Notes: generated by a model not told the origin, from the sequence alone. 64,000 nucleotides of DNA from Leptolyngbyaceae cyanobacterium (GCA_036703985.1 DATNQN010000128.1:1-64000); one strand, 5' to 3'; numbered from the stretch's first letter, positions 1 through 64,000 are shown. Translations and numbers: made by a program.

Positions 1-170
1 ACAATTTTTTGTCAAAACCCGCCCTTCCACACAATATATGCAACCGGATATGATAAGCTGCTACGCATTTAATTTTGATATTGAGCTTGATGGGGAGATG
101 GGGGGATGGGGGGATGGGGAGAGGGATTGACAGTTTTTCTCGACACTCGGAAATATACAAATTAGATGCG

Positions 171-326
171 ATGCAAGCTTATTACCGATTCACTTTAACT
201 GTGTTGGTTGAGAGACATCCCCACTGTCGTAACTTTGCCCAACTCAAACAACAGATTCCCACCGTAAAAAACAACTGCAAAAAGGATAATTTGTTAAGGG
301 CGATGCAGACTTGGTTAGAGGCATAA
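171..326 (+). CDS. short hypothetical protein or gene remnant
   Basis: A 51-residue frame starting at an ATG at 171 and ending LRAMQTWLEA. The frame stays open further upstream, but that part runs through a G-rich repeat (ggggagatgggg type) and reads as low-complexity Gly/Met, so it is unlikely to be coding. The residues from 171 on have normal composition. It may be the tail of an inactivated gene or a small real gene. No family recognised. Confidence 0.25.
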   Translation: MQAYYRFTLTVLVERHPHCRNFAQLKQQIPTVKNNCKKDNLLRAMQTWLEA

Positions 327-401
327 CTAGATGCGAAAATTATGTTATTATACATATAAAATCATAAAATTTTCCCCTACAAAACCTAGTGTAAAATAAT
401 T

Positions 402-671
402 ATGCAAGCTATTTTTTGGACGGCTGAAGAAGTTGCCCACAAAGCCCAACAAATTTATGAAAATGATATTCGCCAACAAGTGGAGTCCAGTGAAAACCTT
501 GGGAAAATGATCGTAATTGATGCAGAAACAGGTGAATATGGCATCGATTCTACTGGGGTAGAAAGCGCTTTAAAATTAAAGCAAAAGAACCCCCAAGCCA
601 GATTATTTACAATCCGGATTGGTTATGATGTAGCAATCAGCTTCGGTGGTGCAAGTGAGCGTATTTTATAA
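402..671 (+). CDS. hypothetical protein paired with aspartic protease
   Basis: An 89-residue protein with no recognised catalytic motif. It contains VIDAETGEYGID and ends in SFGGASERIL, suggesting a small alpha/beta fold. Its stop codon shares one base with the start of the next gene (TAATG), so the two are almost certainly co-translated. An AT-rich spacer of about 75 bases precedes it and could hold the promoter. Small proteins coupled in this way to clan AA proteases behave like partner or antitoxin-type proteins, but that role is inference from arrangement only. Confidence 0.65.
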   Translation: MQAIFWTAEEVAHKAQQIYENDIRQQVESSENLGKMIVIDAETGEYGIDSTGVESALKLKQKNPQARLFTIRIGYDVAISFGGASERIL

Positions 672-1048
672 TGATTTATGGGAAATTTATTAACAACAAA
701 GCGATCGTACCCGTGACATTCCGTTTACCCGAACAACCTGAGTTTTCTATAGATTTCGTCATTGACACTGGATTTAACGATCATCTCACCTTACCGCCCC
801 AAGCAGTTAGTGCAATGAATCTGCCTTTATATTCCACCGCACTTGCTAGATTAGCAAATGGAAGTGAAGCTTTATTATCGATACATTTAGCGACTATTGT
901 TTGGGATAATAGCGAAAAAATTGTCCCGATTTTAGCATCTGGATATAAACCATTATTGGGAACAGCTTTGATGACAGGATATCATTTAGAAATAGATTTT
1001 GTAGAGAATGGTTTAGTTTTATTAGAAAAGCTGTCAAGCTCGATCTAG
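671..1048 (+). CDS. clan AA retropepsin-like aspartic protease
   Basis: A 125-residue protein with the active-site signature of single-lobed aspartic proteases: hydrophobic residues followed by DTGFNDHLTLP at about residues 31-42. A second conserved turn, LLGTALMTGYHLEIDF, near the C-terminus corresponds to the usual G-x-x-L/hydrophobic segment. Length matches the bacterial clan AA family (AF_0612-like), which should act as a homodimer because each chain provides one Asp. It is translationally coupled to the preceding gene. The substrate is unknown; the partner protein is an obvious candidate. Confidence 0.8.
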   Translation: MIYGKFINNKAIVPVTFRLPEQPEFSIDFVIDTGFNDHLTLPPQAVSAMNLPLYSTALARLANGSEALLSIHLATIVWDNSEKIVPILASGYKPLLGTALMTGYHLEIDFVENGLVLLEKLSSSI

Positions 1049-1189
1049 GTTGTGTCATAAAACATATCCTCTGGATCGCTGAAGTCCCCCTAATCAAATA
1101 ATTCCTGTAGTGGTAGAGAAAAACGCGACATAGTTTTATTCAAACATAAATGCGATCGCATACAATAAAATCAAAACCCTCTCAACACC

Positions 1190-1459
1190 ATGCAAATCGT
1201 TCTACCACCTGAAGTTGAAGCCATTGTGCAGCGCCAACTCACCAGTGGCAAATACAATAGCGCCATCGAAGTTATTCTTGCAGGTATCAAACTGCTGGAA
1301 CAACAGGAAGATATCTATCAAGGAAGGTTACAAGAACTGCAACGGGAAGCAATGATTGGGTGGGAAGCATCGCAACGCGGTGACGTTGTGGATGGTGTAA
1401 CTGCAATGGCACAAATTCGCGCTAATATACGATCGCGCTACAGTTCTCCAGAAGCATGA
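1190..1459 (+). CDS. parD: ParD-family antitoxin (type II toxin-antitoxin)
   Basis: An 89-residue protein beginning MQIVLPPEVEAIVQRQLTSG, a ribbon-helix-helix start typical of CC2985-type ParD antitoxins (beta strand, then helix E-x-x-x-x-x-Q-L-x-S-G-x-Y). The C-terminal half is the toxin-binding tail. Its stop overlaps the start of the ParE-like gene by four bases (ATGA), as usual for this operon type. The protein should neutralise the toxin and repress its own promoter, which must lie in 1049-1189; a HIP1-rich stretch is present there but no clear operator was identified. Confidence 0.85.
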   Translation: MQIVLPPEVEAIVQRQLTSGKYNSAIEVILAGIKLLEQQEDIYQGRLQELQREAMIGWEASQRGDVVDGVTAMAQIRANIRSRYSSPEA

Positions 1460-1764
1460 CTGCTCAATTTCGCCTCACTCAACCTGCAATTCAAGATATT
1501 GAGCAAATTGCAGACTACATTGCTAGTAAATCGGGAATCGATCGGGCCGATCGCTTTTTGGACGAAATCGATGCTAAATTTGCCAAAATAGCTCAATTTC
1601 AAAATCTGGGACGGCAAAGAGATGAAATTTTACCTGGCTTACGCAGTCTTCCGATGGATAAATATCTCATTCTGTATATGATAATCGGACAAGACGTAGA
1701 GATTTTTCGAGTTGTCAGTGGCTACCGAGATTTGTCAGCACTATTCACCGATGCTGATGATTGA
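1456..1764 (+). CDS. parE: ParE/RelE-superfamily toxin
   Basis: A 102-residue protein starting with the plasmid-stabilisation pattern F-R-L-T-x-x-A-x-x-D-I-E-x-I-A-D-Y-I. It has the conserved core G-R-x-R-D-E-I-L-P-G-L-R-S-L-P and the terminal strand YLILYMI...VEIFRVVSGYRDL. Members of the ParE branch poison DNA gyrase and RelE members cleave mRNA. The sequence is nearer ParE, and the ParD partner supports that. It overlaps the antitoxin gene by four bases, so toxin synthesis is tied to antitoxin translation. Confidence 0.85.
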   Translation: MTAQFRLTQPAIQDIEQIADYIASKSGIDRADRFLDEIDAKFAKIAQFQNLGRQRDEILPGLRSLPMDKYLILYMIIGQDVEIFRVVSGYRDLSALFTDADD

Positions 1765-1808
1765 ACCCCAGGCGGGTGATGTCGCTAATGCAAAATTTAC
1801 AGCGTTCA

Positions 1809-1841
1809 AGAAACCCGGTTTTTCTAAAAAACCGGGTTTCT
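1809..1841. repeat. palindromic dispersed repeat (GAAACCCGG type)
   Basis: A perfect 15-bp inverted repeat, AGAAACCCGGTTTTT with a 3-base loop, downstream of the ParE gene. Closely similar palindromes occur at 9737-9772, imperfectly at 10121-10176, and inside the repeat at 43675-43803. It could act as a terminator for the toxin operon because each arm carries a run of T or A, but its repetition suggests a mobile palindrome. Confidence 0.75.
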
Positions 1842-1940
1842 GGCAGATACAATACTAGGTATCCGAAACCCAGACACCCCCAGGCTTCGTGGAATTTCCC
1901 TCTGTTCAAAATCTTTTGGATCGGCTGAAAGCCTTAGATG

Positions 1941-3257
1941 TTACAATCTACAAGTCTCCACGCGAGAGAAGAAACACCCACCCAAACCCCACACCCCCAA
2001 CCCAACCAACGCCAACCCATAACGCCCCCACACACGCCCCCCATAGGAGGTAGGCCCCCCAAACCACGGGAGGTAGGCCATAGGAGCATTGGTATTAAAT
2101 ATGAGTTTTTGGTAATCTAACCATTCACCATTCTTTCTCCAGCCTACACGATCGCCAAAAGCATCCCAAATTTTTGCGTCGTACTCTCTCGTACCGCCCA
2201 GACTTTGATAGATGCGTTTCTGCACCGAAAAGCCGAAGCGCCCATTGCTGTATTTTACCCACAGATGGTCAATAGAGCGGAGGTCTTGACAAGGAAAATT
2301 ATCAATATCTCTCTCACTCAGCCAAAATTCTTTTTCTCTCCCTGCTACCATCAACATCAGTTGCGCCGTTTCCCCATCCGCCTCTTTCCATTTCCCCGTC
2401 GCCAGCAAGTCGCGCAATTTCCCATATCTTCGCCAATCAATCTTAGGTTCCCCAGTTTCCGCCAAAAGTTGCAACCACTGCTGCATCGACTGGGGACGGT
2501 GTTCTCTCTTCGCTTTCATCCCTTCCAGAATAGCTTCATTTACCTTATCGCAAACCTTCGGATTAAACTGCTGTGGCGGAATCAACTTATCATTTTTCCA
2601 TTGCGGACATTGCGCCGTCACCGCATAATAAAGAGAAGCTGCCAAAGTATAAATATCGATAGTTGGTTGGCGATTATCATTTCCCAATTCAAATTGTTCT
2701 AGCGGCGCAAAAACCTTATTTCCAAAATGGCGAGAAAAAGTCGTAGCAGGAACAAACTCCCCCGCAATCCCAAAATCGATCAACACCGCCAACCCATTAG
2801 CCGTTAACATGATATTATCCGGGTGGGCATCCCGATGCACCAATCCATCTTGGTGAACGACACTCAAAGCATCCCCAACTTGCTGAAAGTATTTTAGCGC
2901 CTCAGCTTCCGATAACGGTTGCTTTGTCCGTTTTACCCTTTGCCACAAACTTTCTCCCTCAATATATTCCATCACCAGACAGTCAATGTCACCTTCGCGA
3001 AACAAATCCGTGACGCGAACGATATGAGGATGGCGTTTTTGAGCTAATTTAGCGAGTAACTGCCCTTCTTTGAGGAAGCGTTGCACGAATTTATCATAAT
3101 CTGCTTCATATTGCAAGTCTTCTCTGGGCGTTTTAATCACGGCGTAAGTATTAAGTTCCGTATGCTTCGCCTTGTAGGTAACGCCAAAGCCACCCATACC
3201 CAAGATATTTTCAATAATATATCTACCGCCGCCAACTGACTGCCCACCTGCCCACAT
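1941..3257 (-). CDS. Ser/Thr protein kinase with C-terminal GUN4 domain
   Basis: A 438-residue protein. The N-terminal Hanks-type kinase domain (about 10-260) has the glycine loop GMGGFGVTY at 20-28, the ATP-binding Lys42 in AVIKTP, the catalytic loop HRDAHPDN (Asp143) and DFG at 161-163. The C-terminal part (about 280-438) matches GUN4: L-S-x-x-D-I-x-x-F-P-C-x-D-L-R-S-I-D-H-L-W-V, then G-R-F-G-F-S-V-Q-K-R-I-Y and a terminal SRVETC. GUN4 binds porphyrins and assists Mg-chelatase, and kinase-GUN4 fusions are common in cyanobacteria, so tetrapyrrole sensing is a fair inference. A Gly/Trp-rich stretch precedes the last residues. Confidence 0.9.
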   Translation of the reverse strand: MWAGGQSVGGGRYIIENILGMGGFGVTYKAKHTELNTYAVIKTPREDLQYEADYDKFVQRFLKEGQLLAKLAQKRHPHIVRVTDLFREGDIDCLVMEYIEGESLWQRVKRTKQPLSEAEALKYFQQVGDALSVVHQDGLVHRDAHPDNIMLTANGLAVLIDFGIAGEFVPATTFSRHFGNKVFAPLEQFELGNDNRQPTIDIYTLAASLYYAVTAQCPQWKNDKLIPPQQFNPKVCDKVNEAILEGMKAKREHRPQSMQQWLQLLAETGEPKIDWRRYGKLRDLLATGKWKEADGETAQLMLMVAGREKEFWLSERDIDNFPCQDLRSIDHLWVKYSNGRFGFSVQKRIYQSLGGTREYDAKIWDAFGDRVGWRKNGEWLDYQKLIFNTNAPMAYLPWFGGPTSYGGRVWGRYGLALVGLGVWGLGGCFFSRVETCRL

Positions 3258-3398
3258 ATCGGAAAATTTGACACATCAGTTTAATTTTGACTCATATTTT
3301 GGTTATTTTGCCATCACTCGTTAGGAACTAGAGACTAGGGAAAGAAGTAGCAGTAACATAAACCTTTTACAAAAAGCGATATCCCATCAATATTATCT

Positions 3399-3529
3399 GT
3401 GTTCATCTGTGGTAAAAAATAAATTTTAAGTTGGGTTTCGTTCCTCAACCCAACCTACGAATTCCGTGTTCATCTGTGGTAAAAAATAAGTTTTAAGTTG
3501 GGTTTCGTTCCTCAACCCAACCTACGAAT
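3399..3529. repeat. tandem pair of 64-bp repeats containing a hairpin
   Basis: Two nearly identical 64-bp copies (3399-3462 and 3466-3529). Each reads gtgttcatctgtggtaaaaa, then a hairpin formed by GTTGGGTT and AACCCAAC around cgttcct. A related piece, ttgggtttcgtacctcaacc, lies near 10000. Non-coding and probably non-autonomous mobile debris; the hairpins may terminate transcripts from both flanking kinase genes. Confidence 0.8.
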
Positions 3530-3537
3530 ACTTCCTT

Positions 3538-3603
3538 GTTTGTAGTGAGGACTTTAGTCCTCTCATAGTCATCGCGGAAAGGACTAAAGTCCTTACTACA
3601 AAC
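3538..3603. repeat. palindromic repeat (GGACTTTAGTCC family)
   Basis: An inverted repeat with 24-bp arms: 3538-3561 pairs with 3580-3603, around an 18-base loop. The arms contain the internal palindrome GGACTTTAGTCC. Related copies occur at 49064-49165, and a single arm at about 39760-39790. It lies just downstream of the second kinase gene (minus strand), where it could also work as a terminator. Confidence 0.8.
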
Positions 3604-3616
3604 GAAGAATTTATGT

Positions 3617-4615
3617 TTATTTCGTATTTGCTGGCGGTGGGGGAGGGGAAGGATTAACAGGGGGTTTGACAAACTCATTTTTCAATAAAATAAACGTAGT
3701 TACTATTCCTGTGATAGCAATTACTACATTTGCCCAACTTCCCCAGACTGTTGGCTCAAAATTGGGTACAGGTATGGGAATTCGCCGTTTCAATCCTAAC
3801 AACTTCAACCATTCATCAACATTGGCGGGGCGATTTTCGGCTTCTAGCTGCATTCCTGTCAAAATCGCTTTGTTAACTCGTTCCGAAATTAATGGATTTA
3901 ATTGTTTGGGAGGAATCAACTGTGCTTTACCATCTCTAATATCCTTTGCGTCAGGTGGTTTTTCCCCTGTCAAAACAGCATAAAGCGTAGCCGCCAAAGC
4001 ATAAACATCAGTATAAGCGCCTTTATCTTTTTGCGGCATATAAAGTTCCAAAGCAGCAAAACCAACTTCCGTTACCTGTCGCGACAAAAGATGATCGAAA
4101 CCTCGCACTAATTCAAAATCAATTAACACTGCATCGTATTTACCAGCGCGAATCATAATATTATCTGGTTTGACATCTCGATGCAGATCATCCTGTTTGT
4201 GAACTTCCCTAAGTGCGTCACCAATTTGTTGGATATAACGCAATGCTTCTTTTTCTGGCAAAACTCGTTTGACTAATCGATTTAAAGTATCCCCTGGAAT
4301 ATATTCTATGACAATACATCCGCGATCGCCTTCTTTAAAAGTTTTTTTAACTTTCACGATATGGGGATGATTATATCGGCGCAATTTATCAGCTTCATCC
4401 AAAAATCTAGTTTCTAATTTAATTTGTTCTTCAGGGGTTATTTGATGAGTTTTAATTTGGCGATCCAGTTCTTCGTAGTTCAAAGTTTTGATAACTACAT
4501 CTTGACCATTTTTATTATCTTTGGCAAGATAAGTTATGCCATATCTTCCTCGCCCAAGTTCGCATTTAATGGTGTAGTTACCGTTTTGTAATTGCTGCCC
4601 GTTGTTCCAATTCAT
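3617..4615 (-). CDS. membrane-anchored Ser/Thr kinase with DFE variant
   Basis: A 332-residue protein, start chosen at the ATG at 4615 (MNWNNGQQLQNG) because the frame upstream translates repeat-rich intergenic DNA. Kinase features: glycine loop LGRGRYGITYL at 20-30, Lys43 in VVIKT, catalytic HRDVKPDN (Asp147), then LIDFELV at 165-171, so the Mg-binding DFG is DFE. A single membrane segment follows (VVIAITGIVTTFILL), then a Pro-rich tail, PPVNPSPPPPP. The catalytic residues are otherwise intact; an E in place of the DFG glycine may alter activation-loop behaviour. It sits tandem with the GUN4 kinase on the same strand but is separated from it by repeats. Confidence 0.87.
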   Translation of the reverse strand: MNWNNGQQLQNGNYTIKCELGRGRYGITYLAKDNKNGQDVVIKTLNYEELDRQIKTHQITPEEQIKLETRFLDEADKLRRYNHPHIVKVKKTFKEGDRGCIVIEYIPGDTLNRLVKRVLPEKEALRYIQQIGDALREVHKQDDLHRDVKPDNIMIRAGKYDAVLIDFELVRGFDHLLSRQVTEVGFAALELYMPQKDKGAYTDVYALAATLYAVLTGEKPPDAKDIRDGKAQLIPPKQLNPLISERVNKAILTGMQLEAENRPANVDEWLKLLGLKRRIPIPVPNFEPTVWGSWANVVIAITGIVTTFILLKNEFVKPPVNPSPPPPPANTK

Positions 4616-4800
4616 AGTTCCGGATCTGATGAAGCTTACCTTGATTTTGGCATGGTTGGTAAAATGTCGGTTCTTTCGAGGGAGATGGGGAGAAACAAAA
4701 AATCCCAATGACAAATGACCAATAACAAATAACAAATAACAAATGACCAATGACCATTGTTGATATAATCGCCTCTCAAGCAATGTGATGGAGAGGAATT

Positions 4801-6042
4801 ATGGCAGAATGGCAAGAGATCGATGGTAGCGTGACAGCGCCCAGGGGATATCGGGCGGCGGGGATTACGGCGGGGCTGAAAGCTTCGGGGCTACCGGATT
4901 TGGCTTTAATCGTGTCCGATGCGGAAGCGATCGCAGCTGGGGTTTTTACCACAAATCACGTCTGTGCAGCACCGGTGGTATATTGTCGGGAACGACTACA
5001 AGCCAAACATGGTGCAAAAGCGATTCTGTGCAATTCCGGACAAGCAAACGCCGCTACCGGATTGCAAGGGATTGCAGATGCCCAAGAAAGTGCCAGATTA
5101 TTAAGCGAAGCCTTAAATATCGCGCCAGAAGACATTTTATTGGCATCCACTGGCGTGATCGGTCAACGAATTAAAATGGATGCGTTGCGGTCTGGCATTC
5201 CTCAAATAGTTACTGCATTATCAGAAACAGGAGGCGAGTCAGCTGCAAAAGCGATCATGACTACCGACTTAGTGAAAAAGTCGATCGCATTAGAAACCAC
5301 CATACACGATCGCCCAGTGCGAATTGGCGGAATTGCCAAAGGTTCCGGCATGATCCATCCCAACATGGCAACCATGCTATCGTTTGTAACGTGCGATGCC
5401 GCAGTTTCCCCATCATTGTGGCAACAAATGTTAAGTCGGGCAACCGATCGCAGTTTCAATCAAATTACCGTAGATGGGGATACCAGCACCAACGATACCC
5501 TAATCGCCTTAGCCAACGGACAATCGCGCACCCCCGCCATTACCGAAATGGGCACAGAAGCGGAAAAATTAGAAGAAATGCTCACCGCAGTATGTCAATA
5601 TTTAGCAAAAGCGATCGCCAGAGATGGAGAAGGTGCCACCTGTTTAATAGAAGTCGTCGTAACTGGCGCCACAGATGACAAATCCGCCCGTCAAGTTGCC
5701 AGAACGATCGCCGGATCGTCCTTAGTCAAATCAGCCGTGTTCGGTCGCGATCCCAACTGGGGACGCATTGCAGGCGCAGCAGGACGCGCCGGAGTTCACT
5801 TCGACCAAAACGACTTGCAAATCAAATTAGGCAACTTCCTACTGATGGAAAACGGACAACCTTTGGCGTTCGATCGATCTGCTGCTAGCCAATATCTCAA
5901 AGCTGCCGCCGCAGGTGCGTATCTAAAAGAAGACACCGTGTTAATAACCGTCAACATTGGCAACGGTTCCGGTTTTGGCAAAGCTTGGGGATGCGATCTC
6001 AGCTACGATTACGTAAAGATTAACGCCGAATACACCACTTAA
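4801..6042 (+). CDS. argJ: ArgJ, glutamate N-acetyltransferase / amino-acid acetyltransferase
   Basis: A 413-residue protein of normal ArgJ length. It transfers acetyl from N-acetylornithine to glutamate in the cyclic arginine pathway. The self-cleavage site and nucleophile are visible in GMIHPNMATMLSF, with Thr191 as the expected N-terminal nucleophile of the beta chain. ASTGVIG (oxyanion region) and GRDPNWGRIAGAAG are also conserved. A purine-rich ribosome binding site (gatggagaggaatt) precedes the ATG. It is a stand-alone gene divergent from the kinase. Whether it is bifunctional cannot be judged from sequence alone. Confidence 0.96.
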   Translation: MAEWQEIDGSVTAPRGYRAAGITAGLKASGLPDLALIVSDAEAIAAGVFTTNHVCAAPVVYCRERLQAKHGAKAILCNSGQANAATGLQGIADAQESARLLSEALNIAPEDILLASTGVIGQRIKMDALRSGIPQIVTALSETGGESAAKAIMTTDLVKKSIALETTIHDRPVRIGGIAKGSGMIHPNMATMLSFVTCDAAVSPSLWQQMLSRATDRSFNQITVDGDTSTNDTLIALANGQSRTPAITEMGTEAEKLEEMLTAVCQYLAKAIARDGEGATCLIEVVVTGATDDKSARQVARTIAGSSLVKSAVFGRDPNWGRIAGAAGRAGVHFDQNDLQIKLGNFLLMENGQPLAFDRSAASQYLKAAAAGAYLKEDTVLITVNIGNGSGFGKAWGCDLSYDYVKINAEYTT

Positions 6043-6343
6043 TAATGTTTCAACCGCAGAGGCGCAGAGAACACAGAGAAATACAAAAGTTTTCGCGCCT
6101 TTGCAGTTTCTCACTATTACCTTTCCGATCCTCTGTAAAATTCAAATTTGATACTAAATCCGGATTAACTATTCCCTTTTTCATGAACCCCTAAGATGTC
6201 TTAGCAAAGTGATGGGTGTCGCACTGGCACAAAGCATTATTATAGGAGAGAATAACGGAGATTATTAACCATAATTTGGTATCAACCCAGTAGCTAACTG
6301 GGATGCTTCTGAAGAGAATGTCCGAAAAGTAATTGCTCTATCC
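6043..6343. other. intergenic gap between convergent genes
   Basis: About 300 bases between argJ and the PEP-CTERM gene. It begins with a fragment of a dispersed repeat (accgcagaggcgcagagaac). No convincing gene, RNA or strong terminator hairpin was seen. Confidence 0.5.
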
Positions 6344-6913
6344 TTATTCGCGAATAATATTATAAGTAGCAGGTAAGTTAGCCCTACGACTAGATACTAC
6401 TTTTTTACTTGCTAAAGTTAAGATACCAATTGCACCTAATCCTAATAAGCCCCATGTCTCCGAAGGTTCGGGAATCGAATTTGTCCTCAAAATGGGATTG
6501 TTATCTCTACCGCTCCAGCTATTAAGATCTATTTTTAAATAGTCTCCTGGGTTTAATGGGTTACCTATCCCATTACTGAGGTATATTGACCAATGAAAAA
6601 TATTTCCTCCGAAATTGCTATCAGCAGTATATGTTTTGCTATCACTACTTAGTCCAGTGTTGAAAAAGCTTCCCTGATGAAATTCAATATTGTCTACCTC
6701 AATGTAAGTTAAAAATAAAGTATTTATTGATGAGCCTCCGAAACTAACAAAATAGTTGTTGTTAGAAAAGCCGGTTTTTTGCTCGAAGTTACCTGAGTAT
6801 TTCAACTCATCCCATCCAGCTGCATTGGCAGGTTTACTATTGAGTGTAAACGCTAAACTTAATGCCGCACCTGCGATCGCAACAGTTAATTTCAACAAAG
6901 TGCTATTAGACAT
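6344..6913 (-). CDS. PEP-CTERM sorted exported protein
   Basis: A 189-residue protein with an N-terminal signal peptide (MSNSTLLKLTVAIAGAALSL... ending near KPANAAG). The C-terminal sorting signal begins S-I-P-E-P-S-E-T-W-G, followed by a hydrophobic helix LLGLGAIGILTLAS and a basic end (KK, SSRR). Such proteins are processed by exosortase and displayed or secreted, often with extracellular polysaccharide. The middle part is a beta-rich domain of unknown function. No exosortase gene lies in this window. The tail after the basic cluster is about 15 residues longer than usual. Confidence 0.85.
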   Translation of the reverse strand: MSNSTLLKLTVAIAGAALSLAFTLNSKPANAAGWDELKYSGNFEQKTGFSNNNYFVSFGGSSINTLFLTYIEVDNIEFHQGSFFNTGLSSDSKTYTADSNFGGNIFHWSIYLSNGIGNPLNPGDYLKIDLNSWSGRDNNPILRTNSIPEPSETWGLLGLGAIGILTLASKKVVSSRRANLPATYNIIRE

Positions 6914-7763
6914 ATGTTCATTCCTGGGATAAATACTGTTCTACTGTTGTATCTGCACCCATTAGAACAAGAACATATTAACAGCCTCTTGTTTACTTTT
7001 TCTAGTTAACCTCAGTAATTTTTCTGAATCTTCATCAAAAAAATACTTTTTTCCTTAGTTATATAAAGACTTTATAAAGAACAAAGTAAGTAAAGTACTA
7101 ATATTACATAAATTTAACAAAAATAGTAAAGATAATTTTACTTACGCAAATTTACTTAACATTAAGCCAAGCAACTTTCTTTAGTGGCTAAAAGACAAGA
7201 AAACTAGGCTAGTATTTTAAGCAAAAACTCTTAATTTATTGTTACAGTAAGGAAGTTGCTTAAAATCACATCTAAATACCAAATATAGTAGAAATACTTA
7301 TGTATATTTTTTGTCATAAATTGCACAATATCGATTAAAAGCTTATAGCTAAACCTTAATTTATCAACTTAGTTAGCTCACCCGTATAAAAATTAGGTTA
7401 ATTCACAGTTAATTTCTGATTAAAAATAGGTTAATACAATTAATAAAGACATCCGATAAATTATTAATTTTTGCTATAAAGCAAATAGGCATAAATCCAG
7501 TTAATGTATGATTAAAATAGCTAGAAATAGAAATAACATTTCATCTTACTAGCGGTAATCTAAAAGTAGAGCGTACTTCTATTAACAATTTAATTTTTTC
7601 AACCCGAAAATGATTACTTCTGGTAATCGTTTATCAAACCCAGCATTAATATAATTAGCCAACTGATGTACTAGTTAGTAAAACAATAAATTATTGGCTA
7701 ATAGTTTTTTCAACTAGCAATCAACTACCAAAACACCAATTTTTTTGGTAAACCCAATTTCTT
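6914..7763. other. long AT-rich intergenic region
   Basis: About 850 bases, strongly AT-rich, between two divergently transcribed genes. It must hold the promoters of both, and many TTAATT/TAAT-type motifs are present, but none stands out enough to name. No reading frame of note and no clear RNA structure were found. Confidence 0.5.
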
Positions 7764-9344
7764 ATGCTAACTAAAATCTCCGAACCACAACAAATAGATT
7801 ACGTAGAACTTTCCAACCCACAAGCTTTGCTGAGAACACTGCAAAATCTTCGCCAAGCAGTTTACGAAGAAGGAGAAATCATCCTAAATCAATGGCAATC
7901 TCAGCTAAAAAGACCCGACTTTCGCCACAGCGCCCAGAATTTAGCTTACTACCTATCCCTCAGACGAAGAGACTTACGCCCGTTGCAAACAGCTTTGATG
8001 CCTTGGGGACTTTCATCTTTAGGCAGAATAGAAGCCAGAGTAATGCCAAATTTAGATGCAGTGATAGCTACCCTCACCGCAATTTGTCAACCAAACACCG
8101 CTTCCCTTCCCAAACGCCCACCACTAGAAGCATTTTTTGAAGGTACTCGCCTACTTCAGAAACATACAGAAGCATTATTTGGTAAAAACTCAACTCAGCG
8201 CCAGGTAAGAATTTTAGTTACTTTACCCACAGATGCGACTAACAATTACGAATTCGTGCGAGATTTATTGAATCGAGGTGCTGATTGCGTGCGAATTAAT
8301 TGCGCCCATGATAATACAGAAAAATGGGAAGCTATGATAGCAAACGTGCGTCGCGCCGAACAAGAAACGGGGAAATCCTGCAAAGTATTAATGGATTTAA
8401 GTGGGCCAAAACCCCGCACGGGAAATATCATCGAACCTTCCGACGGTAAGAGAGTATTAGAAGGAGATTATATTTTATTAAAGCACGCGAAAGCCAACAA
8501 AAAAAGCGACAAAAAATCAACACAAATTAAACAAGATAACACGGGATTATCTGGTAAATCTTTTCAAACGAGTTGCACCATTCCAGAAATACTCGATCAA
8601 TTAAAAATAGGTGCAGTAGTTTGGATTGATGATGGAAAAATTGGCACTCAGGTAGTCGATACAAACTATCGATTAACTGCTGAAAGCACCCCAGGCGTTT
8701 TGTTACGAGTTACCCACGCGCCACCCAAAGGCGCGAAGCTTCGTCCCGACAAAGGATTAAATTTTCCCGATACAGTTTTGCAGTTAAGTCCATTAACAGA
8801 AAAAGATTATCAAGATTTAGATTTCGTTGCCACTCATGCGGATATTATCGGATATTCTTTCGTCCAACAAGCCGCAGATATTGCATTACTTCAACAAGCA
8901 TTAGAAACGCGGATTAAGGATTTGCAAATTCCCGCTATTGTTGCTAAAATCGAAACTCCTGAAGCAGTGCGTAACTTGCCAGAATTAATCGTACAAGCAG
9001 CCGGAAAACAATCCTTTGGCGTGATGATTGCCAGAGGCGATTTAGCAGTCGAAATCGGCTACCAACGGATGGTAGAAATGCAGGAAGAAATTCTTTGGTT
9101 GTGCGAAGCTGCCCATGTTCCAGTAATTTGGGCAACGCAAGTTTTAGAAAGTTTAGTCAAAGAAGGAACGCCTTCCAGAGGAGAAATGACTGATGCAGCA
9201 ATGGCGGAAAGGGCAGAATGCGTTATGCTCAATAAAGGGCCATTTGTTGCTGAAGCAGTCACGATTTTAGATGATGTTTTGACGCGAATGCAAGCACATC
9301 AAAAGAAGAAAACACCTCAATTGCGGGCGTTACATTCTTGGTAA
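7764..9344 (+). CDS. atypical pyruvate kinase-like protein
   Basis: A 526-residue protein. The first 150 residues are an all-helical extension not found in ordinary pyruvate kinase. The barrel follows: ILVTLPTDATNNYEFVRDLL, RINCAHD (canonical RLNFSH), LMDLSGPKPRTG (canonical DxxGPEIRTG), IPAIVAKIETPEAV with the catalytic Lys, MIARGDLAVEI, and PVIWATQVLESLVKEGTPSRGEMTDAA. The usual LSGETA loop is replaced by MLNKGP and the allosteric C-terminal domain is missing. The fold is certain; ordinary pyruvate kinase activity is not. The gene ends exactly where the convergent next gene ends. Confidence 0.8.
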   Translation: MLTKISEPQQIDYVELSNPQALLRTLQNLRQAVYEEGEIILNQWQSQLKRPDFRHSAQNLAYYLSLRRRDLRPLQTALMPWGLSSLGRIEARVMPNLDAVIATLTAICQPNTASLPKRPPLEAFFEGTRLLQKHTEALFGKNSTQRQVRILVTLPTDATNNYEFVRDLLNRGADCVRINCAHDNTEKWEAMIANVRRAEQETGKSCKVLMDLSGPKPRTGNIIEPSDGKRVLEGDYILLKHAKANKKSDKKSTQIKQDNTGLSGKSFQTSCTIPEILDQLKIGAVVWIDDGKIGTQVVDTNYRLTAESTPGVLLRVTHAPPKGAKLRPDKGLNFPDTVLQLSPLTEKDYQDLDFVATHADIIGYSFVQQAADIALLQQALETRIKDLQIPAIVAKIETPEAVRNLPELIVQAAGKQSFGVMIARGDLAVEIGYQRMVEMQEEILWLCEAAHVPVIWATQVLESLVKEGTPSRGEMTDAAMAERAECVMLNKGPFVAEAVTILDDVLTRMQAHQKKKTPQLRALHSW

Positions 9345-9713
9345 TTAGAGTTTATGTTCTAAGCGACTAAGACGTTCGGAATAACTTTTCATTACTTCAA
9401 GTGCAAACATAGGTGTTTCTTGGACAGCAAACAGAAATCGTTGCTTATCAATAAAAGCAAGTTGGCAGTCAGTTTTGGCAATTGCAGTATAAGTTCTGGT
9501 GCTTACTCCGATTAGTGCGCCAGCCCCAAAAACCTGCCCCGTCTTAATTGTTTCCACAACTTTGCCATTAACTGATAAGTCAACTTCTCCTGCCAAAATC
9601 CCATATAGGAAATCACCCGGTTGTCCTTCTGCAAAGATGATTTCACCGGCGGAAAATGTCTTGGGACTTGGTTGTTTTTGAAAGATGCTGAGTGTTTTGG
9701 CTGGTTCTAACAT
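9345..9713 (-). CDS. cyclic nucleotide-binding domain protein
   Basis: A 122-residue protein consisting of one cNMP-binding fold: FSAGEIIFAEGQPGDFLYGILAGEVDL, then GQVFGAGALIGVSTRTYTAIAKTDCQLAFI and a final helix. There is no DNA-binding helix-turn-helix, so it is not a complete Crp-type regulator. The phosphate-binding Arg position is replaced (GALIGVSTRTYTA instead of GE(I/L)AL...RSA), so cNMP binding is doubtful. It may sense by protein contact. Its stop abuts the stop of the pyruvate kinase-like gene with no gap. Confidence 0.85.
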   Translation of the reverse strand: MLEPAKTLSIFQKQPSPKTFSAGEIIFAEGQPGDFLYGILAGEVDLSVNGKVVETIKTGQVFGAGALIGVSTRTYTAIAKTDCQLAFIDKQRFLFAVQETPMFALEVMKSYSERLSRLEHKL

Positions 9714-10489
9714 AGTTCTCGTGATTAGTGTGAGGTTAGAAACCCGGTTTTTTTGAAAAAACCGGGTTTCTATGTTTGTGATTATCGGAAATTGAGTGGT
9801 GCGTTAAGTACTATTTTCTCATCCCGTGTCACAATCAACCCAAGCTGAATCAAGTTGTTGTGATTAAAACGCCCGATGCGAGTCTGCCAAATTATCCAGA
9901 ATGTGCGAAATTTGTCAAGCGATTTATTCATCTCTGCTACGCCAACAAGACTGAAAAAATTAACCACAGATGACCGCAGATATAGCAATGTAGGTTGGGT
10001 TTCGTACCTCAACCCAACAAATGCGTAGGTTTCGCTTAAGCCGTCATTTGCATAGCAAGAAAGCTATATCCATATTTGGGTTCATCTGCGATAAAAAATA
10101 TCCAAAGCTTGCATAAGGTCAGAAACCGGGTTTTTAGCAATTTACCCCAACCCATTTGGTAAAAAGCTCGGTTTCTTTCGTCTAATTAGACTCGATGAAG
10201 TATTTATTTTATCTCCTTCCAAATTGCTTTTTCTTAAATCGATGAGTTCTTGTGTCATAATTATTGCCAGCACTCGTTTGCGCTTTAGATAGAATTATAC
10301 CATTAGGAATAGCTAGTTATACTTATTATTTATTAGCCCAAATTTCAATTCTTATATCGATAGCTGATTATAGCTTAGAATACCCGGAGTGGTTTTTCTT
10401 CCTTCGGTACTACTTTTTTTGTAAATTATTGCGTTAATCTAAAAATAGTGTTAACGAAATAGTAGTTATCTTAGTTGAGAGCATAAACA
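9714..10489. other. repeat-rich intergenic region
   Basis: About 775 bases holding three repeat pieces: a perfect palindrome (9737-9772, AGAAACCCGG type), a copy of the ttgggtttcgtacctcaacc hairpin near 10000, and an imperfect palindrome at 10121-10176. A minus-strand frame of 76 residues (9782-10012) crosses the repeats and is not convincing as a gene. The final 200 bases are AT-rich and likely hold the promoter of the next gene. Confidence 0.55.
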
Positions 10490-10855
10490 ATGCTCAAAAA
10501 AATTATTGTAATTTGCTTTGCTTTTATGTTAGGAGTCGCCATTTTTCCCGGTTTGACCCTAGCACAATCGACTAGTTACCTAGAATCTCGCATATCTAGA
10601 TTAGAGTCGGATAATTTTCAGTTGCGATCGCAAATTGACCGCCTCGAATCCCAAATCAGTCAACTCAGCAGAAGTCCTAACCTTCCTAGAAGACAAACAA
10701 CTAGACCAACAGCAACTCCGCCACCTCAATCACCACCAGCCAGAACTACTAGGACATCCCAAGACCCCATGTTCCAAAATTTAGCTAACCTGGTAATCGA
10801 ACTGAAAGAGCGGGTGCAAGCACTAGAAAAACAAGTTGCCCAACTAAGAAGATAA
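10490..10855 (+). CDS. secreted coiled-coil protein
   Basis: A 121-residue protein with a signal peptide (MLKKIIVICFAFMLGVAIFPG..., cleavage near TLAQS). A coiled-coil segment rich in the pattern SRLESDNFQLRSQIDRLESQ follows, then a Pro/Thr/Arg-rich linker (about 65-90), and a second short coiled coil (ELKERVQALEKQVAQL) at the C-terminus. It should be periplasmic or secreted and oligomeric. No catalytic domain is visible. It stands alone, with a convergent methyltransferase gene 14 bases downstream. Confidence 0.75.
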   Translation: MLKKIIVICFAFMLGVAIFPGLTLAQSTSYLESRISRLESDNFQLRSQIDRLESQISQLSRSPNLPRRQTTRPTATPPPQSPPARTTRTSQDPMFQNLANLVIELKERVQALEKQVAQLRR

Positions 10856-10869
10856 CAAAGTTGGCATTC

Positions 10870-11493
10870 TTACTTATTTACCTGAATCACCTGCAAACTT
10901 CCCCCGGCATACAAAATCTGTTTTTTCTGTTGAAAACCAATCTCTTCCAACAACTTAAGCAAGTCCGTTTGCAATAACTGCCAAGCAGTTTCCGTTTCAA
11001 ACAACCACAAGAATAAGGATATGGGTGGCCAAAATAGGGGATTCGTGGGTGGGTGAAAATCTACCAGTGCAAACGTTCCACCCGGTTTTAACACCCGATA
11101 TACTTCGTTGAGAATCTTTCGCAATTGTGTTGGCTCCATTTCGTGCATGGCCACGCTGGTATGCACCAAATCGAATATTTTATCCGCAAACGGCATATCT
11201 TCAGCAAAAGCTTCTACGTACTCAGCTTGTGGCACGTTCTGCTGCGCCCGTTTCAAAGACAGAGGAGAAGCATCCAATCCGGTCACGTTTTGCGAATATT
11301 CCACCAAAATTTGGGTAGCTTGTCCGCTACCGCAACAAAGGTCTAACACTTTAGTTTCTGGAAGAATAGTCAAGCCTTGCAAAGCTAATCGACGAAATCG
11401 ACTTTCTCCACCCACACTTAAAGCAGCTAAACCAGATACAGCATCGTATAACCACTGATATCGATAACTCCACTCTCTTAAAATAGTTGCCAT
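10870..11493 (-). CDS. class I SAM-dependent methyltransferase
   Basis: A 207-residue protein with methyltransferase motif I KVLDLCCGSGQAT (about 49-61), acidic motif II VTGLDASPLSL, a motif near VEAFAEDMPFADKIFDLV, and the YRVLKPGGTFALVDF segment typical of the UbiE/Methyltransf_11 group. The substrate cannot be inferred. It is the last host-like gene before the accessory block, whose tyrosine recombinase gene lies 190 bases upstream. Confidence 0.88.
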   Translation of the reverse strand: MATILREWSYRYQWLYDAVSGLAALSVGGESRFRRLALQGLTILPETKVLDLCCGSGQATQILVEYSQNVTGLDASPLSLKRAQQNVPQAEYVEAFAEDMPFADKIFDLVHTSVAMHEMEPTQLRKILNEVYRVLKPGGTFALVDFHPPTNPLFWPPISLFLWLFETETAWQLLQTDLLKLLEEIGFQQKKQILYAGGSLQVIQVNK

Positions 11494-11622
11494 AAATTAA
11501 CCTTTGGAAAAATCTGTTTAACTTATTGATAAATGAATCCATTAACAGGATATATTGTTAAAATCAGTAACGAACCCACGGATAGTAAACTTTATTCTCT
11601 GCAATCATTAAAAATTTAAAAT

Positions 11623-11656
11623 AAATCCTTTATAGATATAGATCTATAAAGGATTT
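11623..11656. repeat. perfect 15-bp palindrome beside the integrase gene
   Basis: AAATCCTTTATAGAT at 11623-11637 is the exact reverse complement of 11642-11656, with a 4-base centre. It lies 27 bases past the integrase stop. It could be a recombinase core or attachment site, or a terminator for the integrase transcript on the minus strand. A matching copy at the right side of the block was searched for by eye and not found. Confidence 0.7.
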
Positions 11657-11682
11657 GTTGTTTCAATCCCTGATAGGTATTC

Positions 11683-12291
11683 TCAATCTTCCCACAGCCC
11701 CTCAAACCGATTAGGAGCCAGAGCGGTATATTTAGCCGTATTCTTAATATCCCGATGACCGAGCCAATCTTGAATTAACCGGGTATCTCTCCCAGCATTA
11801 GCCAACGCATAACCGCAGCTGTGCCGCAGCATATGAAAGTGAATCGGAATCGACAAACTAGCCTTTACACCCAAGCGCTCAACGCACTTACGAGCGCTAG
11901 CCTCATTGATGGGGACACCCTGAGAAGTTGTGAAGACCCACGGGGTATGAACATTTAGCGATCGCAATTTCTTGAGCGATCGCACCTCATCCTTCCCCAA
12001 CGGATGAGAACCCGAAATACTTCCCTTTAAGCGATTTACCCAGAATCTAGCTGATTGCAGGTCAATAGATGCCCATTTTGTATCCACAGCTTCGGATACT
12101 CTCAGCCCGTGCCGGAAAGCCAGCAATATCAGAGCATAATTACGACACTTGAGGAACTCACCAGAACTAGCAGACTTAGCAGTATTAAGTAATGTTTCGA
12201 TTTCTACGGCTGTAAGATATTCCCTCCCATCTCTCATTTGTTGGGAGGTTCTCTTAGCTTGTCTCATTCTTGCCGTAGAAGTAGCTAACAT
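11683..12291 (-). CDS. short tyrosine recombinase/integrase
   Basis: A 202-residue protein consisting almost only of a tyrosine recombinase catalytic domain, like the FimB/FimE class. Visible active-site residues: Arg in FRHGLRVSEA, the H-x-x-R of HMLRHSCGYALA, His in WLGHRDIKNT, and the Tyr nucleophile in KYTAL. It lacks the arm-binding and core-binding N-terminal domains of phage lambda-type integrases. It lies at the left end of the accessory block, pointing outward, so it probably mediates integration or inversion. Its partner sites are unknown. Confidence 0.9.
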   Translation of the reverse strand: MLATSTARMRQAKRTSQQMRDGREYLTAVEIETLLNTAKSASSGEFLKCRNYALILLAFRHGLRVSEAVDTKWASIDLQSARFWVNRLKGSISGSHPLGKDEVRSLKKLRSLNVHTPWVFTTSQGVPINEASARKCVERLGVKASLSIPIHFHMLRHSCGYALANAGRDTRLIQDWLGHRDIKNTAKYTALAPNRFEGLWED

Positions 12292-12503
12292 CTAACTGCT
12301 GTATCTCCTATTACTCCGTTACCTCTCCCCTGTGGTTGTATCATTTCCACGTATTTTTGATACTGTAGGTGAGTCCTTCCCTCACTGCGATCGCTAGGTG
12401 CTGTGGTCTTTAGGCCCTGCGATCTACCGCCCGGTTAGGGTGTCCTTACTCAGGGGACTCGGTATCGTGTCATATCGCCACGACGCTACAACCCTATTAT
12501 CGC
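12292..12503. other. GC-richer non-coding leader of the integrase gene
   Basis: About 210 bases between the integrase start and the stop of a large minus-strand gene. It contains small inverted repeats: GTATCA (12338-12343) with TGATAC (12358-12363), and GTGAG with CTCAC near 12370-12386. The composition differs from the AT-rich gaps elsewhere. It may hold the integrase promoter and regulatory or recombination sites. No tRNA was seen. Confidence 0.4.
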
Positions 12504-14468
12504 CTAAGTTTGCGGTCTTTGCACCTCCGTAATATTCGGGGTTGGTGGGTTCACTGCGTCCGGAGTCAGGATGCCATTATTGTTTGGCAGTTGTATTTCC
12601 CGCTTCCACTTGTCCCACTCTTTCTCAAATTGGCTGTTTCGCTGCTTATCCTTCTTCCGTTCGGCCTTGATAGCATCACCCGGCATTCCCGGCTGTCCCG
12701 TGGCAGGGTTAGTATCGACGGTTGAGTACACGGCCTTTCCTGCGATCTGCGCCCAGTAGCTAATATTCAGCAGTAGCCCAATCAATGTCCGATTGTCCTT
12801 AATATCGGTGACAATTAAGTCTTGCTCGGAAGACTTTAACATTTCCTCGGTGGATTGCCCTGCCCCTTGCCAACTCTCAAGGTTTGGGGTAAATGTCGTC
12901 TTAACCTTGATCGTCTCATTTCCCGTGATCGCTCCCGTGAGCTTGACCAATTCATTTAGAATGTGTAAAGCCTTTAGCGCCGCGTTACCCGCCTTGCTTG
13001 CTTCAGTTGCCGCCCTCAGCCCCCACTGCACGCCTTGATCGCTATCTTCAATAATTTTGAGATTGCCAGCGTACAGTTCTGCTATAGCGTGCTCGAGGTT
13101 CCAAAGTTTGACCGGTTTCTTTTTCCCATCGTCTGTAACTTCAAATTCTATAGGCCACTTGCCAGACCAGGCATTCCATTGCTTGAACCACCACTCTTGA
13201 AAGCCTGCCAGGTCGCTAATATCTATGACATCTCGATCGACCGCTTCGGCTAAAGAGTTTGGGTTCGGAATGAGAGAATCGGGAACCTTCGCCGGAAAAC
13301 GATGCAACCCTAAACGATAATATTCGGATGCAATCAACCCATTCATCACATCTATCAAATTATTAGCTTGAATCGTACCCGCCCGACCAAAACCACCTTG
13401 ATAAATTTTCTTACCCGCATTTTCAATATTCTGTTCTGGAGCAAAAGTATAAGTAGAAATAAAATTTTGTGCGCCGACAGCTTTGTGAATTTCTTTGACC
13501 AATTTTTCGAGATTATTTAATCTCTGTTGCTGTGCGCCAGAAATATCTCTGCAACTACAACCGCCCATACATGGTGTCTCCTCTGGTGGATCTGGCGTTG
13601 GTGGTGGATTGATTGGAATTGAATCGGCTATACCGTTTGATTGGCTTGGCGAAGAAGCCGAAGGTATGAAATTATAATTCCCGTTAATGAAATCAACATG
13701 AGGCCATACCCAATTTATTGATAAAGAAGTATTTGGCCATTGAGTTCGAGAATCCAAAGGATTCTCAATTCCGCCACCCTTTCTATAAAAAGATCCTTTT
13801 AAAAAAAAAGTGCCCCCACCGCCTGTGTTGTAAGGAATTCCCTGCCCGTTGCCAGAAAAAACATACTGAGCCTGATTCATTCCGCTCCAACCTGCAACTA
13901 TGTCAATAAAGGTTCCATCACCCGGCACGATAGAAAAGTGTTCTTCTGTTTCGTATCCGGATTTATGTTTCGTTTTGACAATTAAAGTGCCTGGAGTTAA
14001 AAATTCAACGTTTTGAGGATTCGGAGCATTAAGGAGTTCTTGTTCTAGACGTTGAATAGTGCTAGCGGGCGTATCTGGAGGAAATTGGATAGTTCCAGGT
14101 GGTAGACCGATTCGTTGACGGATTCGATCGATCGATTCGGCTCTTTCTTGCCGTTCCCTAATCCTTTCCTCTATCGCCTCCCTGTCCGGATCTCTCAATC
14201 CATCGCACTTTCCCCCATTAGCCCAAAACTGCAAAGGAGTTACGTAGATGAAATCACCCAACTCAGGGCTATAACAGGGGATGCCAGCCGTCTCAGAAAG
14301 TAGCGATGGTAAATCAAGTACACCCGCTTGACCGCCAGACCCTAACCGGATGGCAACATCAGCCGCACCCAATACTTCTAATAATGAACCCAATGCTTTT
14401 GTAACAGGGGAATTCATTAGATTAGAAAGCGCATTTGATGCTTGTCCGCAAATGTTAGGAAGTTGCAT
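12504..14468 (-). CDS. large unrecognised protein of the virion-like block
   Basis: A 654-residue protein, not recognised. The N-terminus (MQLPNICGQASNALSNLMNS) is followed by a small hydrophobic, Gly/Leu-rich part. An Arg/Glu helix (about 92-115, EERIRERQERAES) and a beta-rich section with an aromatic/Gly-rich stretch (GQGIPYNTGGGGTFF) come next. A Pro-rich linker with a Cys cluster (CMGGCSC, near 305) follows, then a helical C-terminal half. There is no Walker motif. It is six bases downstream of the 251-residue gene and is the last gene of that minus-strand operon. A structural or adhesin-like role is inference from neighbours. Confidence 0.65.
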   Translation of the reverse strand: MQLPNICGQASNALSNLMNSPVTKALGSLLEVLGAADVAIRLGSGGQAGVLDLPSLLSETAGIPCYSPELGDFIYVTPLQFWANGGKCDGLRDPDREAIEERIRERQERAESIDRIRQRIGLPPGTIQFPPDTPASTIQRLEQELLNAPNPQNVEFLTPGTLIVKTKHKSGYETEEHFSIVPGDGTFIDIVAGWSGMNQAQYVFSGNGQGIPYNTGGGGTFFLKGSFYRKGGGIENPLDSRTQWPNTSLSINWVWPHVDFINGNYNFIPSASSPSQSNGIADSIPINPPPTPDPPEETPCMGGCSCRDISGAQQQRLNNLEKLVKEIHKAVGAQNFISTYTFAPEQNIENAGKKIYQGGFGRAGTIQANNLIDVMNGLIASEYYRLGLHRFPAKVPDSLIPNPNSLAEAVDRDVIDISDLAGFQEWWFKQWNAWSGKWPIEFEVTDDGKKKPVKLWNLEHAIAELYAGNLKIIEDSDQGVQWGLRAATEASKAGNAALKALHILNELVKLTGAITGNETIKVKTTFTPNLESWQGAGQSTEEMLKSSEQDLIVTDIKDNRTLIGLLLNISYWAQIAGKAVYSTVDTNPATGQPGMPGDAIKAERKKDKQRNSQFEKEWDKWKREIQLPNNNGILTPDAVNPPTPNITEVQRPQT

Positions 14469-14473
14469 TGTTT

Positions 14474-15229
14474 TTATTTGCTAGTTACGGCTAGCGGACA
14501 AACTAAAGTTGATAATCGAGCCGCGTGAGTGCGAACAATTTCATCGGCTTGCTTTAGGATGTCGGGTGATTTTTTATAAGTCTGTTCGAGTGCTTCTATA
14601 AAAGCGTTATCGCCTTGGAAAGAAATATTAGCTAAATCATTTGCTTCGGTAAAAGTCATCCCTGCTTTGATGAAACTTTCCCTGATAACTTGTGGAGAGG
14701 TAGCTGTAGCCCTCAACCGAATCACAAAATTTTGGACTACATTTTCTGTTACTTCTTCTGCTATTTCTTTGGTTACTTGATTGTTAACGGCAATCTCTTT
14801 TGCCAATTCAGCTAAAGTTTCTAATTGATTGACATTTTGTTGAGCTTTTGCCCACACTCGAACTGCTGCTGCTCCGTAGTTTCGAGCAAATTCCCGCAAG
14901 GTATCGCCTTCGGGGACGATTTCACCCGCAGGCACTTCATCCCCTTGCAAAACAGATTGGCCTGCACGTACTTGCATGGGGTTAGATATGCCGGCTGTGG
15001 CGGGAACCCAAACAGTTACGGGTTGAACTGATAGCTGTAGAACAGGGTTGCTTTGCGTTTGGATTACAGTTTGACTGACGCTAACTCTAGTTGACACTCG
15101 CACTCTTACCGGGACGCTCTCTCCTACTCCCACGGTTACCGGAACGCAATCGTTTTGCGTACTAGGTGACATCCCATTAAATAATGGGTTCACCTCGAAA
15201 ACCATACCCCCATGATTCATCCAAGCCAT
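14474..15229 (-). CDS. hypothetical protein, virion-like block
   Basis: A 251-residue protein. The first half is Val/Ser/Pro-rich and predicted beta (VPVRVRVSTRVSVSQTVIQT). The second half is helical (LETLAELAKEIAVNNQVTKE and following). It has no signal peptide, membrane helix or catalytic motif. Beta-then-helix layouts occur in phage structural proteins, but no family was recognised. It is part of a tight minus-strand operon running 16455 to 12504. Confidence 0.6.
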   Translation of the reverse strand: MAWMNHGGMVFEVNPLFNGMSPSTQNDCVPVTVGVGESVPVRVRVSTRVSVSQTVIQTQSNPVLQLSVQPVTVWVPATAGISNPMQVRAGQSVLQGDEVPAGEIVPEGDTLREFARNYGAAAVRVWAKAQQNVNQLETLAELAKEIAVNNQVTKEIAEEVTENVVQNFVIRLRATATSPQVIRESFIKAGMTFTEANDLANISFQGDNAFIEALEQTYKKSPDILKQADEIVRTHAARLSTLVCPLAVTSK

Positions 15230-15238
15230 TTTTAAGCC

Positions 15239-15610
15239 TCAATCAATATAACGAAATGCCCAAGGTTGCGTGGGGTCAATTTTATTTCCCACGACTTCCG
15301 GAGAATATGCCGTTCTAAACAGGCGATGCGCTGGCAACAGGGCACCGATCGGCCAATATTGACGCCACATCATTCGACCTCGATAGCGGGTAACGCGATG
15401 CCAGTTTGCTTCGTTGACCGGGGCCGATCGCCTAAGTCCCCTCAACGGCAAATCGAAATCTGGTAATCCGTACTGGGGAAAACTCATCCTCGTATACCAG
15501 TGAGGTAGGGTTCCCATGATGTTCCAGGGGTGATTTGGCAGCAAGCGATCGCAAACTGGGTTTGCCAGCGTGTCGTTGTTGATCCAGCTTTTCCGAAAAT
15601 TGATCGTCAT
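15239..15610 (-). CDS. hypothetical protein, virion-like block
   Basis: A 123-residue basic, Trp/Arg-rich protein (for example WHRVTRYRGRMMWRQYW). Its start overlaps the stop of the upstream gene by four bases, indicating translational coupling. Composition suggests nucleic acid or membrane interaction, but there is no recognised domain. Confidence 0.6.
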   Translation of the reverse strand: MTINFRKSWINNDTLANPVCDRLLPNHPWNIMGTLPHWYTRMSFPQYGLPDFDLPLRGLRRSAPVNEANWHRVTRYRGRMMWRQYWPIGALLPAHRLFRTAYSPEVVGNKIDPTQPWAFRYID

Positions 15611-16455
15611 ATCGATCGAACCCCTTCTCTAACAGATACTTGGGTAGGTTGAGCGCTGTATCCTTTCACCGCACCGCGATAAGGCATATTCGCATCTATT
15701 TGGTGGACGCTTCCAAAAGGTAATATCGGCACTCCAGGGCCAGTATCGTTGTCATATTTAATCCATAAAATATAATCTGCAACATTCGCCCCTGGCGCTG
15801 GATTCGAGTAGTTGATTATTGTTGCATTCTCGCGGGAAATGTTGGCAGCTAAAATAGTGGTTTCTTGTTGAACCGTGAATATTTGCGAAGGCGAATACAA
15901 AACTGTAAAAGCACCCAATTTGGGCGACTTTCTTTTGATAGCGCTTCCCCGGATCGAGATGTAGTCATTCCCTTGTAAGGGGGTTTTCATCTTCAGGTAC
16001 AGCACTTCATACGCATCAGTTTTGGGTGATTTTCCCGTTGAGATGGTATTGTTCGTTCCTGCGAAAAATACCATCAAGCTGATGATATAAAAAGGTGGCT
16101 GATTAAATAGGGGGATTTCGCAGATAAATTGCTCTGGTTGCGCCTCGTATCCCGAATAAAATTGTATAGTTTTGTAATCGGAAAGTAGGGCAACTCGATC
16201 CATTACTTTTTTTACTTCTTCGGCTGTTGCACTTTCAGGTAGTGCCGGTAAACTAGTCAGCCCGATCGAAGGTAAAGAAATAGTTGCTTCGAGGTAATCG
16301 ATAAAGCTTGCGTACTCCAGCCCCATATTATCTTCTGATGCTGGATGCCATCCGGGTGAATAGATAGGGATTAAATCCGTGCCGTTCGATGGTCGAACCT
16401 CAAGCAAAAGGCTTTCTACATAAGGCTCTTGGAGCTTATCTTGATTACCGATCAT
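15607..16455 (-). CDS. hypothetical protein, virion-like block
   Basis: A 282-residue protein with a beta-rich composition (VFFAGTNNTISTG, NDYISIRGSAIKRK) and a C-terminal segment ending VSVREGVRSI. No catalytic motif. It is the first gene of a minus-strand operon whose promoter must lie in the 37 bases separating it from a divergent plus-strand gene. A virion surface protein would fit but is not shown. Confidence 0.6.
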   Translation of the reverse strand: MIGNQDKLQEPYVESLLLEVRPSNGTDLIPIYSPGWHPASEDNMGLEYASFIDYLEATISLPSIGLTSLPALPESATAEEVKKVMDRVALLSDYKTIQFYSGYEAQPEQFICEIPLFNQPPFYIISLMVFFAGTNNTISTGKSPKTDAYEVLYLKMKTPLQGNDYISIRGSAIKRKSPKLGAFTVLYSPSQIFTVQQETTILAANISRENATIINYSNPAPGANVADYILWIKYDNDTGPGVPILPFGSVHQIDANMPYRGAVKGYSAQPTQVSVREGVRSI

Positions 16456-16492
16456 TAATAGTACAATTGTTCTATAGTTGACTTTATTGTAT

Positions 16493-16852
16493 ATGCTTAC
16501 GGCTCAAGATGTTCTGATTAATGGCAGTGTAGACGCTTCAACATTTGAAATAATTAATAGCAAGCTTTATTTAAATGTAGGCGCTTTGATCGGGCAGGGG
16601 GTCAATAGTTTGACCAATCCTTGCATAGACGATCTATATTTAAAGCTTCATTTGGCATTATGGCGATCGCAAACTGCCTACAATGCTTCAAAACCAGCAG
16701 GACAGAGGATTAATTCCTGGTTTGAGCCGTCGAGCGGTAGCGCACAGTACTACAGCAACCTTACCCCGGCTGGATTCTACGCGGCGTGGAGTTGCCAAAG
16801 TAATTTTTTAGTACCCTCTAATGTCGATAGCGTCGTGGCGGTATTGCAGTAA
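16493..16852 (+). CDS. hypothetical protein coupled to 550-residue protein
   Basis: A 119-residue protein starting at the ATG at 16493 (MLTAQDVLINGSVDASTFEI); a TTG at 16478 is possible. The stop overlaps the next start by one base (TAATG), so the two are co-translated. No recognised domain. The mid part, LYLKLHLALWRSQTAYNASK, is helical. This two-gene plus-strand island lies inside a long minus-strand block. Confidence 0.6.
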   Translation: MLTAQDVLINGSVDASTFEIINSKLYLNVGALIGQGVNSLTNPCIDDLYLKLHLALWRSQTAYNASKPAGQRINSWFEPSSGSAQYYSNLTPAGFYAAWSCQSNFLVPSNVDSVVAVLQ

Positions 16853-18504
16853 TGGCTAACCCTTTTTTTCAAACCATTACCATATTGCCGACGCAACTCC
16901 CTAGCACGAAGCTGCGTCAGGTTGCCACGGGAGGCCAGATACTCGGATCGCTCCTTCCAATTCCGAACCCGGTCAACAACGGTATCCGCAAAATCGATGT
17001 CGATCAGGTAGATACGGTCACGGCGTCCAATCCCGTGACTGGTGCGGTACAAAATTTTGTAGGCAAGGTAGTCAATACTCTCAAGAAGTTTTTCGGTTTT
17101 GCATGGCCTGCTATAGTTCGGATTCTCCCGCGATCGTTTTCTGAGTTGTGGTCAACTATTGTTACGGTCGGTTTCACTCTTTGGACTTTCGACTGGAACC
17201 AGACGGATAACGCCCTCAGAGAGCAGATCAAACAAAATAACAATCAGATTCTCAATGCAGCAGCGGGTGCTTTGGGTACTTACTTGGGTTGGGGTGCGGT
17301 GCGCTTGGTGCAGATGGGAGTGTCGAAACTGATCAAGACAGACGGACGCGATCGCAGTTTGGATATCAGAGTGCCGATAGTTTCCCCTCGCGTCGCTGCG
17401 GCATTAGCTGAAGAAGGAAACGACGAAGTGAGAGGGCAGATGATAGCTCTGCTCACTCAGATCAAGCAAGCGCAAGTTAAAAATGCTTTCCTTGGTTTCA
17501 TGCTGACGGCTAGGCAGATGGAGTTGTTTGGCATGAAATCCATCCAACCTGCTAAAGCTTCAGATAATTTTTCTCAAAAAACCCAACCTAAGCCAGATAG
17601 CTTCGCACAAAGATGGGAAGATTTTGTTAACAAGCTTCCCGAACGCTGGCAACAACCTTTAGAAAATCTCACAGAAAACTTCGTAGAAGCAGTAATTGAA
17701 GCAGGCTACATCTTAGGCGCTGAAGCGGATGCAGCGTATATGCTAGCCAAGTCTGCGGTAAGGGATGCACGAGGGCCTGAAAAAACGATCGTCGTACAAC
17801 CCGATAAGCGACTGGAGCGCGACAAATATATCGTGACGGGGCCGCAAGAATTCGTACAAGAGGAAGTGCAGCGCATTCAACACCAGCATCAATTGATGGA
17901 GAAAAAAGACGTAGGAATCATCATCGGAGAACGGCTAGAAGATTCGCTACAGAAAAAGCCGATGGTGCGGCAATTAAAAATCAGGTGGAACACCGTAAAA
18001 GAACCGCCGTTAGTTCATCAAGACGGGCAAGTTGGAAAGTTTTCGGAAGTTAATATTCCCAAAGTCCGCGTCGGATTATCGTGGCGAGAAGTCAAGGTGG
18101 CTGCGGATGAATTTTTGAGGGGAAATCCCTACTGGCAAATTACTTACAAATGTTGGGAACGAGATTCTTATATCGGTGACTTGGTAGTGTCTGGCAATAA
18201 CGAGGAAGAGTGCGAAAGAAGGGCGAAAAAGTTAAAGCTGCTGATGCCTTCCGGGGTTGATTTGAGGGGAGGGACTCCCTTAAAAAGAAGTCCTAATTCT
18301 GCTCAGTTTCGCTATGCGGCTAAACAATTTTTTCCCCACGACTGTACTTTGACTGTAGTGAAAAATTCCCTAGATGACGCGGAAAGACGCGATCGGCGGG
18401 GCAAGTATCGAATGGATAATCCCGAAGATCGGGTTTTCGATACGGTGATTAAGGTGCGGCTTTATGGAGAACAGGAGCCTGATGGTTTTACTGGGTTTCG
18501 CTAA
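16852..18504 (+). CDS. large hypothetical protein with hydrophobic segment
   Basis: A 550-residue protein. A hydrophobic region at about 85-150 (FGFAWPAIVRILP and WSTIVTVGFTLWTFDWN) could enter a membrane. A helical middle follows (VRGQMIALLTQIKQAQVKNA; EAVIEAGYILGAEADAAYML). The C-terminal 170 residues look like a compact alpha/beta domain (IPKVRVGLSWREVKVAADEF... YWQITYKCWERDSYIGDLVV). It has no P-loop. It overlaps the convergent minus-strand gene by four bases at the stops. Function unknown; a membrane-associated virion or injection component is possible. Confidence 0.65.
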   Translation: MANPFFQTITILPTQLPSTKLRQVATGGQILGSLLPIPNPVNNGIRKIDVDQVDTVTASNPVTGAVQNFVGKVVNTLKKFFGFAWPAIVRILPRSFSELWSTIVTVGFTLWTFDWNQTDNALREQIKQNNNQILNAAAGALGTYLGWGAVRLVQMGVSKLIKTDGRDRSLDIRVPIVSPRVAAALAEEGNDEVRGQMIALLTQIKQAQVKNAFLGFMLTARQMELFGMKSIQPAKASDNFSQKTQPKPDSFAQRWEDFVNKLPERWQQPLENLTENFVEAVIEAGYILGAEADAAYMLAKSAVRDARGPEKTIVVQPDKRLERDKYIVTGPQEFVQEEVQRIQHQHQLMEKKDVGIIIGERLEDSLQKKPMVRQLKIRWNTVKEPPLVHQDGQVGKFSEVNIPKVRVGLSWREVKVAADEFLRGNPYWQITYKCWERDSYIGDLVVSGNNEEECERRAKKLKLLMPSGVDLRGGTPLKRSPNSAQFRYAAKQFFPHDCTLTVVKNSLDDAERRDRRGKYRMDNPEDRVFDTVIKVRLYGEQEPDGFTGFR

Positions 18505-18704
18505 GGCCAAATCTGACCGTGAGGAAATAAGTATCCCGCGATCGGCATATAATTCGGTGGATAAGATTGGGTCGAGATTTTCGGCTTACCCCAAAAAACT
18601 CGCACGTCCCAAGTATCCCATTTTGTATTTGGAGCTTCGATCGGCGTAGATAGGGCTGTTGCCACTTTAGTTTTAATGTTTATATCGCCGTTGCTAACAA
18701 TCAT
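18501..18704 (-). CDS. small hypothetical protein
   Basis: A 67-residue protein, start chosen at the ATG at 18704 because it overlaps the upstream stop in the ATGA arrangement used throughout this operon. It begins MIVSNGDINIKTKVATALST, a beta-type sequence. No family recognised. Confidence 0.55.
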   Translation of the reverse strand: MIVSNGDINIKTKVATALSTPIEAPNTKWDTWDVRVFWGKPKISTQSYPPNYMPIAGYLFPHGQIWP

Positions 18705-19498
18705 AATATTCTGATCGCCACCGAACAAGAACTGTTTAGATTAACCCAAGTTTCTCCATCAATTTGCGTTTGCGATAATGGAGATAAACCGCCAGCGCCC
18801 AAAATGCCAAAATCAGCGCTGGTTTGCCCGATGGTATTGCGGTTGCCCTGTGATTGGTTGAGAATCAAGCGCTTGTGTAAATCCCTCCCCCCTCCGATAT
18901 TGATATTAGTCGGGCCTTGGTCTATTCCGATATTTACATCAGAATAATTATTGTGAAAAGGAACGATCAGAGGCGATCGCAGTTTGCTGCAAATTGAATC
19001 GTTTGGAGTGAAGCCGAAAACAGAATTGTTATCCCACCAGTCCGCTTTCGTCATTGGGAAGAAAAACCCCACGTTAAAAAGCCCTTGATTGCTATCAGCC
19101 TTTACCCCAGATATCAAAGCAATTTCGGCGCTTTTGAACGTACATATTTTAATTGGGAAATTTTCACCAGAGCCGTATGCTATATTGGCCGAATTCCCAA
19201 GGCTATCACTAAAAATAGGCCATTGATTTTGAAGCGTATTGGCGCTATAACCGTCCCCTCCCCAAGCCTGGATTTTGATGTTAGTTGTAGTGCTATTTTC
19301 AACGGACATTCTCAAATAAGCTCTATCTTTCGGGGCTGACGTTAGTGGGGCGTCGATAGAAAAATGCAATTCATTCCCTGATGTTCCTGCTTCTTGAGTC
19401 CATCCTCCCATTGCAATAATTTTAGTAGTGATAGCTGCTCTTAGTAAAGCCGCCGTCCATTGTTGAGTAATCGTTTCTTGAGTGAGAGCTACTGGCAT
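18701..19498 (-). CDS. virion surface-like protein
   Basis: A 265-residue beta-rich protein with phage structural character: MPVALTQETITQQWTAALL at the start, then repeated aromatic and Gly-rich strands (AYLRMSVENSTTTNIKIQAW, FGFTPNDSICSK), and a late DGETWVNLNSS. No enzyme motif. It is in an operon with two similar small beta-rich proteins and the lysis genes, so a tail, fibre or coat role is plausible inference. Confidence 0.6.
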   Translation of the reverse strand: MPVALTQETITQQWTAALLRAAITTKIIAMGGWTQEAGTSGNELHFSIDAPLTSAPKDRAYLRMSVENSTTTNIKIQAWGGDGYSANTLQNQWPIFSDSLGNSANIAYGSGENFPIKICTFKSAEIALISGVKADSNQGLFNVGFFFPMTKADWWDNNSVFGFTPNDSICSKLRSPLIVPFHNNYSDVNIGIDQGPTNINIGGGRDLHKRLILNQSQGNRNTIGQTSADFGILGAGGLSPLSQTQIDGETWVNLNSSCSVAIRIL

Positions 19499-19503
19499 AA
19501 ATA

Positions 19504-19920
19504 TTATCCGAAATAATATAAATTACAAACTCCTTCAATATTGGTTGTCAAAAGATTTTCAACTAAAATATTAAAAGAGTTGCCAACAAATATAGGAGTT
19601 GGAGCGAAATTTAAAAATAAAGGAGAAGAATTCACTCCTAAAACGCAATCGAAAATACATCCATGACTGTTGTATCCCCACGTTCTCGGTTTTTGATAGC
19701 TGGGTCGCGATTTGTCGGTATTCATCGCAGATGCGGAATTGTAACATCTGATTCTCATTGCATGAGCGGCTTCTATCTTGTAGAAAAATGCTAGGTTTAC
19801 CGCTCTCAAGTAAGCAGCAGACTGCAAAGAAGAAATACTATAGGGGATAGTTTCTACTTTGGCACTTATCGCGCTTGCATTGCTTCCTTGCGTACTGCTG
19901 TACTCTTCAAAATAAGTCAT
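19504..19920 (-). CDS. virion surface-like small protein
   Basis: A 138-residue protein with beta-rich C-terminal half (SPLFLNFAPTPIFVGNSFNI). It is three bases from the preceding gene and five from the following one, in the same minus-strand operon. No recognised family. Confidence 0.55.
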   Translation of the reverse strand: MTYFEEYSSTQGSNASAISAKVETIPYSISSLQSAAYLRAVNLAFFYKIEAAHAMRIRCYNSASAMNTDKSRPSYQKPRTWGYNSHGCIFDCVLGVNSSPLFLNFAPTPIFVGNSFNILVENLLTTNIEGVCNLYYFG

Positions 19921-19923
19921 TTT

Positions 19924-20262
19924 TTACAATATCCACTGCCAAACGAGTATTTCACCAGCGAATCCGCCTGCGAAAAGATTTAAGCCAGCACCAGTATATT
20001 GCCCCTGTTCGACAAATTTCGATTCGTTGGGTCTGAGATTTAGACAAAGATTACTTGCCGGCACTGGGGTTGCCAATTTGTCTAAACAGAATAACAAATT
20101 TGATGTGGTAGATAAATTCGTAATGAGAAGTTTTATCCTACTTGCGTTTGCGTCTAGTACTTTCGCTACCGCCGTTGCGATCGTTATTCTTGTTTTCAAG
20201 ATATCGGAGCATTGAATAGAAAGAACTGGCGCTTGAATGTAGTTTTCTACAAAGTTTGTCAT
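19924..20262 (-). CDS. decoration-like virion protein
   Basis: A 112-residue protein. Its pattern RIKLLITNLSTTSNLLFCLD, followed by LRPNESKFVEQGQYTGAGLN and GEILVWQWIL, is the arrangement seen in many phage-encoded beta-sandwich proteins of about 110 residues (R-x-x-L-x-I-x-N, then x-L-x-P-x-E-S, then a final V-x-x-W). That resemblance is the main sequence argument for a virion origin. Its start overlaps the stop of the hydrolase gene by four bases. Confidence 0.6.
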   Translation of the reverse strand: MTNFVENYIQAPVLSIQCSDILKTRITIATAVAKVLDANASRIKLLITNLSTTSNLLFCLDKLATPVPASNLCLNLRPNESKFVEQGQYTGAGLNLFAGGFAGEILVWQWIL

Positions 20263-20882
20263 AGTTGATCGCCTGGAATGATGATGGTGGAAAAAATGTG
20301 GCGTTTATTTTGTGGAAGGGCTGGATCGTACCGAACATCTGTTTTTATCAGTTGCATAAAATTTCTGTGCCCCTGGCGCAACCTTCCCACGCAGCACCCG
20401 GCGCTAGCTAGACCGATATCGCCAGGGGGTTGATCGTATCCCCAATGCTGGTTTATTCCGAATAGTCCCCATTCGAGATCGTCACCCGTCCGCAGCATAT
20501 CTTTATTTTTGTCGCGATAGACGGCGACGGGTGCGACTTGAACGAGCGCTTCGTGCGGTTCCGAGTTACCGTGAGTGCCTACTTGCCACGATTCGTACTG
20601 ACCGAAGGCTATCCGGGCGGCTCCTTTCGGGTTCATCGGGCGCTGGGTGTACCAGCGTCCGGGCTCCGTTGTTGCGCTCCAACAGCCCAATAATTTAAGC
20701 TGAAAATCTAGCACCAAGCGGACATCATTGAATTGATTCGGCTCGTCATTGTTGAGGATGCCATTAGTGTCCATCCCCTCGACGTAGAGAATGTTTACCT
20801 CGCCTTTATTGGTGTCGAGTTTATAGCCTTTTCGACGGCAAAAGTTAACTATTCTCTCGATTGTATACGTGGGAATTGTCAT
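20259..20882 (-). CDS. putative cell-wall hydrolase (endolysin-like, SAGC motif)
   Basis: A 207-residue protein. The segment GLFGINQHWGYD...IGLASAGCCVG (about 138-168) has the His and Cys spacing of L,D-transpeptidase-like or related peptidase folds used by phage lytic enzymes (I-N-x-H-x-G, then S-A-G-C-x-V), followed by RQGHRNFMQLIKTD. The N-terminal part is VNILYVEGMD followed by LDFQLKLLGCWSATTEPG. Its start overlaps a holin-like gene by 38 bases in another frame, a normal phage lysis layout. The bond it would cut is not predictable. Confidence 0.65.
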   Translation of the reverse strand: MTIPTYTIERIVNFCRRKGYKLDTNKGEVNILYVEGMDTNGILNNDEPNQFNDVRLVLDFQLKLLGCWSATTEPGRWYTQRPMNPKGAARIAFGQYESWQVGTHGNSEPHEALVQVAPVAVYRDKNKDMLRTGDDLEWGLFGINQHWGYDQPPGDIGLASAGCCVGRLRQGHRNFMQLIKTDVRYDPALPQNKRHIFSTIIIPGDQL

Positions 20883-21222
20883 TGTTATTGTTGACCTCCA
20901 TGACTCTTTCCTTGGACACTGGTGGCGCGAATTCGCCGCTAAAATCTAGCGCTTTTTGGGTAATGATGATTTGATTTTGCAATCTGGCGATAATGTCGTC
21001 TCTTTTGGCTATTTCGCCTTTGAGGAAGTCGATTAATTCATCTTCTGATTCCTCTTGCTTCTGTTGTGTTTTGTCTCTTCTATTGATGAAATCTTTGGCC
21101 AATACTGCCCCGGCTATTAGGATAATTCCGATGATTTCTCCCCAAGCGAAAAAGTTTGGCAGCATAGCAGGCGATGGTTGTTCGGTGATGGTGGTAGTAG
21201 GTTGCTCGGTATGTTGCAGCAT
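20845..21222 (-). CDS. holin-like membrane protein with coiled coil
   Basis: A 125-residue protein starting at ATG 21222 (GTG at 21231 possible). A single hydrophobic helix (FFAWGEIIGIILIAGAVLA, about 24-42) is followed by a charged coiled coil (KTQQKQEESEDELIDFLKGE, then IAKRDDIIARLQNQ). One-helix proteins immediately upstream of an endolysin gene, and overlapping it, commonly act as holins or spanin-like accessory proteins. No sequence family was recognised, so the role rests on topology and position. Confidence 0.6.
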   Translation of the reverse strand: MLQHTEQPTTTITEQPSPAMLPNFFAWGEIIGIILIAGAVLAKDFINRRDKTQQKQEESEDELIDFLKGEIAKRDDIIARLQNQIIITQKALDFSGEFAPPVSKERVMEVNNNNDNSHVYNRENS

Positions 21223-21374
21223 AAGAATCACAATAATTCTTTACTCAATTCTGCTGCATCTACTCATTATTTCAGTGGCAAATCTAAAAAATTCATAAAG
21301 TCTTGATTTTAGGCAAGGTACATCACCAAAATATACTGTCCGACGTTTACGATGTGTCTCACCCCTTATGGGTT

Positions 21375-21611
21375 TTACCCCTCATTTTTGTCCTCGTTTT
21401 GTTGGGTGATGTCTCCAGTATTTGCACTTAGAAAGTCGCTGATAATTTTGTTTATCAAGTCGGTCAAGCTGATATTTCTAAGTGATGCTATCTCTTTTAT
21501 CTTTGTTAATTTCCACTGTGGAAGCTTCACCTTTAATAGTGAATTTCGCACGCTTCCATCTGGTTCTTTTTCCCCCTCCCCCCGTTTGGATTGTCTTCCT
21601 TTAATTCCCAC
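21375..21611 (-). CDS. ribbon-helix-helix-like DNA-binding protein
   Basis: A 78-residue protein with a GTG start at 21611, directly after the upstream stop (TAATGTG). The core NSLLKVKLPQWKLTKIKEIA, then LRNISLTDLINKIISDFL, is the beta-helix-helix pattern of CopG/Arc-type repressors. The ends are polar and disordered. It probably regulates the downstream lysis and surface genes, or itself. A 143-base gap separates it from the holin-like gene. Confidence 0.65.
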   Translation of the reverse strand: MGIKGRQSKRGEGEKEPDGSVRNSLLKVKLPQWKLTKIKEIASLRNISLTDLINKIISDFLSANTGDITQQNEDKNEG

Positions 21612-21612
21612 A

Positions 21613-21960
21613 TTACGGAATCAGTTCCTCTATTTGGATTGCCCAATTATTTGCATCGAATCGATTGCGCTTGATTTCAAAGATGCGATTGGTATACCCC
21701 AAAGAAATCAATTCTTGAGGGTAAAGGATTTCAGCTGACCTCCCTCTCGCATCCGGGAAAACCCGAAAGGCTAAAGAGGGAGGTAGAGGAATTGCTCCCC
21801 CGGTGCATCGAAATGCCAGCCAAGCGAATGAAGTTATGTTGTCCATGCCTCTGGGTGCGGCGAAGCTCAAGCGAAATATGCTTCGGTTGCTGGCGGTCGC
21901 GGTGAACGGTATCCAAACGGTGTGGACTGGGGTGACGGTTCCCAGGTTATTCCATTCCAT
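21613..21960 (-). CDS. hypothetical protein, virion-like block
   Basis: A 115-residue protein, beta-rich, with a pattern of small-molecule-free structural proteins: VWIPFTATASNRSIFRLSF, WLAFRCTGGAIPLPPSLAFR, NNWAIQIEELIP. Its start lies inside the upstream gene (14-base overlap). No family recognised. Confidence 0.55.
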   Translation of the reverse strand: MEWNNLGTVTPVHTVWIPFTATASNRSIFRLSFAAPRGMDNITSFAWLAFRCTGGAIPLPPSLAFRVFPDARGRSAEILYPQELISLGYTNRIFEIKRNRFDANNWAIQIEELIP

Positions 21961-22189
21961 AAGTGGCCAGTAGTTCGTCTCGCCTGTCGATGATGTCCCA
22001 CCCTTCGCCGCCGTACATATACTCTTCTAGCTCTTTCGGGGTGGCGGGTCTTAAAAGTCCGGTGTTGTAATCTTCTACGAACGCGCACCCGTCGCCTGTC
22101 TCGCTTGCTGTTTCCGTCCAGTCGGGGGGTGGGTTGAGCAGTGTTTCGGCAAATCCCGGATCGCCCGGTGTCATGATTCGTCTGCTCAT
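21947..22189 (-). CDS. small hypothetical protein
   Basis: An 80-residue acidic protein (LEEYMYGGEGWDIIDRRDEL). It lies three bases downstream of a 209-residue gene and overlaps the next. No domain recognised. Confidence 0.5.
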   Translation of the reverse strand: MSRRIMTPGDPGFAETLLNPPPDWTETASETGDGCAFVEDYNTGLLRPATPKELEEYMYGGEGWDIIDRRDELLATYGME

Positions 22190-22192
22190 AGG

Positions 22193-22822
22193 CTATGGGG
22201 CAGCTGGTGCGGCACTAATCACCATGTTCGCAAGGTGGGTTTGGGTGTAGTTTCCCGGATGGATTAGGGTTCCACCCGCGCTCACGACCTCATCAACCTT
22301 GGAAGGCTGACAAAACGACGATACGCTTCTGCCTTGGGCGTCAATCACCGAAACTTTTGGAGGGCGAGGGAACTGGCAGCCGTACCAGAGAATATCGTTG
22401 CTATCTGGAGTTTCGTGGCCACAGTTTGCCAGCTGATCGTAGAGGGGGTCAGAGGCTCTAATGTATGCGTAATTGATGGTATTGACATCAATTTTGATGT
22501 TTTTGTTCGTTCCCTTGGCTCTGCGGCGTCTTGGTGGATATCCCCATTTGATTTTCCATCCAGCTTGCTGGGCAGTGCTGATTTTCGATTCATCGATATA
22601 GCCGCTAGAAGATCCGGCTGTACCTTTCTTGGTGGCGGTATGTGGCCGGCAATTATTCGGATAAATCACCAACTTGTTGAAGTCAGCAGCGATGTCGATA
22701 TTCGCTTGTCCTAATTCAGCTTGATCTCCGCTGGCCGTGCGACTCTCGAATCCGTATAGGACATCAATTCCCGTAAAGGGTTTGATTTTCTTCCATTCTG
22801 GTTTGCGTCTGTTAACTGGCAT
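22193..22822 (-). CDS. hypothetical protein, possible structural protein
   Basis: A 209-residue protein. Basic N-terminus (MPVNRRKPEWKKIKPFTGID), then DLYGFESRTA-like strands, a basic linker PPRRRRAKGTNKN, and a C-terminal beta part ending PGNYTQTHLANMVISAAPAAP in fragments. No enzyme motif. Basic patches together with beta content suit a coat or nucleoprotein role, but this is guesswork. Confidence 0.55.
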   Translation of the reverse strand: MPVNRRKPEWKKIKPFTGIDVLYGFESRTASGDQAELGQANIDIAADFNKLVIYPNNCRPHTATKKGTAGSSSGYIDESKISTAQQAGWKIKWGYPPRRRRAKGTNKNIKIDVNTINYAYIRASDPLYDQLANCGHETPDSNDILWYGCQFPRPPKVSVIDAQGRSVSSFCQPSKVDEVVSAGGTLIHPGNYTQTHLANMVISAAPAAP

Positions 22823-22859
22823 AAGTTAGGTTGCTCCTAAAATCCTAGATCCTTCTGGA

Positions 22860-23186
22860 TTAGACCAGGATCGGGTGAACGGCGGTAACGGTTTGTACTT
22901 CGTAATTGCTGACGCTGCGGGTGGCTCGTCTGGCGATGGTGGGAGTGCCGCTAATGTCGATCGTTTGTTCCGCGCCGTAAGCGACTGAAATAGCACTCAC
23001 GTCCTGCCCCGTCGGGGCTGCGGCATTTTGTTCAACTTGGGCGGCTTCTAGCGATCGCAAAAAATTAACTACCACTAGCAAGCTATCCTCTTCATCTGGA
23101 TGAGTTGCCGCGCTTACCGTGATGCCGGGTGCGATCGTCGCTAACTTGGCTCTTAATTCTGCATTGGTGATTTTTCCGTCTGCCAT
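22860..23186 (-). CDS. hypothetical protein, first gene of a minus-strand operon
   Basis: A 108-residue protein starting MADGKITNAELRAKLATIAP. It has a helical segment EEDSLLVVVNFLRSLEAAQV and a beta C-terminus (AYGAEQTIDISGTP, then VSNYEVQTVTAVHPILV). It lies first in the minus-strand run 23186-18501, so its promoter is in 23187-23383. The length and layout resemble small phage structural proteins. No family was recognised. Confidence 0.55.
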   Translation of the reverse strand: MADGKITNAELRAKLATIAPGITVSAATHPDEEDSLLVVVNFLRSLEAAQVEQNAAAPTGQDVSAISVAYGAEQTIDISGTPTIARRATRSVSNYEVQTVTAVHPILV

Positions 23187-23383
23187 AAATTCATCTGTCC
23201 GAGGTTATGTTCGATACCCCGAACATAGCCCCATCTCCCGGTGGTTGCAATAGCCGGAAGTGGTTGCGGCGTCTTTGCTTGAGTAATGGACTTCGACTAG
23301 GGGATAAATTAAGAACCTTAAGGTTCTCGGATTGGTACACTTGGGTTAGTTGGGGTTGACAACTCTCTGTAAATATTTGTTAA

Positions 23384-23593
23384 GTGGCGGACAATCGACT
23401 TTACGACTTGATGAGCAGCCGATCGCGAAAGCGATTTTTGCGTAGGCGATACGGATATGGAAAGCTCCTACCGTACCAGCCTCATCCTAATTTGGTGAAA
23501 AGTTTGGCAAAGAAGACAGGCTTATCTAGAGAGATGGTTTGGCAGCAATTGCGGAAGGAGAGGAAGCAATTGCTATCGCGATCGGCCCGATGA
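23384..23593 (+). CDS. small basic protein, possible DNA-binding
   Basis: A 69-residue protein with a GTG start. It is very Arg/Lys-rich (SSRSRKRFLRRRYGYGK) and has a helix-turn-helix-like segment at the C-terminus (VKSLAKKTGLSREMVWQQLR). It is divergent from the operon that starts at 23186 and could regulate that promoter. Role inferred. Confidence 0.6.
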   Translation: MADNRLYDLMSSRSRKRFLRRRYGYGKLLPYQPHPNLVKSLAKKTGLSREMVWQQLRKERKQLLSRSAR

Positions 23594-23634
23594 GTCGGAA
23601 AATTTATTTAGTTATTCCGACTCTGTGCTAATTG

Positions 23635-24294
23635 ATGAAAGTTAAACTCATAACCCCTGCGTTGCTGGTAGGGATGCTGGCTTTTGGCGTGCCTGCTGCG
23701 AGTGCGCAAATTTCTCCAGCGGCAACTCATTTTTGCAATGGTCTAAATTACTCTGTGACCGATTTCAATAATGCGATCGCAGCTTACACGCGAGCGATTG
23801 CCGCCAATCCCAGATATGCCGAAGCTTATTTTTATCGCGGAAACTCTTACTATGCGAGAGGGCGTTGGCATAGGGGGAACCGGAACGACCTTCGGGGTGC
23901 GATCGCAAATTACAGTCAAGCTCTTAAACTAGGTTACCCGCGTCGAAACGACGTGCTATTTAACCGAGCAAACGCTCGCGGTGCGGTGGGCGATTATCGC
24001 GGCGCTTTGGCTGATTTCAATGAAGCGATCCGAACCGATCGCAGACCCGGTATCCGCCAATTTCGAGCTTTAGCTCATTACTTTTTGAGAAATCGCAATG
24101 CAGCGATCGCAGACTTGCAGGCAGTAGCAAACGCTCACTATCAATCTGGATCGACAGAAAGATACCAGTCAATAATGAATGTAATTGCGGCGATCAAAAA
24201 AGGACAAAATCCCACTAACTCTTACCCTAATAGTATTAGCTGGGCAATTAATGATTTTATTGAAGGAAAACGAACGAGATGCCCTTGGGATTGA
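23635..24294 (+). CDS. secreted TPR-repeat protein
   Basis: A 219-residue protein starting at ATG 23635. Signal peptide MKVKLITPALLVGMLAFGVP, with cleavage near ASAQ. Three or four tetratricopeptide units follow: FNNAIAAYTRAIAANPRYAE, AIANYSQALKLGYPRRNDVL, and ALADFNEAIRTDRRPGIRQF. TPRs mediate protein contacts in the periplasm. This looks like a cellular gene rather than a viral one, so it may be cargo of the block. Confidence 0.8.
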   Translation: MKVKLITPALLVGMLAFGVPAASAQISPAATHFCNGLNYSVTDFNNAIAAYTRAIAANPRYAEAYFYRGNSYYARGRWHRGNRNDLRGAIANYSQALKLGYPRRNDVLFNRANARGAVGDYRGALADFNEAIRTDRRPGIRQFRALAHYFLRNRNAAIADLQAVANAHYQSGSTERYQSIMNVIAAIKKGQNPTNSYPNSISWAINDFIEGKRTRCPWD

Positions 24295-24299
24295 AATAG

Positions 24300-24815
24300 T
24301 TAAACAACATCTTTAAGCTCTTTACCCACATACTTTGATACTAACTTTCCATTTCTGCGAAAGTAAGCGTACCAGTAAGGGCCGTGCGGACAAGAGTGAC
24401 AATTTGGTTTACCGCATTTGACTTTTTCTAATCGGTAAACGGTCGTACCGGATATTTCTTGTTTGACTACTTCTCTCCCCTTTTTAATGGGGATTTCTAA
24501 TGGCTCATCAATAGTCTTATGTAACAACTGGGGGGGTGTGTCTGCCACTTTGTTACATAAGACTGGGGTGTCGGGAGCATAAATCTTATGTAACAACTGG
24601 ACGGGCTTACGCTTGGGTTTGTTACATAAGATTAGGTCGGAGGCGTTGCAATGCCTTGTTATTCCGCCGTCCGTCCTCACTCCCCATTTGTGGATTTTTT
24701 CGCCAGTGAGGTGTCTGCCAGCGTCGAATTCATATAAAACTGTTCCTTGCCATCCTTCGCATCGGTGAAAAACGCGATCGCCAGGGGATAGTTTTTTTGT
24801 ACTACTGGTTTCCAT
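24300..24815 (-). CDS. DUF6788-type zinc-motif protein with in-frame repeats
   Basis: A 171-residue protein. The N-terminus is SH3-like (LSPGDRVFHRCEGWQGTVLY). The middle has alternating LCNK and QLLHK motifs encoded by two tandem DNA hairpins (24516-24630). The C-terminus is the DUF6788 pattern RLEKVKCGKPNCHSCPHG followed by PYWYAYFRRNGK. Two Cys pairs could hold zinc. It is the last gene of the minus-strand operon from 27116 and overlaps the upstream gene by 14 bases. Function unknown; DUF6788 genes often travel with mobile DNA. Confidence 0.75.
   Translation of the reverse strand: METSSTKKLSPGDRVFHRCEGWQGTVLYEFDAGRHLTGEKIHKWGVRTDGGITRHCNASDLILCNKPKRKPVQLLHKIYAPDTPVLCNKVADTPPQLLHKTIDEPLEIPIKKGREVVKQEISGTTVYRLEKVKCGKPNCHSCPHGPYWYAYFRRNGKLVSKYVGKELKDVV
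24516..24630. repeat. two tandem hairpins with 12-bp arms inside a gene
   Basis: CTTATGTAACAA appears four times in alternating orientation, at 24516-24527 (+), 24550-24561 (-), 24585-24596 (+) and 24619-24630 (-). The starts are spaced 34, 35 and 34 bases. Each adjacent +/- pair is a perfect hairpin with a 22-base loop. The 69-bp period keeps the reading frame. The array is in the coding part that yields LCNK/QLLHK motifs. Confidence 0.85.
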
Positions 24816-25149
24816 TTCCGTGTCTGGGTGAGAGTACCATATCGCCGCGTTTTGGTTGGGGTATTTCCCCTAACTTTTGACGCAATCTTTCAATGGTTGA
24901 TTGCGCTGCGGCAAGTCTTTCTGTTAGTTCGTCAACGTCTTTTTTGTAGGATTCCATCATGTCGAAGGTGCAATCCTTGTCATAGGTGTAAGCTCGGATG
25001 TAGCAATAAAATTCACCTTCGATGACGTTTCCCCATTTGTCTTTTTTCTCAAAATAGTTGTCTCTGTCGTTGACGTAAAAAACGCTGCGCAACCTGCGTA
25101 GTGCTTCGGCTATTTCTTCTTTACTTCCGTCAATTCTGATTCCTGTCAT
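24802..25149 (-). CDS. hypothetical protein with C-terminal coiled coil
   Basis: A 115-residue protein. The first half is charged alpha/beta (SKEEIAEALRRLRSVFYVND). The second half is a coiled coil (KKDVDELTERLAAAQSTIER). No recognised domain. It precedes the DUF6788 gene in the same operon. Confidence 0.6.
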   Translation of the reverse strand: MTGIRIDGSKEEIAEALRRLRSVFYVNDRDNYFEKKDKWGNVIEGEFYCYIRAYTYDKDCTFDMMESYKKDVDELTERLAAAQSTIERLRQKLGEIPQPKRGDMVLSPRHGNGNQ

Positions 25150-25154
25150 ATTGA

Positions 25155-25472
25155 TTAAAAAGGTATTTCTTCAACTGGGTTAGAGGTAGCTGATGAATAA
25201 GCGTTCATCAGAAAACAGAAATGTTCGGCTTGTTCTTTGGTGTAGAAAAAGTAAGCGTAGTTGTATCCGCACACGGAATGCCAACCACCGCAAACCCAAG
25301 CGATTATTTTTTCTAGTAGAGGAGTCGCGGCGGTGGTTTTTACAGCCCAGTTACAATCAGACCAGTTAGCCGGTTTGAGGTCGATTGCGATCATTAGCGT
25401 GCCGTCTCTTGTCCAAATATCGAATGTCATTCTGTGTATACCGACTCCTTGCTGTTCCAAAGTTTTTTGCAT
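25155..25472 (-). CDS. hypothetical protein
   Basis: A 105-residue protein with aromatic and Cys-rich centre (AWVCGGWHSVCGYNYAYFFY). It has a mixed alpha/beta pattern. It lies five bases from the next gene in the minus-strand operon. Not recognised. Confidence 0.55.
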   Translation of the reverse strand: MQKTLEQQGVGIHRMTFDIWTRDGTLMIAIDLKPANWSDCNWAVKTTAATPLLEKIIAWVCGGWHSVCGYNYAYFFYTKEQAEHFCFLMNAYSSATSNPVEEIPF

Positions 25473-25560
25473 CTGCTACATTTTCTTAGCCGCATAATTA
25501 GGTAGCCGAAATCTATCTCACTTAGTACGTAGTGGTGATTTGACTTACAAAACGGGCATT

Positions 25561-25758
25561 TCATACTTTGACTACTTCAGCTAATACGATCCAGTCGCGG
25601 TGATTGCTTCCTTTTAAACAAATGCGAGTGCCAAAAAGCCCGACGCCGGGAACCGCACAGATTTTGTCTACGAAGTCGCGGCTCATGTGGAGGTCGAGTT
25701 GTTTGTCCGAACCCACTAGTCTGATGATGACGGGGTTGGGGTTTTCTTCGTTAGCCAT
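25561..25758 (-). CDS. small hypothetical protein
   Basis: A 65-residue protein: MANEENPNPVIIRLVGSDKQ at the start, then FVDKICAVPGVGLFGTRICL. It lies five bases downstream of the 107-residue gene in the same operon. Not recognised. Confidence 0.5.
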   Translation of the reverse strand: MANEENPNPVIIRLVGSDKQLDLHMSRDFVDKICAVPGVGLFGTRICLKGSNHRDWIVLAEVVKV

Positions 25759-25763
25759 TGGTG

Positions 25764-26087
25764 TTAGTTGGATTGGTGAAGGTTTTTTAGTTGCTGCTTT
25801 GACAGATGTAAGGTTTTGACGGGTGGGTTCTGACCGAGCAGGAAGGCTATCGCACCCGATGCAATTTCTGCTCTTTTTTGGGCATCCGGTGGTGTTTCTG
25901 TGCGGCTGATTACTAGTACTTCAAATTTTGGGTGTAGGTTGCGAGCCCAAACGTGACGGATGAAGCAGTGCTTATCAGGTGTCTCGAAGTGGACGCCTTC
26001 TGGGAAAATGCTGTCTGGTGGTGGTGTGATTTCGTTCCACTCCAGAATCCCTTGTGATGGTAAGTCTTTATATTGCAGTACTTTCAT
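25764..26087 (-). CDS. hypothetical protein
   Basis: A 107-residue protein starting MKVLQYKDLPSQGILEWNEI. It has a His/Trp-containing segment (CFIRHVWARNLHPKFEVLVI) and a helical tail. No known domain. Position is in the minus-strand operon of small genes. Confidence 0.55.
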   Translation of the reverse strand: MKVLQYKDLPSQGILEWNEITPPPDSIFPEGVHFETPDKHCFIRHVWARNLHPKFEVLVISRTETPPDAQKRAEIASGAIAFLLGQNPPVKTLHLSKQQLKNLHQSN

Positions 26088-26117
26088 GGTTGTTGTAGTG
26101 TTGGTAATAGATAAGTT

Positions 26118-26366
26118 TTAGTTATTGAGATTTTGGGCGATCGCGTTTTTCTCACCCAGGTTTTCCTTATCGATCGGATTGACAGCCCCTCCCACTAGTT
26201 CGATATCGCCGTAGGGGTGGCCTGTCTCTGTATCGAACTGCTGTTCGTACTCTTCATTGCAGATTTCACAGAGGTATTCTCTGACTGCTTCATCCACGTC
26301 AATTCCGGTATAAAGCAGCCGGTTATTACAGGTTGGGCATCTGTGGTGAGAGTAGGTTGCTTTCAT
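26118..26366 (-). CDS. zinc-ribbon protein
   Basis: An 82-residue protein. The start is at ATG 26366, which overlaps the upstream stop (ATGA). Two Cys pairs, RCPTCNNRLLYTG and EYLCEICNEEYEQ, spaced about 23 residues apart, form a zinc ribbon. Such proteins act in nucleic-acid binding or as small regulators. Target unknown. Confidence 0.65.
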   Translation of the reverse strand: MKATYSHHRCPTCNNRLLYTGIDVDEAVREYLCEICNEEYEQQFDTETGHPYGDIELVGGAVNPIDKENLGEKNAIAQNLNN

Positions 26367-26569
26367 TTTTCCCACGCTTGAACGGTTTGTAATTTTTCTT
26401 CTACTTCTGCGATCGCATCTTTGGCGTTATCAACGTGGGCGGCTACTTTTTCTAGATCGACATTCTCTCGACGCCAGACTTCCCAGAAAAGATCGTCGCT
26501 GGGGCCGTAGAATAGATGCTCAACCGCTGCCTCAAGATCTAGCATTGCTTGCTTAGGGTCTGATGTCAT
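26363..26569 (-). CDS. small helical protein, paralogue of the upstream gene
   Basis: A 68-residue acidic helical protein starting at ATG 26569 (ATGA overlap). Its last 20 residues, KDAIAEVEEKLQTVQAWEK, almost match the end of the upstream 102-residue protein, and the DNA (26370-26431 against 26578-26638) is also nearly identical. It arose by tandem duplication of a C-terminal module. Confidence 0.6.
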   Translation of the reverse strand: MTSDPKQAMLDLEAAVEHLFYGPSDDLFWEVWRRENVDLEKVAAHVDNAKDAIAEVEEKLQTVQAWEK

Positions 26570-26874
26570 GACTTCCCCCACGCTTGGACGGTTTGTAATT
26601 TCTCCTCTACTTCTGCGATCGCATCTTTGACCTCATCAAAAGCAGTTTTCGCAACCTTCACATCAAATAGGATTTGGTTATTCACTGCCCAGTCCAGTTC
26701 GTCTGCTTTGGTGTAAAGCTTTGTGACCGCATTCTGGAAGTCTAGAATTCCTGCTTGCTGATCTGCGATTTCGCATCCAATTTCACACCAACACGGGAAA
26801 ACGTTACCACCATCACTTGTGTAACCTGTCCCATCACAGTCAGTGCAAGTATTGCGCTCCTCATCTGGGTTCAC
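26566..26874 (-). CDS. zinc-cluster protein with duplicated C-terminus
   Basis: A 102-residue protein. N-terminal CTDCDGTGYTSDGGNVFPCWC is a DnaJ-like Cys cluster (C-x-x-C-x-G-x-G, then C-x-C). The C-terminal helix ends KDAIAEVEEKLQTVQAWGK, shared with the downstream protein. It overlaps the flanking genes by four bases each. Its partner is unknown; chaperone activity should not be assumed. Confidence 0.65.
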   Translation of the reverse strand: MNPDEERNTCTDCDGTGYTSDGGNVFPCWCEIGCEIADQQAGILDFQNAVTKLYTKADELDWAVNNQILFDVKVAKTAFDEVKDAIAEVEEKLQTVQAWGKS

Positions 26875-27116
26875 TTAAAGTCCTCCTCAGTCCATACTTT
26901 GATACGACTCTTCCGAATCTTGACCTGCTCAACTTTTTCCAATGCGTCCTCTACTTGACGTAGCGAGATTTTGACGCAACCGAGCCAGTCTTTCATGAGT
27001 TCTACGTTCAAAATGTCTGAGTCTGTTGGGCAAATATCTTTTACGTCAACTTTTAGTTGGGATAGCGCTCTGTCTAGAGCGAAATAAGTTCGTTTTTCCT
27101 CTTGTTCTATATCCAT
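26871..27116 (-). CDS. small hypothetical protein, first gene of minus-strand operon
   Basis: An 81-residue acidic and helical protein (EEKRTYFALDRALSQLKVDV, then LRQVEDALEKVEQVKIRKSR). It opens the operon that runs to 24300. The upstream terminator at 27143-27176 means the operon must have its own promoter in the short gap 27117-27142 or be fed by read-through. Confidence 0.6.
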   Translation of the reverse strand: MDIEQEEKRTYFALDRALSQLKVDVKDICPTDSDILNVELMKDWLGCVKISLRQVEDALEKVEQVKIRKSRIKVWTEEDFK

Positions 27117-27142
27117 AGTTTTAATGGGGTATCCAAACGCAA

Positions 27143-27176
27143 AAACCAGCGACGGGAAAAAGTCGCTGGTTTTTAT
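27143..27176 (-). terminator. hairpin terminator after the RHH/coiled-coil gene
   Basis: AAAAACCAGCGAC pairs perfectly with GTCGCTGGTTTTT (13-bp stem, 8-base loop) and ends in a T run on either strand. On the minus strand it directly follows the stop at 27176. It isolates that gene from the operon downstream. Confidence 0.85.
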
Positions 27177-27355
27177 TACTGATTTTCTTCTTGCAGCCTT
27201 TCAAGGACAATAGCCTCCAGGCGCTGCATATCTTGTAAAACTTGACTGCGATGCTCCTGATTTTCCTCCAACCTTGCCCTTAGCCTCTCAGCGTGGGCAT
27301 CCACATAAGCCAGGTGAGCCTGCTGCAATCGCCTCAACTGGCCAAGAATTCCCCC
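27176..27355 (-). CDS. coiled-coil segment, probable -1 frame continuation of the RHH gene
   Basis: In the frame after 27355 (minus strand) lies a strongly helical, polar coiled coil: GQLRRLQQAHLAYVDAHAER, then LEENQEHRSQVLQDMQRLEA, and a stop at 27176 directly before a perfect terminator. This frame is open upstream, but the N-terminal reading (MDNTHDQNEKQQPS...) is the shadow of the RHH coding sequence. The coiled coil most likely follows the RHH domain after a -1 shift at the run of five G at 27351-27355, giving about 125 residues in total. It may instead be a decayed gene or a sequencing error. Confidence 0.5.
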   Translation of the reverse strand, partial: GGILGQLRRLQQAHLAYVDAHAERLRARLEENQEHRSQVLQDMQRLEAIVLERLQEENQ

Positions 27356-27570
27356 AATATCTGATTCTTCGTGGCTGGTTCCGCATTGCTCATCGACCTG
27401 GCCATCTTTTCGATCACGTCGCTTTTGCTCGTGTTCATCCGAGAAGCTAGATCGTCCAATATCGCCAGCGTTGTGGGAGTGAGTGTTAGGTTCACCCTCT
27501 CTTTTCTCTCTCCGTACCTTGTAGGAGGGCTGTTGTTTTTCGTTTTGGTCATGTGTGTTGTCCATCTCAC
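27334..27570 (-). CDS. ribbon-helix-helix DNA-binding regulator
   Basis: A 78-residue frame with GTG start at 27570; ATG at 27552 (MTKTKNNSPP) is more likely. The RHH core ERVNLTLTPTTLAILDDLAS, then RMNTSKSDVIEKMARSM, is clear. The frame stops at 27334, in the middle of a sequence that continues as a coiled coil in the -1 frame. The gene is divergent from the plus-strand genes across the operator region at 27643-27687, so it is the likely regulator there. Confidence 0.7.
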   Translation of the reverse strand: MRWTTHMTKTKNNSPPTRYGERKERVNLTLTPTTLAILDDLASRMNTSKSDVIEKMARSMSNAEPATKNQILGEFLAS

Positions 27571-27642
27571 TGTTTAAACCACTTTACACAGGAAGGCAGG
27601 GATGAGTATGTGTGTACGCAACTTTTTTTTTTGCAGCAGGCA

Positions 27643-27687
27643 TTGACTTAATGCGTATACGTATACTATAACAGGGATACGCATTAA
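27643..27687 (+). promoter_or_regulatory. promoter overlapped by palindromic operator
   Basis: A -35-like TTGACT (27643-27648) and a -10-like TATAAC (27667-27672), spaced 18 bases, face the plus-strand genes. TTAATGCGTAT (27648-27658) is an exact inverted match of ATACGCATTAA (27677-27687), and the perfect palindrome GTATACGTATAC (27655-27666) lies just before the -10. This is a repressor-controlled promoter, most simply by the adjacent RHH protein. Confidence 0.7.
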
Positions 27688-27845
27688 TCAAGTGTGTTTT
27701 AGGGATTCACAGCTAGTAAGGGGGATTTGCCTATTTATCAGCGTTCATTGATATGGGATTTCCAAATACCTTGATGAGTTAACCAACAACAGAGTTGCAC
27801 AGAGTCTTCGGGGTAGGGTTCCTCACCTCCCCCACTTTCTTAAAA

Positions 27846-28091
27846 ATGACAAACCTTACTTCAGACCTTACTTTTCCTTACTGCAATCTTTTGGGCTACC
27901 ACGCATACCATTACCGAAAACACAAAAGCCTTTGGCATCTTCAATGGTTAGACATTTACTGGTATGGATGTCCGAGAAAAGCTTTCAAAGGTATCCCATC
28001 TAGACACTTACCGAGAATAAAAAAGAACGCCACAAAACGAGCGCTTATCGCTCTCTGGCAACACTCTTATCCAAACGGTTTAAATTGGTGA
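27846..28091 (+). CDS. small hypothetical protein
   Basis: An 81-residue protein starting at ATG 27846 (MTNLTSDLTFPYCNLLGYHA); an upstream TTG at 27795 would add 17 residues. Rich in Trp, Tyr and His (KSLWHLQWLDIYWYGCPRKA). Basic C-terminal half. First gene behind the palindromic promoter. Not recognised. Confidence 0.55.
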   Translation: MTNLTSDLTFPYCNLLGYHAYHYRKHKSLWHLQWLDIYWYGCPRKAFKGIPSRHLPRIKKNATKRALIALWQHSYPNGLNW

Positions 28092-28098
28092 ACCTACC

Positions 28099-29574
28099 AT
28101 GCCAACACTACAACAATTAAAATTGCCCCAACTCAGAGCATTAGCCGGAACCCTCGACCTCACCAAAGATAACGTCGCCGGCGATGCTAGAAAACCACAA
28201 TCTTGGATCGATGCAATAACTTTTCACTTGCAAAAAGAAGCCTTTACTGCTGAAGAATTTAAAGAAGAAATCAAGGGGTGGATATTCAATCGCTACGAAC
28301 TAGAAACCCTTCGCCAACACTGGGGCGATTACTGTTTTAGAGACGAACTGTACTGCACAATTAAAAATCATCTTCGGCAATTCTCCCGCTACATAGAAAG
28401 CCGATTTGATGATGGTTGGCAACTATTTCTTGGTTGGCTTGATGCGAAATTTGCCTTTACCAGCGGCACTCTTTTTGACTTGAATAATTACATTACCCCG
28501 CCCAAACCGAAGAACACTTGGGCTGATGCCGCTGACGTAGATGACGACGGTGATGACGAACTGCTGCCACTGCGATCGCCCAGCCGTGCAGTTCCATCAC
28601 CTCAACCAGAAGTTCCATCACTTCCAACTCCCGAACCAGAAGTTCCATCACTTCCCACTGAATACGATCGCGAGTTTGAACTTCTGCCACTACGCCCTAA
28701 GAAAGAACCAGAAGTTCCATTACCTGAAACCGATAACGATTGCTCCTGGGATCTGGACACTTTCCTACCCGTTGATGTTGCGGCTTCCCGCTTCAGCGTA
28801 GGTGATAAAGTTTGCGTTTTCCACGGAAAGCCCGCTTACCGTGCAGGGACGATTATCGATTTTAGGGCCTGCAACCGCACTCCCAATATGCCGCTAGTTC
28901 GCTGCGATGATGGCATAGAGCGCTTCCTTCCCCCCCAGATGATGCAGTTAATTCCAGAGGGGCAGATGTGTTTGTTCCCGCTGGATGAATTTGATGTTGC
29001 GATCGCAGAAATGGAGGCCGAGTTCGAGCAAGATGACGATCGCGACATCAAGATCGAGTTTTTACCGCCACCAGAACCCGATCCAGACCTCCTCGATGAC
29101 GACGATGAGGATGAGTGCTGGTTGATTTCTGACTACCTCAATGCTGATGAGGCGGTGGAAGAACTGCCCGAATGCGATCGCGCCGGAGAAGATTTCCCGG
29201 TGGATGATGATCGGTTATCGGTCGCGATTTGCGATCGAGATATCGAACTTCCACCGGGATACCCAGAACCGGGAACTGTTGACGAGGAAGAGTACTGGTG
29301 GATCGAACAGGGGGACGAGGAAGTTACCGAATGCGATCGCGACGAGGAAAGTAACCCTGCTTCGGCTCAGTTTTGGCTCACTACTTACCAAGGTTGGGTA
29401 GATGATTTTGACACCAATGTTGCTGTTTGTAACGAGTTCATGGAGGAATTCTCATACTTCACTCGTGAATTCTCATATTTGGCAAATTGCGATCGCACCC
29501 AATCCCCCCATCTCCCCATCTCCCCATCTCCCCATCCTCTCCTAACTCCATCCGCTTCACGCCCACCACCGTGA
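28099..29574 (+). CDS. acidic SAP-like protein with internal SH3-like segment
   Basis: A 491-residue protein. The N-terminus LQQLKLPQLRALAGTLDLT fits a SAP-type helix pair. Residues about 165-215 hold short Pro repeats (PEPEVPSLPTE). A Tudor/SH3-like piece follows (FSVGDKVCVFHGKPAYRAGT). The second half is extremely acidic (DDDDEDE, DEEEYWW). The last 30 residues translate a C-rich repeat (SPHLPISPSPHP) and may be an accidental extension. It may bind DNA or mimic it; the acidic region could act as a DNA mimic, but that is inference. Confidence 0.65.
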   Translation: MPTLQQLKLPQLRALAGTLDLTKDNVAGDARKPQSWIDAITFHLQKEAFTAEEFKEEIKGWIFNRYELETLRQHWGDYCFRDELYCTIKNHLRQFSRYIESRFDDGWQLFLGWLDAKFAFTSGTLFDLNNYITPPKPKNTWADAADVDDDGDDELLPLRSPSRAVPSPQPEVPSLPTPEPEVPSLPTEYDREFELLPLRPKKEPEVPLPETDNDCSWDLDTFLPVDVAASRFSVGDKVCVFHGKPAYRAGTIIDFRACNRTPNMPLVRCDDGIERFLPPQMMQLIPEGQMCLFPLDEFDVAIAEMEAEFEQDDDRDIKIEFLPPPEPDPDLLDDDDEDECWLISDYLNADEAVEELPECDRAGEDFPVDDDRLSVAICDRDIELPPGYPEPGTVDEEEYWWIEQGDEEVTECDRDEESNPASAQFWLTTYQGWVDDFDTNVAVCNEFMEEFSYFTREFSYLANCDRTQSPHLPISPSPHPLLTPSASRPPP

Positions 29575-29681
29575 AGCGCTCCCGATGAATGGCTCTCTTG
29601 ATGTGCTGGGCATGGGCAACCATGCCTTCCTTCCCTCTCCAACTTGCAACGGGAACCAAAAATGATTTTCAGGCATTAGCG

Positions 29682-30581
29682 ATGGATTTGACCGCAGACA
29701 TATTGAGCGAACTAGCCCCAAAAATTCAGACGCCAATTGAAGCGTTGAGCGAATTTTTTCACAACCTGGACTGCACCACTTTAGGGGAAAATTTCCCCTG
29801 GTTGGATAGTCAGATTCAAATCAATAATTTGGGATACATTTTCGTCGGTGCGTGCTTGCAGCGAATTCGACACCATAATCTATACCGGTTCGATTACGGT
29901 GACTTCAAAGAATACTGTAGGCACGCACTAGGCAGAAGCTACAACTATTGTCTGCGGTTGATTCAAGCCGCTCAAACCGCCTATTTATTAATTCAAGAAA
30001 AGTTCGATCGCCTGCCAACTTGCGAATCGCAAATTCGCCCGATTGTCCAAGTTTTACCAAAAGATAAGTTCGGAAATATTGACCTTACTGCTATCAACCC
30101 AGAGGCACCATCAGCATCTTATTTGTGGGAAGAAGTCCTCAAAAACGCTGACGAGAAAAATAACGGTCTTATTACCGCCGATTTAGTGCAGAAAACAGTT
30201 AACGCCGAATTGCAACTAGAAACCAAACAACAACAAGAAAGGAAGGTGAAAATAGCTATTGCCAACAAATATCGACAACGCCTATCCCGGATAGCACTTG
30301 AGGAGGGAAAATCGGAAGCTGAAATTTTAGAAGAACTGATCGATCGCAGGTATCTGGAAATGGATTTTGATGAATATCCAGAAACCGATTCATCAGAAAA
30401 CGAACCCGCAGCTTCCGAATCCGATGACGACATCCCCTCCGATCCGCTCGACTGGGAAAACGATTTAGACCTTTTGGTCAGTCATTTCGAGCGACGAATC
30501 AACCCACCCAAATCAGAACAAATGTTAGAAACAACTGCCAAAAATCCATCGCGATCGCCTCCCACCGTATCGCGATGGTAG
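29682..30581 (+). CDS. phage/plasmid-type protein with winged-helix-like motif
   Basis: A 299-residue protein, start chosen at ATG 29682 (MDLTADILSELAPKIQTP); the frame is open to 29589 but that part reads as junk. The central motif YGDFKEYCRHALGRSYNYCL, then RLIQAAQTAYLLI, resembles the Y-x-x-F-x-x-Y-C-x-x-x-x-G-x-S-x-x-x-x-x-R-L-I pattern found in small phage and plasmid proteins linked with replication or regulation. A C-terminal helical region is followed by an acidic tail. A weak hairpin terminator follows. Confidence 0.6.
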   Translation: MDLTADILSELAPKIQTPIEALSEFFHNLDCTTLGENFPWLDSQIQINNLGYIFVGACLQRIRHHNLYRFDYGDFKEYCRHALGRSYNYCLRLIQAAQTAYLLIQEKFDRLPTCESQIRPIVQVLPKDKFGNIDLTAINPEAPSASYLWEEVLKNADEKNNGLITADLVQKTVNAELQLETKQQQERKVKIAIANKYRQRLSRIALEEGKSEAEILEELIDRRYLEMDFDEYPETDSSENEPAASESDDDIPSDPLDWENDLDLLVSHFERRINPPKSEQMLETTAKNPSRSPPTVSRW

Positions 30582-30601
30582 AGCAAGGAGTAAATGGTCT
30601 T

Positions 30602-30616
30602 GGGGCATTTTGCCCC
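30602..30616 (+). terminator. hairpin after the 299-residue protein
   Basis: GGGGCA and TGCCCC with a three-base loop, followed by a T-rich stretch (ttccttct). It is short and weak but placed 20 bases after the stop. Confidence 0.4.
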
Positions 30617-30659
30617 TTCCTTCTATTAGCTGTAAAGCACCTATCAGTTAATAACAATC

Positions 30660-30905
30660 ATGGATGAAAAAGTATTAGTCAAACAAGAACGAAAAGCTAT
30701 TATCCAAGGTTTAGAAACTTTAGGATATCAAGTATTACTTCGGCCTAAATCGCTTTTAATTTGCGGTGGGTCGGAAATTTACACGCTACGGCGATCGAGC
30801 TTCACTAGGGCGTGGTCTATCGTTCCCACACCTGACACGATCGAATTTAAAACCATCTTCCATCGTATTTGTTGGGCGTTGTTTTACGTGAGGTGGAAAA
30901 CCTAA
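30660..30905 (+). CDS. hypothetical protein coupled to GIY-YIG gene
   Basis: An 81-residue basic protein (MDEKVLVKQERKAIIQGLET, then LRRSSFTRAWSIVPTPDTIE). Its stop overlaps the start of the GIY-YIG gene by one base (TAATG). No domain recognised. Confidence 0.6.
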   Translation: MDEKVLVKQERKAIIQGLETLGYQVLLRPKSLLICGGSEIYTLRRSSFTRAWSIVPTPDTIEFKTIFHRICWALFYVRWKT

Positions 30906-31171
30906 TGTATGTCTACCTTTTGCACTTTAGCCGTCCGATCAATCCAAACCGTCCAGCACAACATTATCTCGGTAGTACGATCGACATCGACGAACGACTA
31001 AGACAGCACCGAAAAGGACAAGGTTCTCGCCTGTGCGAAGTAGCAAGAGAACGCGGTATAAGTTTCCAATTGGCAGAACTTTTTATCGACGCTGACTACC
31101 GACAATTAGAACGAACTTTCAAACGCAGACGCAATCACCCCAAACTTTGCCCCATATGCTCCAAGCAGTAA
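30905..31171 (+). CDS. GIY-YIG nuclease-like protein
   Basis: An 88-residue protein, start at ATG 30905 (the upstream frame is overlapped by the previous gene). MYVYLLHF, then HYLGSTIDIDERLRQHRKGQ, corresponds to the GIY and YIG strands with the first Arg, and Glu in YRQLERTFKRRRN fits the metal-binding Glu. The fold is complete but minimal, without a DNA-binding domain. It is in an operon with four small genes and could be a nicking enzyme of the element. Confidence 0.75.
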   Translation: MYVYLLHFSRPINPNRPAQHYLGSTIDIDERLRQHRKGQGSRLCEVARERGISFQLAELFIDADYRQLERTFKRRRNHPKLCPICSKQ

Positions 31172-31452
31172 TTATTCACAAAGAACAGGACTATATTCTC
31201 ATCCCCTGGACTAGCATCGTTCGTACCGAATACCGTCAAACACCTTATTCTGTTGGTACGAAAATTAAAATCAACACACCCGAATACTTCAAAATCACGG
31301 CATTGGGTTCGGACGTGCAAATTTTAGAATGTCTTGTGTTCGGTGGAGAATCTGCCAATATTCTCAATAAAGCGTTTCGACGACTAGGTGACGCTTATCC
31401 AGTTGTTGATGTTTACGGATCTGATTTGATTGATAATTTTTTAATTCGATGA
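31156..31452 (+). CDS. small hypothetical protein
   Basis: A 98-residue protein, start at ATG 31156. It has an alpha/beta pattern (MLQAVIIHKEQDYILIPWTS, then FKITALGSDVQILECLVFGG). Its start lies inside the GIY-YIG gene and its stop overlaps the next start (ATGA). Not recognised. Confidence 0.55.
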   Translation: MLQAVIIHKEQDYILIPWTSIVRTEYRQTPYSVGTKIKINTPEYFKITALGSDVQILECLVFGGESANILNKAFRRLGDAYPVVDVYGSDLIDNFLIR

Positions 31453-31709
31453 TTAAACCTTACATTCTGCAAAATATTTATACCGCCAATTACTATCAGC
31501 AATTGAATTTTGTTAGCTCGTTGCTCAAATCAATCGTAGACGAGGAACTGATTTATACTGGCGAATCAACACAATTAATGTTGAAACTCGACACCGTTAA
31601 CCCAGACGCCGATCCGGACATGGACGAACTCAACCAGCTAACGGATAACGAGAAACTGGAATTAGCAATTCACGTTTTAAGTAACGTTATAGCCCACATA
31701 CCAAGATGA
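31449..31709 (+). CDS. small acidic hypothetical protein
   Basis: An 86-residue helical, acidic protein (PDADPDMDELNQLTDNEKLE). It is coupled to its neighbours by ATGA overlaps on both sides. Not recognised. Confidence 0.55.
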   Translation: MIKPYILQNIYTANYYQQLNFVSSLLKSIVDEELIYTGESTQLMLKLDTVNPDADPDMDELNQLTDNEKLELAIHVLSNVIAHIPR

Positions 31710-32050
31710 ACAAAGCTTTTTTCAAAACGCAATGTGGCCCCTGGAAACCTTACGCCCCTTTCTTCAAAGACGGCGTTCCCATCTATGGAACGTTTGGCAT
31801 CTTAGCGGGGCCTGATAACATTCCTGCCTACGAAGTCCGCGTAAATGAATTGAACTCCCAGCAAGTAGGCGTTTTATTAAAGCGTTGGTTGTGGCAAAAC
31901 GAAGACAACCCAACTATTAGTTTAGAAATGGCAATGGATAGCCTATTAGAACGTTGCACGATTCCTAAACATTGGTTTTCTCACGTTGCAGTGGTGGGAG
32001 ATATAACTATTCGATCGGAAGATATTACTGATATCAAAAAACTTTCGTGA
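31706..32050 (+). CDS. small hypothetical protein, last of operon
   Basis: A 114-residue protein with a Trp/Pro-rich N-terminus (CGPWKPYAPFFKDGVPIYGT) and helical C-terminal part. It is the last gene of the coupled plus-strand operon. The GC-rich spacer that follows separates it from the DEDD recombinase. Not recognised. Confidence 0.55.
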   Translation: MNKAFFKTQCGPWKPYAPFFKDGVPIYGTFGILAGPDNIPAYEVRVNELNSQQVGVLLKRWLWQNEDNPTISLEMAMDSLLERCTIPKHWFSHVAVVGDITIRSEDITDIKKLS

Positions 32051-32327
32051 TTACCGCCTGAGGAGCCGGGTTCACCCACCCGGCGAAACTCTTCTCAAGA
32101 GTCGCGGAACCGGGTTCACTTTCCCCCCGCAGTTAGTACCGCTCCCTGTAACGAAATGGGTTAATAACCCCATCATATTCGTGGATCGAGTGCTAATTTC
32201 AGTGGATGCGGCAGGCTTCCAACCCCTGCCGCGTCATACCCAATTGACCCCTAAACAGAAATGGCTGACTGGTAGTTTGCCCGGAGTGGTTCGTGGGTTT
32301 TTTGGGTGCCCTTTTCATTTTATCCAT
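32051..32327 (+). ncRNA. candidate bridge RNA region of the IS110-type recombinase
   Basis: About 277 bases without convincing coding potential upstream of the recombinase start at 32328. Strong hairpins are visible: GCCGGGT with ACCCGGC (32065-32084), ACTCTT with AAGAGT (32088-32102), GGGTTA with TAACCC (32158-32170), and GCGGCAGG with CCTGCCGC around a 9-base loop (32208-32232). IS110-family elements make a structured bridge RNA from just this kind of long leader, with separate loops for target and donor. Whether the loops match flanking DNA was not tested. Confidence 0.5.
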
Positions 32328-33611
32328 ATGCACGTTCAAACAATTATCGGGATGGACATCAGCGCCTACTGGGTTGATGTAGTGGTTTTGCGCGAGAAAT
32401 TATCTATTGCACCGCGCGATTTTTTTGAATCAAAAAAATTTAAGGATTGCCATCATCGAATTGAATGCAATGCAGACGGCATAAACTTCATCAAATCCAT
32501 GTCGCCTGCAATGATAGTTCTTGAGACGACTGGCTCGTATTCGAGATTTTGGATTAACAGTTTTGAAGCTAATGGGCTGGCATATCTGATTGCGAATCAA
32601 ACCATGCTTCGCGATACCCGAAAAGCATTTGCCGGATCTGATAATAAATCTGATGCTTTCGATGCCTTGCTGCTAGCGCACCTTTACTTCATCTATTACC
32701 AAGACTGTTACGATCGTCGCTACTGGGTTAAAGACCGACACCCAACTATAAAACTGATACGGCGTCTGCTCTTAGATCTGAAGTCCATTGTCAGGAAGCG
32801 CACGGCAGATATCAACTATACAAAACAGCGGTTGGCTTCTGAATACCCTGCTAAAGCAGACGTGCATAGTCGTCGGCCAAACGGACAGCTAGACCCAGAC
32901 ATTCCGCCAGCGTTTTGGGCATGGGTTGCCAATTGGCAATCTGACAAGTGGAATATGACACCCAGAGTCGTCGCCCGATTTGAAAACCAGTACCGTAATG
33001 CGATCGAAAAAGGAGAGGGAACTGGATTTTCAGACCTAACTCGCCAATACGCCAAACTGATTTGCTCGCACCATGTATCAGAAGCTATGGTTGAACGCGA
33101 ACTTTTACCGCTGGTGAGAAATGAGATGTTTGGTGAGTACCACAAAATCTTTGACAGTTTCGCTTTTGGCGATCGCGAACGAGCCTGGTTACTGGTGAGA
33201 ATTTATCCTTTTGCTGATTACCTGGCATTACCCAGAAACCGAGCGCTTCGCAGATTTCGGCAAGCGTTAGGCGTAGGTAAAATTGAGCGATCGTCCGGGA
33301 AGTCTTCAGGTCGTGCTGCAAAAAATACAGGATCGTCTGAGCTTCGATCGATTTTATGGACTTACGTCAACTATCGGATTGAGAAAGGACTAGAAAAATC
33401 TTTCTCATCAGAAGGTTCGCCGCAAACAAATGTAAGAGATAGTTGCCCGGACACACCCGTGTGTAAAGAACTTCGTGCCTATTTCATCGATCGAGCTTTT
33501 ACTAATAATCGAAAAATTAAGGGTAGGGCGCTATCAGACGCTCGAAATGCAACTTGTCGGAAATTGGCAGAATTAGTCTTTAGAGAAATGTGGCGAAGTC
33601 GGGTGAAGTGA
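32328..33611 (+). CDS. IS110-type DEDD recombinase/transposase
   Basis: A 427-residue protein, start chosen at ATG 32328 because IS110 proteins place the first Asp about ten residues in ([12 protein letters not shown], Asp10); the upstream 49-residue extension lies in a structured leader. The other acidic residues are Glu66 in IVLETTGSY and Asp109 and Asp112 in NKSDAFDA. The C-terminal domain has [20 protein letters not shown], the Ser-Gly region of Transposase_20. A longer helical insertion separates the domains. It stops 52 bases before hemH. It could be a transposase or a Piv-like invertase acting inside the block. Confidence 0.88.
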
Positions 33612-33663
33612 TAGGATAAAATCTAAACAGAATATGAAAAAAATTGGGAAAACTGTTACAGCT

Positions 33664-34827
33664 ATGGGGCGTACTGGGGTTTTATTACTAAATTTGGGCG
33701 GGCCAGATCAATTAGAAGATGTCCGTCCGTTTCTATTTAATTTATTTTCCGATCCAGAAATCATTCGCCTGCCCTTTCCCTGGTTACAAAAACCCCTGGC
33801 ATGGCTAATCTCTACAATGCGAGCCAGGAAATCCCAAGAAAATTATCGCCAAATCGGAGGCGGATCTCCCTTACGGCGGATTACAGAAGCGCAAGGAGAA
33901 GCATTAAAAGCAGAATTAGAGCGGAAAGGAGAACCAGCAGGCATATATATAGGTATGCGTTACTGGCATCCCTTTACGGAAGAAGCGATCGCAAGGATAA
34001 AACGCGATCGGATCGATCGTCTGGTCATCCTCCCTTTGTATCCCCAATTCTCCATCAGCACTAGCGGTTCCAGTTTCCGATTGCTAGAAAAAATTTGGCA
34101 AGAAGACGTTGTACTCGATCGCGTTGACTACACCGTAATTCGTTCCTGGTATCAAGAACCGAGATATCTGCAAGCAATGGCAGACTTAATTGCCCGGGAA
34201 CTAGACCAGTTTTCTAACCCCAATGAAGTGACGATTTTCTTTAGCGCCCACGGCGTCCCCGTCAGCTACGTAGAAGAAGCAGGCGATCCTTACCAAAAAG
34301 AAATCGAGGAATGCACTGCCTTGATTATGAAGACGCTGAATCGTCCTAACTCTCACGTTCTAGCTTATCAAAGTCGGGTTGGCCCGGTGGAATGGCTCAA
34401 ACCTTACACTGAAGACGCCATTAAAGAACTAGCTGCCCAAGAAGTTAAGGATCTCCTCGTCGTACCCATCAGCTTTGTTTCCGAACATATCGAAACCTTA
34501 GAAGAAATCGATATCGAGTACCGGGAAATCGCAGAAGAAGCAGGCATTCATAACTTCCGTCGCGTCCCCGCCCTCAATACCCATCCCGTATTTATTGAAG
34601 CATTAGCAGATTTAGTAGTTGATGCCCTCAAATCCCCCAAAGTACAGCTTTCTGAAGTAACTCAACTGAAGAAGAAAGTGAAGATGTATCCCCAAGAGAA
34701 TTGGGAATGGGGCTTAACTACCTCAGCAGAAGTTTGGAACGGGCGCGTAGCAATGATCGGTTTGATAGCCTTGTTAATCGAACTGATCAGCGGTCATGGC
34801 CCTCTACACTTCGTTGGATTACTGTGA
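33664..34827 (+). CDS. hemH: ferrochelatase with chlorophyll-binding C-terminal tail
   Basis: A 387-residue protein, start at ATG 33664 ([14 protein letters not shown], the usual cyanobacterial beginning); ATG 33634 would add ten residues. It inserts iron into protoporphyrin IX, the last step of haem synthesis. The catalytic His is in [19 protein letters not shown] and the Glu in [16 protein letters not shown]. The C-terminus carries a CAB-like helix ([20 protein letters not shown]) typical of cyanobacterial and plastid type I enzymes. The recombinase gene lies directly upstream, so the native promoter may have been displaced. Confidence 0.96.
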
Positions 34828-34970
34828 CGAAGGATGAAGTCAGGATCGGGATTTTCAGGATTTCAGGATTAACTGGATGATGTCTGAAGTCTGAAGGATA
34901 ACAATAAACTTTTTTTCCATCTCCCCTTCTCCCCTTCTCCCCATCCCCCCATCTCCTAGCCCCTAGCCCC

Positions 34971-35546
34971 TCAATTAGGCTCCTGTCGCGGGGCTAGCTT
35001 TTTTTGTTTATACCAGCGATACCACTCACTCGAACTGCGAATTGCCAACCATAAAAGGATCATGGCAATTAAGCCTCCTTGTCTGGGGGCATCCAAAGCT
35101 AATAAAACCAGTACTACGCATAAAGCATCCTGGACAAAAACAGCCCATAAGGGTAGACCCCGCAGCCGAAAAAACCAACCAACTTGGACCAGTTGGAGTA
35201 CTAGAGCCAACAAACCACCAACTATACTAATTAAAATAATTAACCACCCAGAGGCGTCAGCAGCTTCGGCGATCGCAACTCCCATAATCGATCCGACAAT
35301 TGGACTGCATAAAAGATGGATAATTTGCAGCACTCGCTGTCCCAATAGTTTTTTCGAGGCAAACAGTTCAAATAAAGACCAACTGGTGAGGACTCCCACC
35401 ACTACCTGTGGAGGGATCAGAGAAAGAAACGGTACGCGAGACCAAAGATTTTCTCCCTGCAACAGTCCGATTAAGAGTAGGGGTAGGGCAATTCTCCCCA
35501 TTCCCACCGCAGCAGCAGCAGAGAGCGCGGCTAAGAGTTCGATCAT
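34971..35546 (-). CDS. DUF4126 family membrane protein
   Basis: A 191-residue protein with five or six hydrophobic segments (IELLAALSAAAAVGMGRIAL, VVVGVLTSWSLFELF, IILISIVGGLLALVLQLVQV, and AVFVQDALCVVLVLLAL). Composition and length fit DUF4126. The function is unknown. It is convergent with hemH. Confidence 0.75.
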   Translation of the reverse strand: MIELLAALSAAAAVGMGRIALPLLLIGLLQGENLWSRVPFLSLIPPQVVVGVLTSWSLFELFASKKLLGQRVLQIIHLLCSPIVGSIMGVAIAEAADASGWLIILISIVGGLLALVLQLVQVGWFFRLRGLPLWAVFVQDALCVVLVLLALDAPRQGGLIAMILLWLAIRSSSEWYRWYKQKKLAPRQEPN

Positions 35547-35706
35547 AGTAACAGTTCTCTATCTACCCTGGTCGTATGGTTGAAAAGACAGACTCGTGTT
35601 TACTTAATGTTTCTTAAGTTTAACTATTTTGGCCGGAAGGTGGTACGGTATAGCCTTAACGCTTCTCTCTTATCTAAGCTGTGAATTTGCGATCGGTTGG
35701 TGTTTG

Positions 35707-36852
35707 ATGATGATTGCTTTAGAGACCCTGCTAGTTATTTTGATTAGTGGTTCGATCGTCTTTTATCTTGCTTGTATTTTATTCACCCGTCAATTCTTTG
35801 CATCGACTCCCCAAATTACAGATCCGAACGATGCACCAGTATCGATTTTAGTACCGGTGTGCGGTGTAGATGCGGGGGCGTGGGAAAATTGGTCATCGTT
35901 GTGCACCCAGAATTATCAAGAATATGAAGTGCTGTTTGGGGTAAAAGACTTCGACGATCCCGCCGTTCCCGTTCTTAAGGAATTGGTGGCGAAATTTTCC
36001 GACCGGGCGCGGCTTTTTGTCGGCTTAGAACCTCGCGGCATCAATCATAAGGATAGCAACCTGAGTTATCTGTTAGAGGAGGCGAAGCACGAAGTTATTA
36101 TTTTTGCCGATAGCGATATTCGGGTAAATGCTGATTATATTCGTACTGTCACTGCGCCTTTAAGTGACAAAGAAGTTGGCATGGTTACTTGTGCATACGT
36201 GGGACGAAATCCGGAGTCTTTGGGTGCGGCTTTAGCTTCTTTCGGTCGTTGCTTTGATTTTATTCCCAGTGCTTCGATCGCGCGGGCAATGGATGGGGGC
36301 GTGCGATTTGCGATCGGCGTTACGATCGCCACCCGCAGATCGACTTTAGCAGACTATGGCGGCTTGCATCTCAACCGAATCGGGTCAGATTATAACCTTG
36401 GCAAAAGGGCAGCAATGGCTGGGTATCGAGTGGAACTTTCCCGCTACGTGCTGGATTCCGATACGGGAGGTGAGAGTATCGGGGAGGTTTTTCGGCGGGA
36501 GTTGCGTTGGGCGAGAACGATCCGTTTTAATCGCGGCCCCATATATTACACTATGGTGTTTTGCTACGGTACGGTTTTCTGTATTCCTTTACTGTTGTTG
36601 TCGGGATTTGCTGGATGGGCGATCGCACTTACTCTCATCACTTACATCATCCGCTACATCCAAGTTTTAGTTGCCCTTTCTATTATGAATTGTCCTAAAC
36701 TATTACCCTGGCTATGGGCAGTACCTTTGCGAGATTTGCTCAGTTTAATTATTTGGGCTAGAGGCGCATACGGACAGCAAGTATATTGGCGCGGACGATG
36801 GTTACAAGTAGAAGGAGATGGTTTGTTGAAAGAGGGGCTAAAGAAAGGATGA
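35707..36852 (+). CDS. HpnI-like / ceramide glucosyltransferase-type GT21 glycosyltransferase
   Basis: A 381-residue protein; start chosen at ATG 35707 (35710 also possible) rather than the upstream TTG at 35629. One N-terminal membrane helix precedes the catalytic domain, with DAPVSILVPVCGVDAG, then IIFADSDIRV (D-x-D type) and a third Asp-bearing loop. The RRELRWARTIR segment is the R-x-x-R-W motif of GT21. HpnI adds N-acetylglucosamine to bacteriohopanetetrol, so hopanoid lipid modification is a fair guess. Further membrane segments follow. Gene symbol withheld. Confidence 0.75.
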   Translation: MMIALETLLVILISGSIVFYLACILFTRQFFASTPQITDPNDAPVSILVPVCGVDAGAWENWSSLCTQNYQEYEVLFGVKDFDDPAVPVLKELVAKFSDRARLFVGLEPRGINHKDSNLSYLLEEAKHEVIIFADSDIRVNADYIRTVTAPLSDKEVGMVTCAYVGRNPESLGAALASFGRCFDFIPSASIARAMDGGVRFAIGVTIATRRSTLADYGGLHLNRIGSDYNLGKRAAMAGYRVELSRYVLDSDTGGESIGEVFRRELRWARTIRFNRGPIYYTMVFCYGTVFCIPLLLLSGFAGWAIALTLITYIIRYIQVLVALSIMNCPKLLPWLWAVPLRDLLSLIIWARGAYGQQVYWRGRWLQVEGDGLLKEGLKKG

Positions 36853-36945
36853 AGGATGAAGGATGAAGTTAAAAGAACTCTGTTTTGACTTCAGACTTCT
36901 GCCTTTACCTTTCGTCCTTTCTCCTTCAGACTTCAACATAAAATG

Positions 36946-37995
36946 CTAAGCTTCGCCCAAAATTTCTTCATAAACCTTTAGTAAGTAATGGGGTTTGAAG
37001 AGAGTGATAATATAACCGATCGCAATCAAAGTCATGGCAGCAATTACTATAGGAACAGCCAAAGGTAAATAAATTAAATTAAGTGGGTTTTCTGCTAACA
37101 TACCTTGAAACCGCTCGAAGAAAATTTTTATTTTTCCTTTGAGTCCAAACATAAATTCATCGGGTAATTTCTTATGGAAAGAATTAGCTGAAATTGATTT
37201 ATATTTAGTAGGAAAACTAGCAGGATTAACAGAAAAATTATTAGCTTTTGCTAACAAGTATTTCTGCCAATAATAATCGTGACCCATGAGTAAAAAACGC
37301 CAGAAGAAGTGAGATAAACCATTAGGTGGTGCGTGAGTTGCCTTAGCCTGTGGTTGTTGCCAAATGGTGTAACCCTGGTGAAGCAGGTTGCAGGCATGAA
37401 TCACGCAGTTACCACGATAAAGAGGCAGTTCGGCAGGAATTGGTTGGCGTAATAAAAAATCTCGTTGGAAGGCAACATTGTTGAGAAAATATTGAGATGT
37501 TTTTACTAAACCTTCTTCACCGGAGTATTGGGGAAAAATGTAGGTGAGTGCCATTGCCGTACCGTAAGGGCCTTTACCCCGCGTCCTAGTTTCTCCGGCT
37601 ACGATTTTGATATCATCACTTTGGGTAAATGGAGTGAGAATATTTCTCAACCAGTTGCTTTGGTAGATGCAATCAGAATCAGAGTAAACTACTATTTCCC
37701 CAGTAGCGATCTGAGCCCCTAGCATCTTTGCCTGGTAGTAGCCTGCGGATAACTGGATTTGGTGTACTTTAATCCAAGGATATTGCTGGCACAGGCAGTT
37801 TAGCAAGTCGGGAGGCGTATCGCCGCTATCCAGCAGCAAAACCTCGTTGGCATTAGTCAGTGACAAGTCTTGATTTGCCAGCGAAGCCAAAGACTTGGAT
37901 AAACCTTTGAGATCGGCATTTGCTAAGTTTTCTGTCTCTAATACGATCGAAAAACTCGGTAAGTGCATATCTAATGTTTCCCGTACCTGTTTCAT
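36946..37995 (-). CDS. family 2 glycosyltransferase
   Basis: A 349-residue protein. GT-A features: VLLLDSGDTPPD, QLSAGYYQAKMLGAQIATGE, VVYSDSDCIYQSNWL (D-x-D), and a later HAPPNGLSHFFWRFLLMGHD. A C-terminal membrane segment (LPLAVPIVIAAMTLIAIGYI) is followed by a short basic tail. Its product is a membrane-associated polysaccharide or glycolipid enzyme. It is divergent from the ABC exporter next to it. Confidence 0.85.
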   Translation of the reverse strand: MKQVRETLDMHLPSFSIVLETENLANADLKGLSKSLASLANQDLSLTNANEVLLLDSGDTPPDLLNCLCQQYPWIKVHQIQLSAGYYQAKMLGAQIATGEIVVYSDSDCIYQSNWLRNILTPFTQSDDIKIVAGETRTRGKGPYGTAMALTYIFPQYSGEEGLVKTSQYFLNNVAFQRDFLLRQPIPAELPLYRGNCVIHACNLLHQGYTIWQQPQAKATHAPPNGLSHFFWRFLLMGHDYYWQKYLLAKANNFSVNPASFPTKYKSISANSFHKKLPDEFMFGLKGKIKIFFERFQGMLAENPLNLIYLPLAVPIVIAAMTLIAIGYIITLFKPHYLLKVYEEILGEA

Positions 37996-38027
37996 AAGCT
38001 ACTCCTGGACGCACTAAGCTAATCAAC

Positions 38028-39680
38028 ATGAATCTAATTTACTTTCTCCTTCATTCGTCCTGGAAAATGGTGGCTGTAGCGATCGTCACCGGATTTTTGA
38101 GCGGTAGCAGTAGCGCGGGCTTGATAGCCTTGATTACCCACGCCTTCGGTAACAGTACTGCTTCTTCATACACGGTACTGGCTTGGGGTTTTGTCGGGCT
38201 AGCGTTGGTAGCACTGCTTACCAGTATCATTTCTCAGGTGGTGCTGATTCGCTTATCTCAGGATGCGGTATTTAAAATGCAAATGCGCCTGAGTCGTCAA
38301 ATTCTCTCGTCCGAATTAAATCATTTGGAACAACTAGGCACGCCTCGACTATTAGCAACCCTGACAGAGGACGTGCAAGCAATTTCTAATGCTGTTTTTA
38401 TCGTTCCTTTCCTCTGTATTAATCTTGCCATCGTCGCCGGGTGTTTGGTATACGTTACTTGGCTTTCTTGGCAAGTATTGGCAATGATTTTAGTTTTGTT
38501 AGTCATTGCTTTGGGTAGTTCTAATTTGTTCATGAAAAGAGCCAGAAAATTGTTAACTCTTGCTCGTGAAGAACAAGACTTGCTGTTTAACCAGTTTCGC
38601 ACGATCTCGGAAGGTATCAAAGAATTAAAGCTGCATTATCAAAGGCGTCAAGATTTTTTAAAAGAAGATTTAGAACCAACGGCTGCTTTGTTTCGCCATC
38701 ACAATGTAGGCGGTTTAACCCTATTTGCGATTAATGCTAGCTGGGGGAAGATGATTTTCTTTTTTGCGATCGGTGCTGTTTTATTCGTGCTTCCCAATTT
38801 AATGCAAATTAACCAGCCTACTCTCTCTGCTTACGTGCTGACTTTCACTTATTTGATCGCACCGATGGAGAGCATTATGAACAAACTGCCTCTATTAAGT
38901 AAGGCGGGTGTGGCTTTGCAAAAAATTGAAATGCTTGGGTTATCTTTAGCAAATCGAGCGGAAACATCAACGCAATCATCTTCGCTTAGTCCTAAATCGC
39001 CAGAGGAAAAAATTCACACTTCCTGGCGTTATTTAGAAATGAAAGGCGTCACTCATACTTATGGCAGCGATCGCGAAGACGTTAACTTTACTCTTGGCCC
39101 GATTAACTTGCGATTTTCACCGGGAGAACTGATATTTATTATTGGTGGAAATGGTAGCGGTAAATCTACTTTAGCTAAGTTGATTACCGGACTTTACACT
39201 CCGGAAACGGGAGAAATTTACTTTGACGGACAACCGATCGATCGACAAAATCGCGAGTGGTATCGCCAGCATTTTTCAGTAGTTTTTTCGGATTTTTATT
39301 TGTTCGATCGGCTTTTGGGATTTGAAGGAAAAGAGTTAGATCGGGAAGCCCAACATTATTTAAAGCAGTTGCAACTTGACCGAAAAGTGAAAGTTGAAGG
39401 GGGAAGGCTTTCGACAACTGCACTTTCCCAAGGACAGCGCAAAAGACTGGCTTTGTTAACTGCTTATTTGGAAGATAGACCGATTTATTTATTCGATGAA
39501 TGGGCGGCGGATCAAGACCCGATTTTCAAGGAAATTTTCTATACTCAGTTTTTACCTAAGCTGAGGGAACGGGGTAAAACGGTGTTAGTAATTAGTCACG
39601 ATGACCAATATTTTGATTTAGCCGATCGCACGATCAAACTCAACTACGGCAAGATAGTTCATGATAGTGCTTTGGTTTGA
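38028..39680 (+). CDS. cyclic peptide-type export ABC transporter (SyrD/YojI-like)
   Basis: A 550-residue fused half-transporter. Residues 1-310 hold six membrane helices. The C-terminal ATPase has Walker A GGNGSGKST, signature LSQGQRKR, Walker B IYLFDEWAAD and a final H-loop (VISHDDQYF). Length and the E-W-A-A-D Walker B extension match the SyrD family that exports lipo- or microcin-type peptides. Neighbouring glycosyltransferase genes are on the other strand, so a shared pathway is uncertain. No peptide synthetase is in the window. Confidence 0.85.
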   Translation: MNLIYFLLHSSWKMVAVAIVTGFLSGSSSAGLIALITHAFGNSTASSYTVLAWGFVGLALVALLTSIISQVVLIRLSQDAVFKMQMRLSRQILSSELNHLEQLGTPRLLATLTEDVQAISNAVFIVPFLCINLAIVAGCLVYVTWLSWQVLAMILVLLVIALGSSNLFMKRARKLLTLAREEQDLLFNQFRTISEGIKELKLHYQRRQDFLKEDLEPTAALFRHHNVGGLTLFAINASWGKMIFFFAIGAVLFVLPNLMQINQPTLSAYVLTFTYLIAPMESIMNKLPLLSKAGVALQKIEMLGLSLANRAETSTQSSSLSPKSPEEKIHTSWRYLEMKGVTHTYGSDREDVNFTLGPINLRFSPGELIFIIGGNGSGKSTLAKLITGLYTPETGEIYFDGQPIDRQNREWYRQHFSVVFSDFYLFDRLLGFEGKELDREAQHYLKQLQLDRKVKVEGGRLSTTALSQGQRKRLALLTAYLEDRPIYLFDEWAADQDPIFKEIFYTQFLPKLRERGKTVLVISHDDQYFDLADRTIKLNYGKIVHDSALV

Positions 39681-39783
39681 GTTTTATACCAAATCCGGGT
39701 TAAACACCTCTCTCTAGGCTCGGCGGTTGTAAACCGCGACTACACAAACAAAGTCCGCCTACGCGGACTAAAGTCCTCACTAC

Positions 39784-39812
39784 AAACCAGATTTATTGAA
39801 TAAACCTGGTTT
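39784..39812. terminator. hairpin downstream of the ABC exporter
   Basis: AAACCAGATTTATT and AATAAACCTGGTTT form an imperfect stem of about 13 bp, 100 bases after the stop. It follows a single arm of the GGACTAAAGTCC repeat family (39764-39786). Terminator or repeat fragment. Confidence 0.4.
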
Positions 39813-39834
39813 CTAAGGTGTTGGTAAATCACTT

Positions 39835-40031
39835 AAGTTGCTAGTTATGAGGTTAGACGTTTTAGATCCCCCTCGTATCCTGAGCGCTTTAGCGAAGCCA
39901 TGCCGATAGGCTATACGCGCCGCTATGCCTGACGGCAGGCTATCGCCAACGCTAGAAAAAAGGGGAACTTTGAACTCCGGTTCCCCCCTTAAAAAGGGGG
40001 GCTAGGGGGGATCGGTTTTAACTAGCAACTT
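39835..40031. repeat. MITE-like element, 197 bp
   Basis: AAGTTGCTAGTTA (39835-39847) is the exact inverted match of TAACTAGCAACTT (40019-40031). One mismatch extends the arms to 16 bp. A TAAATCAC direct repeat (39826-39833 and 40036-40043) flanks the arms, as an insertion target duplication would. The interior has nested palindromes, including a ggggaac/gttcccc type and a gggggg run. It carries no gene. Confidence 0.6.
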
Positions 40032-40049
40032 GAGTTAAATCACCTACAG

Positions 40050-41762
40050 CTAACTATTGATAACGCTACGAGAAATCAGCGCACCGATAGTTTCTAAGCT
40101 GAAACCCCAACCTTTGGGCAAATTATTATCTCCATCATTTTGCCCCAAATCTACGTAAATTCTGGGTGGAATGAAATAGATTAAATCACCAGCGCCTACT
40201 AACATTTCATCGGCTTTTTGCATTAAGAGATCGATTTTTTTGTCGAATTCTGTATAGTCAGTAGTCGGTGCGGCAAGCTGTTGCTTGACAACGTTCATAA
40301 AGTCGCGCAATCCTACTACTTTCGGATCGTCTGCTGGAACTTCATCCAAACGTAATTGTTTGATAAATAAAGGTTCCATCCAACTGAACAGTCGAGCTTG
40401 TGCTCGTGCTACTTTGACATCTGGATATTGATGGCGGGGAAGTAGGGTGCGAAAAGCGCGACGAATTAAATGAGATAGTTGGAAGGGAGGGAAGGGAATA
40501 CTTTTCGGATCGATAGTTTGTCCGTTATTAGTCATCAGTACGTCGAGAGGAGGTAAGTCTTCCGGTACGATCGGCATGGGGATATTCATGGCTTTAAATT
40601 CTGGATTGGTGGTTTGTTCGCTCAGAAAGTTCACTTTCCGGCTGTTTTGTTTATTTCTTAAAGCCAATACTTCGGTTGCTAAGTCTGAATCTCCGTCCAG
40701 TAATTCGGTAATGGTTGCTTTGTTAAATGGATAAACGGCGGCGTTGAGAGTAACGAACATGAATTCCGCACAATAAAGTTTGTTCTCGGATTTGTTGAAA
40801 AATTCTAGTGCTTCGGGGAAGCCTATGCTAGCACGCAATCCATTTTTTAGTAATTCTTGGAGGGCATCGCGATCGACAACGCGAGTCGGATCTCCGCCAT
40901 TAAAGTCGTTATCGGCAAATTGAGCGAAAGGATTTAACAATGCCATCCAGTTAATGATGGTATTTGTGTAACCTCGCGCTTGTTCTTTGGTGACGAATTC
41001 GGGAAAAACCAGGCGTTGTGCAACTGCCACAAAGCCTTCCGCACCAAACATTCCATTGTGATATTCGTCTGGTTCGTTGAAGCTGGCAAATGAGTCGATT
41101 AGTTGATAGTTATTTTTATCTAATCTGCGGGCAGGTACGATCGCGCCTGCATGGTGTCCTTCATTTTTTAAGAAGGTTTCCATAAATAGCCAGTTATCGT
41201 CAGGTGACCAAGGCGATCGCAAATCGATTGGCGTACCGTATTGGTCTTTGTTGTACTGGTAAGTGCAAATCAATAAACCGTATTCTTGAAGATATTTGAC
41301 CATATCTTCATGGGCAGAAACAATTTTATCTTTGGGATCGGTAACTTCCAACTCATCGGAAATTCCCATAAATCCAGGTATTTTAATGGTTTCAACGTTC
41401 AGAGTGGTTTCGTCATCTAAAATGACTTCTTTATTAAATAACTGCCTCATATTCTTGATGGGTTTGCCATCTCGATCGTCTGGGCTTTTTAAAGCATTGA
41501 ATTTTTCTAAGTCGATCTGTTCTGGCGAATATAAAGGTAGGCGATCGCGATCGTTTGTCGCGATAACTTCCTCTGATGGAGGTGTTGGGATGGTGTTGTT
41601 TGGCATTGGTTTGGGATCGGGTGTGGATTTTACGGGCGGTTTTTGTGGAAAAATCCGGAAGATTCTATTCAGAAAATCCCATAACCCAGACCCTATCATA
41701 AAATATTGATACCAACGGATATCAGATGATTGGTTACGAGAACCCTGGCGCTCTAAAATCAT
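40050..41762 (-). CDS. large protein, possibly permuted papain-like
   Basis: A 570-residue protein; start chosen at ATG 41762 over GTG 41792. An N-terminal basic and Pro-rich part (KSTPDPKPMPNNTIPTPP) precedes the main domain. A possible His in NEGHHAGAIVPARRL and a Cys in NKLYCAEFMFVTLNAAVYPF have the order of permuted papain-like enzymes (YiiX/LRAT type: H first, then YC-S/A-E). That is an inference from two short motifs only. Other parts are unrecognised. A single gene on the minus strand. Confidence 0.6.
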   Translation of the reverse strand: MILERQGSRNQSSDIRWYQYFMIGSGLWDFLNRIFRIFPQKPPVKSTPDPKPMPNNTIPTPPSEEVIATNDRDRLPLYSPEQIDLEKFNALKSPDDRDGKPIKNMRQLFNKEVILDDETTLNVETIKIPGFMGISDELEVTDPKDKIVSAHEDMVKYLQEYGLLICTYQYNKDQYGTPIDLRSPWSPDDNWLFMETFLKNEGHHAGAIVPARRLDKNNYQLIDSFASFNEPDEYHNGMFGAEGFVAVAQRLVFPEFVTKEQARGYTNTIINWMALLNPFAQFADNDFNGGDPTRVVDRDALQELLKNGLRASIGFPEALEFFNKSENKLYCAEFMFVTLNAAVYPFNKATITELLDGDSDLATEVLALRNKQNSRKVNFLSEQTTNPEFKAMNIPMPIVPEDLPPLDVLMTNNGQTIDPKSIPFPPFQLSHLIRRAFRTLLPRHQYPDVKVARAQARLFSWMEPLFIKQLRLDEVPADDPKVVGLRDFMNVVKQQLAAPTTDYTEFDKKIDLLMQKADEMLVGAGDLIYFIPPRIYVDLGQNDGDNNLPKGWGFSLETIGALISRSVINS

Positions 41763-42131
41763 GATAATTAAAGTTATTTGTCCGAGAGTCACGGCATATA
41801 CTATTTTATTTAAGTGCTGATTTTGTCATGGGTCAATTTTATTTAAAAAATTCTTATAAAGAGTAAATAAACTTAATTTTTAATAAAGAATCCAGCAGTC
41901 TCAATCTATTTACAAATCTGGAAATTTAGGATTTTTTAATTTTTTAGGTAAAAATTCAGGAAGTAGAGACGTTTCATAAAACAGCTCTACAAGGGTTCCC
42001 GCTAACGCACCGTTAATTTTTGGAGATGTCTATTCAACTACGAACCATTGACAAAGCGCTTTTCTACATACATAGGGTTTCTAACATTTGATTTTTAATC
42101 GATCGCAAAATTTTAAAAGCAACTGAGTATG

Positions 42132-42232
42132 TAGCGATCCCATTTAAATAATCAACCCCACCCTAGCCCTCCCCTTACCAAGGGGAGGGCTAGGGTGGGG
42201 TTTAGTTGTTGGCAATTCATTTAGGATCGCTA
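42132..42232. repeat. palindromic MITE-like repeat, copy 1 (101 bp)
   Basis: Terminal TAGCGATCC and GGATCGCTA flank a GC-rich central hairpin (ccctagccctccccttacca...gggagggctaggg). The second copy is at 43575-43678. It holds no gene. Confidence 0.8.
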
Positions 42233-42373
42233 TAATAATTTGTGAAATAGCGCTCAACAATCTAGCTAAAAATCTGCCGTCGGAGAAAACGGCAGACCAT
42301 TAACATAAAAATGATGCGTAAGTTGTGAAAAACTCATCTGTGCAAGCGATTTTTTAAGCTTGCAATGGTGAAT

Positions 42374-42901
42374 TCACCACCATTTACGGAAATTGAAAAA
42401 CCAGCCCGTCTGTTGAGGAGGTGTTGGTAGGGGAGAACCACCTCGCAATACCGTCCAACTTATCGAATCTACTATACCGTCAGGTTTTAATTTATGTTTT
42501 TCTTGAAAAGCAATTACTGCTTGCTTAGTGCGAATATCAAAAATGCCATCTCGTGGAACTTGATAGCCGTAAACTCTTAACAAACCTTGCATTTCATATA
42601 CATCTGCACCAGTCCGCCCTTCCCTCAAAATCCGAGTTCCAGACTGAACTGTTGACTTTAAAGCCGCCCAAGTCTTGACACCTACAACACCATCAATTCT
42701 CAATCCTTGTTGACGTTGGAATGCCTTGACAGCAGCTTCCGTCATGCTACCAAAGTCTCCATCTACTTTAAGGACAAACCCATGCGCCCTTAAGAGTTCT
42801 TGCAACTCAGCTACCGCAGTCCCAAAATCCCAAGGATATAAATTTGGCCCTGTTAAAGCTGGGTCGGTAGAGACACTGACAAATGCAGTTTTGGTATTCA
42901 T
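42374..42901 (-). CDS. protein with two peptidoglycan-binding domains
   Basis: A 175-residue protein with two PG_binding_1 repeats. The first (about 28-83) has AVAELQELLRAHGF, VDGDFGSMTEAAVKAFQRQQ and DGVVGVKTWAAL. The second (about 97-155) has VYEMQGLLRVYGY, DGIFDIRTKQAVIAFQEKHK and DGIVDSISWTVL. No signal peptide or catalytic domain is visible, although a weak N-terminus could hide an export signal. Likely binds cell-wall glycan and may aid a lytic enzyme. It lies between two repeat copies. Confidence 0.85.
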   Translation of the reverse strand: MNTKTAFVSVSTDPALTGPNLYPWDFGTAVAELQELLRAHGFVLKVDGDFGSMTEAAVKAFQRQQGLRIDGVVGVKTWAALKSTVQSGTRILREGRTGADVYEMQGLLRVYGYQVPRDGIFDIRTKQAVIAFQEKHKLKPDGIVDSISWTVLRGGSPLPTPPQQTGWFFNFRKWW

Positions 42902-43511
42902 TGCCGTTTCCTCCTTCGTTCATAAATTTTTAACTGCTTGTTGTTGATTTCAAAGCACGAGGCTTGAGGAGGGTAAACCTTCGTCGCAAAAATCTAGGGC
43001 TACTGCAACCTAATTTATGTCATTCCCTAGTTAGCTATTCCATATTCAGACGATGGTAAATACCGTATTAATAGTACCCTGCTTTACAAATTTAAACTAC
43101 CCTTTTTAGGAGAAGAATCAACATTTTTACATTAAAAAGGTAATAAGAGTGCAAAAGTCACCCTAATATAAAGGGTTTTTGAAGTATATCTAGCTGTATC
43201 AACAGCTATGTATCTCCTCAGTGATATATACAATGTCATACTCAAGTTTAGTAAAAATACTTAAAAAATTTTCGCCAATTGGCCGATCGGACTAGGAATT
43301 TAAGTAATTCTGCTGAAATTCGCGCAACAAAACCTGAGAAATCCATCTTTTTGATTAGTAATCATATAATCCGATCTAGAAATCTCCTCCTTTAGGAGTG
43401 GCAGCAAATCAACCTAGCGACATAGCAAACTCATCCATAATCTTGCCATAATAAAAACAGGTTAAAGAGATATCGAACTTCTATAACTAACTAACTAAAA
43501 CTTATCAACAC

Positions 43512-43545
43512 ATGAAAGCTTATCTGCTCACACAGATAGGCTTTT
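43512..43545 (+). terminator. orphan terminator-like hairpin
   Basis: AAAGCTTATCTG and CAGATAGGCTTTT form a stem of about 11 bp around CTCACA with one G-U pair, followed by TATATTTATTT. There is no gene immediately upstream on the plus strand, so it might end an unannotated small RNA. Confidence 0.4.
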
Positions 43546-43574
43546 ATATTTATTTAATTAATAACGCAAGTTGC

Positions 43575-43678
43575 TATAGCGATCATATTTAAGTAATTAA
43601 CCCCACCCTAGCCCTGCCCTTGGTAAGGGGAGGGTTGGGAGGGGTTTAGTTGTTCGCAATTCATTTAGGATCGCTATA
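43575..43678. repeat. palindromic MITE-like repeat, copy 2 (104 bp)
   Basis: Ends TATAGCGAT and ATCGCTATA; the same GC-rich hairpin core and the same right half (gttcgcaattcatttaggat) as copy 1. Differences in the core suggest an older divergence. Confidence 0.8.
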
Positions 43679-43803
43679 CTGAGATCTTGCACCACTCTCA
43701 ACAAGACTTGAAAAACCGGGTTTCTTCACGAAAAATCTAGGCTTTCAGGTTTAGTTATTGGCAAGAAACCCGGTTTTTAGTTTTGGTGCAAGATCTGAGT
43801 ATA
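43675..43803. repeat. MITE-like repeat with 20-bp ends and inner palindrome
   Basis: TATACTGAGATCTTGCACCA (43675-43694) pairs with TGGTGCAAGATCTGAGTATA (43784-43803), one mismatch. Inside, AAAAACCGGGTTTCTT and AAGAAACCCGGTTTTT form a second palindrome of the family seen at 1809 and 9737. It shares its first four bases with the repeat on its left. Confidence 0.8.
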
Positions 43804-43977
43804 GTTACAACTATGGATTTTTCTGAACCCCCCTTATCAAGGAGGGTTGGGAGTATCTCAACTTTGAAACACTTGCAGAAGGGGAGAATAGGAAAAAATT
43901 TATAACTAGCAACTTGGATTAATTTAAAATAAAAATATAAATTGCATCCTAACCCTTTAAGTTAATAATACAAAGTC

Positions 43978-46959
43978 CTAAATATATTTCATCAAAGCTT
44001 GCACTGGATGCAAAGGTAAGAAATTATCAAATCTTTGAACTTGAGAACGGCAAGAATAACCAGTAGCTAAAATCTGTTTTCTTTCTGAAAAATTCGATGA
44101 AATATGTTTTCCCCAACTCATTTGATAAACTCCTTTAGATTCATCATAATGTTCGGCTTCGTGTCCGTAAATTCCCGCCATCCCACAGCAACCCGTAGCC
44201 ACTAATTTTAAAGGAATTCCCATTGCGGTAAAAACTTGCTGCCATTGCAGTTGTGATGCTAAGGCGGCAGTTTTTTCCGTACAGTGGCCGAATAAATAAT
44301 AAGATTCGTAAGTGTTAATTTGCGGTAGGCGATCGAGTTGAGTTACCAAAAATTCTTGCAACAGCATAACTGTGGTATAACTTGCTGTTAAATTGGCAGT
44401 TTTACTATACTCATCTCGATAAGTTATAACGATACTCGGTTCGATGCCTACAATGGGAATTTCTATCTTTTCTAGTTGATTTAAATACCGAACATTTTTT
44501 TGGGCGATCGCTTGAAATTGGCCAATAAAACCTTTAACGTGCAACGGTTTACCGCTAGCAAAAAAAGGCGGTACGTAAACCGTATAACCCAGTTTAACTA
44601 GAAAGTCATAAGTATCTAGAAATAATTGAGTTTCATAAAAACTGGTAAAGGCATCTTGTAAAAAAATTACGCTATTTTTTCGTTCCGTTTCATTGAGATT
44701 AGATAATCGATCTAAATCAAATTTTGGTGGTTGTCTTTCTGCTAATCCTTGTTTAACAGTAAACTCACTCAGTACAGGGGGATCGACCAAACCGAGAAAT
44801 TTTGCGATCGACCATTGAATAACTGGATTTTCAGTGATGCGATTAAACAAAAAAGGTACAAAAGATTGCCAACTAGCAAGAGTTTCGATATTAGCAATAA
44901 AATAATCTCGTGGGTGTCTGATATATCGAGTATAGTAAAGTGCCAAAAATTTTGCTTTCAAGTCTGGAACATCGACATGAATCGGACATTGAGTTGCACA
45001 AGCTTTACAAGATAGACAACCGTGCATTCCTTCAAAAACTTCATGGGAATAGTCGTATTTTCCCCTTAATTTACTGATAGTATGCCAAATTCTGGTCGGG
45101 AAAAAGCCGGGTTTTTTTAATTCATCAACTTTCGCGATTTCCAATTGGCGCAACCATTCCCTGAGTAAAGTGGCGCGACCTTTGGGGGAATGAATGCGAT
45201 CGCCTGTTACCTTAGAAGAGGGACACATGACGCTATCCGGGTCGAAATTAAAACAAGCGCCATTTCCATTGCAACTAAACGCACCTTCATACTCGTTTCT
45301 TACCGTAGCAGGAACTTGTCGATCGAAATGTCCCCGTAAAGGCGCTTCGACTCGAAAAACTTCTGCCGAACTATCAAAAGGAGTCACGATTTTTCCCGGA
45401 TTTAACTTATTTTCAGGATCGAAAGCTGCCTTAATTTTTCGCAAATCTTGATATAGTTCTTCTCCAAAGAAAACGGGAGTATATTCGCTGCGAAAACCTT
45501 TCCCATGTTCTCCCCACATCACGCCGCCATATTTCTGCACCAACGCCACCACTTTATCCGATAATTCTCGAATTAATGCTTCATCTTTTAGTGCTTTCAT
45601 ATCTAAAGCGGGTCGAACGTGTAAACATCCCACATCCACATGACCGAACATGGCATAATCTAGCTGATATTCGGTTAGTAAACCTTTCAATTCGCGAATA
45701 TAATTAGCTAGTTGAGATGGGGGAACAGCAGTATCTTCAATAAAAGGAATCGGTTTGCGTTCTCCGGGGTTATTTCCTAACAAACCAACACCTTTTTTTC
45801 GCAACTCCCAGAGATTGGCGATTTCTTCTCCGTTCTGTGCTATATAGTACTCTTCATCTATTTTATGACAAACTTGGTTAACTATATTTTCAATATCTTC
45901 AAAGCTATCACCAACAAACTCAACTAAATTTAGTGCTTTTGCACCTGCAATGAACTGTTTAACCTTAAAATAAACAGCATCTTGTTTTGCCAATTCTAAA
46001 ATTTTCTCATCAATGGTTTCGATAGCTGCTGGTGCAAATTGTAAAAGTGTTTCTGCTGCTTGCAAGGCATCATCAAAACATTTGTAATGAATTGCCAATA
46101 ACTTTTTAAATTTAGGAATAGGAGTTAATTTTAATTTCGCTTCCGTAATAACAGCTAAGGTTCCCTCCGAACCAGCTAAAATCCAGTTGAGATTGAAACT
46201 ATCTCGTTGTTGAGAGTAAACTTTTGCCAAGTTGTAACCCGTCATAAAACGAGGTATTTTCGGAAAAGTTTGCTCAATGATTTCTTGTTTCGATGTGACA
46301 ATTTCATCTACTTGGCGGTAGACGTTGCCAAGACGGTTTGATTGTTGTTTTATATTACCTAACGTGGGAAGATCGATAGAATGCGATCGCGCAACCGAAC
46401 CATCCGACAAAACCCAGCTTAATTCAATAATATGATTGCTAGTTCGACCATAAATGCGAGAACCTTTTCCACAAGCATCAGTGTTGATCATACCGCCAAT
46501 AGTGGCGCGATTGCTAGGTGCTAAAGAAGGTGCAAAAAACACGCCATAAGGTTTTAAATACCCATTCAATTGGTCTAAAATTACCCCTGGTTGCACCCGT
46601 ACCCAACCCTCTTCCAGATTCAATTCTAGAATCTGGTTCATATATTTAGAAAAATCGATAATAATACCATAAGAAAGAGATTGACCATTTGTTCCTGTTC
46701 CTCCCCCTCTAGGAGAAAAAGTAATATTTTTAAATTGTTCTTGACTAGCCAATTCAAACAGACATATTAAATCCGCTTCACATTTGGGAAACACCACCGT
46801 TTGAGGCAAAATTTGATAAATACTATTATCTGTCGCCGCCATCAACCGACTAGCAAAATCAGGACGAACTTCACCAGAAAATACTGTTTCTGCCAAAGCT
46901 TCTAAAAAAAGCAAATAATCCGGTTTTAAACCTTCTTTAAGACTTAAACGAGGAATCAT
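43978..46959 (-). CDS. FAD and Fe-S oxidoreductase, YdiJ-like (D-2-hydroxyglutarate type)
   Basis: A 993-residue protein with normal YdiJ length. An FAD-binding PCMH domain is at the N-terminus (TFSPRGGGTGTNGQSLSYGI). A glycolate oxidase GlcD-like C-terminal cap follows, with FGHVDVGCLHVRP. Then a 4Fe-4S pair (CLSCKACATQCPIHVDVP) and a CCG domain (ATGCCGMAGIYG) near the end. E. coli YdiJ oxidises D-2-hydroxyglutarate; D-lactate or glycolate dehydrogenases share parts of the fold, so the exact substrate is not fixed. Alone on its strand. Confidence 0.88.
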   Translation of the reverse strand: MIPRLSLKEGLKPDYLLFLEALAETVFSGEVRPDFASRLMAATDNSIYQILPQTVVFPKCEADLICLFELASQEQFKNITFSPRGGGTGTNGQSLSYGIIIDFSKYMNQILELNLEEGWVRVQPGVILDQLNGYLKPYGVFFAPSLAPSNRATIGGMINTDACGKGSRIYGRTSNHIIELSWVLSDGSVARSHSIDLPTLGNIKQQSNRLGNVYRQVDEIVTSKQEIIEQTFPKIPRFMTGYNLAKVYSQQRDSFNLNWILAGSEGTLAVITEAKLKLTPIPKFKKLLAIHYKCFDDALQAAETLLQFAPAAIETIDEKILELAKQDAVYFKVKQFIAGAKALNLVEFVGDSFEDIENIVNQVCHKIDEEYYIAQNGEEIANLWELRKKGVGLLGNNPGERKPIPFIEDTAVPPSQLANYIRELKGLLTEYQLDYAMFGHVDVGCLHVRPALDMKALKDEALIRELSDKVVALVQKYGGVMWGEHGKGFRSEYTPVFFGEELYQDLRKIKAAFDPENKLNPGKIVTPFDSSAEVFRVEAPLRGHFDRQVPATVRNEYEGAFSCNGNGACFNFDPDSVMCPSSKVTGDRIHSPKGRATLLREWLRQLEIAKVDELKKPGFFPTRIWHTISKLRGKYDYSHEVFEGMHGCLSCKACATQCPIHVDVPDLKAKFLALYYTRYIRHPRDYFIANIETLASWQSFVPFLFNRITENPVIQWSIAKFLGLVDPPVLSEFTVKQGLAERQPPKFDLDRLSNLNETERKNSVIFLQDAFTSFYETQLFLDTYDFLVKLGYTVYVPPFFASGKPLHVKGFIGQFQAIAQKNVRYLNQLEKIEIPIVGIEPSIVITYRDEYSKTANLTASYTTVMLLQEFLVTQLDRLPQINTYESYYLFGHCTEKTAALASQLQWQQVFTAMGIPLKLVATGCCGMAGIYGHEAEHYDESKGVYQMSWGKHISSNFSERKQILATGYSCRSQVQRFDNFLPLHPVQALMKYI

Positions 46960-47485
46960 ATAGTCTCTGGTTGTATCGATAGTGTACTTACTAATGCCAA
47001 AATTGTTTGTGGGAATTATGGGTTAACTTTTAACCGCAGATGAATGCAGATGAACGCAGATGAACGCAGATATAGGCGATAGCCTTCCCGTAGGGTACGC
47101 AGATAAGAGAGCGATTTTTGGCACCTATGATAGGGGAAGGATATCATTAATAAACCTCTTAACCAAATCGATAAATATTAATCTACATCTGTGTTCATCT
47201 GTGTCCATCTGTGTTTCATCTGTGGTTGAAACAAAAACCTAACTTTTTTGCAAAAAACCTAATCAACATACATATACCCAGCGAGAAGACTAACGCCTAC
47301 ATCTGCGTTCATCTGCGTTCATCTGTTTTCATCTGCGGTTAAAAATTTATTCCTAAACACCCCACAAACAAACCAACTGTGATACTCTTTTCCCATATAT
47401 TCAACGTTACCCATTGCCAACAGACAGTTCACTCGCAAGTCAACTCCACTATTCGCTATGTGTAGCATAGCAAAAGGAAAATGGT
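46960..47485. other. intergenic region with short tandem repeats
   Basis: About 525 bases between divergent genes. Contains repeats such as aacgcagatgaacgcagatg near 47035-47080 and the opposite-strand form ctgcgttcatctgcgttcat near 47300-47340, which together make a large imperfect inverted repeat. No gene supported. Promoters for both neighbours lie here. Confidence 0.5.
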
Positions 47486-49060
47486 ATGACCCAAGAAGTT
47501 GCCGTTCAACAAAACATTTTATTACTAGCACAACAGGGAAACCCCGAAGCTATTGCCAACCTCATCAGCCAGTCTTTAGCTACCAAGGGAATCGTAGCAA
47601 AAGCAACCCGTCATGGTAGTTGCTTACAAATAACATTGATCTCCCCAAATCTCCCTCCTCAAGATAAGTGCGTCTCCTATATTTTCCAAGGAATGAATCG
47701 TTTAGGTGCAACATCAATTAAATCCGTGCAATTAGATGGAAAAAAAACCGAATATGATGCGCCTATTTGGAGTCAAACTTTTCAATTATCAGCCGCCGAT
47801 GCAATAGCCAGCGTAACTCCGGCGGTTCAGTCAAATCCTATTACAAATTATCTAAAAAAGCCTGGTTTAATTTGGTCGATCGCAATCTTGTGCGGTTTGA
47901 GTGCAGTATTAGCGATCGCAATTAAATACCAACTCCAAAAACCACAAGAAACCACCCAAAAACAGCCAACACCTGTACAACAGCCAGCAACTATAACGAC
48001 TAATAAACCAGCACCTAAACCTGCTGCTTCTCCAATTGCCAAGCAAGTCAAAAAAACTGCTAAACCGAATCCTGGTATGAGGTTAAAAAAAGTAATTACT
48101 GGCAAAATTACCCCCAAATCAGTAGTTCATTCCGGCAGGGGTTTATTTTTTGCTCAAAACATGATGTACAGCCACACGGTAACCGTTTACGATCGCCAAC
48201 ATAAATTAGTTAAAACTATTCCCGATTCAGTCAATTTAGCAAAATTTGGCTATACAAATTTTAAGGGTAATTATAGAGGCGCACCAGTTGAAGCAAGCTT
48301 TTCTCATAATGGTAAATATGCTTGGGTATCCAATTACCAAATGTATGGTGCTGGTTTTCGGAATCCTGGTAGCGATCGCTGTCATCCTTCCCAAAGAAAC
48401 GACCAAAGTTTTCTATATAGAATTAATACCGAAAATCTACAAGTTGAAAAAGTAATCAAAGTAGGTGCAGTTCCTAAATTTGTTGCCACTTCCCCAGATA
48501 ACCGCCTGGTATTGGTAAGTAACTGGTGCAGTTGGGATTTGAGTATAATAGATACCAACAAGAATAAGGAAATAAAACGAGTTAAACTCGGTGCTTATCC
48601 TCGCGGAATTGTAGTAGAACCAACTTCTACAAAAGCATATGTTGCGATCATGGGTTCTTCCGATATTGCGAAAGTAGACCTCAAAAAGTTTTCCGTACAG
48701 TGGTTAAAAAATGTCGGTAGTTCCCCCCGTCATTTGAATTTAGAACGTAACGGTAAATTTCTCTACGCTTCTTTAAATAGTGAAGGGAATATCGCAAAAA
48801 TTGATTTGTCAAAAGGTAAAGTAATCAAAAAAGGTTTTTCTGGTTCCACTCCCCGCAGCATGGTGTTATCACAGGACGGACAATCTCTTTACGTTGTGAA
48901 TTATAGCGAAAATACAGTGAGTAAAATTCGCACCAAGGATATGAAAGTAATTCAAAAAGTTAGGGTTGCTGCTAGTCCGATTGGGGTTACTTACGATCCG
49001 CAAACTAGGGAAGTTTGGGTAGCTTGTTATTCCGGTCAAATTATGGTTTTTCAAGATTAA
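47486..49060 (+). CDS. membrane-anchored YVTN beta-propeller protein
   Basis: A 524-residue protein. The first 105 residues are a small alpha/beta domain ending IWSQTFQLSAAD, seen in other cyanobacterial proteins with I-S-x-x-L repeats. A transmembrane helix (LIWSIAILCGLSAVLAIAI, about 127-146) and a Pro/Ala/Lys linker follow. The C-terminal part is a seven-bladed-type propeller with YVTN-like blades (VGAVPKFVATSPDNRLVLVS, LGAYPRGIVVEPTSTKAYVA, GSTPRSMVLSQDGQSLYVVN). The propeller is likely outside the cell or in the periplasm. Ligand unknown. The ribosome binding site aaaaggaaa precedes the start. Confidence 0.85.
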   Translation: MTQEVAVQQNILLLAQQGNPEAIANLISQSLATKGIVAKATRHGSCLQITLISPNLPPQDKCVSYIFQGMNRLGATSIKSVQLDGKKTEYDAPIWSQTFQLSAADAIASVTPAVQSNPITNYLKKPGLIWSIAILCGLSAVLAIAIKYQLQKPQETTQKQPTPVQQPATITTNKPAPKPAASPIAKQVKKTAKPNPGMRLKKVITGKITPKSVVHSGRGLFFAQNMMYSHTVTVYDRQHKLVKTIPDSVNLAKFGYTNFKGNYRGAPVEASFSHNGKYAWVSNYQMYGAGFRNPGSDRCHPSQRNDQSFLYRINTENLQVEKVIKVGAVPKFVATSPDNRLVLVSNWCSWDLSIIDTNKNKEIKRVKLGAYPRGIVVEPTSTKAYVAIMGSSDIAKVDLKKFSVQWLKNVGSSPRHLNLERNGKFLYASLNSEGNIAKIDLSKGKVIKKGFSGSTPRSMVLSQDGQSLYVVNYSENTVSKIRTKDMKVIQKVRVAASPIGVTYDPQTREVWVACYSGQIMVFQD

Positions 49061-49063
49061 AAA

Positions 49064-49165
49064 AACAGTTCGTAGTGAGGACTTCAGTCCTCTGCAAACT
49101 AAGGACTAAAGTCCTTACTACAAACCTGAAAACAGTTCGTAGTGAGGACTTCAGTCCTCAAACTG
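49064..49165. repeat. palindromic repeat family with extra copy
   Basis: One full palindrome (gttcgtagtgaggacttcag to ccttactacaaac) plus a direct extra left arm (49133-49159). Same family as 3538-3603. It separates two convergent genes, and could end both transcripts. Confidence 0.75.
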
Positions 49166-49176
49166 ATTAACCAATA

Positions 49177-51552
49177 TCACTTACTTACCAGCAAATTTTC
49201 CGTGTATTTCAAATAATTATCTGCTTTGGAGATTTCTTCCTTAATTTTCGGTACTAAAGAATTGAGCGAATCGATTAATTTTTTCTTCTCTTCAATCGAT
49301 AACTTTTGGTCTTCTTGTGCTTGTTTTAACCTATCTCGATAGTTGCTTAAGTAACTATCAACATCATTAAAAAACTCATCTACTCGTCGCTGAAAATCTT
49401 CTTCTAAATATTGATTAACTCCTTGTTTGATATTATTAATACTTTGGTCGATCAGCTTGTTCACCTCATAAACTATTCCTTGCAAAGAAACAGTGTAAAA
49501 ATTTTCCTGTTTGTTAGGACGTTTGATTTTTTCAGTGACTTCAAACGGGACTAACCAAAAGTAATGTAAAAACGATCTTTTCGTTTTCACTACTTCTGAA
49601 TAACCTTGATCGATCGTCCTAGTATGGCGTTTCACCAAAGGTTTATTAATATCGATATAATAATCAGATTGCAATCTGATGTTTGGCAGTGATAGTTCCA
49701 AGTTAAAGCTTTCGTTTAACCGATCGCGCGATCGCTCGATAATCGGTTTCGTTTGAGCATCCAAAAATTCTAGCATCGATTGACGAGCTTGTTCTATTTG
49801 CTTGGTTGTATTCTCCTGAATTTGTCCGAGCAAAATATCAACTCTCTCTTTCGCATACGCAACAGCTGTATCTGCAAATTCTTCCGCCTCTCGCAAAGTC
49901 GGAAATTCGATCGAAGTTTGCGGCTTCATCTCTAAAGGCGAATTCAACTGTTTAGAAATCCAGTTAACGAATGTTTTCGCTGCCATACCTCCTTTTTGGG
50001 CAAAATCAGCGCGTTGAGCTTCCTCTGCATTGAAATAAGTTTCAATACTCATTTTGCCTTCTTTCTTGACGTTTTCCAGTAAGTTATTCAATTGTTGATA
50101 AAGATTGTTTTTGATTGTCTCCACTTCTTGTAATCTGTTGCGGCAATCTTCAATGCTCAGTAAATCAGTTTCTAACGCTACTACCTCTTGCTGTAACTTT
50201 GCTCCATCTTCATTCATCGCACTACTGCGAATTTGCATATCTTCCAATAATTCTACCAATCTGCCACGAGCCACATTCAGAGAAGAAACGATACAACGAG
50301 GTGCTGCTTCTGTCATTAAAGCATTAATCGCTTTTTCCAAAAACGGATCGAAACCCGATTTTTTCCATAACTTGTCTGCTTTCCGCTTTAATTGCTCTAA
50401 AGTTGTTTCTTCTAATTCTTCTTCCCAATCGATCGGAAACACATCTTGAGCGAGAGAACGCGCTGATTTTAATTGCGTTAATTCTGCATTGGGAGACTGA
50501 TCTGACTCCACCAAAAAATTGATGGCAGAAAATGCCCACCTAGCCGATATTTCAAATACTCTATCTGTATTCTTTCCATCTCCCAAAGCAAATTCAGCAG
50601 TTACTAATTGCCGTACTTGTTCCGGGGTCATATCGCCATCTTTTCGCTGATCTACTTTATTGACTAAGACGTATAAATTTTCTTTACCTCTTAAATCGAT
50701 CACTTTCTGAACATCTTTTTTAACTTCTTCTTCTGCTTTAGTATTTAATCCCGTAAAATTTAGTACGATTAAAACTACGGAACTAGCTCTTAATTGATCG
50801 GCTACTACATTAGCCAGTTGCAGATTTTCTCCCGCTTCATTTGGCCCTGGTGTATCGACAATTACTAAGTTACCAATTAAATCGGCTTTAGCAGTTTTTT
50901 GGAAGCGCCAAAATGGAGTGTAAATACGCGGCACGTCGATCAGGGAATTCAGCGGGTCTGATGAGGGATCTAAAACGCTGCACAATCTAATAATATCGTT
51001 TAAAGCTCTTAAACTATTGATAATTTGCTGACGCCCTACGATCTTTTCTTGGATGGAAAGTTTAGACATTCCTTGAATTTTTTCGGGCAGTTTTGCTAAG
51101 TGCGGATACTGAGCAATTTTGGTTTGAATTTGCTCTATACCGGATTCATTGATTGTTTGTTGTAATGCAGAAAATGTATCGCGAAAAACTTCTTGAATGT
51201 GGGAACTGAGGATTAAAATCGGTTCTTTTAGTTCGGCATCAAAAATAATTTCCGTGGGCAGAGTAGTCATGGCAGCGTTGCGGCTGGGGAGAATTTCTTG
51301 CCCGACAATGGCATTAATAATAGTGGATTTGCCAGCCTTCATCGGCGCGACAATTGCCATTCGCAGTTCTAAATCTCTGACGTTACCTGTTGCTTCGCTG
51401 ACTTCTTGCTGAAATTTGACATACTTTTGACTAGCACTATCAGAAATAAGGGCGGTGGTAACTCCCTCTAGCAAGCCACTAACTTCCCCCAGTAATTCGA
51501 CAATGTTAGTTTGCAGTTGTTGTACGTTTGGTTTCAGCATCTCAGCATTCAT
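49177..51552 (-). CDS. bacterial dynamin-like GTPase
   Basis: A 791-residue protein. G1 motif APMKAGKSTIINAIVG near 75-90, switch threonine in AMTTLPTEIIF, G3 VDTPGPNEAG, and G4 LVNKVDQRKDG. A long helical stalk and tip follow, with predicted coiled coils (LQQEVVALETDLLSIEDCRN and later LKQAQEDQKLSIEEKKKL). It has the length of membrane-remodelling bacterial dynamins, which act in pairs or alone on membranes. A membrane-binding paddle may lie at 600-700 (IDQGYSEVVKTKRSFLHYFW). The gene stands alone. Confidence 0.9.
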   Translation of the reverse strand: MNAEMLKPNVQQLQTNIVELLGEVSGLLEGVTTALISDSASQKYVKFQQEVSEATGNVRDLELRMAIVAPMKAGKSTIINAIVGQEILPSRNAAMTTLPTEIIFDAELKEPILILSSHIQEVFRDTFSALQQTINESGIEQIQTKIAQYPHLAKLPEKIQGMSKLSIQEKIVGRQQIINSLRALNDIIRLCSVLDPSSDPLNSLIDVPRIYTPFWRFQKTAKADLIGNLVIVDTPGPNEAGENLQLANVVADQLRASSVVLIVLNFTGLNTKAEEEVKKDVQKVIDLRGKENLYVLVNKVDQRKDGDMTPEQVRQLVTAEFALGDGKNTDRVFEISARWAFSAINFLVESDQSPNAELTQLKSARSLAQDVFPIDWEEELEETTLEQLKRKADKLWKKSGFDPFLEKAINALMTEAAPRCIVSSLNVARGRLVELLEDMQIRSSAMNEDGAKLQQEVVALETDLLSIEDCRNRLQEVETIKNNLYQQLNNLLENVKKEGKMSIETYFNAEEAQRADFAQKGGMAAKTFVNWISKQLNSPLEMKPQTSIEFPTLREAEEFADTAVAYAKERVDILLGQIQENTTKQIEQARQSMLEFLDAQTKPIIERSRDRLNESFNLELSLPNIRLQSDYYIDINKPLVKRHTRTIDQGYSEVVKTKRSFLHYFWLVPFEVTEKIKRPNKQENFYTVSLQGIVYEVNKLIDQSINNIKQGVNQYLEEDFQRRVDEFFNDVDSYLSNYRDRLKQAQEDQKLSIEEKKKLIDSLNSLVPKIKEEISKADNYLKYTENLLVSK

Positions 51553-51853
51553 TATGATTCACTCCTGACAGAGGTTTCAATATATTTAGATCGTTTCCGG
51601 TGAGAGCGGGCGTCTTCCGTGCTGTATAAATATATTTACAGCGCTTTCCTCTCAACAATATTAAGCTTCCCAGTTTAAACTAGACATCTGTGTACGATCG
51701 CGTTGGTAGTGACTAAATAGGATAACATCCACTGATATGGGGATGGAGGAAGAGGGGCAGGGGGCAGGGGTAAAGATAAATGACACGCACGGTTAAAGTG
51801 AATTGGTAATAACTCACTATGACGCTCTAAACGGAAACGATTTTGCTGTAAAC
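51553..51853. other. intergenic region with C-rich repeats
   Basis: About 300 bases. It includes a purine/G-rich stretch (ggggatggaggaagaggggc) and the leader of the dynamin gene. A 60-residue minus frame (51675-51857) overlaps the next gene by four bases and reads Pro/Leu-rich; it is not supported. Confidence 0.45.
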
Positions 51854-53146
51854 TCAAACATCCTGTGCTTTAACAGTATTATTATTGGGAGCTAAAACCG
51901 TTAAACCACCGGGGATGCACTCTACTTGAATCGGAGTCGTACCGATAATTTCTCCATCTACCACTACCTTTTGGGGGGGATTCGTACTGATTTTGAGCTT
52001 TCTGGTACGAGTGTGAATGACATTTTGCTGTTCAAAACCGCTTTTGACGATCGCAGCACCCAGCATTCCCAGCATAGTTGTCACCGCCTGAAGTTTGTTT
52101 TCCGTAGTTGCGATCGTTACATCCAACAATCCATCATCAAAAATTACTTCGCCCCCCCCTTGCGCTAACACCGAAGTAGGAGGTGCAGCATTGGCTACCG
52201 TAATCGCATTTGCTTGAAACGGATAAACATTACCATCAACTTCAATCTCCGTATCAAAAGAACCAGATTCTTCCAATAATTGCCATCCAGCCATCAAGTA
52301 GGCCATTGGCCCCCATTGGGCTTTCAGTTCCCGACTGGCTCGTTCGACAGTTTCCGCTTCGTAACCCACACCGGCCAGTAAAATAGTCGGGTAGCCATTG
52401 CAACGCGCCGCGTCCACATTGCGAGTTTGTCCGGCCAAAATTACCTGACAAGCATTTCTAATCGGCATCAAGCGGGGAATTCCCAAAGCCACCGCAAAGG
52501 CATTAGCTGTTCCTCTCGGAATGATGCCCAACGGTATACCAGTGCCGATTAATACACCAGCTACGGCAGAAACCGTACCATCTCCCCCCGAAGCAATGAC
52601 GATATCGGCACCTTGTGCGATCGCTTGTTGCGCCAATTCCTTGGCACCCATCTCCGGGGTAGTTTGGTGAACTTGCAAGTGCAGATTAGCTTCTAGGAGT
52701 TTTTTGATTAAAGCTAAATCTTGTTCTGAATTACCTCGACCGGAAACCGGATTAAAGATCAGATGGGCAACCAGTGCTTTGGCTAATTTAGCAGCGATCG
52801 CTTCGGCGGTAGCTAAATTGCTTGCCACCGGCACGTTGTTGATATTGCAAATCCGCAAAAGCATTTGAATATCTGGCTCGCAAACCGGAATTTGCAGAGG
52901 ATCGACCAAACATATCACTGCCACCACGTTACCCGCTCCCACTTCCGCCGCAATTTGCGCTACTCCACCTAAAGAGCCTGGTAACAATTTTTCTACTGGT
53001 AAATTGCTACCTGCTTGGATACGATCGGCTGTGTTGCCTGTGGCGATCGGCTTGTAACGATTGAGTAGCGGTGCATAGGTAACGGCGAATCTGACAATAT
53101 CGTTTTTTTTCGCATCAGCGGCAAGCAAAGCAATTGTGGTAGCCAT
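51854..53146 (-). CDS. methylglyoxal synthase-like / diacylglycerol kinase fusion
   Basis: A 430-residue protein. The first 125 residues are methylglyoxal synthase-like (MATTIALLAADAKKNDIVRF, GSLGGVAQIAAEVGAGNVVA, LVDPLQIPVCEPDIQMLLRI). The rest is a YegS/DAGK lipid kinase: NPVSGRGNSEQDLALIKKLL, then IVIASGGDGTVSAVAGVLIG and LGIIPRGTANAFAVALGIP, and the C-terminal beta domain. The first part has the DPL and IPVC surface of MGS. Such fusions are known in cyanobacteria. Both activities are plausible but unproven here. Confidence 0.87.
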   Translation of the reverse strand: MATTIALLAADAKKNDIVRFAVTYAPLLNRYKPIATGNTADRIQAGSNLPVEKLLPGSLGGVAQIAAEVGAGNVVAVICLVDPLQIPVCEPDIQMLLRICNINNVPVASNLATAEAIAAKLAKALVAHLIFNPVSGRGNSEQDLALIKKLLEANLHLQVHQTTPEMGAKELAQQAIAQGADIVIASGGDGTVSAVAGVLIGTGIPLGIIPRGTANAFAVALGIPRLMPIRNACQVILAGQTRNVDAARCNGYPTILLAGVGYEAETVERASRELKAQWGPMAYLMAGWQLLEESGSFDTEIEVDGNVYPFQANAITVANAAPPTSVLAQGGGEVIFDDGLLDVTIATTENKLQAVTTMLGMLGAAIVKSGFEQQNVIHTRTRKLKISTNPPQKVVVDGEIIGTTPIQVECIPGGLTVLAPNNNTVKAQDV

Positions 53147-53375
53147 ATTTGGTAGTGGGTAGTAGGTAGTAGATTAAGGGAACGAATTAGCGAAAAGAAC
53201 TATAACAGAGCAATACGAGATGAATATATATTGTATTCTCCCCATCCCCCCATCCCCCCACCTCCCGCTGATGGCACAAATAGGGCGATCGCCGCGTCCA
53301 GGCAGATACAGTACTTCGACAAAATATAAATAGAAGCACTGTTAAAATCGATGTTGGTTTGTGTGTATAAAGTCC

Positions 53376-53942
53376 ATGTTTAACCCTGTCTTCAATCTGG
53401 CTAATTCTTTGGGTGGATCTTCTATGCTGAAAAAAGCGATCGCATCCAGTTTAATTTTGATACCGCTCGGTTGCCTTGGCTATTCAGTAAGCGCTCAACC
53501 TTTAAATTCCCAATTAGTTGCACAACAAACAACCGCTGCTAATACAAATACCGTCGTGCAAAGATTGAGCGGAAGTTGGCAAACCAAAGTTTCTTCTACT
53601 CAGTCTCTCTCCTTAATTTTTGCGCCCGATGGCAAATTATTCATCGTCCTGCCATCTAGTTCTGCCAATCCTCCCGCCATGCAGCTGAGATATCGAGTTG
53701 CATCTGCCAGTAGTTCGCCGATGCAGATCGATTTAACCACCAGCGATAATAAAACGGCTCAAACCATTTTTGAGTTTACAAAAGAAGGCAAGTTGCGCGT
53801 GCAATTAAATGATATCAGCGCCGCACAACCCAGACCGGGTGCTTTTAAACCAAGCGCCATGTTATTCGATCGCGTTTCTAGCTCTACCACTTTACCAGCT
53901 AACGCCCGGATTACCGGGTCTGGAATACCTCAACGGCGCTAG
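53376..53942 (+). CDS. exported hypothetical protein
   Basis: A 188-residue protein; start at ATG 53376, with a GTG at 53361 and an ATG at 53424 also possible. The ATG at 53424 gives the cleanest signal peptide (MLKKAIASSLILIPLGCLGY, cleavage near VSAQ). The mature part has a lipocalin- or TIGR-like beta pattern (LSGSWQTKVSSTQSLSLIFA, and FEFTKEGKLRVQLNDISAAQ). Function unknown; periplasmic or secreted. Confidence 0.75.
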   Translation: MFNPVFNLANSLGGSSMLKKAIASSLILIPLGCLGYSVSAQPLNSQLVAQQTTAANTNTVVQRLSGSWQTKVSSTQSLSLIFAPDGKLFIVLPSSSANPPAMQLRYRVASASSSPMQIDLTTSDNKTAQTIFEFTKEGKLRVQLNDISAAQPRPGAFKPSAMLFDRVSSSTTLPANARITGSGIPQRR

Positions 53943-54133
53943 TTCATCTGGGGAACTGGGGGTGGGGTGCAACAGGAGAAGATATTTTTTCCCTTTTCCT
54001 TTTTCCCCATCCCCCCATTCGATCGCCATCTTTCCAACCAGACAGATATCAATAAGCTAGAATCTTTATAAATTTGATGGGAAAGTGAAAAACCATTTCC
54101 TTTCCAGGCCGATCTAAGGATAAGCCAATCAAC

Positions 54134-54169
54134 CTAAAATCTAAAATCTAAAATCTAAAATCTAAAATC
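54134..54169. repeat. tandem heptamer repeat upstream of the ABC gene
   Basis: Five copies of CTAAAAT in a row, ending two bases before the start of the ABC ATPase gene, so the start and its ribosome binding site lie at the repeat edge. Copy number may affect expression. Confidence 0.8.
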
Positions 54170-54171
54170 GA

Positions 54172-56097
54172 ATGACTGACACCGTTCTCGATATTCGTAA
54201 CCTGCAAGTCCAATTTCGATCGCCATATACGCTGCAAACAGCAGTTGACGGAATTTCTTTTCAGGTAAAAAGAGGTCAAACTCTAGGAATCGTCGGGGAA
54301 TCCGGATCTGGCAAATCAGTTACCTCTCTTGCCATTATGGGGTTAGTGCCTTATCCCGGTATCGTTAACGGTGACATTTGGTTTTACGAATCGGGAGAGA
54401 ATACCGAACCCGTCAATCTGCTGCAATTACCGGAAAAGAAAATGCAGCGATATCGAGGTGGCAAAATTGCCATGATTTTTCAGGAACCGATGAGTTCTCT
54501 CAATCCGGTTTACAAGATCGGATTTCAGATTACCGAAGCAATTCGACTTCATGAAGAGGTATCGGAAGTTCAAGCGCAACAAAAAGCGATCGCCCTTTTG
54601 CAAGAAGTTAAGTTGCTTCCCAATGACGAAACACTGCGCCAAAACTATTTAGAATCTAGACTCGAAACATCATCACCGCCCAGCGAATCACAGATCGATC
54701 GCTACATTCAACAACAAAAACAAGCAATACTCGATCGCTATCCCCACGAACTCTCTGGCGGTCAAATTCAACGAGTAATGATTGCAATGGCGATTTCTTG
54801 CAATCCGATCCTCTTAATTGCTGACGAACCCACCACCGCTCTCGATGTTACCGTTCAAGCGACAATTCTGGAACTGTTGGGGGAACTCTCCAAAGCTCGC
54901 GGAATGTCGATGATCTTTATTACCCACGACTTGGGAGTAATTGCAGAAATCGCCGACGCCGTAGCGGTAATGTATCAAGGAAAAATCGTCGAATACGGTT
55001 TAGTCTGGCAAATCTTTTCCGAACCGCATCATCCTTATACAAAAGGATTGTTAGCTTGTCGCCCCCGCTTAGACCAACATTTGAAATATCTCCCCACGGT
55101 ATCTGACTTCATGGAAGTAGTTACCAATGCTTCTGGAGAAGTGGAAATTAGAGAAAAAACGCCGGAAAATCAGTCCGGCAGAGTATTAGCCTCCTCAAAC
55201 TCCCGTCCCCTCACCCCCTCATCTTCCCCTCACCATCAGTCCAAAAACTCCCCATTTCCAGATACCGCACTTTTATCCGTTCGCAACCTGCAAGTAGGTT
55301 TTCCGATCCGAAGCGTATTCGGTGCTACCGAGCGTTACGTGATGGCAGTCAACGGGGTATCTTTTGAAGTTTTCCCAGGAGAAACATTAGGTTTAGTAGG
55401 AGAATCCGGTTGTGGTAAAAGTACTTTAGCCCGCACTTTACTGCGATTAATTCAACCGATGAGCGGTCAAATTCTGTTTGAAGGACGAGATATTACCGCG
55501 ATTTCGGGTCAAGCGTTACAAAAGCTGCGGCGGGAAATGCAAATCGTGTTCCAAAATCCGTTTAGTTCCCTCGATCCTCGGATGAAAATCGGGGATGCGG
55601 TGATGGAACCTTTGTTAATTCACGGGATATACAAAAAGCATCGCGAACGTCGCGATCGCGCAACTTACTTGTTGGAACGAGTTGATTTAAACCCAGATTG
55701 GATGAACCGCTATCCTCATGAATTTTCCGGCGGTCAACGGCAGCGGATTTGCATCGCTCGTGCTTTAGCCCTCAATCCTAAATTTATCATTTGCGATGAA
55801 TCGGTTTCTGCTTTAGATGTGTCGGTACAGGCGCAAGTGCTGAATTTATTGAAAGAAATTCAACAAGAATTCGGTCTCACTTATATTTTTATTTCCCACG
55901 ATCTGAGCGTGGTCAAATTCATGAGCGATCGCATTATGGTCATGAATAAAGGCAAAATAGAAGAAATTGGCCCAGCCGAATTTATTTATCGCGAACCGGA
56001 GAAAGACTACACTCGTCAGCTAATTGCTTCGATTCCGATCGGCAGTTTAGAAAGAATTCAACAACGCCAGCGCTCTGAATTAAAAGTGAAAAATTAA
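54172..56097 (+). CDS. fused dipeptide-type ABC transporter ATPase (DppD-DppF-like)
   Basis: A 641-residue protein with two complete ATPase domains. First: [36 protein letters not shown], then [15 protein letters not shown]. Second: [37 protein letters not shown], then [11 protein letters not shown]. Between them is a hydrophilic linker (about 330-360). It powers a peptide or nickel-type importer; the permeases and binding protein are not in the window. The predicted insert after Walker A of the first domain is longer than average. Confidence 0.92.
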
Positions 56098-56105
56098 TCT
56101 TAAAA

Positions 56106-56178
56106 AGGAGTCAGAAGTCAGCAGTCAGAAGTCAGAATTCAGAAGTTAGGAGTCAAAAGTCAGAAGTCAGAAGTCAGA
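56106..56178. repeat. tandem heptamer repeat AGTCAGA type
   Basis: Degenerate copies of agtcaga follow the ABC gene and continue into an AT-rich stretch. Short tandem heptamers of this kind are typical of filamentous cyanobacterial intergenic DNA. Confidence 0.75.
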
Positions 56179-56269
56179 ATTTAGAATTAACAAATTTTCC
56201 CTTTTCCTAATTCCTAATCCCTCTACCTCTTCCCTAGCCCCTAGCCCCTGCCCCCTGCCTCCTGCTCTA

Positions 56270-57037
56270 CTACAAAGAGTTAGATGTAGCCTTAACTATG
56301 TTAGTAGGCGTACTCTTGACCAAAGCTCGCCATACAAATTTCGGTAAAGCTAACATCCGTCGCCAGCGCCAAGGCTCTTGATACAAACGATACAGCCATT
56401 CCAAATGATTATCTCGCAGCCAACCTGGGGCGCGATTTTTCACGCCAGCCCAGATATCGAAACTACCACCAACCCCAATCCAAATCGCTTTCGGACAAAG
56501 GTGACGATGTTGGGCGATCCACAATTCCTGACGGGGTACGCCCAAACCAACTAAAATCAGGCGAGGCTGTAATTCTTGGAGAGTTTGTAACAATTGTTGC
56601 TCTTCTTCCGATGAAAGGTATCCGTGCTGAATACCTGCGATCGCCAAAGAGGGAAGTCGCTGCTGCCATATTCGGGCTGCTTTCTCGGTTACTCCAGGTT
56701 TACCGCCAAAGAAAAAGACCGGCCAGTTTTGGCCCATGTCCCCCACTTGCCATAGCAGAGTCTCTGCTAATTCAATTCCCGGACAGCGTTGCACTCTTTT
56801 ACCCTTGAACCACAAGTAGAGTACCACTCCAGAACCATCAGGAATCACCAAATCGGCTTGGTGGATAATTTTCGCCAAACTAGTATTCTGTTCTGCTTGA
56901 ATACTCATCTCGGCGTTGAGTGTTATTACGTGACCACCCATATGCTGGTGCAACCGTTCGAGCAGCCAACCTGGATAATCATCCAATAGATGTACTGGTA
57001 ACCCCAGTACGGGAAACGGTTGCGGCGTCTTAGTCAT
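56270..57037 (-). CDS. WecG/TagA/CpsF family glycosyltransferase
   Basis: A 255-residue protein. Key segments: DLVIPDGSGVVLYLWFKG, ELAETLLWQVGDMGQNWPVF, FFGGKPGVTEKAARIW, LILVGLGVPRQELWIAQHR, then AIWIGVGGSFDIWAGVKNRA, and a basic tail. It transfers N-acetylmannosamine or a related sugar to a lipid carrier in teichoic acid, enterobacterial common antigen or capsule synthesis. In cyanobacteria the product is probably an envelope or extracellular polysaccharide. A stand-alone gene. Confidence 0.93.
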   Translation of the reverse strand: MTKTPQPFPVLGLPVHLLDDYPGWLLERLHQHMGGHVITLNAEMSIQAEQNTSLAKIIHQADLVIPDGSGVVLYLWFKGKRVQRCPGIELAETLLWQVGDMGQNWPVFFFGGKPGVTEKAARIWQQRLPSLAIAGIQHGYLSSEEEQQLLQTLQELQPRLILVGLGVPRQELWIAQHRHLCPKAIWIGVGGSFDIWAGVKNRAPGWLRDNHLEWLYRLYQEPWRWRRMLALPKFVWRALVKSTPTNIVKATSNSL

Positions 57038-57166
57038 AATCCGTTCTTATACAGCCTCACATTACCACATCTATGCAGCATAGTTTAACTCGCATCAGAG
57101 TTACTGCGTACTTCCCAAGTCAGATTAATTAAGAAATTTTTTCATTTTTTGAGATTAGCTTAGCTC

Positions 57167-57298
57167 TCAGAGCGTTTTTTTCAAGGAACCATCAGCATAA
57201 AGCTCTAAGGGAACCAACTGCACTTTACCATCAATTTTGATTTTCGAGTATACTATCCGCACTAGAGGAGAATGATTTTGGTTATAACGGGTAGACAT
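57167..57298 (-). CDS. 43-residue protein with strong ribosome binding site
   Basis: ATG at 57298, stop at 57167. It starts MSTRYNQNHSPLVRIVYSKI and continues KIDGKVQLVPLELYADGSLK. An AGGAGG at 57307-57312 (minus strand) lies eight bases before the start, an unusually good site for this window. Composition (V-x-I-V-Y-S-K, then LELYADGSL) is a coherent beta-hairpin protein, not a random frame. Function unknown. Confidence 0.65.
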   Translation of the reverse strand: MSTRYNQNHSPLVRIVYSKIKIDGKVQLVPLELYADGSLKKTL

Positions 57299-57726
57299 AT
57301 CGATTACCTCCTGGATAAACTACTAAACACTTAAGTAGTCGATCGGCTAAATAGCTATGCTAGTTATTACTACTTAACTTTGTTCTACAAAAAAATAGGC
57401 GATCGTTCCGGAGAAAATACCTAACCCAAGTTGCTATTTATATAATTGAGGCTGGTAGTAGGTAGTAGGTAGTAGGTAGTAGAAAAGCAAAAATAATTAC
57501 CCTATCTAAATTTTGGCTTCTAACTCCTGAATTCTGGCTCCTCACCCATAACTTTTGACTAAATGTATAAAATTAAGCATGGTAAGTGCCAGTCTTACCC
57601 GTATAATTAATTTCATCCTCATAAAAGATTAAATGTCGTAGCAATTTTCGTCTTTAATCGTGAATTAAGTATTACTACACAAGCACGAACGAGGAATGAG
57701 AGAGGGCTACTGACCGGAGAATAACT
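57299..57726. other. intergenic region with tandem GGTAGTA repeat
   Basis: About 430 bases. A four-copy heptamer repeat (ggtagta) lies at 57454-57482. It holds the leader of the 43-residue gene (minus) and the promoter of the next large gene. No further gene seen. Confidence 0.5.
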
Positions 57727-60700
57727 ATGTTAAACAATCTGACAGAAAAGCAAACTCGTCTCGATTATTACTATCAACAAATTCAAGTTATCATTCTCAA
57801 TCGTCAAAATCCGATCACCGGACTTTTACCAGCCAGTACTGCCATTAACGCCCACGGTGATTATACCGATGCTTGGGTGAGAGATAACGTTTATAGTATT
57901 TTAGCTGTTTGGGGATTGGCGCTAGCTTACCGCAAACTCAATCAAGATTTCGGGCGCACTTACGAGTTAGAACAAAGCGTCGTTAAATTGATGCGCGGAC
58001 TGTTATTTTGCATGATGCGACAGTCCCATAAAGTAGAATGTTTCAAGCAAACCCAATCTCCCTTGGATGCTCTACACGCTAAGTACAACACGAAAACGGG
58101 AGATGTAGTAGTAGGAGATGGAGAATGGGGTCATTTGCAATTAGATGCGACTTCTTTATTTTTGTTAATGCTATCTCAAATGACCGCCTCTGGGTTAAAT
58201 ATTATTTTTACGATCGACGAAGTTAATTTCGTCCAGAATTTAGTTTATTATATCGGTCGCGCTTATCGTACTCCAGATTACGGTTTATGGGAAAGAGGTA
58301 ATAAAATAAATCGCGGTAACCCAGAACTAAATGCTAGTTCTGTGGGGATGGCAAAAGCAGCATTAGAAGCAATCAACGGCTTAAATTTATTTGGCGTAAA
58401 TGGTAGCCAATCTTCCGTAATTCACGTATTGCCAGATGAAATTGCCAGGGCGAGGATTACTCTCAAATCCATATTGCCGAGAGAATCTAGTTCTAAAGAA
58501 GTAGACGCCGCCCTATTGAGTATCATTAGCTTTCCTGCTTTTGCAGTAGAAAACGAGCAGTTAATCGAGCGCACTAAGAAAAAAATCATCGATAAATTGC
58601 AAGGAACCTATGGTTGTAAACGATTTTTGCGAGATGGACACCAAACCGTTGTAGAAGATACCAGCCGTTTGCATTACGAACCGTGGGAACTCAAACAATT
58701 TGAAAATATTGAATGCGAATGGCCGTTATTTTTTACTTATTTGCTGCTAGATAGCTTGTTTAAAGGAGAGCGAGAACAAGTAAAATATTATCAAACAAAA
58801 TTAGAAAAACTGCTAGTAGAACGAGATGGTTTAGACCTCCTTCCAGAATTGTATTACGTCCCGGTAGAAAGGATAGAAGCGGAAAGAGTAAATCCTCATG
58901 GCCAACCACGGTTACCTAATGAAAATATCCCCTTAGTGTGGGCGCAAAGTTTGTATTTTCTAGGTCAGATGTTGAGTGAAAATCTGATCGCGATCGGAGA
59001 TATCGATCCGTTAGGGAGACATCTTTGTATTAGTAGAAATCCCAATCCATTAGTACAAATTGCGCTGTTAGCCGAAGATGAAAATTTACAAAATAAATTG
59101 TCAAGTTATGGAATTCCTACCGAAACACCCGGTCAGGTAAAACCAATTCAGATCCGTCAAGCTAGCGATTTATCTGCTGTTTACACTCAAATTGGCCGTA
59201 ACGATAAACTTGGGTTAACCGGTCGTCCGGTGCGAAGATTGCGAAGTCTGACTACATCGAGAATTTTTCGGATTCGAGGAGAGACGATCGTATTTTTACC
59301 TGCATTTTTGGATAAGCAACAGTTTTACTTAACTTTAGATTACCATTTCTTAGTAGATCGAGTAAGGAGTGAATTAGCTTATATCCAAAGAAATTGGAAC
59401 GAGTTGGGGCGACCTACCATGACTTTGTTGCTGACTCATTCCATGCTAGAAACAGGTAGCGAAGCGTTACTAAACTTGATGCAAGAATTAAATGATGGTT
59501 GTTGCAATGGGGTGCAGGTTAAGCTGGGGCGTTTGAATCAATTAATGCTAACGTCGGGAAAGGAAAGAATTGATTTCATCCACGATTTTGAGTTCAGCCA
59601 ATCCGCAGTTAAAGATGCTGTAACTGTTAAATACTATTTGGGCTATCATCCCCAAAAAAATTGGCCTTTAAGCCATACGGAAGAATTTACTCTGGAGTGC
59701 GAAACTAATATTACATTTTTGCTTAACTGTTTGCGGGAATCAATAAACGTTTACGAACAAATTGAGTTGTTACAAACTTTAATTCGGTTGAAGGGATTGG
59801 ATTTCGACACTGGTTTGGGTGGGCCAAGAAATCCTGTCAGCGTGGCTTACTTACTGCAAGAGGTTTATGAAAAAGCAGGTAGAGGAATAGTTAAAACCGG
59901 GCAGAACTTTACCATCTATTGGTCTGTTGTACGTCGGGCAGCGGGTTTGTTGGGTATGGTTGATATCAGTTTATCGGATGCGGTAACTGATATTTTGGTA
60001 AGGCAAAAACAGATTTCGGTGGGTAAATCTTATAGCGAAATTTCTTTAATTACGCGCCCGATGTCTTACCGAGAAATTATTGATAAGATTAATGAATTTT
60101 GCGGGGAAGATATTCGCGATCGCGTTCTTACCCAAGAAGTTCTCCTATACCTTGGTTTGCTGATTAAAGCGGAACCAGACTTATTCAACGGGTTGTTAAC
60201 TTTGCGAGTTGGTTATCTGATTTTGTTAATTACCAGCGAATTAGCGCGAGAGTTGAAAATTACCCAGGATGAAGCCCACGAAAGGTTAATGGAATTGAGT
60301 CCTTTTGAGGTAAAGAATCGCCTGCGCCAAGTATTAGCTGGTTATGAAGGAATGAATCAATTATTGCGTCAGCAAGAATCTCTCCACGTAAAACAATCAG
60401 AACAGGATATCGAGTGGGTAGTGCTACCGGTTAAAGAAGCAGAGGAATCACCGAATGGGAGTTGGTTGCACAAACGCCAACGAGATGGTGCGTTGAATCG
60501 AGTACCGAAAGATTTTTATCCTCGCGTTTGGGAATTACTCAAACATTGCAAAGGTTTGGTAATTGGGGATAAGTTAGAAAGACGCAATCGTTTGGATAGT
60601 GATTGGTTGCTGGCGGAAATGACACCGGGAGAAAAGAATTTTGCACTGCAAGTAGAGCATTTACTCAATAAAATTCAAGCTCCGGAATATCGGCAGGTTA

Positions 60701-60963
60701 ATATTGAGACATTGATGGAATTATCTGCCATTGCCGATCGCAATCCCAACTTACGCATTGAAGATTATATCGTGCTGGATGTTTTGATCGGTCACGCGGT
60801 GCGATTGGCTTTTCTAGAGAAATTTACCGATCGCGCAAATCGCTATGATGAGTATAAGGCGGCGGCGTGGCGTGCTTTTTACGATACTTCACCTTATGTT
60901 TGCGCTAGTTACGTGGTGAAGGCGTTCCGCTTCTTGACTCAGTTTGGCACTACCGCTGCTTAA
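57727..60963 (+). CDS. phosphorylase kinase alpha-like GH15 protein
   Basis: A 1078-residue protein. The N-terminal half is a GH15/(alpha/alpha)6 barrel: NPITGLLPASTAINAHGDYT, then DAWVRDNVYSILAVWGLALA, NRGNPELNASSVGMAKAALE, and DGHQTVVEDTSRLHYEPWEL. The C-terminal half resembles the phosphorylase kinase alpha/beta regulatory region. It lacks a carbohydrate-binding module. Cyanobacterial homologues are known but of unclear role. Glucoamylase-type activity would need two Glu residues that were not mapped here. A single-gene transcription unit. Confidence 0.85.
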   Translation: MLNNLTEKQTRLDYYYQQIQVIILNRQNPITGLLPASTAINAHGDYTDAWVRDNVYSILAVWGLALAYRKLNQDFGRTYELEQSVVKLMRGLLFCMMRQSHKVECFKQTQSPLDALHAKYNTKTGDVVVGDGEWGHLQLDATSLFLLMLSQMTASGLNIIFTIDEVNFVQNLVYYIGRAYRTPDYGLWERGNKINRGNPELNASSVGMAKAALEAINGLNLFGVNGSQSSVIHVLPDEIARARITLKSILPRESSSKEVDAALLSIISFPAFAVENEQLIERTKKKIIDKLQGTYGCKRFLRDGHQTVVEDTSRLHYEPWELKQFENIECEWPLFFTYLLLDSLFKGEREQVKYYQTKLEKLLVERDGLDLLPELYYVPVERIEAERVNPHGQPRLPNENIPLVWAQSLYFLGQMLSENLIAIGDIDPLGRHLCISRNPNPLVQIALLAEDENLQNKLSSYGIPTETPGQVKPIQIRQASDLSAVYTQIGRNDKLGLTGRPVRRLRSLTTSRIFRIRGETIVFLPAFLDKQQFYLTLDYHFLVDRVRSELAYIQRNWNELGRPTMTLLLTHSMLETGSEALLNLMQELNDGCCNGVQVKLGRLNQLMLTSGKERIDFIHDFEFSQSAVKDAVTVKYYLGYHPQKNWPLSHTEEFTLECETNITFLLNCLRESINVYEQIELLQTLIRLKGLDFDTGLGGPRNPVSVAYLLQEVYEKAGRGIVKTGQNFTIYWSVVRRAAGLLGMVDISLSDAVTDILVRQKQISVGKSYSEISLITRPMSYREIIDKINEFCGEDIRDRVLTQEVLLYLGLLIKAEPDLFNGLLTLRVGYLILLITSELARELKITQDEAHERLMELSPFEVKNRLRQVLAGYEGMNQLLRQQESLHVKQSEQDIEWVVLPVKEAEESPNGSWLHKRQRDGALNRVPKDFYPRVWELLKHCKGLVIGDKLERRNRLDSDWLLAEMTPGEKNFALQVEHLLNKIQAPEYRQVNIETLMELSAIADRNPNLRIEDYIVLDVLIGHAVRLAFLEKFTDRANRYDEYKAAAWRAFYDTSPYVCASYVVKAFRFLTQFGTTAA

Positions 60964-61111
60964 ATAGAATAGGCGATTTTTCCAGACAGTTGTCCTTATA
61001 CACCTATAGAAGTTTTAAATAGTAATTTTTGGGGAGAATGAGAGAAAAATTCGTCATTTTTAATTCTACTGGCTACTGGCTCCTGACTTCTGACTTCTGA
61101 ATTCTGGCTTC

Positions 61112-64000
61112 TTAATCGATCGGAATCTCAATCGTAAATTCCGTTCCTTTTCCGAATTCCGAGTGACATCTTAAACTTCCGTTGTGTTGTTCTACAACAA
61201 TTTGATGGGAAATATACAAACCCAAACCAGTACCGGAACCTACGGGTTTCGTAGTAAAAAAAGGCTCGAAAATTTTTGACAAAATTCTGTTTGTCATCCC
61301 GATTCCGTTATCTGCGATCGCAATAGCTATGCGTTCTGAATTTACCCGATAAGTCCGAATCGAAATAGTAGGGTTTCGGTTATACCCTTTCTCGTATCCT
61401 TCTACTAAAGCGTCAATAGCATTATTGAGCAGGTTCATAAATACTTGATTTAATTGACCTGCGTAACAATTGATTAAAGGTAATTTTCCGTACTCTTTAA
61501 TGACTTGGATTTCGGGAATTTGTACTGTTTTTCTTTGCTTTGTAGCTACTGGAGAATGCAGGCGATGTTGTAAAATCAGCAACGTGCTATCGATGCCGGA
61601 ATGAATGTCTACTTGTTTGAACGCACTTTCATCGTGGCGAGAAAAGTTCCTGAGCGATCGCACTATTTCTCTGATGCGTAATGCTCCCACACCCATAGAA
61701 CTGAGGATTTTTGGTAAGTCATCTACGATAAATTCTAAATCTATTTCTTCGGTAAATTTTGCTAATTTCGCGGTTGGAGTTGGGTATTCTTCCCGATAAA
61801 CGCGAATCAAATCCAGCAAATTTTGAATGTAGTTGCAAGTATATTCAATGTTACCGTAAATAAAATTAATCGGGTTGTTAATTTCATGTGCAATACCCGC
61901 TACCAACTGCCCTAAACCGGACATTTTTTCGCTTTGGATGAGTTGAGCTTGCGTTTGCCGTAATTCCTGTAAGGTAAGTTGTAGCTGACGCGCTTGTTCT
62001 CTTAATTGCGCTTCCGATTGGCGCAAAGCTTCTTCGGCTAATTTGCGATCGCTAATATCCTGTACGGTGCCGAACAGCTTAATCGTTTTACCTTCAGAGT
62101 CTTTAATAGCTTGCCCTTTTGCCGCCACATATGTAAGAGAATCGGGACGCACGACTCTAAACTCAATTTCATAGGATTTTCCTGTCTGAATAGCTTCTTC
62201 TATTGAGCCATTTAATAATTGCCAGTCATCGGGATGAATCAACTGTTGGAGTTCTGAAAAAGTTGGTTCTCGCTGCTCTGGATGATGCCCGAAAATGCGA
62301 AATATTTCATCCGACCAAGTAATTTTATTTGCTTGTAATTCCAACTCCCAGTTCCCCAAATTTGCTAATCTTTCAGCCTCCGCCAGCCTTGCTTCTTTAG
62401 CTTTTAATTCTCGCGTTCGCTCTATAACTCGCTGTTCTAATTTATGGGAATAATCTTCTAATTGTCGATTGGCTTTCGCTAAATCTTCGTAAAGTAAAGC
62501 ATTTTCTAAGGAAATGGCAGCTTGAGTAGAAAGTATGTTTAGTATTTGCAATCGTTCCCCAGTAAAAGCTCCCACAGACAGGTCGTTTTCCAAATAAAGA
62601 ATAGCGACAAATTTGCCTTGATTAAAAATAGGATTGCATAATATAGATTTTGATTTTTTACGCACGATATAGGGGTCGTTGATAAATAATCCTTGGTTGC
62701 TTGCATCGCTTAAAACAACCATCGATTTGGTTCTCAAGACGTAATTAATTACTGTCAGTGGCAAATCTTGGCTAAATTCTAATGGAATGGATTGTCGAAC
62801 GACAACTTCTTCTGAATCTACCGATGCTGCCGCTTCGATCGTCATTTTTTTACCTTGCGGCAAAAGTAAAAATCCTTTAGTCGCTCCGGCATTTTCTATT
62901 AAAATTTTAATTAAAGAAGCGAGCAAATTATTTAAATGAATTTTTTCCGATATGGCTTGCATTGCTTTGATTACCGTGGCCAAATCCAGCATTGAATTGG
63001 TAGAATTAGTCACAGTAGTTTTATTAGAAATAGTCGAAAATGAATGGTTAGATTGAATTAAATTTAAGGGAGGTTCTGTACGGGAAATTAGGGCTGGATA
63101 TCGTGATTCCAAATCTTTCAGTTTTGCCACCGCACCCCAGCGCATATAGGCATAGTAAGCATCAGTTATGTAAGTTTTAGCAATTTTTTGTCTACCAAGC
63201 GCGAGATGAAACTCTGCTGCTAGTTCGCAAGCTAAAGCTTCTTCTTGAACGTAACCTTCTCGAACAGCACCTTGAATTGCTTTTTCATACAAATCAATTG
63301 CTTTTTCATTCTGCCCCAAAACTCTAGCTTTCTCCGCTTCTACTAATTCGTACTTATGCTGAAAATTACTAGGACAAAAAGAAGCCCAATTAAGCAATAA
63401 TTGCTGGTTTTCTTCAACAACTTCTAGCTGAGATTTGGTGTCGGGGTATCTTCCTAAAATCGCCAGAGATTGGTAAAAATTTTGTTCGGAAACGAAGTTC
63501 ATGCCACCAACTGAGGCGATATGTTGTTTCGTCAAAGCAGCATTAATAACGGCTCCATCATAATCTTTAAATAAATACAAAATAATTGTTTTTGCTAAAT
63601 AAAGAATCGCTAGCAAGCTATAATTATGCGTCTCTTGCAAATAGAGAAGAGTTTCTGATTCATTGAAGTCTTCACCAATTAAAATACGATCGTTTTCTGC
63701 ATTCCCCGTCATATTTAAAATAAATTGTTTCCATATTTTCAATCCGATCGAACTAGAGTTTTGTTTGAAATTATCAACTAATTCAATATATTTAGAAAAT
63801 CTTTCTTCGACTATTTCCAAGCTCAAACCGCCAAATAAAGAAAAGGTACAATAATGAAGAGTAGAGTAGCATACATAATCTAAATCTCCTGTTTCTAGAC
63901 CTGCTTCAATTCCTTCAAGTAGAGGATTTAACATTTCTAAAAATGGTTCTTTCCAGTGCCTTACCATTGTATTAAATAATAAATAAACTTTACATTTTAA
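61112..64000 (-). CDS. C-terminal part of a giant GAF/PAS sensor histidine kinase (partial)
   Basis: The frame is open to the window edge, so the N-terminus is outside; the likely upstream reading is [15 protein letters not shown], which continues seamlessly. The visible part has a helical TPR-like region ([20 protein letters not shown]), a GAF domain with coiled coil ([11 protein letters not shown]), a PAS domain ([20 protein letters not shown]), a histidine kinase dimerisation segment ([20 protein letters not shown]), an N box (LLNNAIDAL), and a [14 protein letters not shown] ATPase core. Such proteins often also carry an N-terminal Ser/Thr kinase and AAA part. Confidence 0.9.

What the first reader, a model, noticed from the sequence alone, without database searches (positions are those of the whole stretch)
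11623..33611. Twenty-two-kilobase virion-like element with no recognisable capsid, terminase or ATPase
Between two recombinases lie about 35 mostly unrecognised genes. Virion-like features are visible: a decoration-like 112-residue protein, a holin-like protein overlapping an SAGC-type lytic enzyme, several tightly coupled beta-rich proteins, two ribbon-helix-helix regulators, and a GIY-YIG protein. Yet no P-loop protein, terminase, portal, protease or replication gene was seen. This fits a satellite that borrows a helper's capsid, a decayed prophage, or a divergent virus. Established: satellites often have an integrase and regulators but miss structural parts. The rest is inference.
Basis: partly seen in the sequence, partly recalled or inferred. 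Interest (0 to 1): 0.75.

Follow-up and report, generated by a model that had tools for sequence, protein, structure and literature searches.

The report
Unrecognised cyanobacterial provirus-like element family
A 22,000-base stretch in this cyanobacterium is an inserted, virus-like element belonging to a family found in about one in seven sampled cyanobacterial species, whose core virion-like proteins match nothing in the phage and viral collections searched and which lacks the usual capsid, portal and DNA-packaging genes.

Summary
The stretch is a 22.06-kb insertion (about 11559-33617) between a methyltransferase gene and hemH, which lie 80-105 bp apart in 11 of 12 relatives. It has a tyrosine integrase, a holin-like/lysin pair and about 35 mostly unknown genes. 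No P-loop NTPase is found in any frame.

It is no orphan or decayed remnant. Eight of its genes are recovered by profiles built without its own clade. P550 occurs in 58 of 390 sampled cyanobacterial genomes, but not in INPHARED phages or IMG/VR scans; two circular cyanobacterial 'plasmids' of 20.8 kb are members. Twelve relatives have exact borders (14.4-25.4 kb) formed by repeats of tRNA-gene ends. One is a perfect tandem of 15,374-bp units; one assembles as an 18.3-kb circle. Core genes are under purifying selection. The lysin slot holds at least seven unrelated enzymes, and fibre-type genes vary. Thirteen of 16 host genomes lack the terminase and portal families tested.

Best reading: a provirus of an undescribed temperate, probably tailless, virus lineage. 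P282 models as a jelly-roll coat-like protein (moderate confidence). P209 models confidently with no PDB match. Packaging is unexplained: 8 of 33 relatives carry an FtsK/HerA-like ATPase, the window copy does not.

The parts
11559..11565 (.). attL core TAAAATC (left border of the insertion)
   Evidence: homology to empty sites of relatives ends at 11574; repeat also at 33617
11683..12291 (-). short tyrosine integrase (202 aa)
   Evidence: PF00589 1e-38
12504..14468 (-). P654, core virion-like protein with conserved C-terminal half
   Evidence: profile without window clade 1.2e-41; in 32 of 34 elements compared
14474..15229 (-). P251, clade-specific structural-operon protein
   Evidence: homologues in L006 and L007 in the same order
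15239..15610 (-). P123, clade-specific structural-operon protein
15607..16455 (-). P282, predicted jelly-roll coat-like N-domain plus C-terminal beta domain
   Evidence: AF2 pLDDT 70.5; Foldseek top hits virus coat proteins; VIA Z about 6-6.7; profile 9e-20
16478..16852 (+). P124, small core protein
   Evidence: profile 8.2e-14
16852..18504 (+). P550, most conserved family marker; many homologues carry one or two weak hydrophobic segments
   Evidence: profile 1.4e-57; 58 of 390 genomes; hydrophobicity scan
18701..19498 (-). P265, variable protein, probable receptor-binding
   Evidence: only in G001 and Toly among the compared elements; function inferred
19504..19920 (-). P138, variable receptor-module protein
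   Evidence: homologue only in G001
19924..20262 (-). 112-aa decoration-like beta protein
   Evidence: read from sequence; positional and pattern resemblance to short P282-family members in relatives
20259..20882 (-). lysin
   Evidence: PHROG_3000 9.5e-38, endolysin PHROG_33083 1.3e-12
20845..21231 (-). holin-like protein, one TM segment plus coiled coil
   Evidence: TM 27-45; overlaps lysin
21375..21611 (-). RHH-like protein in the late block
   Evidence: weak PHROG_582 match; homologue in L007
21613..21960 (-). P115, core beta-type small protein
   Evidence: profile 1.5e-12
21947..22189 (-). P80, core small protein
   Evidence: profile 5.2e-23
22193..22822 (-). P209, core two-repeat basic protein, candidate major virion or genome-binding protein
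   Evidence: profile 2e-25; homologue model pLDDT 86, no PDB match
22860..23186 (-). P108, small protein next to P209
   Evidence: homologue in L007, 62.9% identity
23384..23593 (+). P69, core small basic protein
   Evidence: profile 5.8e-18
23632..24294 (+). secreted TPR protein, probable cargo
   Evidence: TPR_1 1.5e-12
24300..27116 (-). nine small early/cargo genes, function unknown
   Evidence: read from sequence; weak DUF6788 in the first
27334..27570 (-). ribbon-helix-helix regulator (overlapping ORF 27176-27565 is an alternative)
   Evidence: RHH_1 4e-4
27795..31171 (+). p98, p491, p330 (RHH-like segment), p81 and GIY-YIG protein; possible regulation/maintenance module
   Evidence: no replication domain found
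31147..32050 (+). three small unknown genes
   Evidence: no match for the two scanned
32181..33611 (+). IS110-type transposase beside the right border, possibly a later insertion
   Evidence: single copy in genome
33617..33623 (.). attR core TAAAATC (right border)

Best explanation
The stretch is an integrated provirus (or a close derivative of one) of a widespread, apparently undescribed lineage of temperate cyanobacterial viruses with circular genomes of about 14-25 kb. Shown: a tyrosine integrase sits beside one border, the relatives' empty site is intact, relatives are bounded by tRNA-gene-end repeats, and some relatives exist as circles. Inferred: the integrase recombines a circular form with the chromosome. 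After induction the late block makes a particle. P282 is a jelly-roll coat or penton-like part, P209 the major coat or genome-binding part, P654 and P550 a spike/membrane or DNA-delivery complex, and P265/P138/P112 the receptor module. The holin-like protein and lysin then release it. Many relatives replicate with a VapE/DUF3854 primase-helicase or another large early protein; the window copy has lost or replaced this. Its packaging uses no self-encoded P-loop motor, so either assembly needs none or a motor is supplied in trans.
For: 22-kb insertion against an intact site in relatives. Eight core genes recovered by profiles lacking the window's clade; about 13 genes collinear with G002. P550 in 58 of 390 cyanobacterial genomes. 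Relatives: tRNA-end repeats of 37-93 bp in 12 elements, one of them a perfect 15,374-bp tandem with three att copies. Circular replicons: 20,757 bp, 20,803 bp, and an 18.3-kb contig with a 141-nt terminal repeat. Purifying selection. Lysin slot filled by PHROG_3000, M15, Amidase_3, Tlde1-like, GH19, CHAP, phage lysozyme. Fibre/spike domains Peptidase_S74, Gly_rich_2, Phage_tail_C and tail-fibre PHROGs among the variable genes. P282 model resembles viral jelly-roll coats. No relaxase or T4SS match.
Against: No particle, induction or encapsidated DNA has been shown. No packaging ATPase or replication gene in the window copy. The P282 fold match is middling (pLDDT 70.5, Z 6-6.7, low TM). None of these proteins turned up in IMG/VR scans, which is unexpected for an abundant virus, although virus finders that rely on known markers would miss it (inference). 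Two of 23 P654 homologues have coiled-coil matches to tape-measure families.
Confidence: 0.72

Rival explanations
1. A phage satellite (PICI/P4-like, or one that supplies its own tail, spikes and lysins) packaged into a helper phage's head.
For: Size, tRNA target, tyrosine integrase and a VapE-like primase-helicase in many relatives are satellite-like. No terminase, portal or capsid gene. Weak tape-measure matches in 2 of 23 P654 homologues.
Against: 13 of 16 host genomes lack both Terminase_6N and Phage_portal matches. The family carries its own holin-like/lysin pair, diverse fibre domains and a conserved, selected structural block. A lytic helper and other terminase families were not excluded.
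Confidence: 0.15
2. A more specific version of the best explanation: a tailless jelly-roll virus related to known membrane-containing phages (tectivirus/corticovirus or Sphaerolipoviridae/Matsushitaviridae type), the FtsK/HerA-like ATPase of 8 of 33 relatives being its packaging motor.
For: P282 Foldseek hits include PRD1 P3, STIV MCP, a MELD-virus penton and phage GC1 MCP. Membrane-anchored P-loop ATPases in 8 elements.
Against: No sequence match to those phages. A second jelly roll is not established. The ATPase is absent from complete elements such as G222 and G065 and from the window. RNA-virus coats score as well as PRD1.
Confidence: 0.35
3. A non-viral integrative or plasmid element whose 'virion' genes make a surface or secretion structure, with lysins used for competition.
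For: Two relatives are filed as plasmids. No recognised capsid.
Against: No relaxase or conjugation gene recognised. Holin/lysin turnover and swapping of fibre modules are typical of phages (established knowledge).
Confidence: 0.1
4. A decayed prophage.
For: The window copy lacks a replication gene and carries an IS110-type gene at one end.
Against: Intact collinear core ORFs and low dN/dS in relatives; the missing hallmarks are missing family-wide.
Confidence: 0.03

Closest known systems
Tolypothrix sp. PCC 7601 plasmid unnamed14 (NZ_CP064893.1) and Allocoleopsis PCC 7113 pMIC7113.08 (NC_019743.1)
   Same: Circular 20.8-kb replicons with P550, P654, P282 and an integrase; members of this family filed as plasmids.
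   Different: Annotated almost only as hypothetical proteins, not as viruses. Extrachromosomal; the Tolypothrix one has an FtsK/HerA-like ATPase.
PRD1/PM2-type tailless phages (Tectiliviricetes)
   Same: Small DNA genomes of similar size; the P282 model resembles PRD1 P3.
   Different: [quoted passage not shown] no packaging ATPase in the window copy; no sequence similarity found.
PICI/P4 and other phage satellites (including tycheposons of Prochlorococcus, named in PMC10187409)
   Same: About 15 kb, tyrosine integrase, tRNA sites, VapE-like protein in many relatives.
   Different: Own lysis and host-recognition genes; large conserved virion-like block; no resident tailed helper detected in most hosts.
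Microcystis aeruginosa NIES-298 phage-like plasmid P1 (PMC12510456)
   Same: A cyanobacterial plasmid with phage-like genes.
   Different: Its reported genes hit known Microcystis phages; homology to this family was not tested here.

Membership tests
Caudoviricetes (tailed phages) | Terminase large subunit (P-loop ATPase) | tested here: not met
   No P-loop in six frames of 11575-33616; no Pfam/PHROG terminase match in the window genes scanned, no Pfam terminase match in 112 proteins of 15 elements
Caudoviricetes (tailed phages) | Portal and HK97-fold capsid | tested here: inconclusive
   No sequence-profile match; fold not excluded for proteins that were not modelled
Caudoviricetes (tailed phages) | Tape measure and tail tube | tested here: inconclusive
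   Coiled-coil tape-measure matches in 2 of 23 P654 homologues, none for the window protein
[quoted passage not shown]
   P282 model has one jelly-roll-like domain and a smaller beta domain; PRD1 P3 E 1.2e-4 but low TM
Tectiliviricetes-like tailless viruses | FtsK/HerA-type packaging ATPase | tested here: not met
   Absent from the window; a candidate is present in 8 of 33 relatives, role unknown
Two single-jelly-roll viruses (Sphaerolipoviridae, Matsushitaviridae) | Two single jelly-roll capsid proteins | tested here: inconclusive
   P282 jelly-roll-like; P209 model has a different strand/helix order; P115 and others not modelled
PICI/P4-type satellites | Integrase, about 15 kb, VapE-like primase | tested here: inconclusive
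   Met in many relatives; VapE absent in the window
PICI/P4-type satellites | Dependence on a helper phage | tested here: inconclusive
   13 of 16 hosts lack Terminase_6N and Phage_portal matches; lytic helpers not testable
Integrative conjugative/mobilizable element | Relaxase or type IV secretion genes | tested here: not met
   No Pfam match in the window genes scanned or in 112 proteins of the family
The P550/P654 element family described here | P550, P654, P282, P209, P80, P69, P115, P124 | tested here: met
   All eight found by profiles excluding the window clade
Virus (any) | Genome enclosed in a particle it encodes | not testable with these tools
   Needs induction, particle purification and proteomics

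The most novel reading that the evidence does not exclude
A virus lineage of cyanobacteria unrelated to known realms in its main coat protein: P209, a duplicated alpha/beta unit without a match among solved structures, forms or lines the particle, and the genome is enclosed without a self-encoded packaging ATPase.
Probability: 0.25. Interest if true: 0.93.

Novelty: new variant of a known kind. Interest (0 to 1): 0.82.

Why it matters
If right, about one in seven cyanobacterial species carries proviruses that virus finders based on known marker genes do not see, and two sequenced 'plasmids' of culture-collection strains (Tolypothrix PCC 7601, Allocoleopsis PCC 7113) are probably viral genomes. 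That makes the question testable at once in culturable strains. It would add a virus lineage for an ecologically central phylum and possibly a new coat-protein fold and a way of enclosing a 15-22-kb genome without a standard terminase.

Tried and rejected
Profiles of the four core families against PDB sequences gave only chance matches. IMG/VR scans with P282, P550 (three queries) and P209 found nothing; alignments A2 and A4 had no stretch conserved enough to scan. P550 and P654 against phage records: none. A search for CRISPR spacers against the core gave short matches, none of those checked next to a CRISPR-like repeat array. PDB fold search with P209: best Foldseek E 1.3 and VIA Z 2.1, so no fold assigned; this does not prove a new fold. 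An early motif scan missed P-loops of the GKG type; the later profile search corrected the count of ATPase-bearing relatives. The automatic clustering joined P209 and P550 because one relative (L015) encodes them as one protein; they are separate families. Literature searches found no description of this family in the open-access library; subscription papers and preprints were not covered.

Full report
WHAT IS THERE. The window lies in contig C128 of a 7.7-Mb cyanobacterial genome. Between a methyltransferase gene (10870-11493) and hemH (33634-34827) sit 22 kb that relatives lack. In 11 of 12 relatives these two genes are neighbours with a gap of 80-105 bp; in G013 they fall on different contigs. 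Comparison with those empty sites ends the left homology at 11574 and starts the right one at 33617, with TAAAATC repeated at 11559-11565 and 33617-33623. It carries a short tyrosine integrase at the left end, an IS110-type gene at the right end and a late-type block between 12.5 and 23.6 kb. Six-frame scanning finds no P-loop NTPase, and Pfam and PHROGs name almost nothing except the integrase, lysin, RHH, TPR and GIY-YIG proteins.

A FAMILY, NOT AN ORPHAN. P550 relatives occur in 58 of 390 cyanobacterial genomes and 40 of 160 genera in an even class sample. A scan of 84,980 bacterial and archaeal species genomes found 11 loci, all cyanobacterial; that scan uses short conserved peptides and is not exhaustive. 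I compared 34 loci. The recurrent set is P654, P550, P282, P209, P80, P69, P124 and P115, with an integrase and, in 16 elements, a VapE/DUF3854-type protein (family call confirmed by Pfam for one of them). Each of the eight is recovered in the window by a profile built without the window, G001 and G002 sequences, with E-values from 1e-12 to 1e-57. Window and G002 share about 13 genes in the same order. The order is circularly permuted at the integrase, as expected for circles opened at different att positions.

MOBILITY. Exact borders come from relatives. Direct repeats of 37-93 bp covering a tRNA gene end flank 12 elements of 14.4 to 25.4 kb, at tRNA-Leu, Phe, Glu, Cys, Met, Lys, Thr and Val genes; in G400 the repeat is only 16 bp. 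G222 holds two tandem copies of a 15,374-bp unit with three att copies of about 89 bp. The Oscillatoriaceae MAG contig (G055) has a 141-nt terminal repeat and so closes into an 18.3-kb circle. Two complete circular plasmid records of 20,757 and 20,803 bp belong to the family. Core genes in related pairs have dN/dS mostly between 0.04 and 0.3, so they are maintained. Two copies in G016 share an identical P550/P124 core but have diverged large proteins (31% and 67% identity), as expected for recombining viruses with fast-changing host-recognition genes (inference).

WHY VIRUS-LIKE. (i) Next to a holin-like membrane protein sits a cell-wall enzyme, and across elements this slot holds unrelated enzymes: PHROG_3000 in the window, peptidase M15, Amidase_3, a Tlde1-like domain, GH19 with a peptidoglycan-binding domain, CHAP, and phage lysozyme. 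(ii) Variable genes contain Peptidase_S74, Gly_rich_2, Phage_tail_C and tail-fibre-type PHROG matches (in one search only the best 25 of 54 PHROG families were shown). Such domains may also sit on non-tailed virions, so they do not by themselves prove a tail. (iii) No relaxase or secretion system was found. (iv) Thirteen of 16 hosts have neither a Terminase_6N nor a Phage_portal match, which argues against a resident tailed helper. Other terminase families were not tested.

STRUCTURE. The window's P282 was modelled with mean pLDDT 70.5. Foldseek ranks nodavirus coat first (2.2e-6), then PRD1 P3 (1.2e-4), carnation mottle virus and others. In the viral library the named hits are mostly coat proteins, with a MELD-virus penton and the GC1 major capsid protein. 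VIA Z values for the N-terminal domain are only 6-6.7, a level that can reflect a common arrangement, and TM-scores are low because the two domains are placed uncertainly. I read it as a probable jelly-roll coat or penton-like protein, not as proof. P209 was modelled from the Microcoleus homologue L012 with pLDDT 86 and pTM 0.78: two copies of a beta-beta-alpha-beta-beta-beta-alpha-beta unit. No PDB chain matched well (Foldseek best E 1.3; VIA best Z 2.1). That makes it the most interesting single protein, but a missing match does not prove a new fold.

PACKAGING. The window, G222, G065 and several other complete elements encode no recognisable DNA-packaging motor. Eight of 33 elements have a large P-loop protein with N-terminal hydrophobic segments, in three related groups; Pfam matches the Tolypothrix one weakly to FtsK/HerA. 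These may be packaging or DNA-transfer motors. Either they are optional, or the elements without them rely on something else. This is the main open point.

ALTERNATIVES. A helper-dependent satellite remains possible, especially because VapE-like proteins and tRNA integration are satellite-like and because two P654 homologues show coiled-coil matches to tape-measure families. A plain plasmid or secretion island fits the lysis genes and fibre turnover less well. Decay is contradicted by the family-wide pattern.

KNOWN OR NEW. No phage record, IMG/VR contig or open-access paper that I found describes the family. The Microcystis NIES-298 phage-like plasmid (PMC12510456) is a different case by its description, since its genes hit known Microcystis phages; homology to it was not tested. 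I file the element as a new variant of a known kind (temperate virus/provirus), with a real chance that the coat protein and packaging mode are new.

Noticed in passing
Toly (L005), G046, G107, L014, G219, G400, L013, L021: FtsK/HerA-like P-loop ATPases with hydrophobic N-termini in three related groups, in some elements beside small membrane proteins.
   Followed up: partly
L015 9095-11452: P209 and P550 are encoded as one 785-aa protein, suggesting that they work together.
   Followed up: no
G222 C1, about 599.6-630.5 kb (L054-L056): Two tandem copies of a 15,374-bp element with three tRNA-Leu att copies.
   Followed up: yes
window 32181-33611: Single-copy IS110-type transposase ending 6 bp before the right att core; whether it is an insertion or part of the element is unclear.
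   Followed up: partly
window 26344-26639: Near-duplicate of about 90 bp gives consecutive small proteins with the same C-terminus AIAEVEEKLQTVQAW.
   Followed up: no
NC_019743.1 7897-9829 (L129): P550 is split between two annotated CDS in this plasmid, perhaps a frameshift.
   Followed up: no
G016, two loci about 2.07 Mb apart (L078-L081): Two related elements share an identical P550/P124 core but diverged flanking genes, a sign of recombination.
   Followed up: partly
window 23632-24294; L007 7434-8054 and 19891 onwards: Secreted TPR protein with relatives both inside and outside the G002 element; possible host-derived cargo.
   Followed up: no
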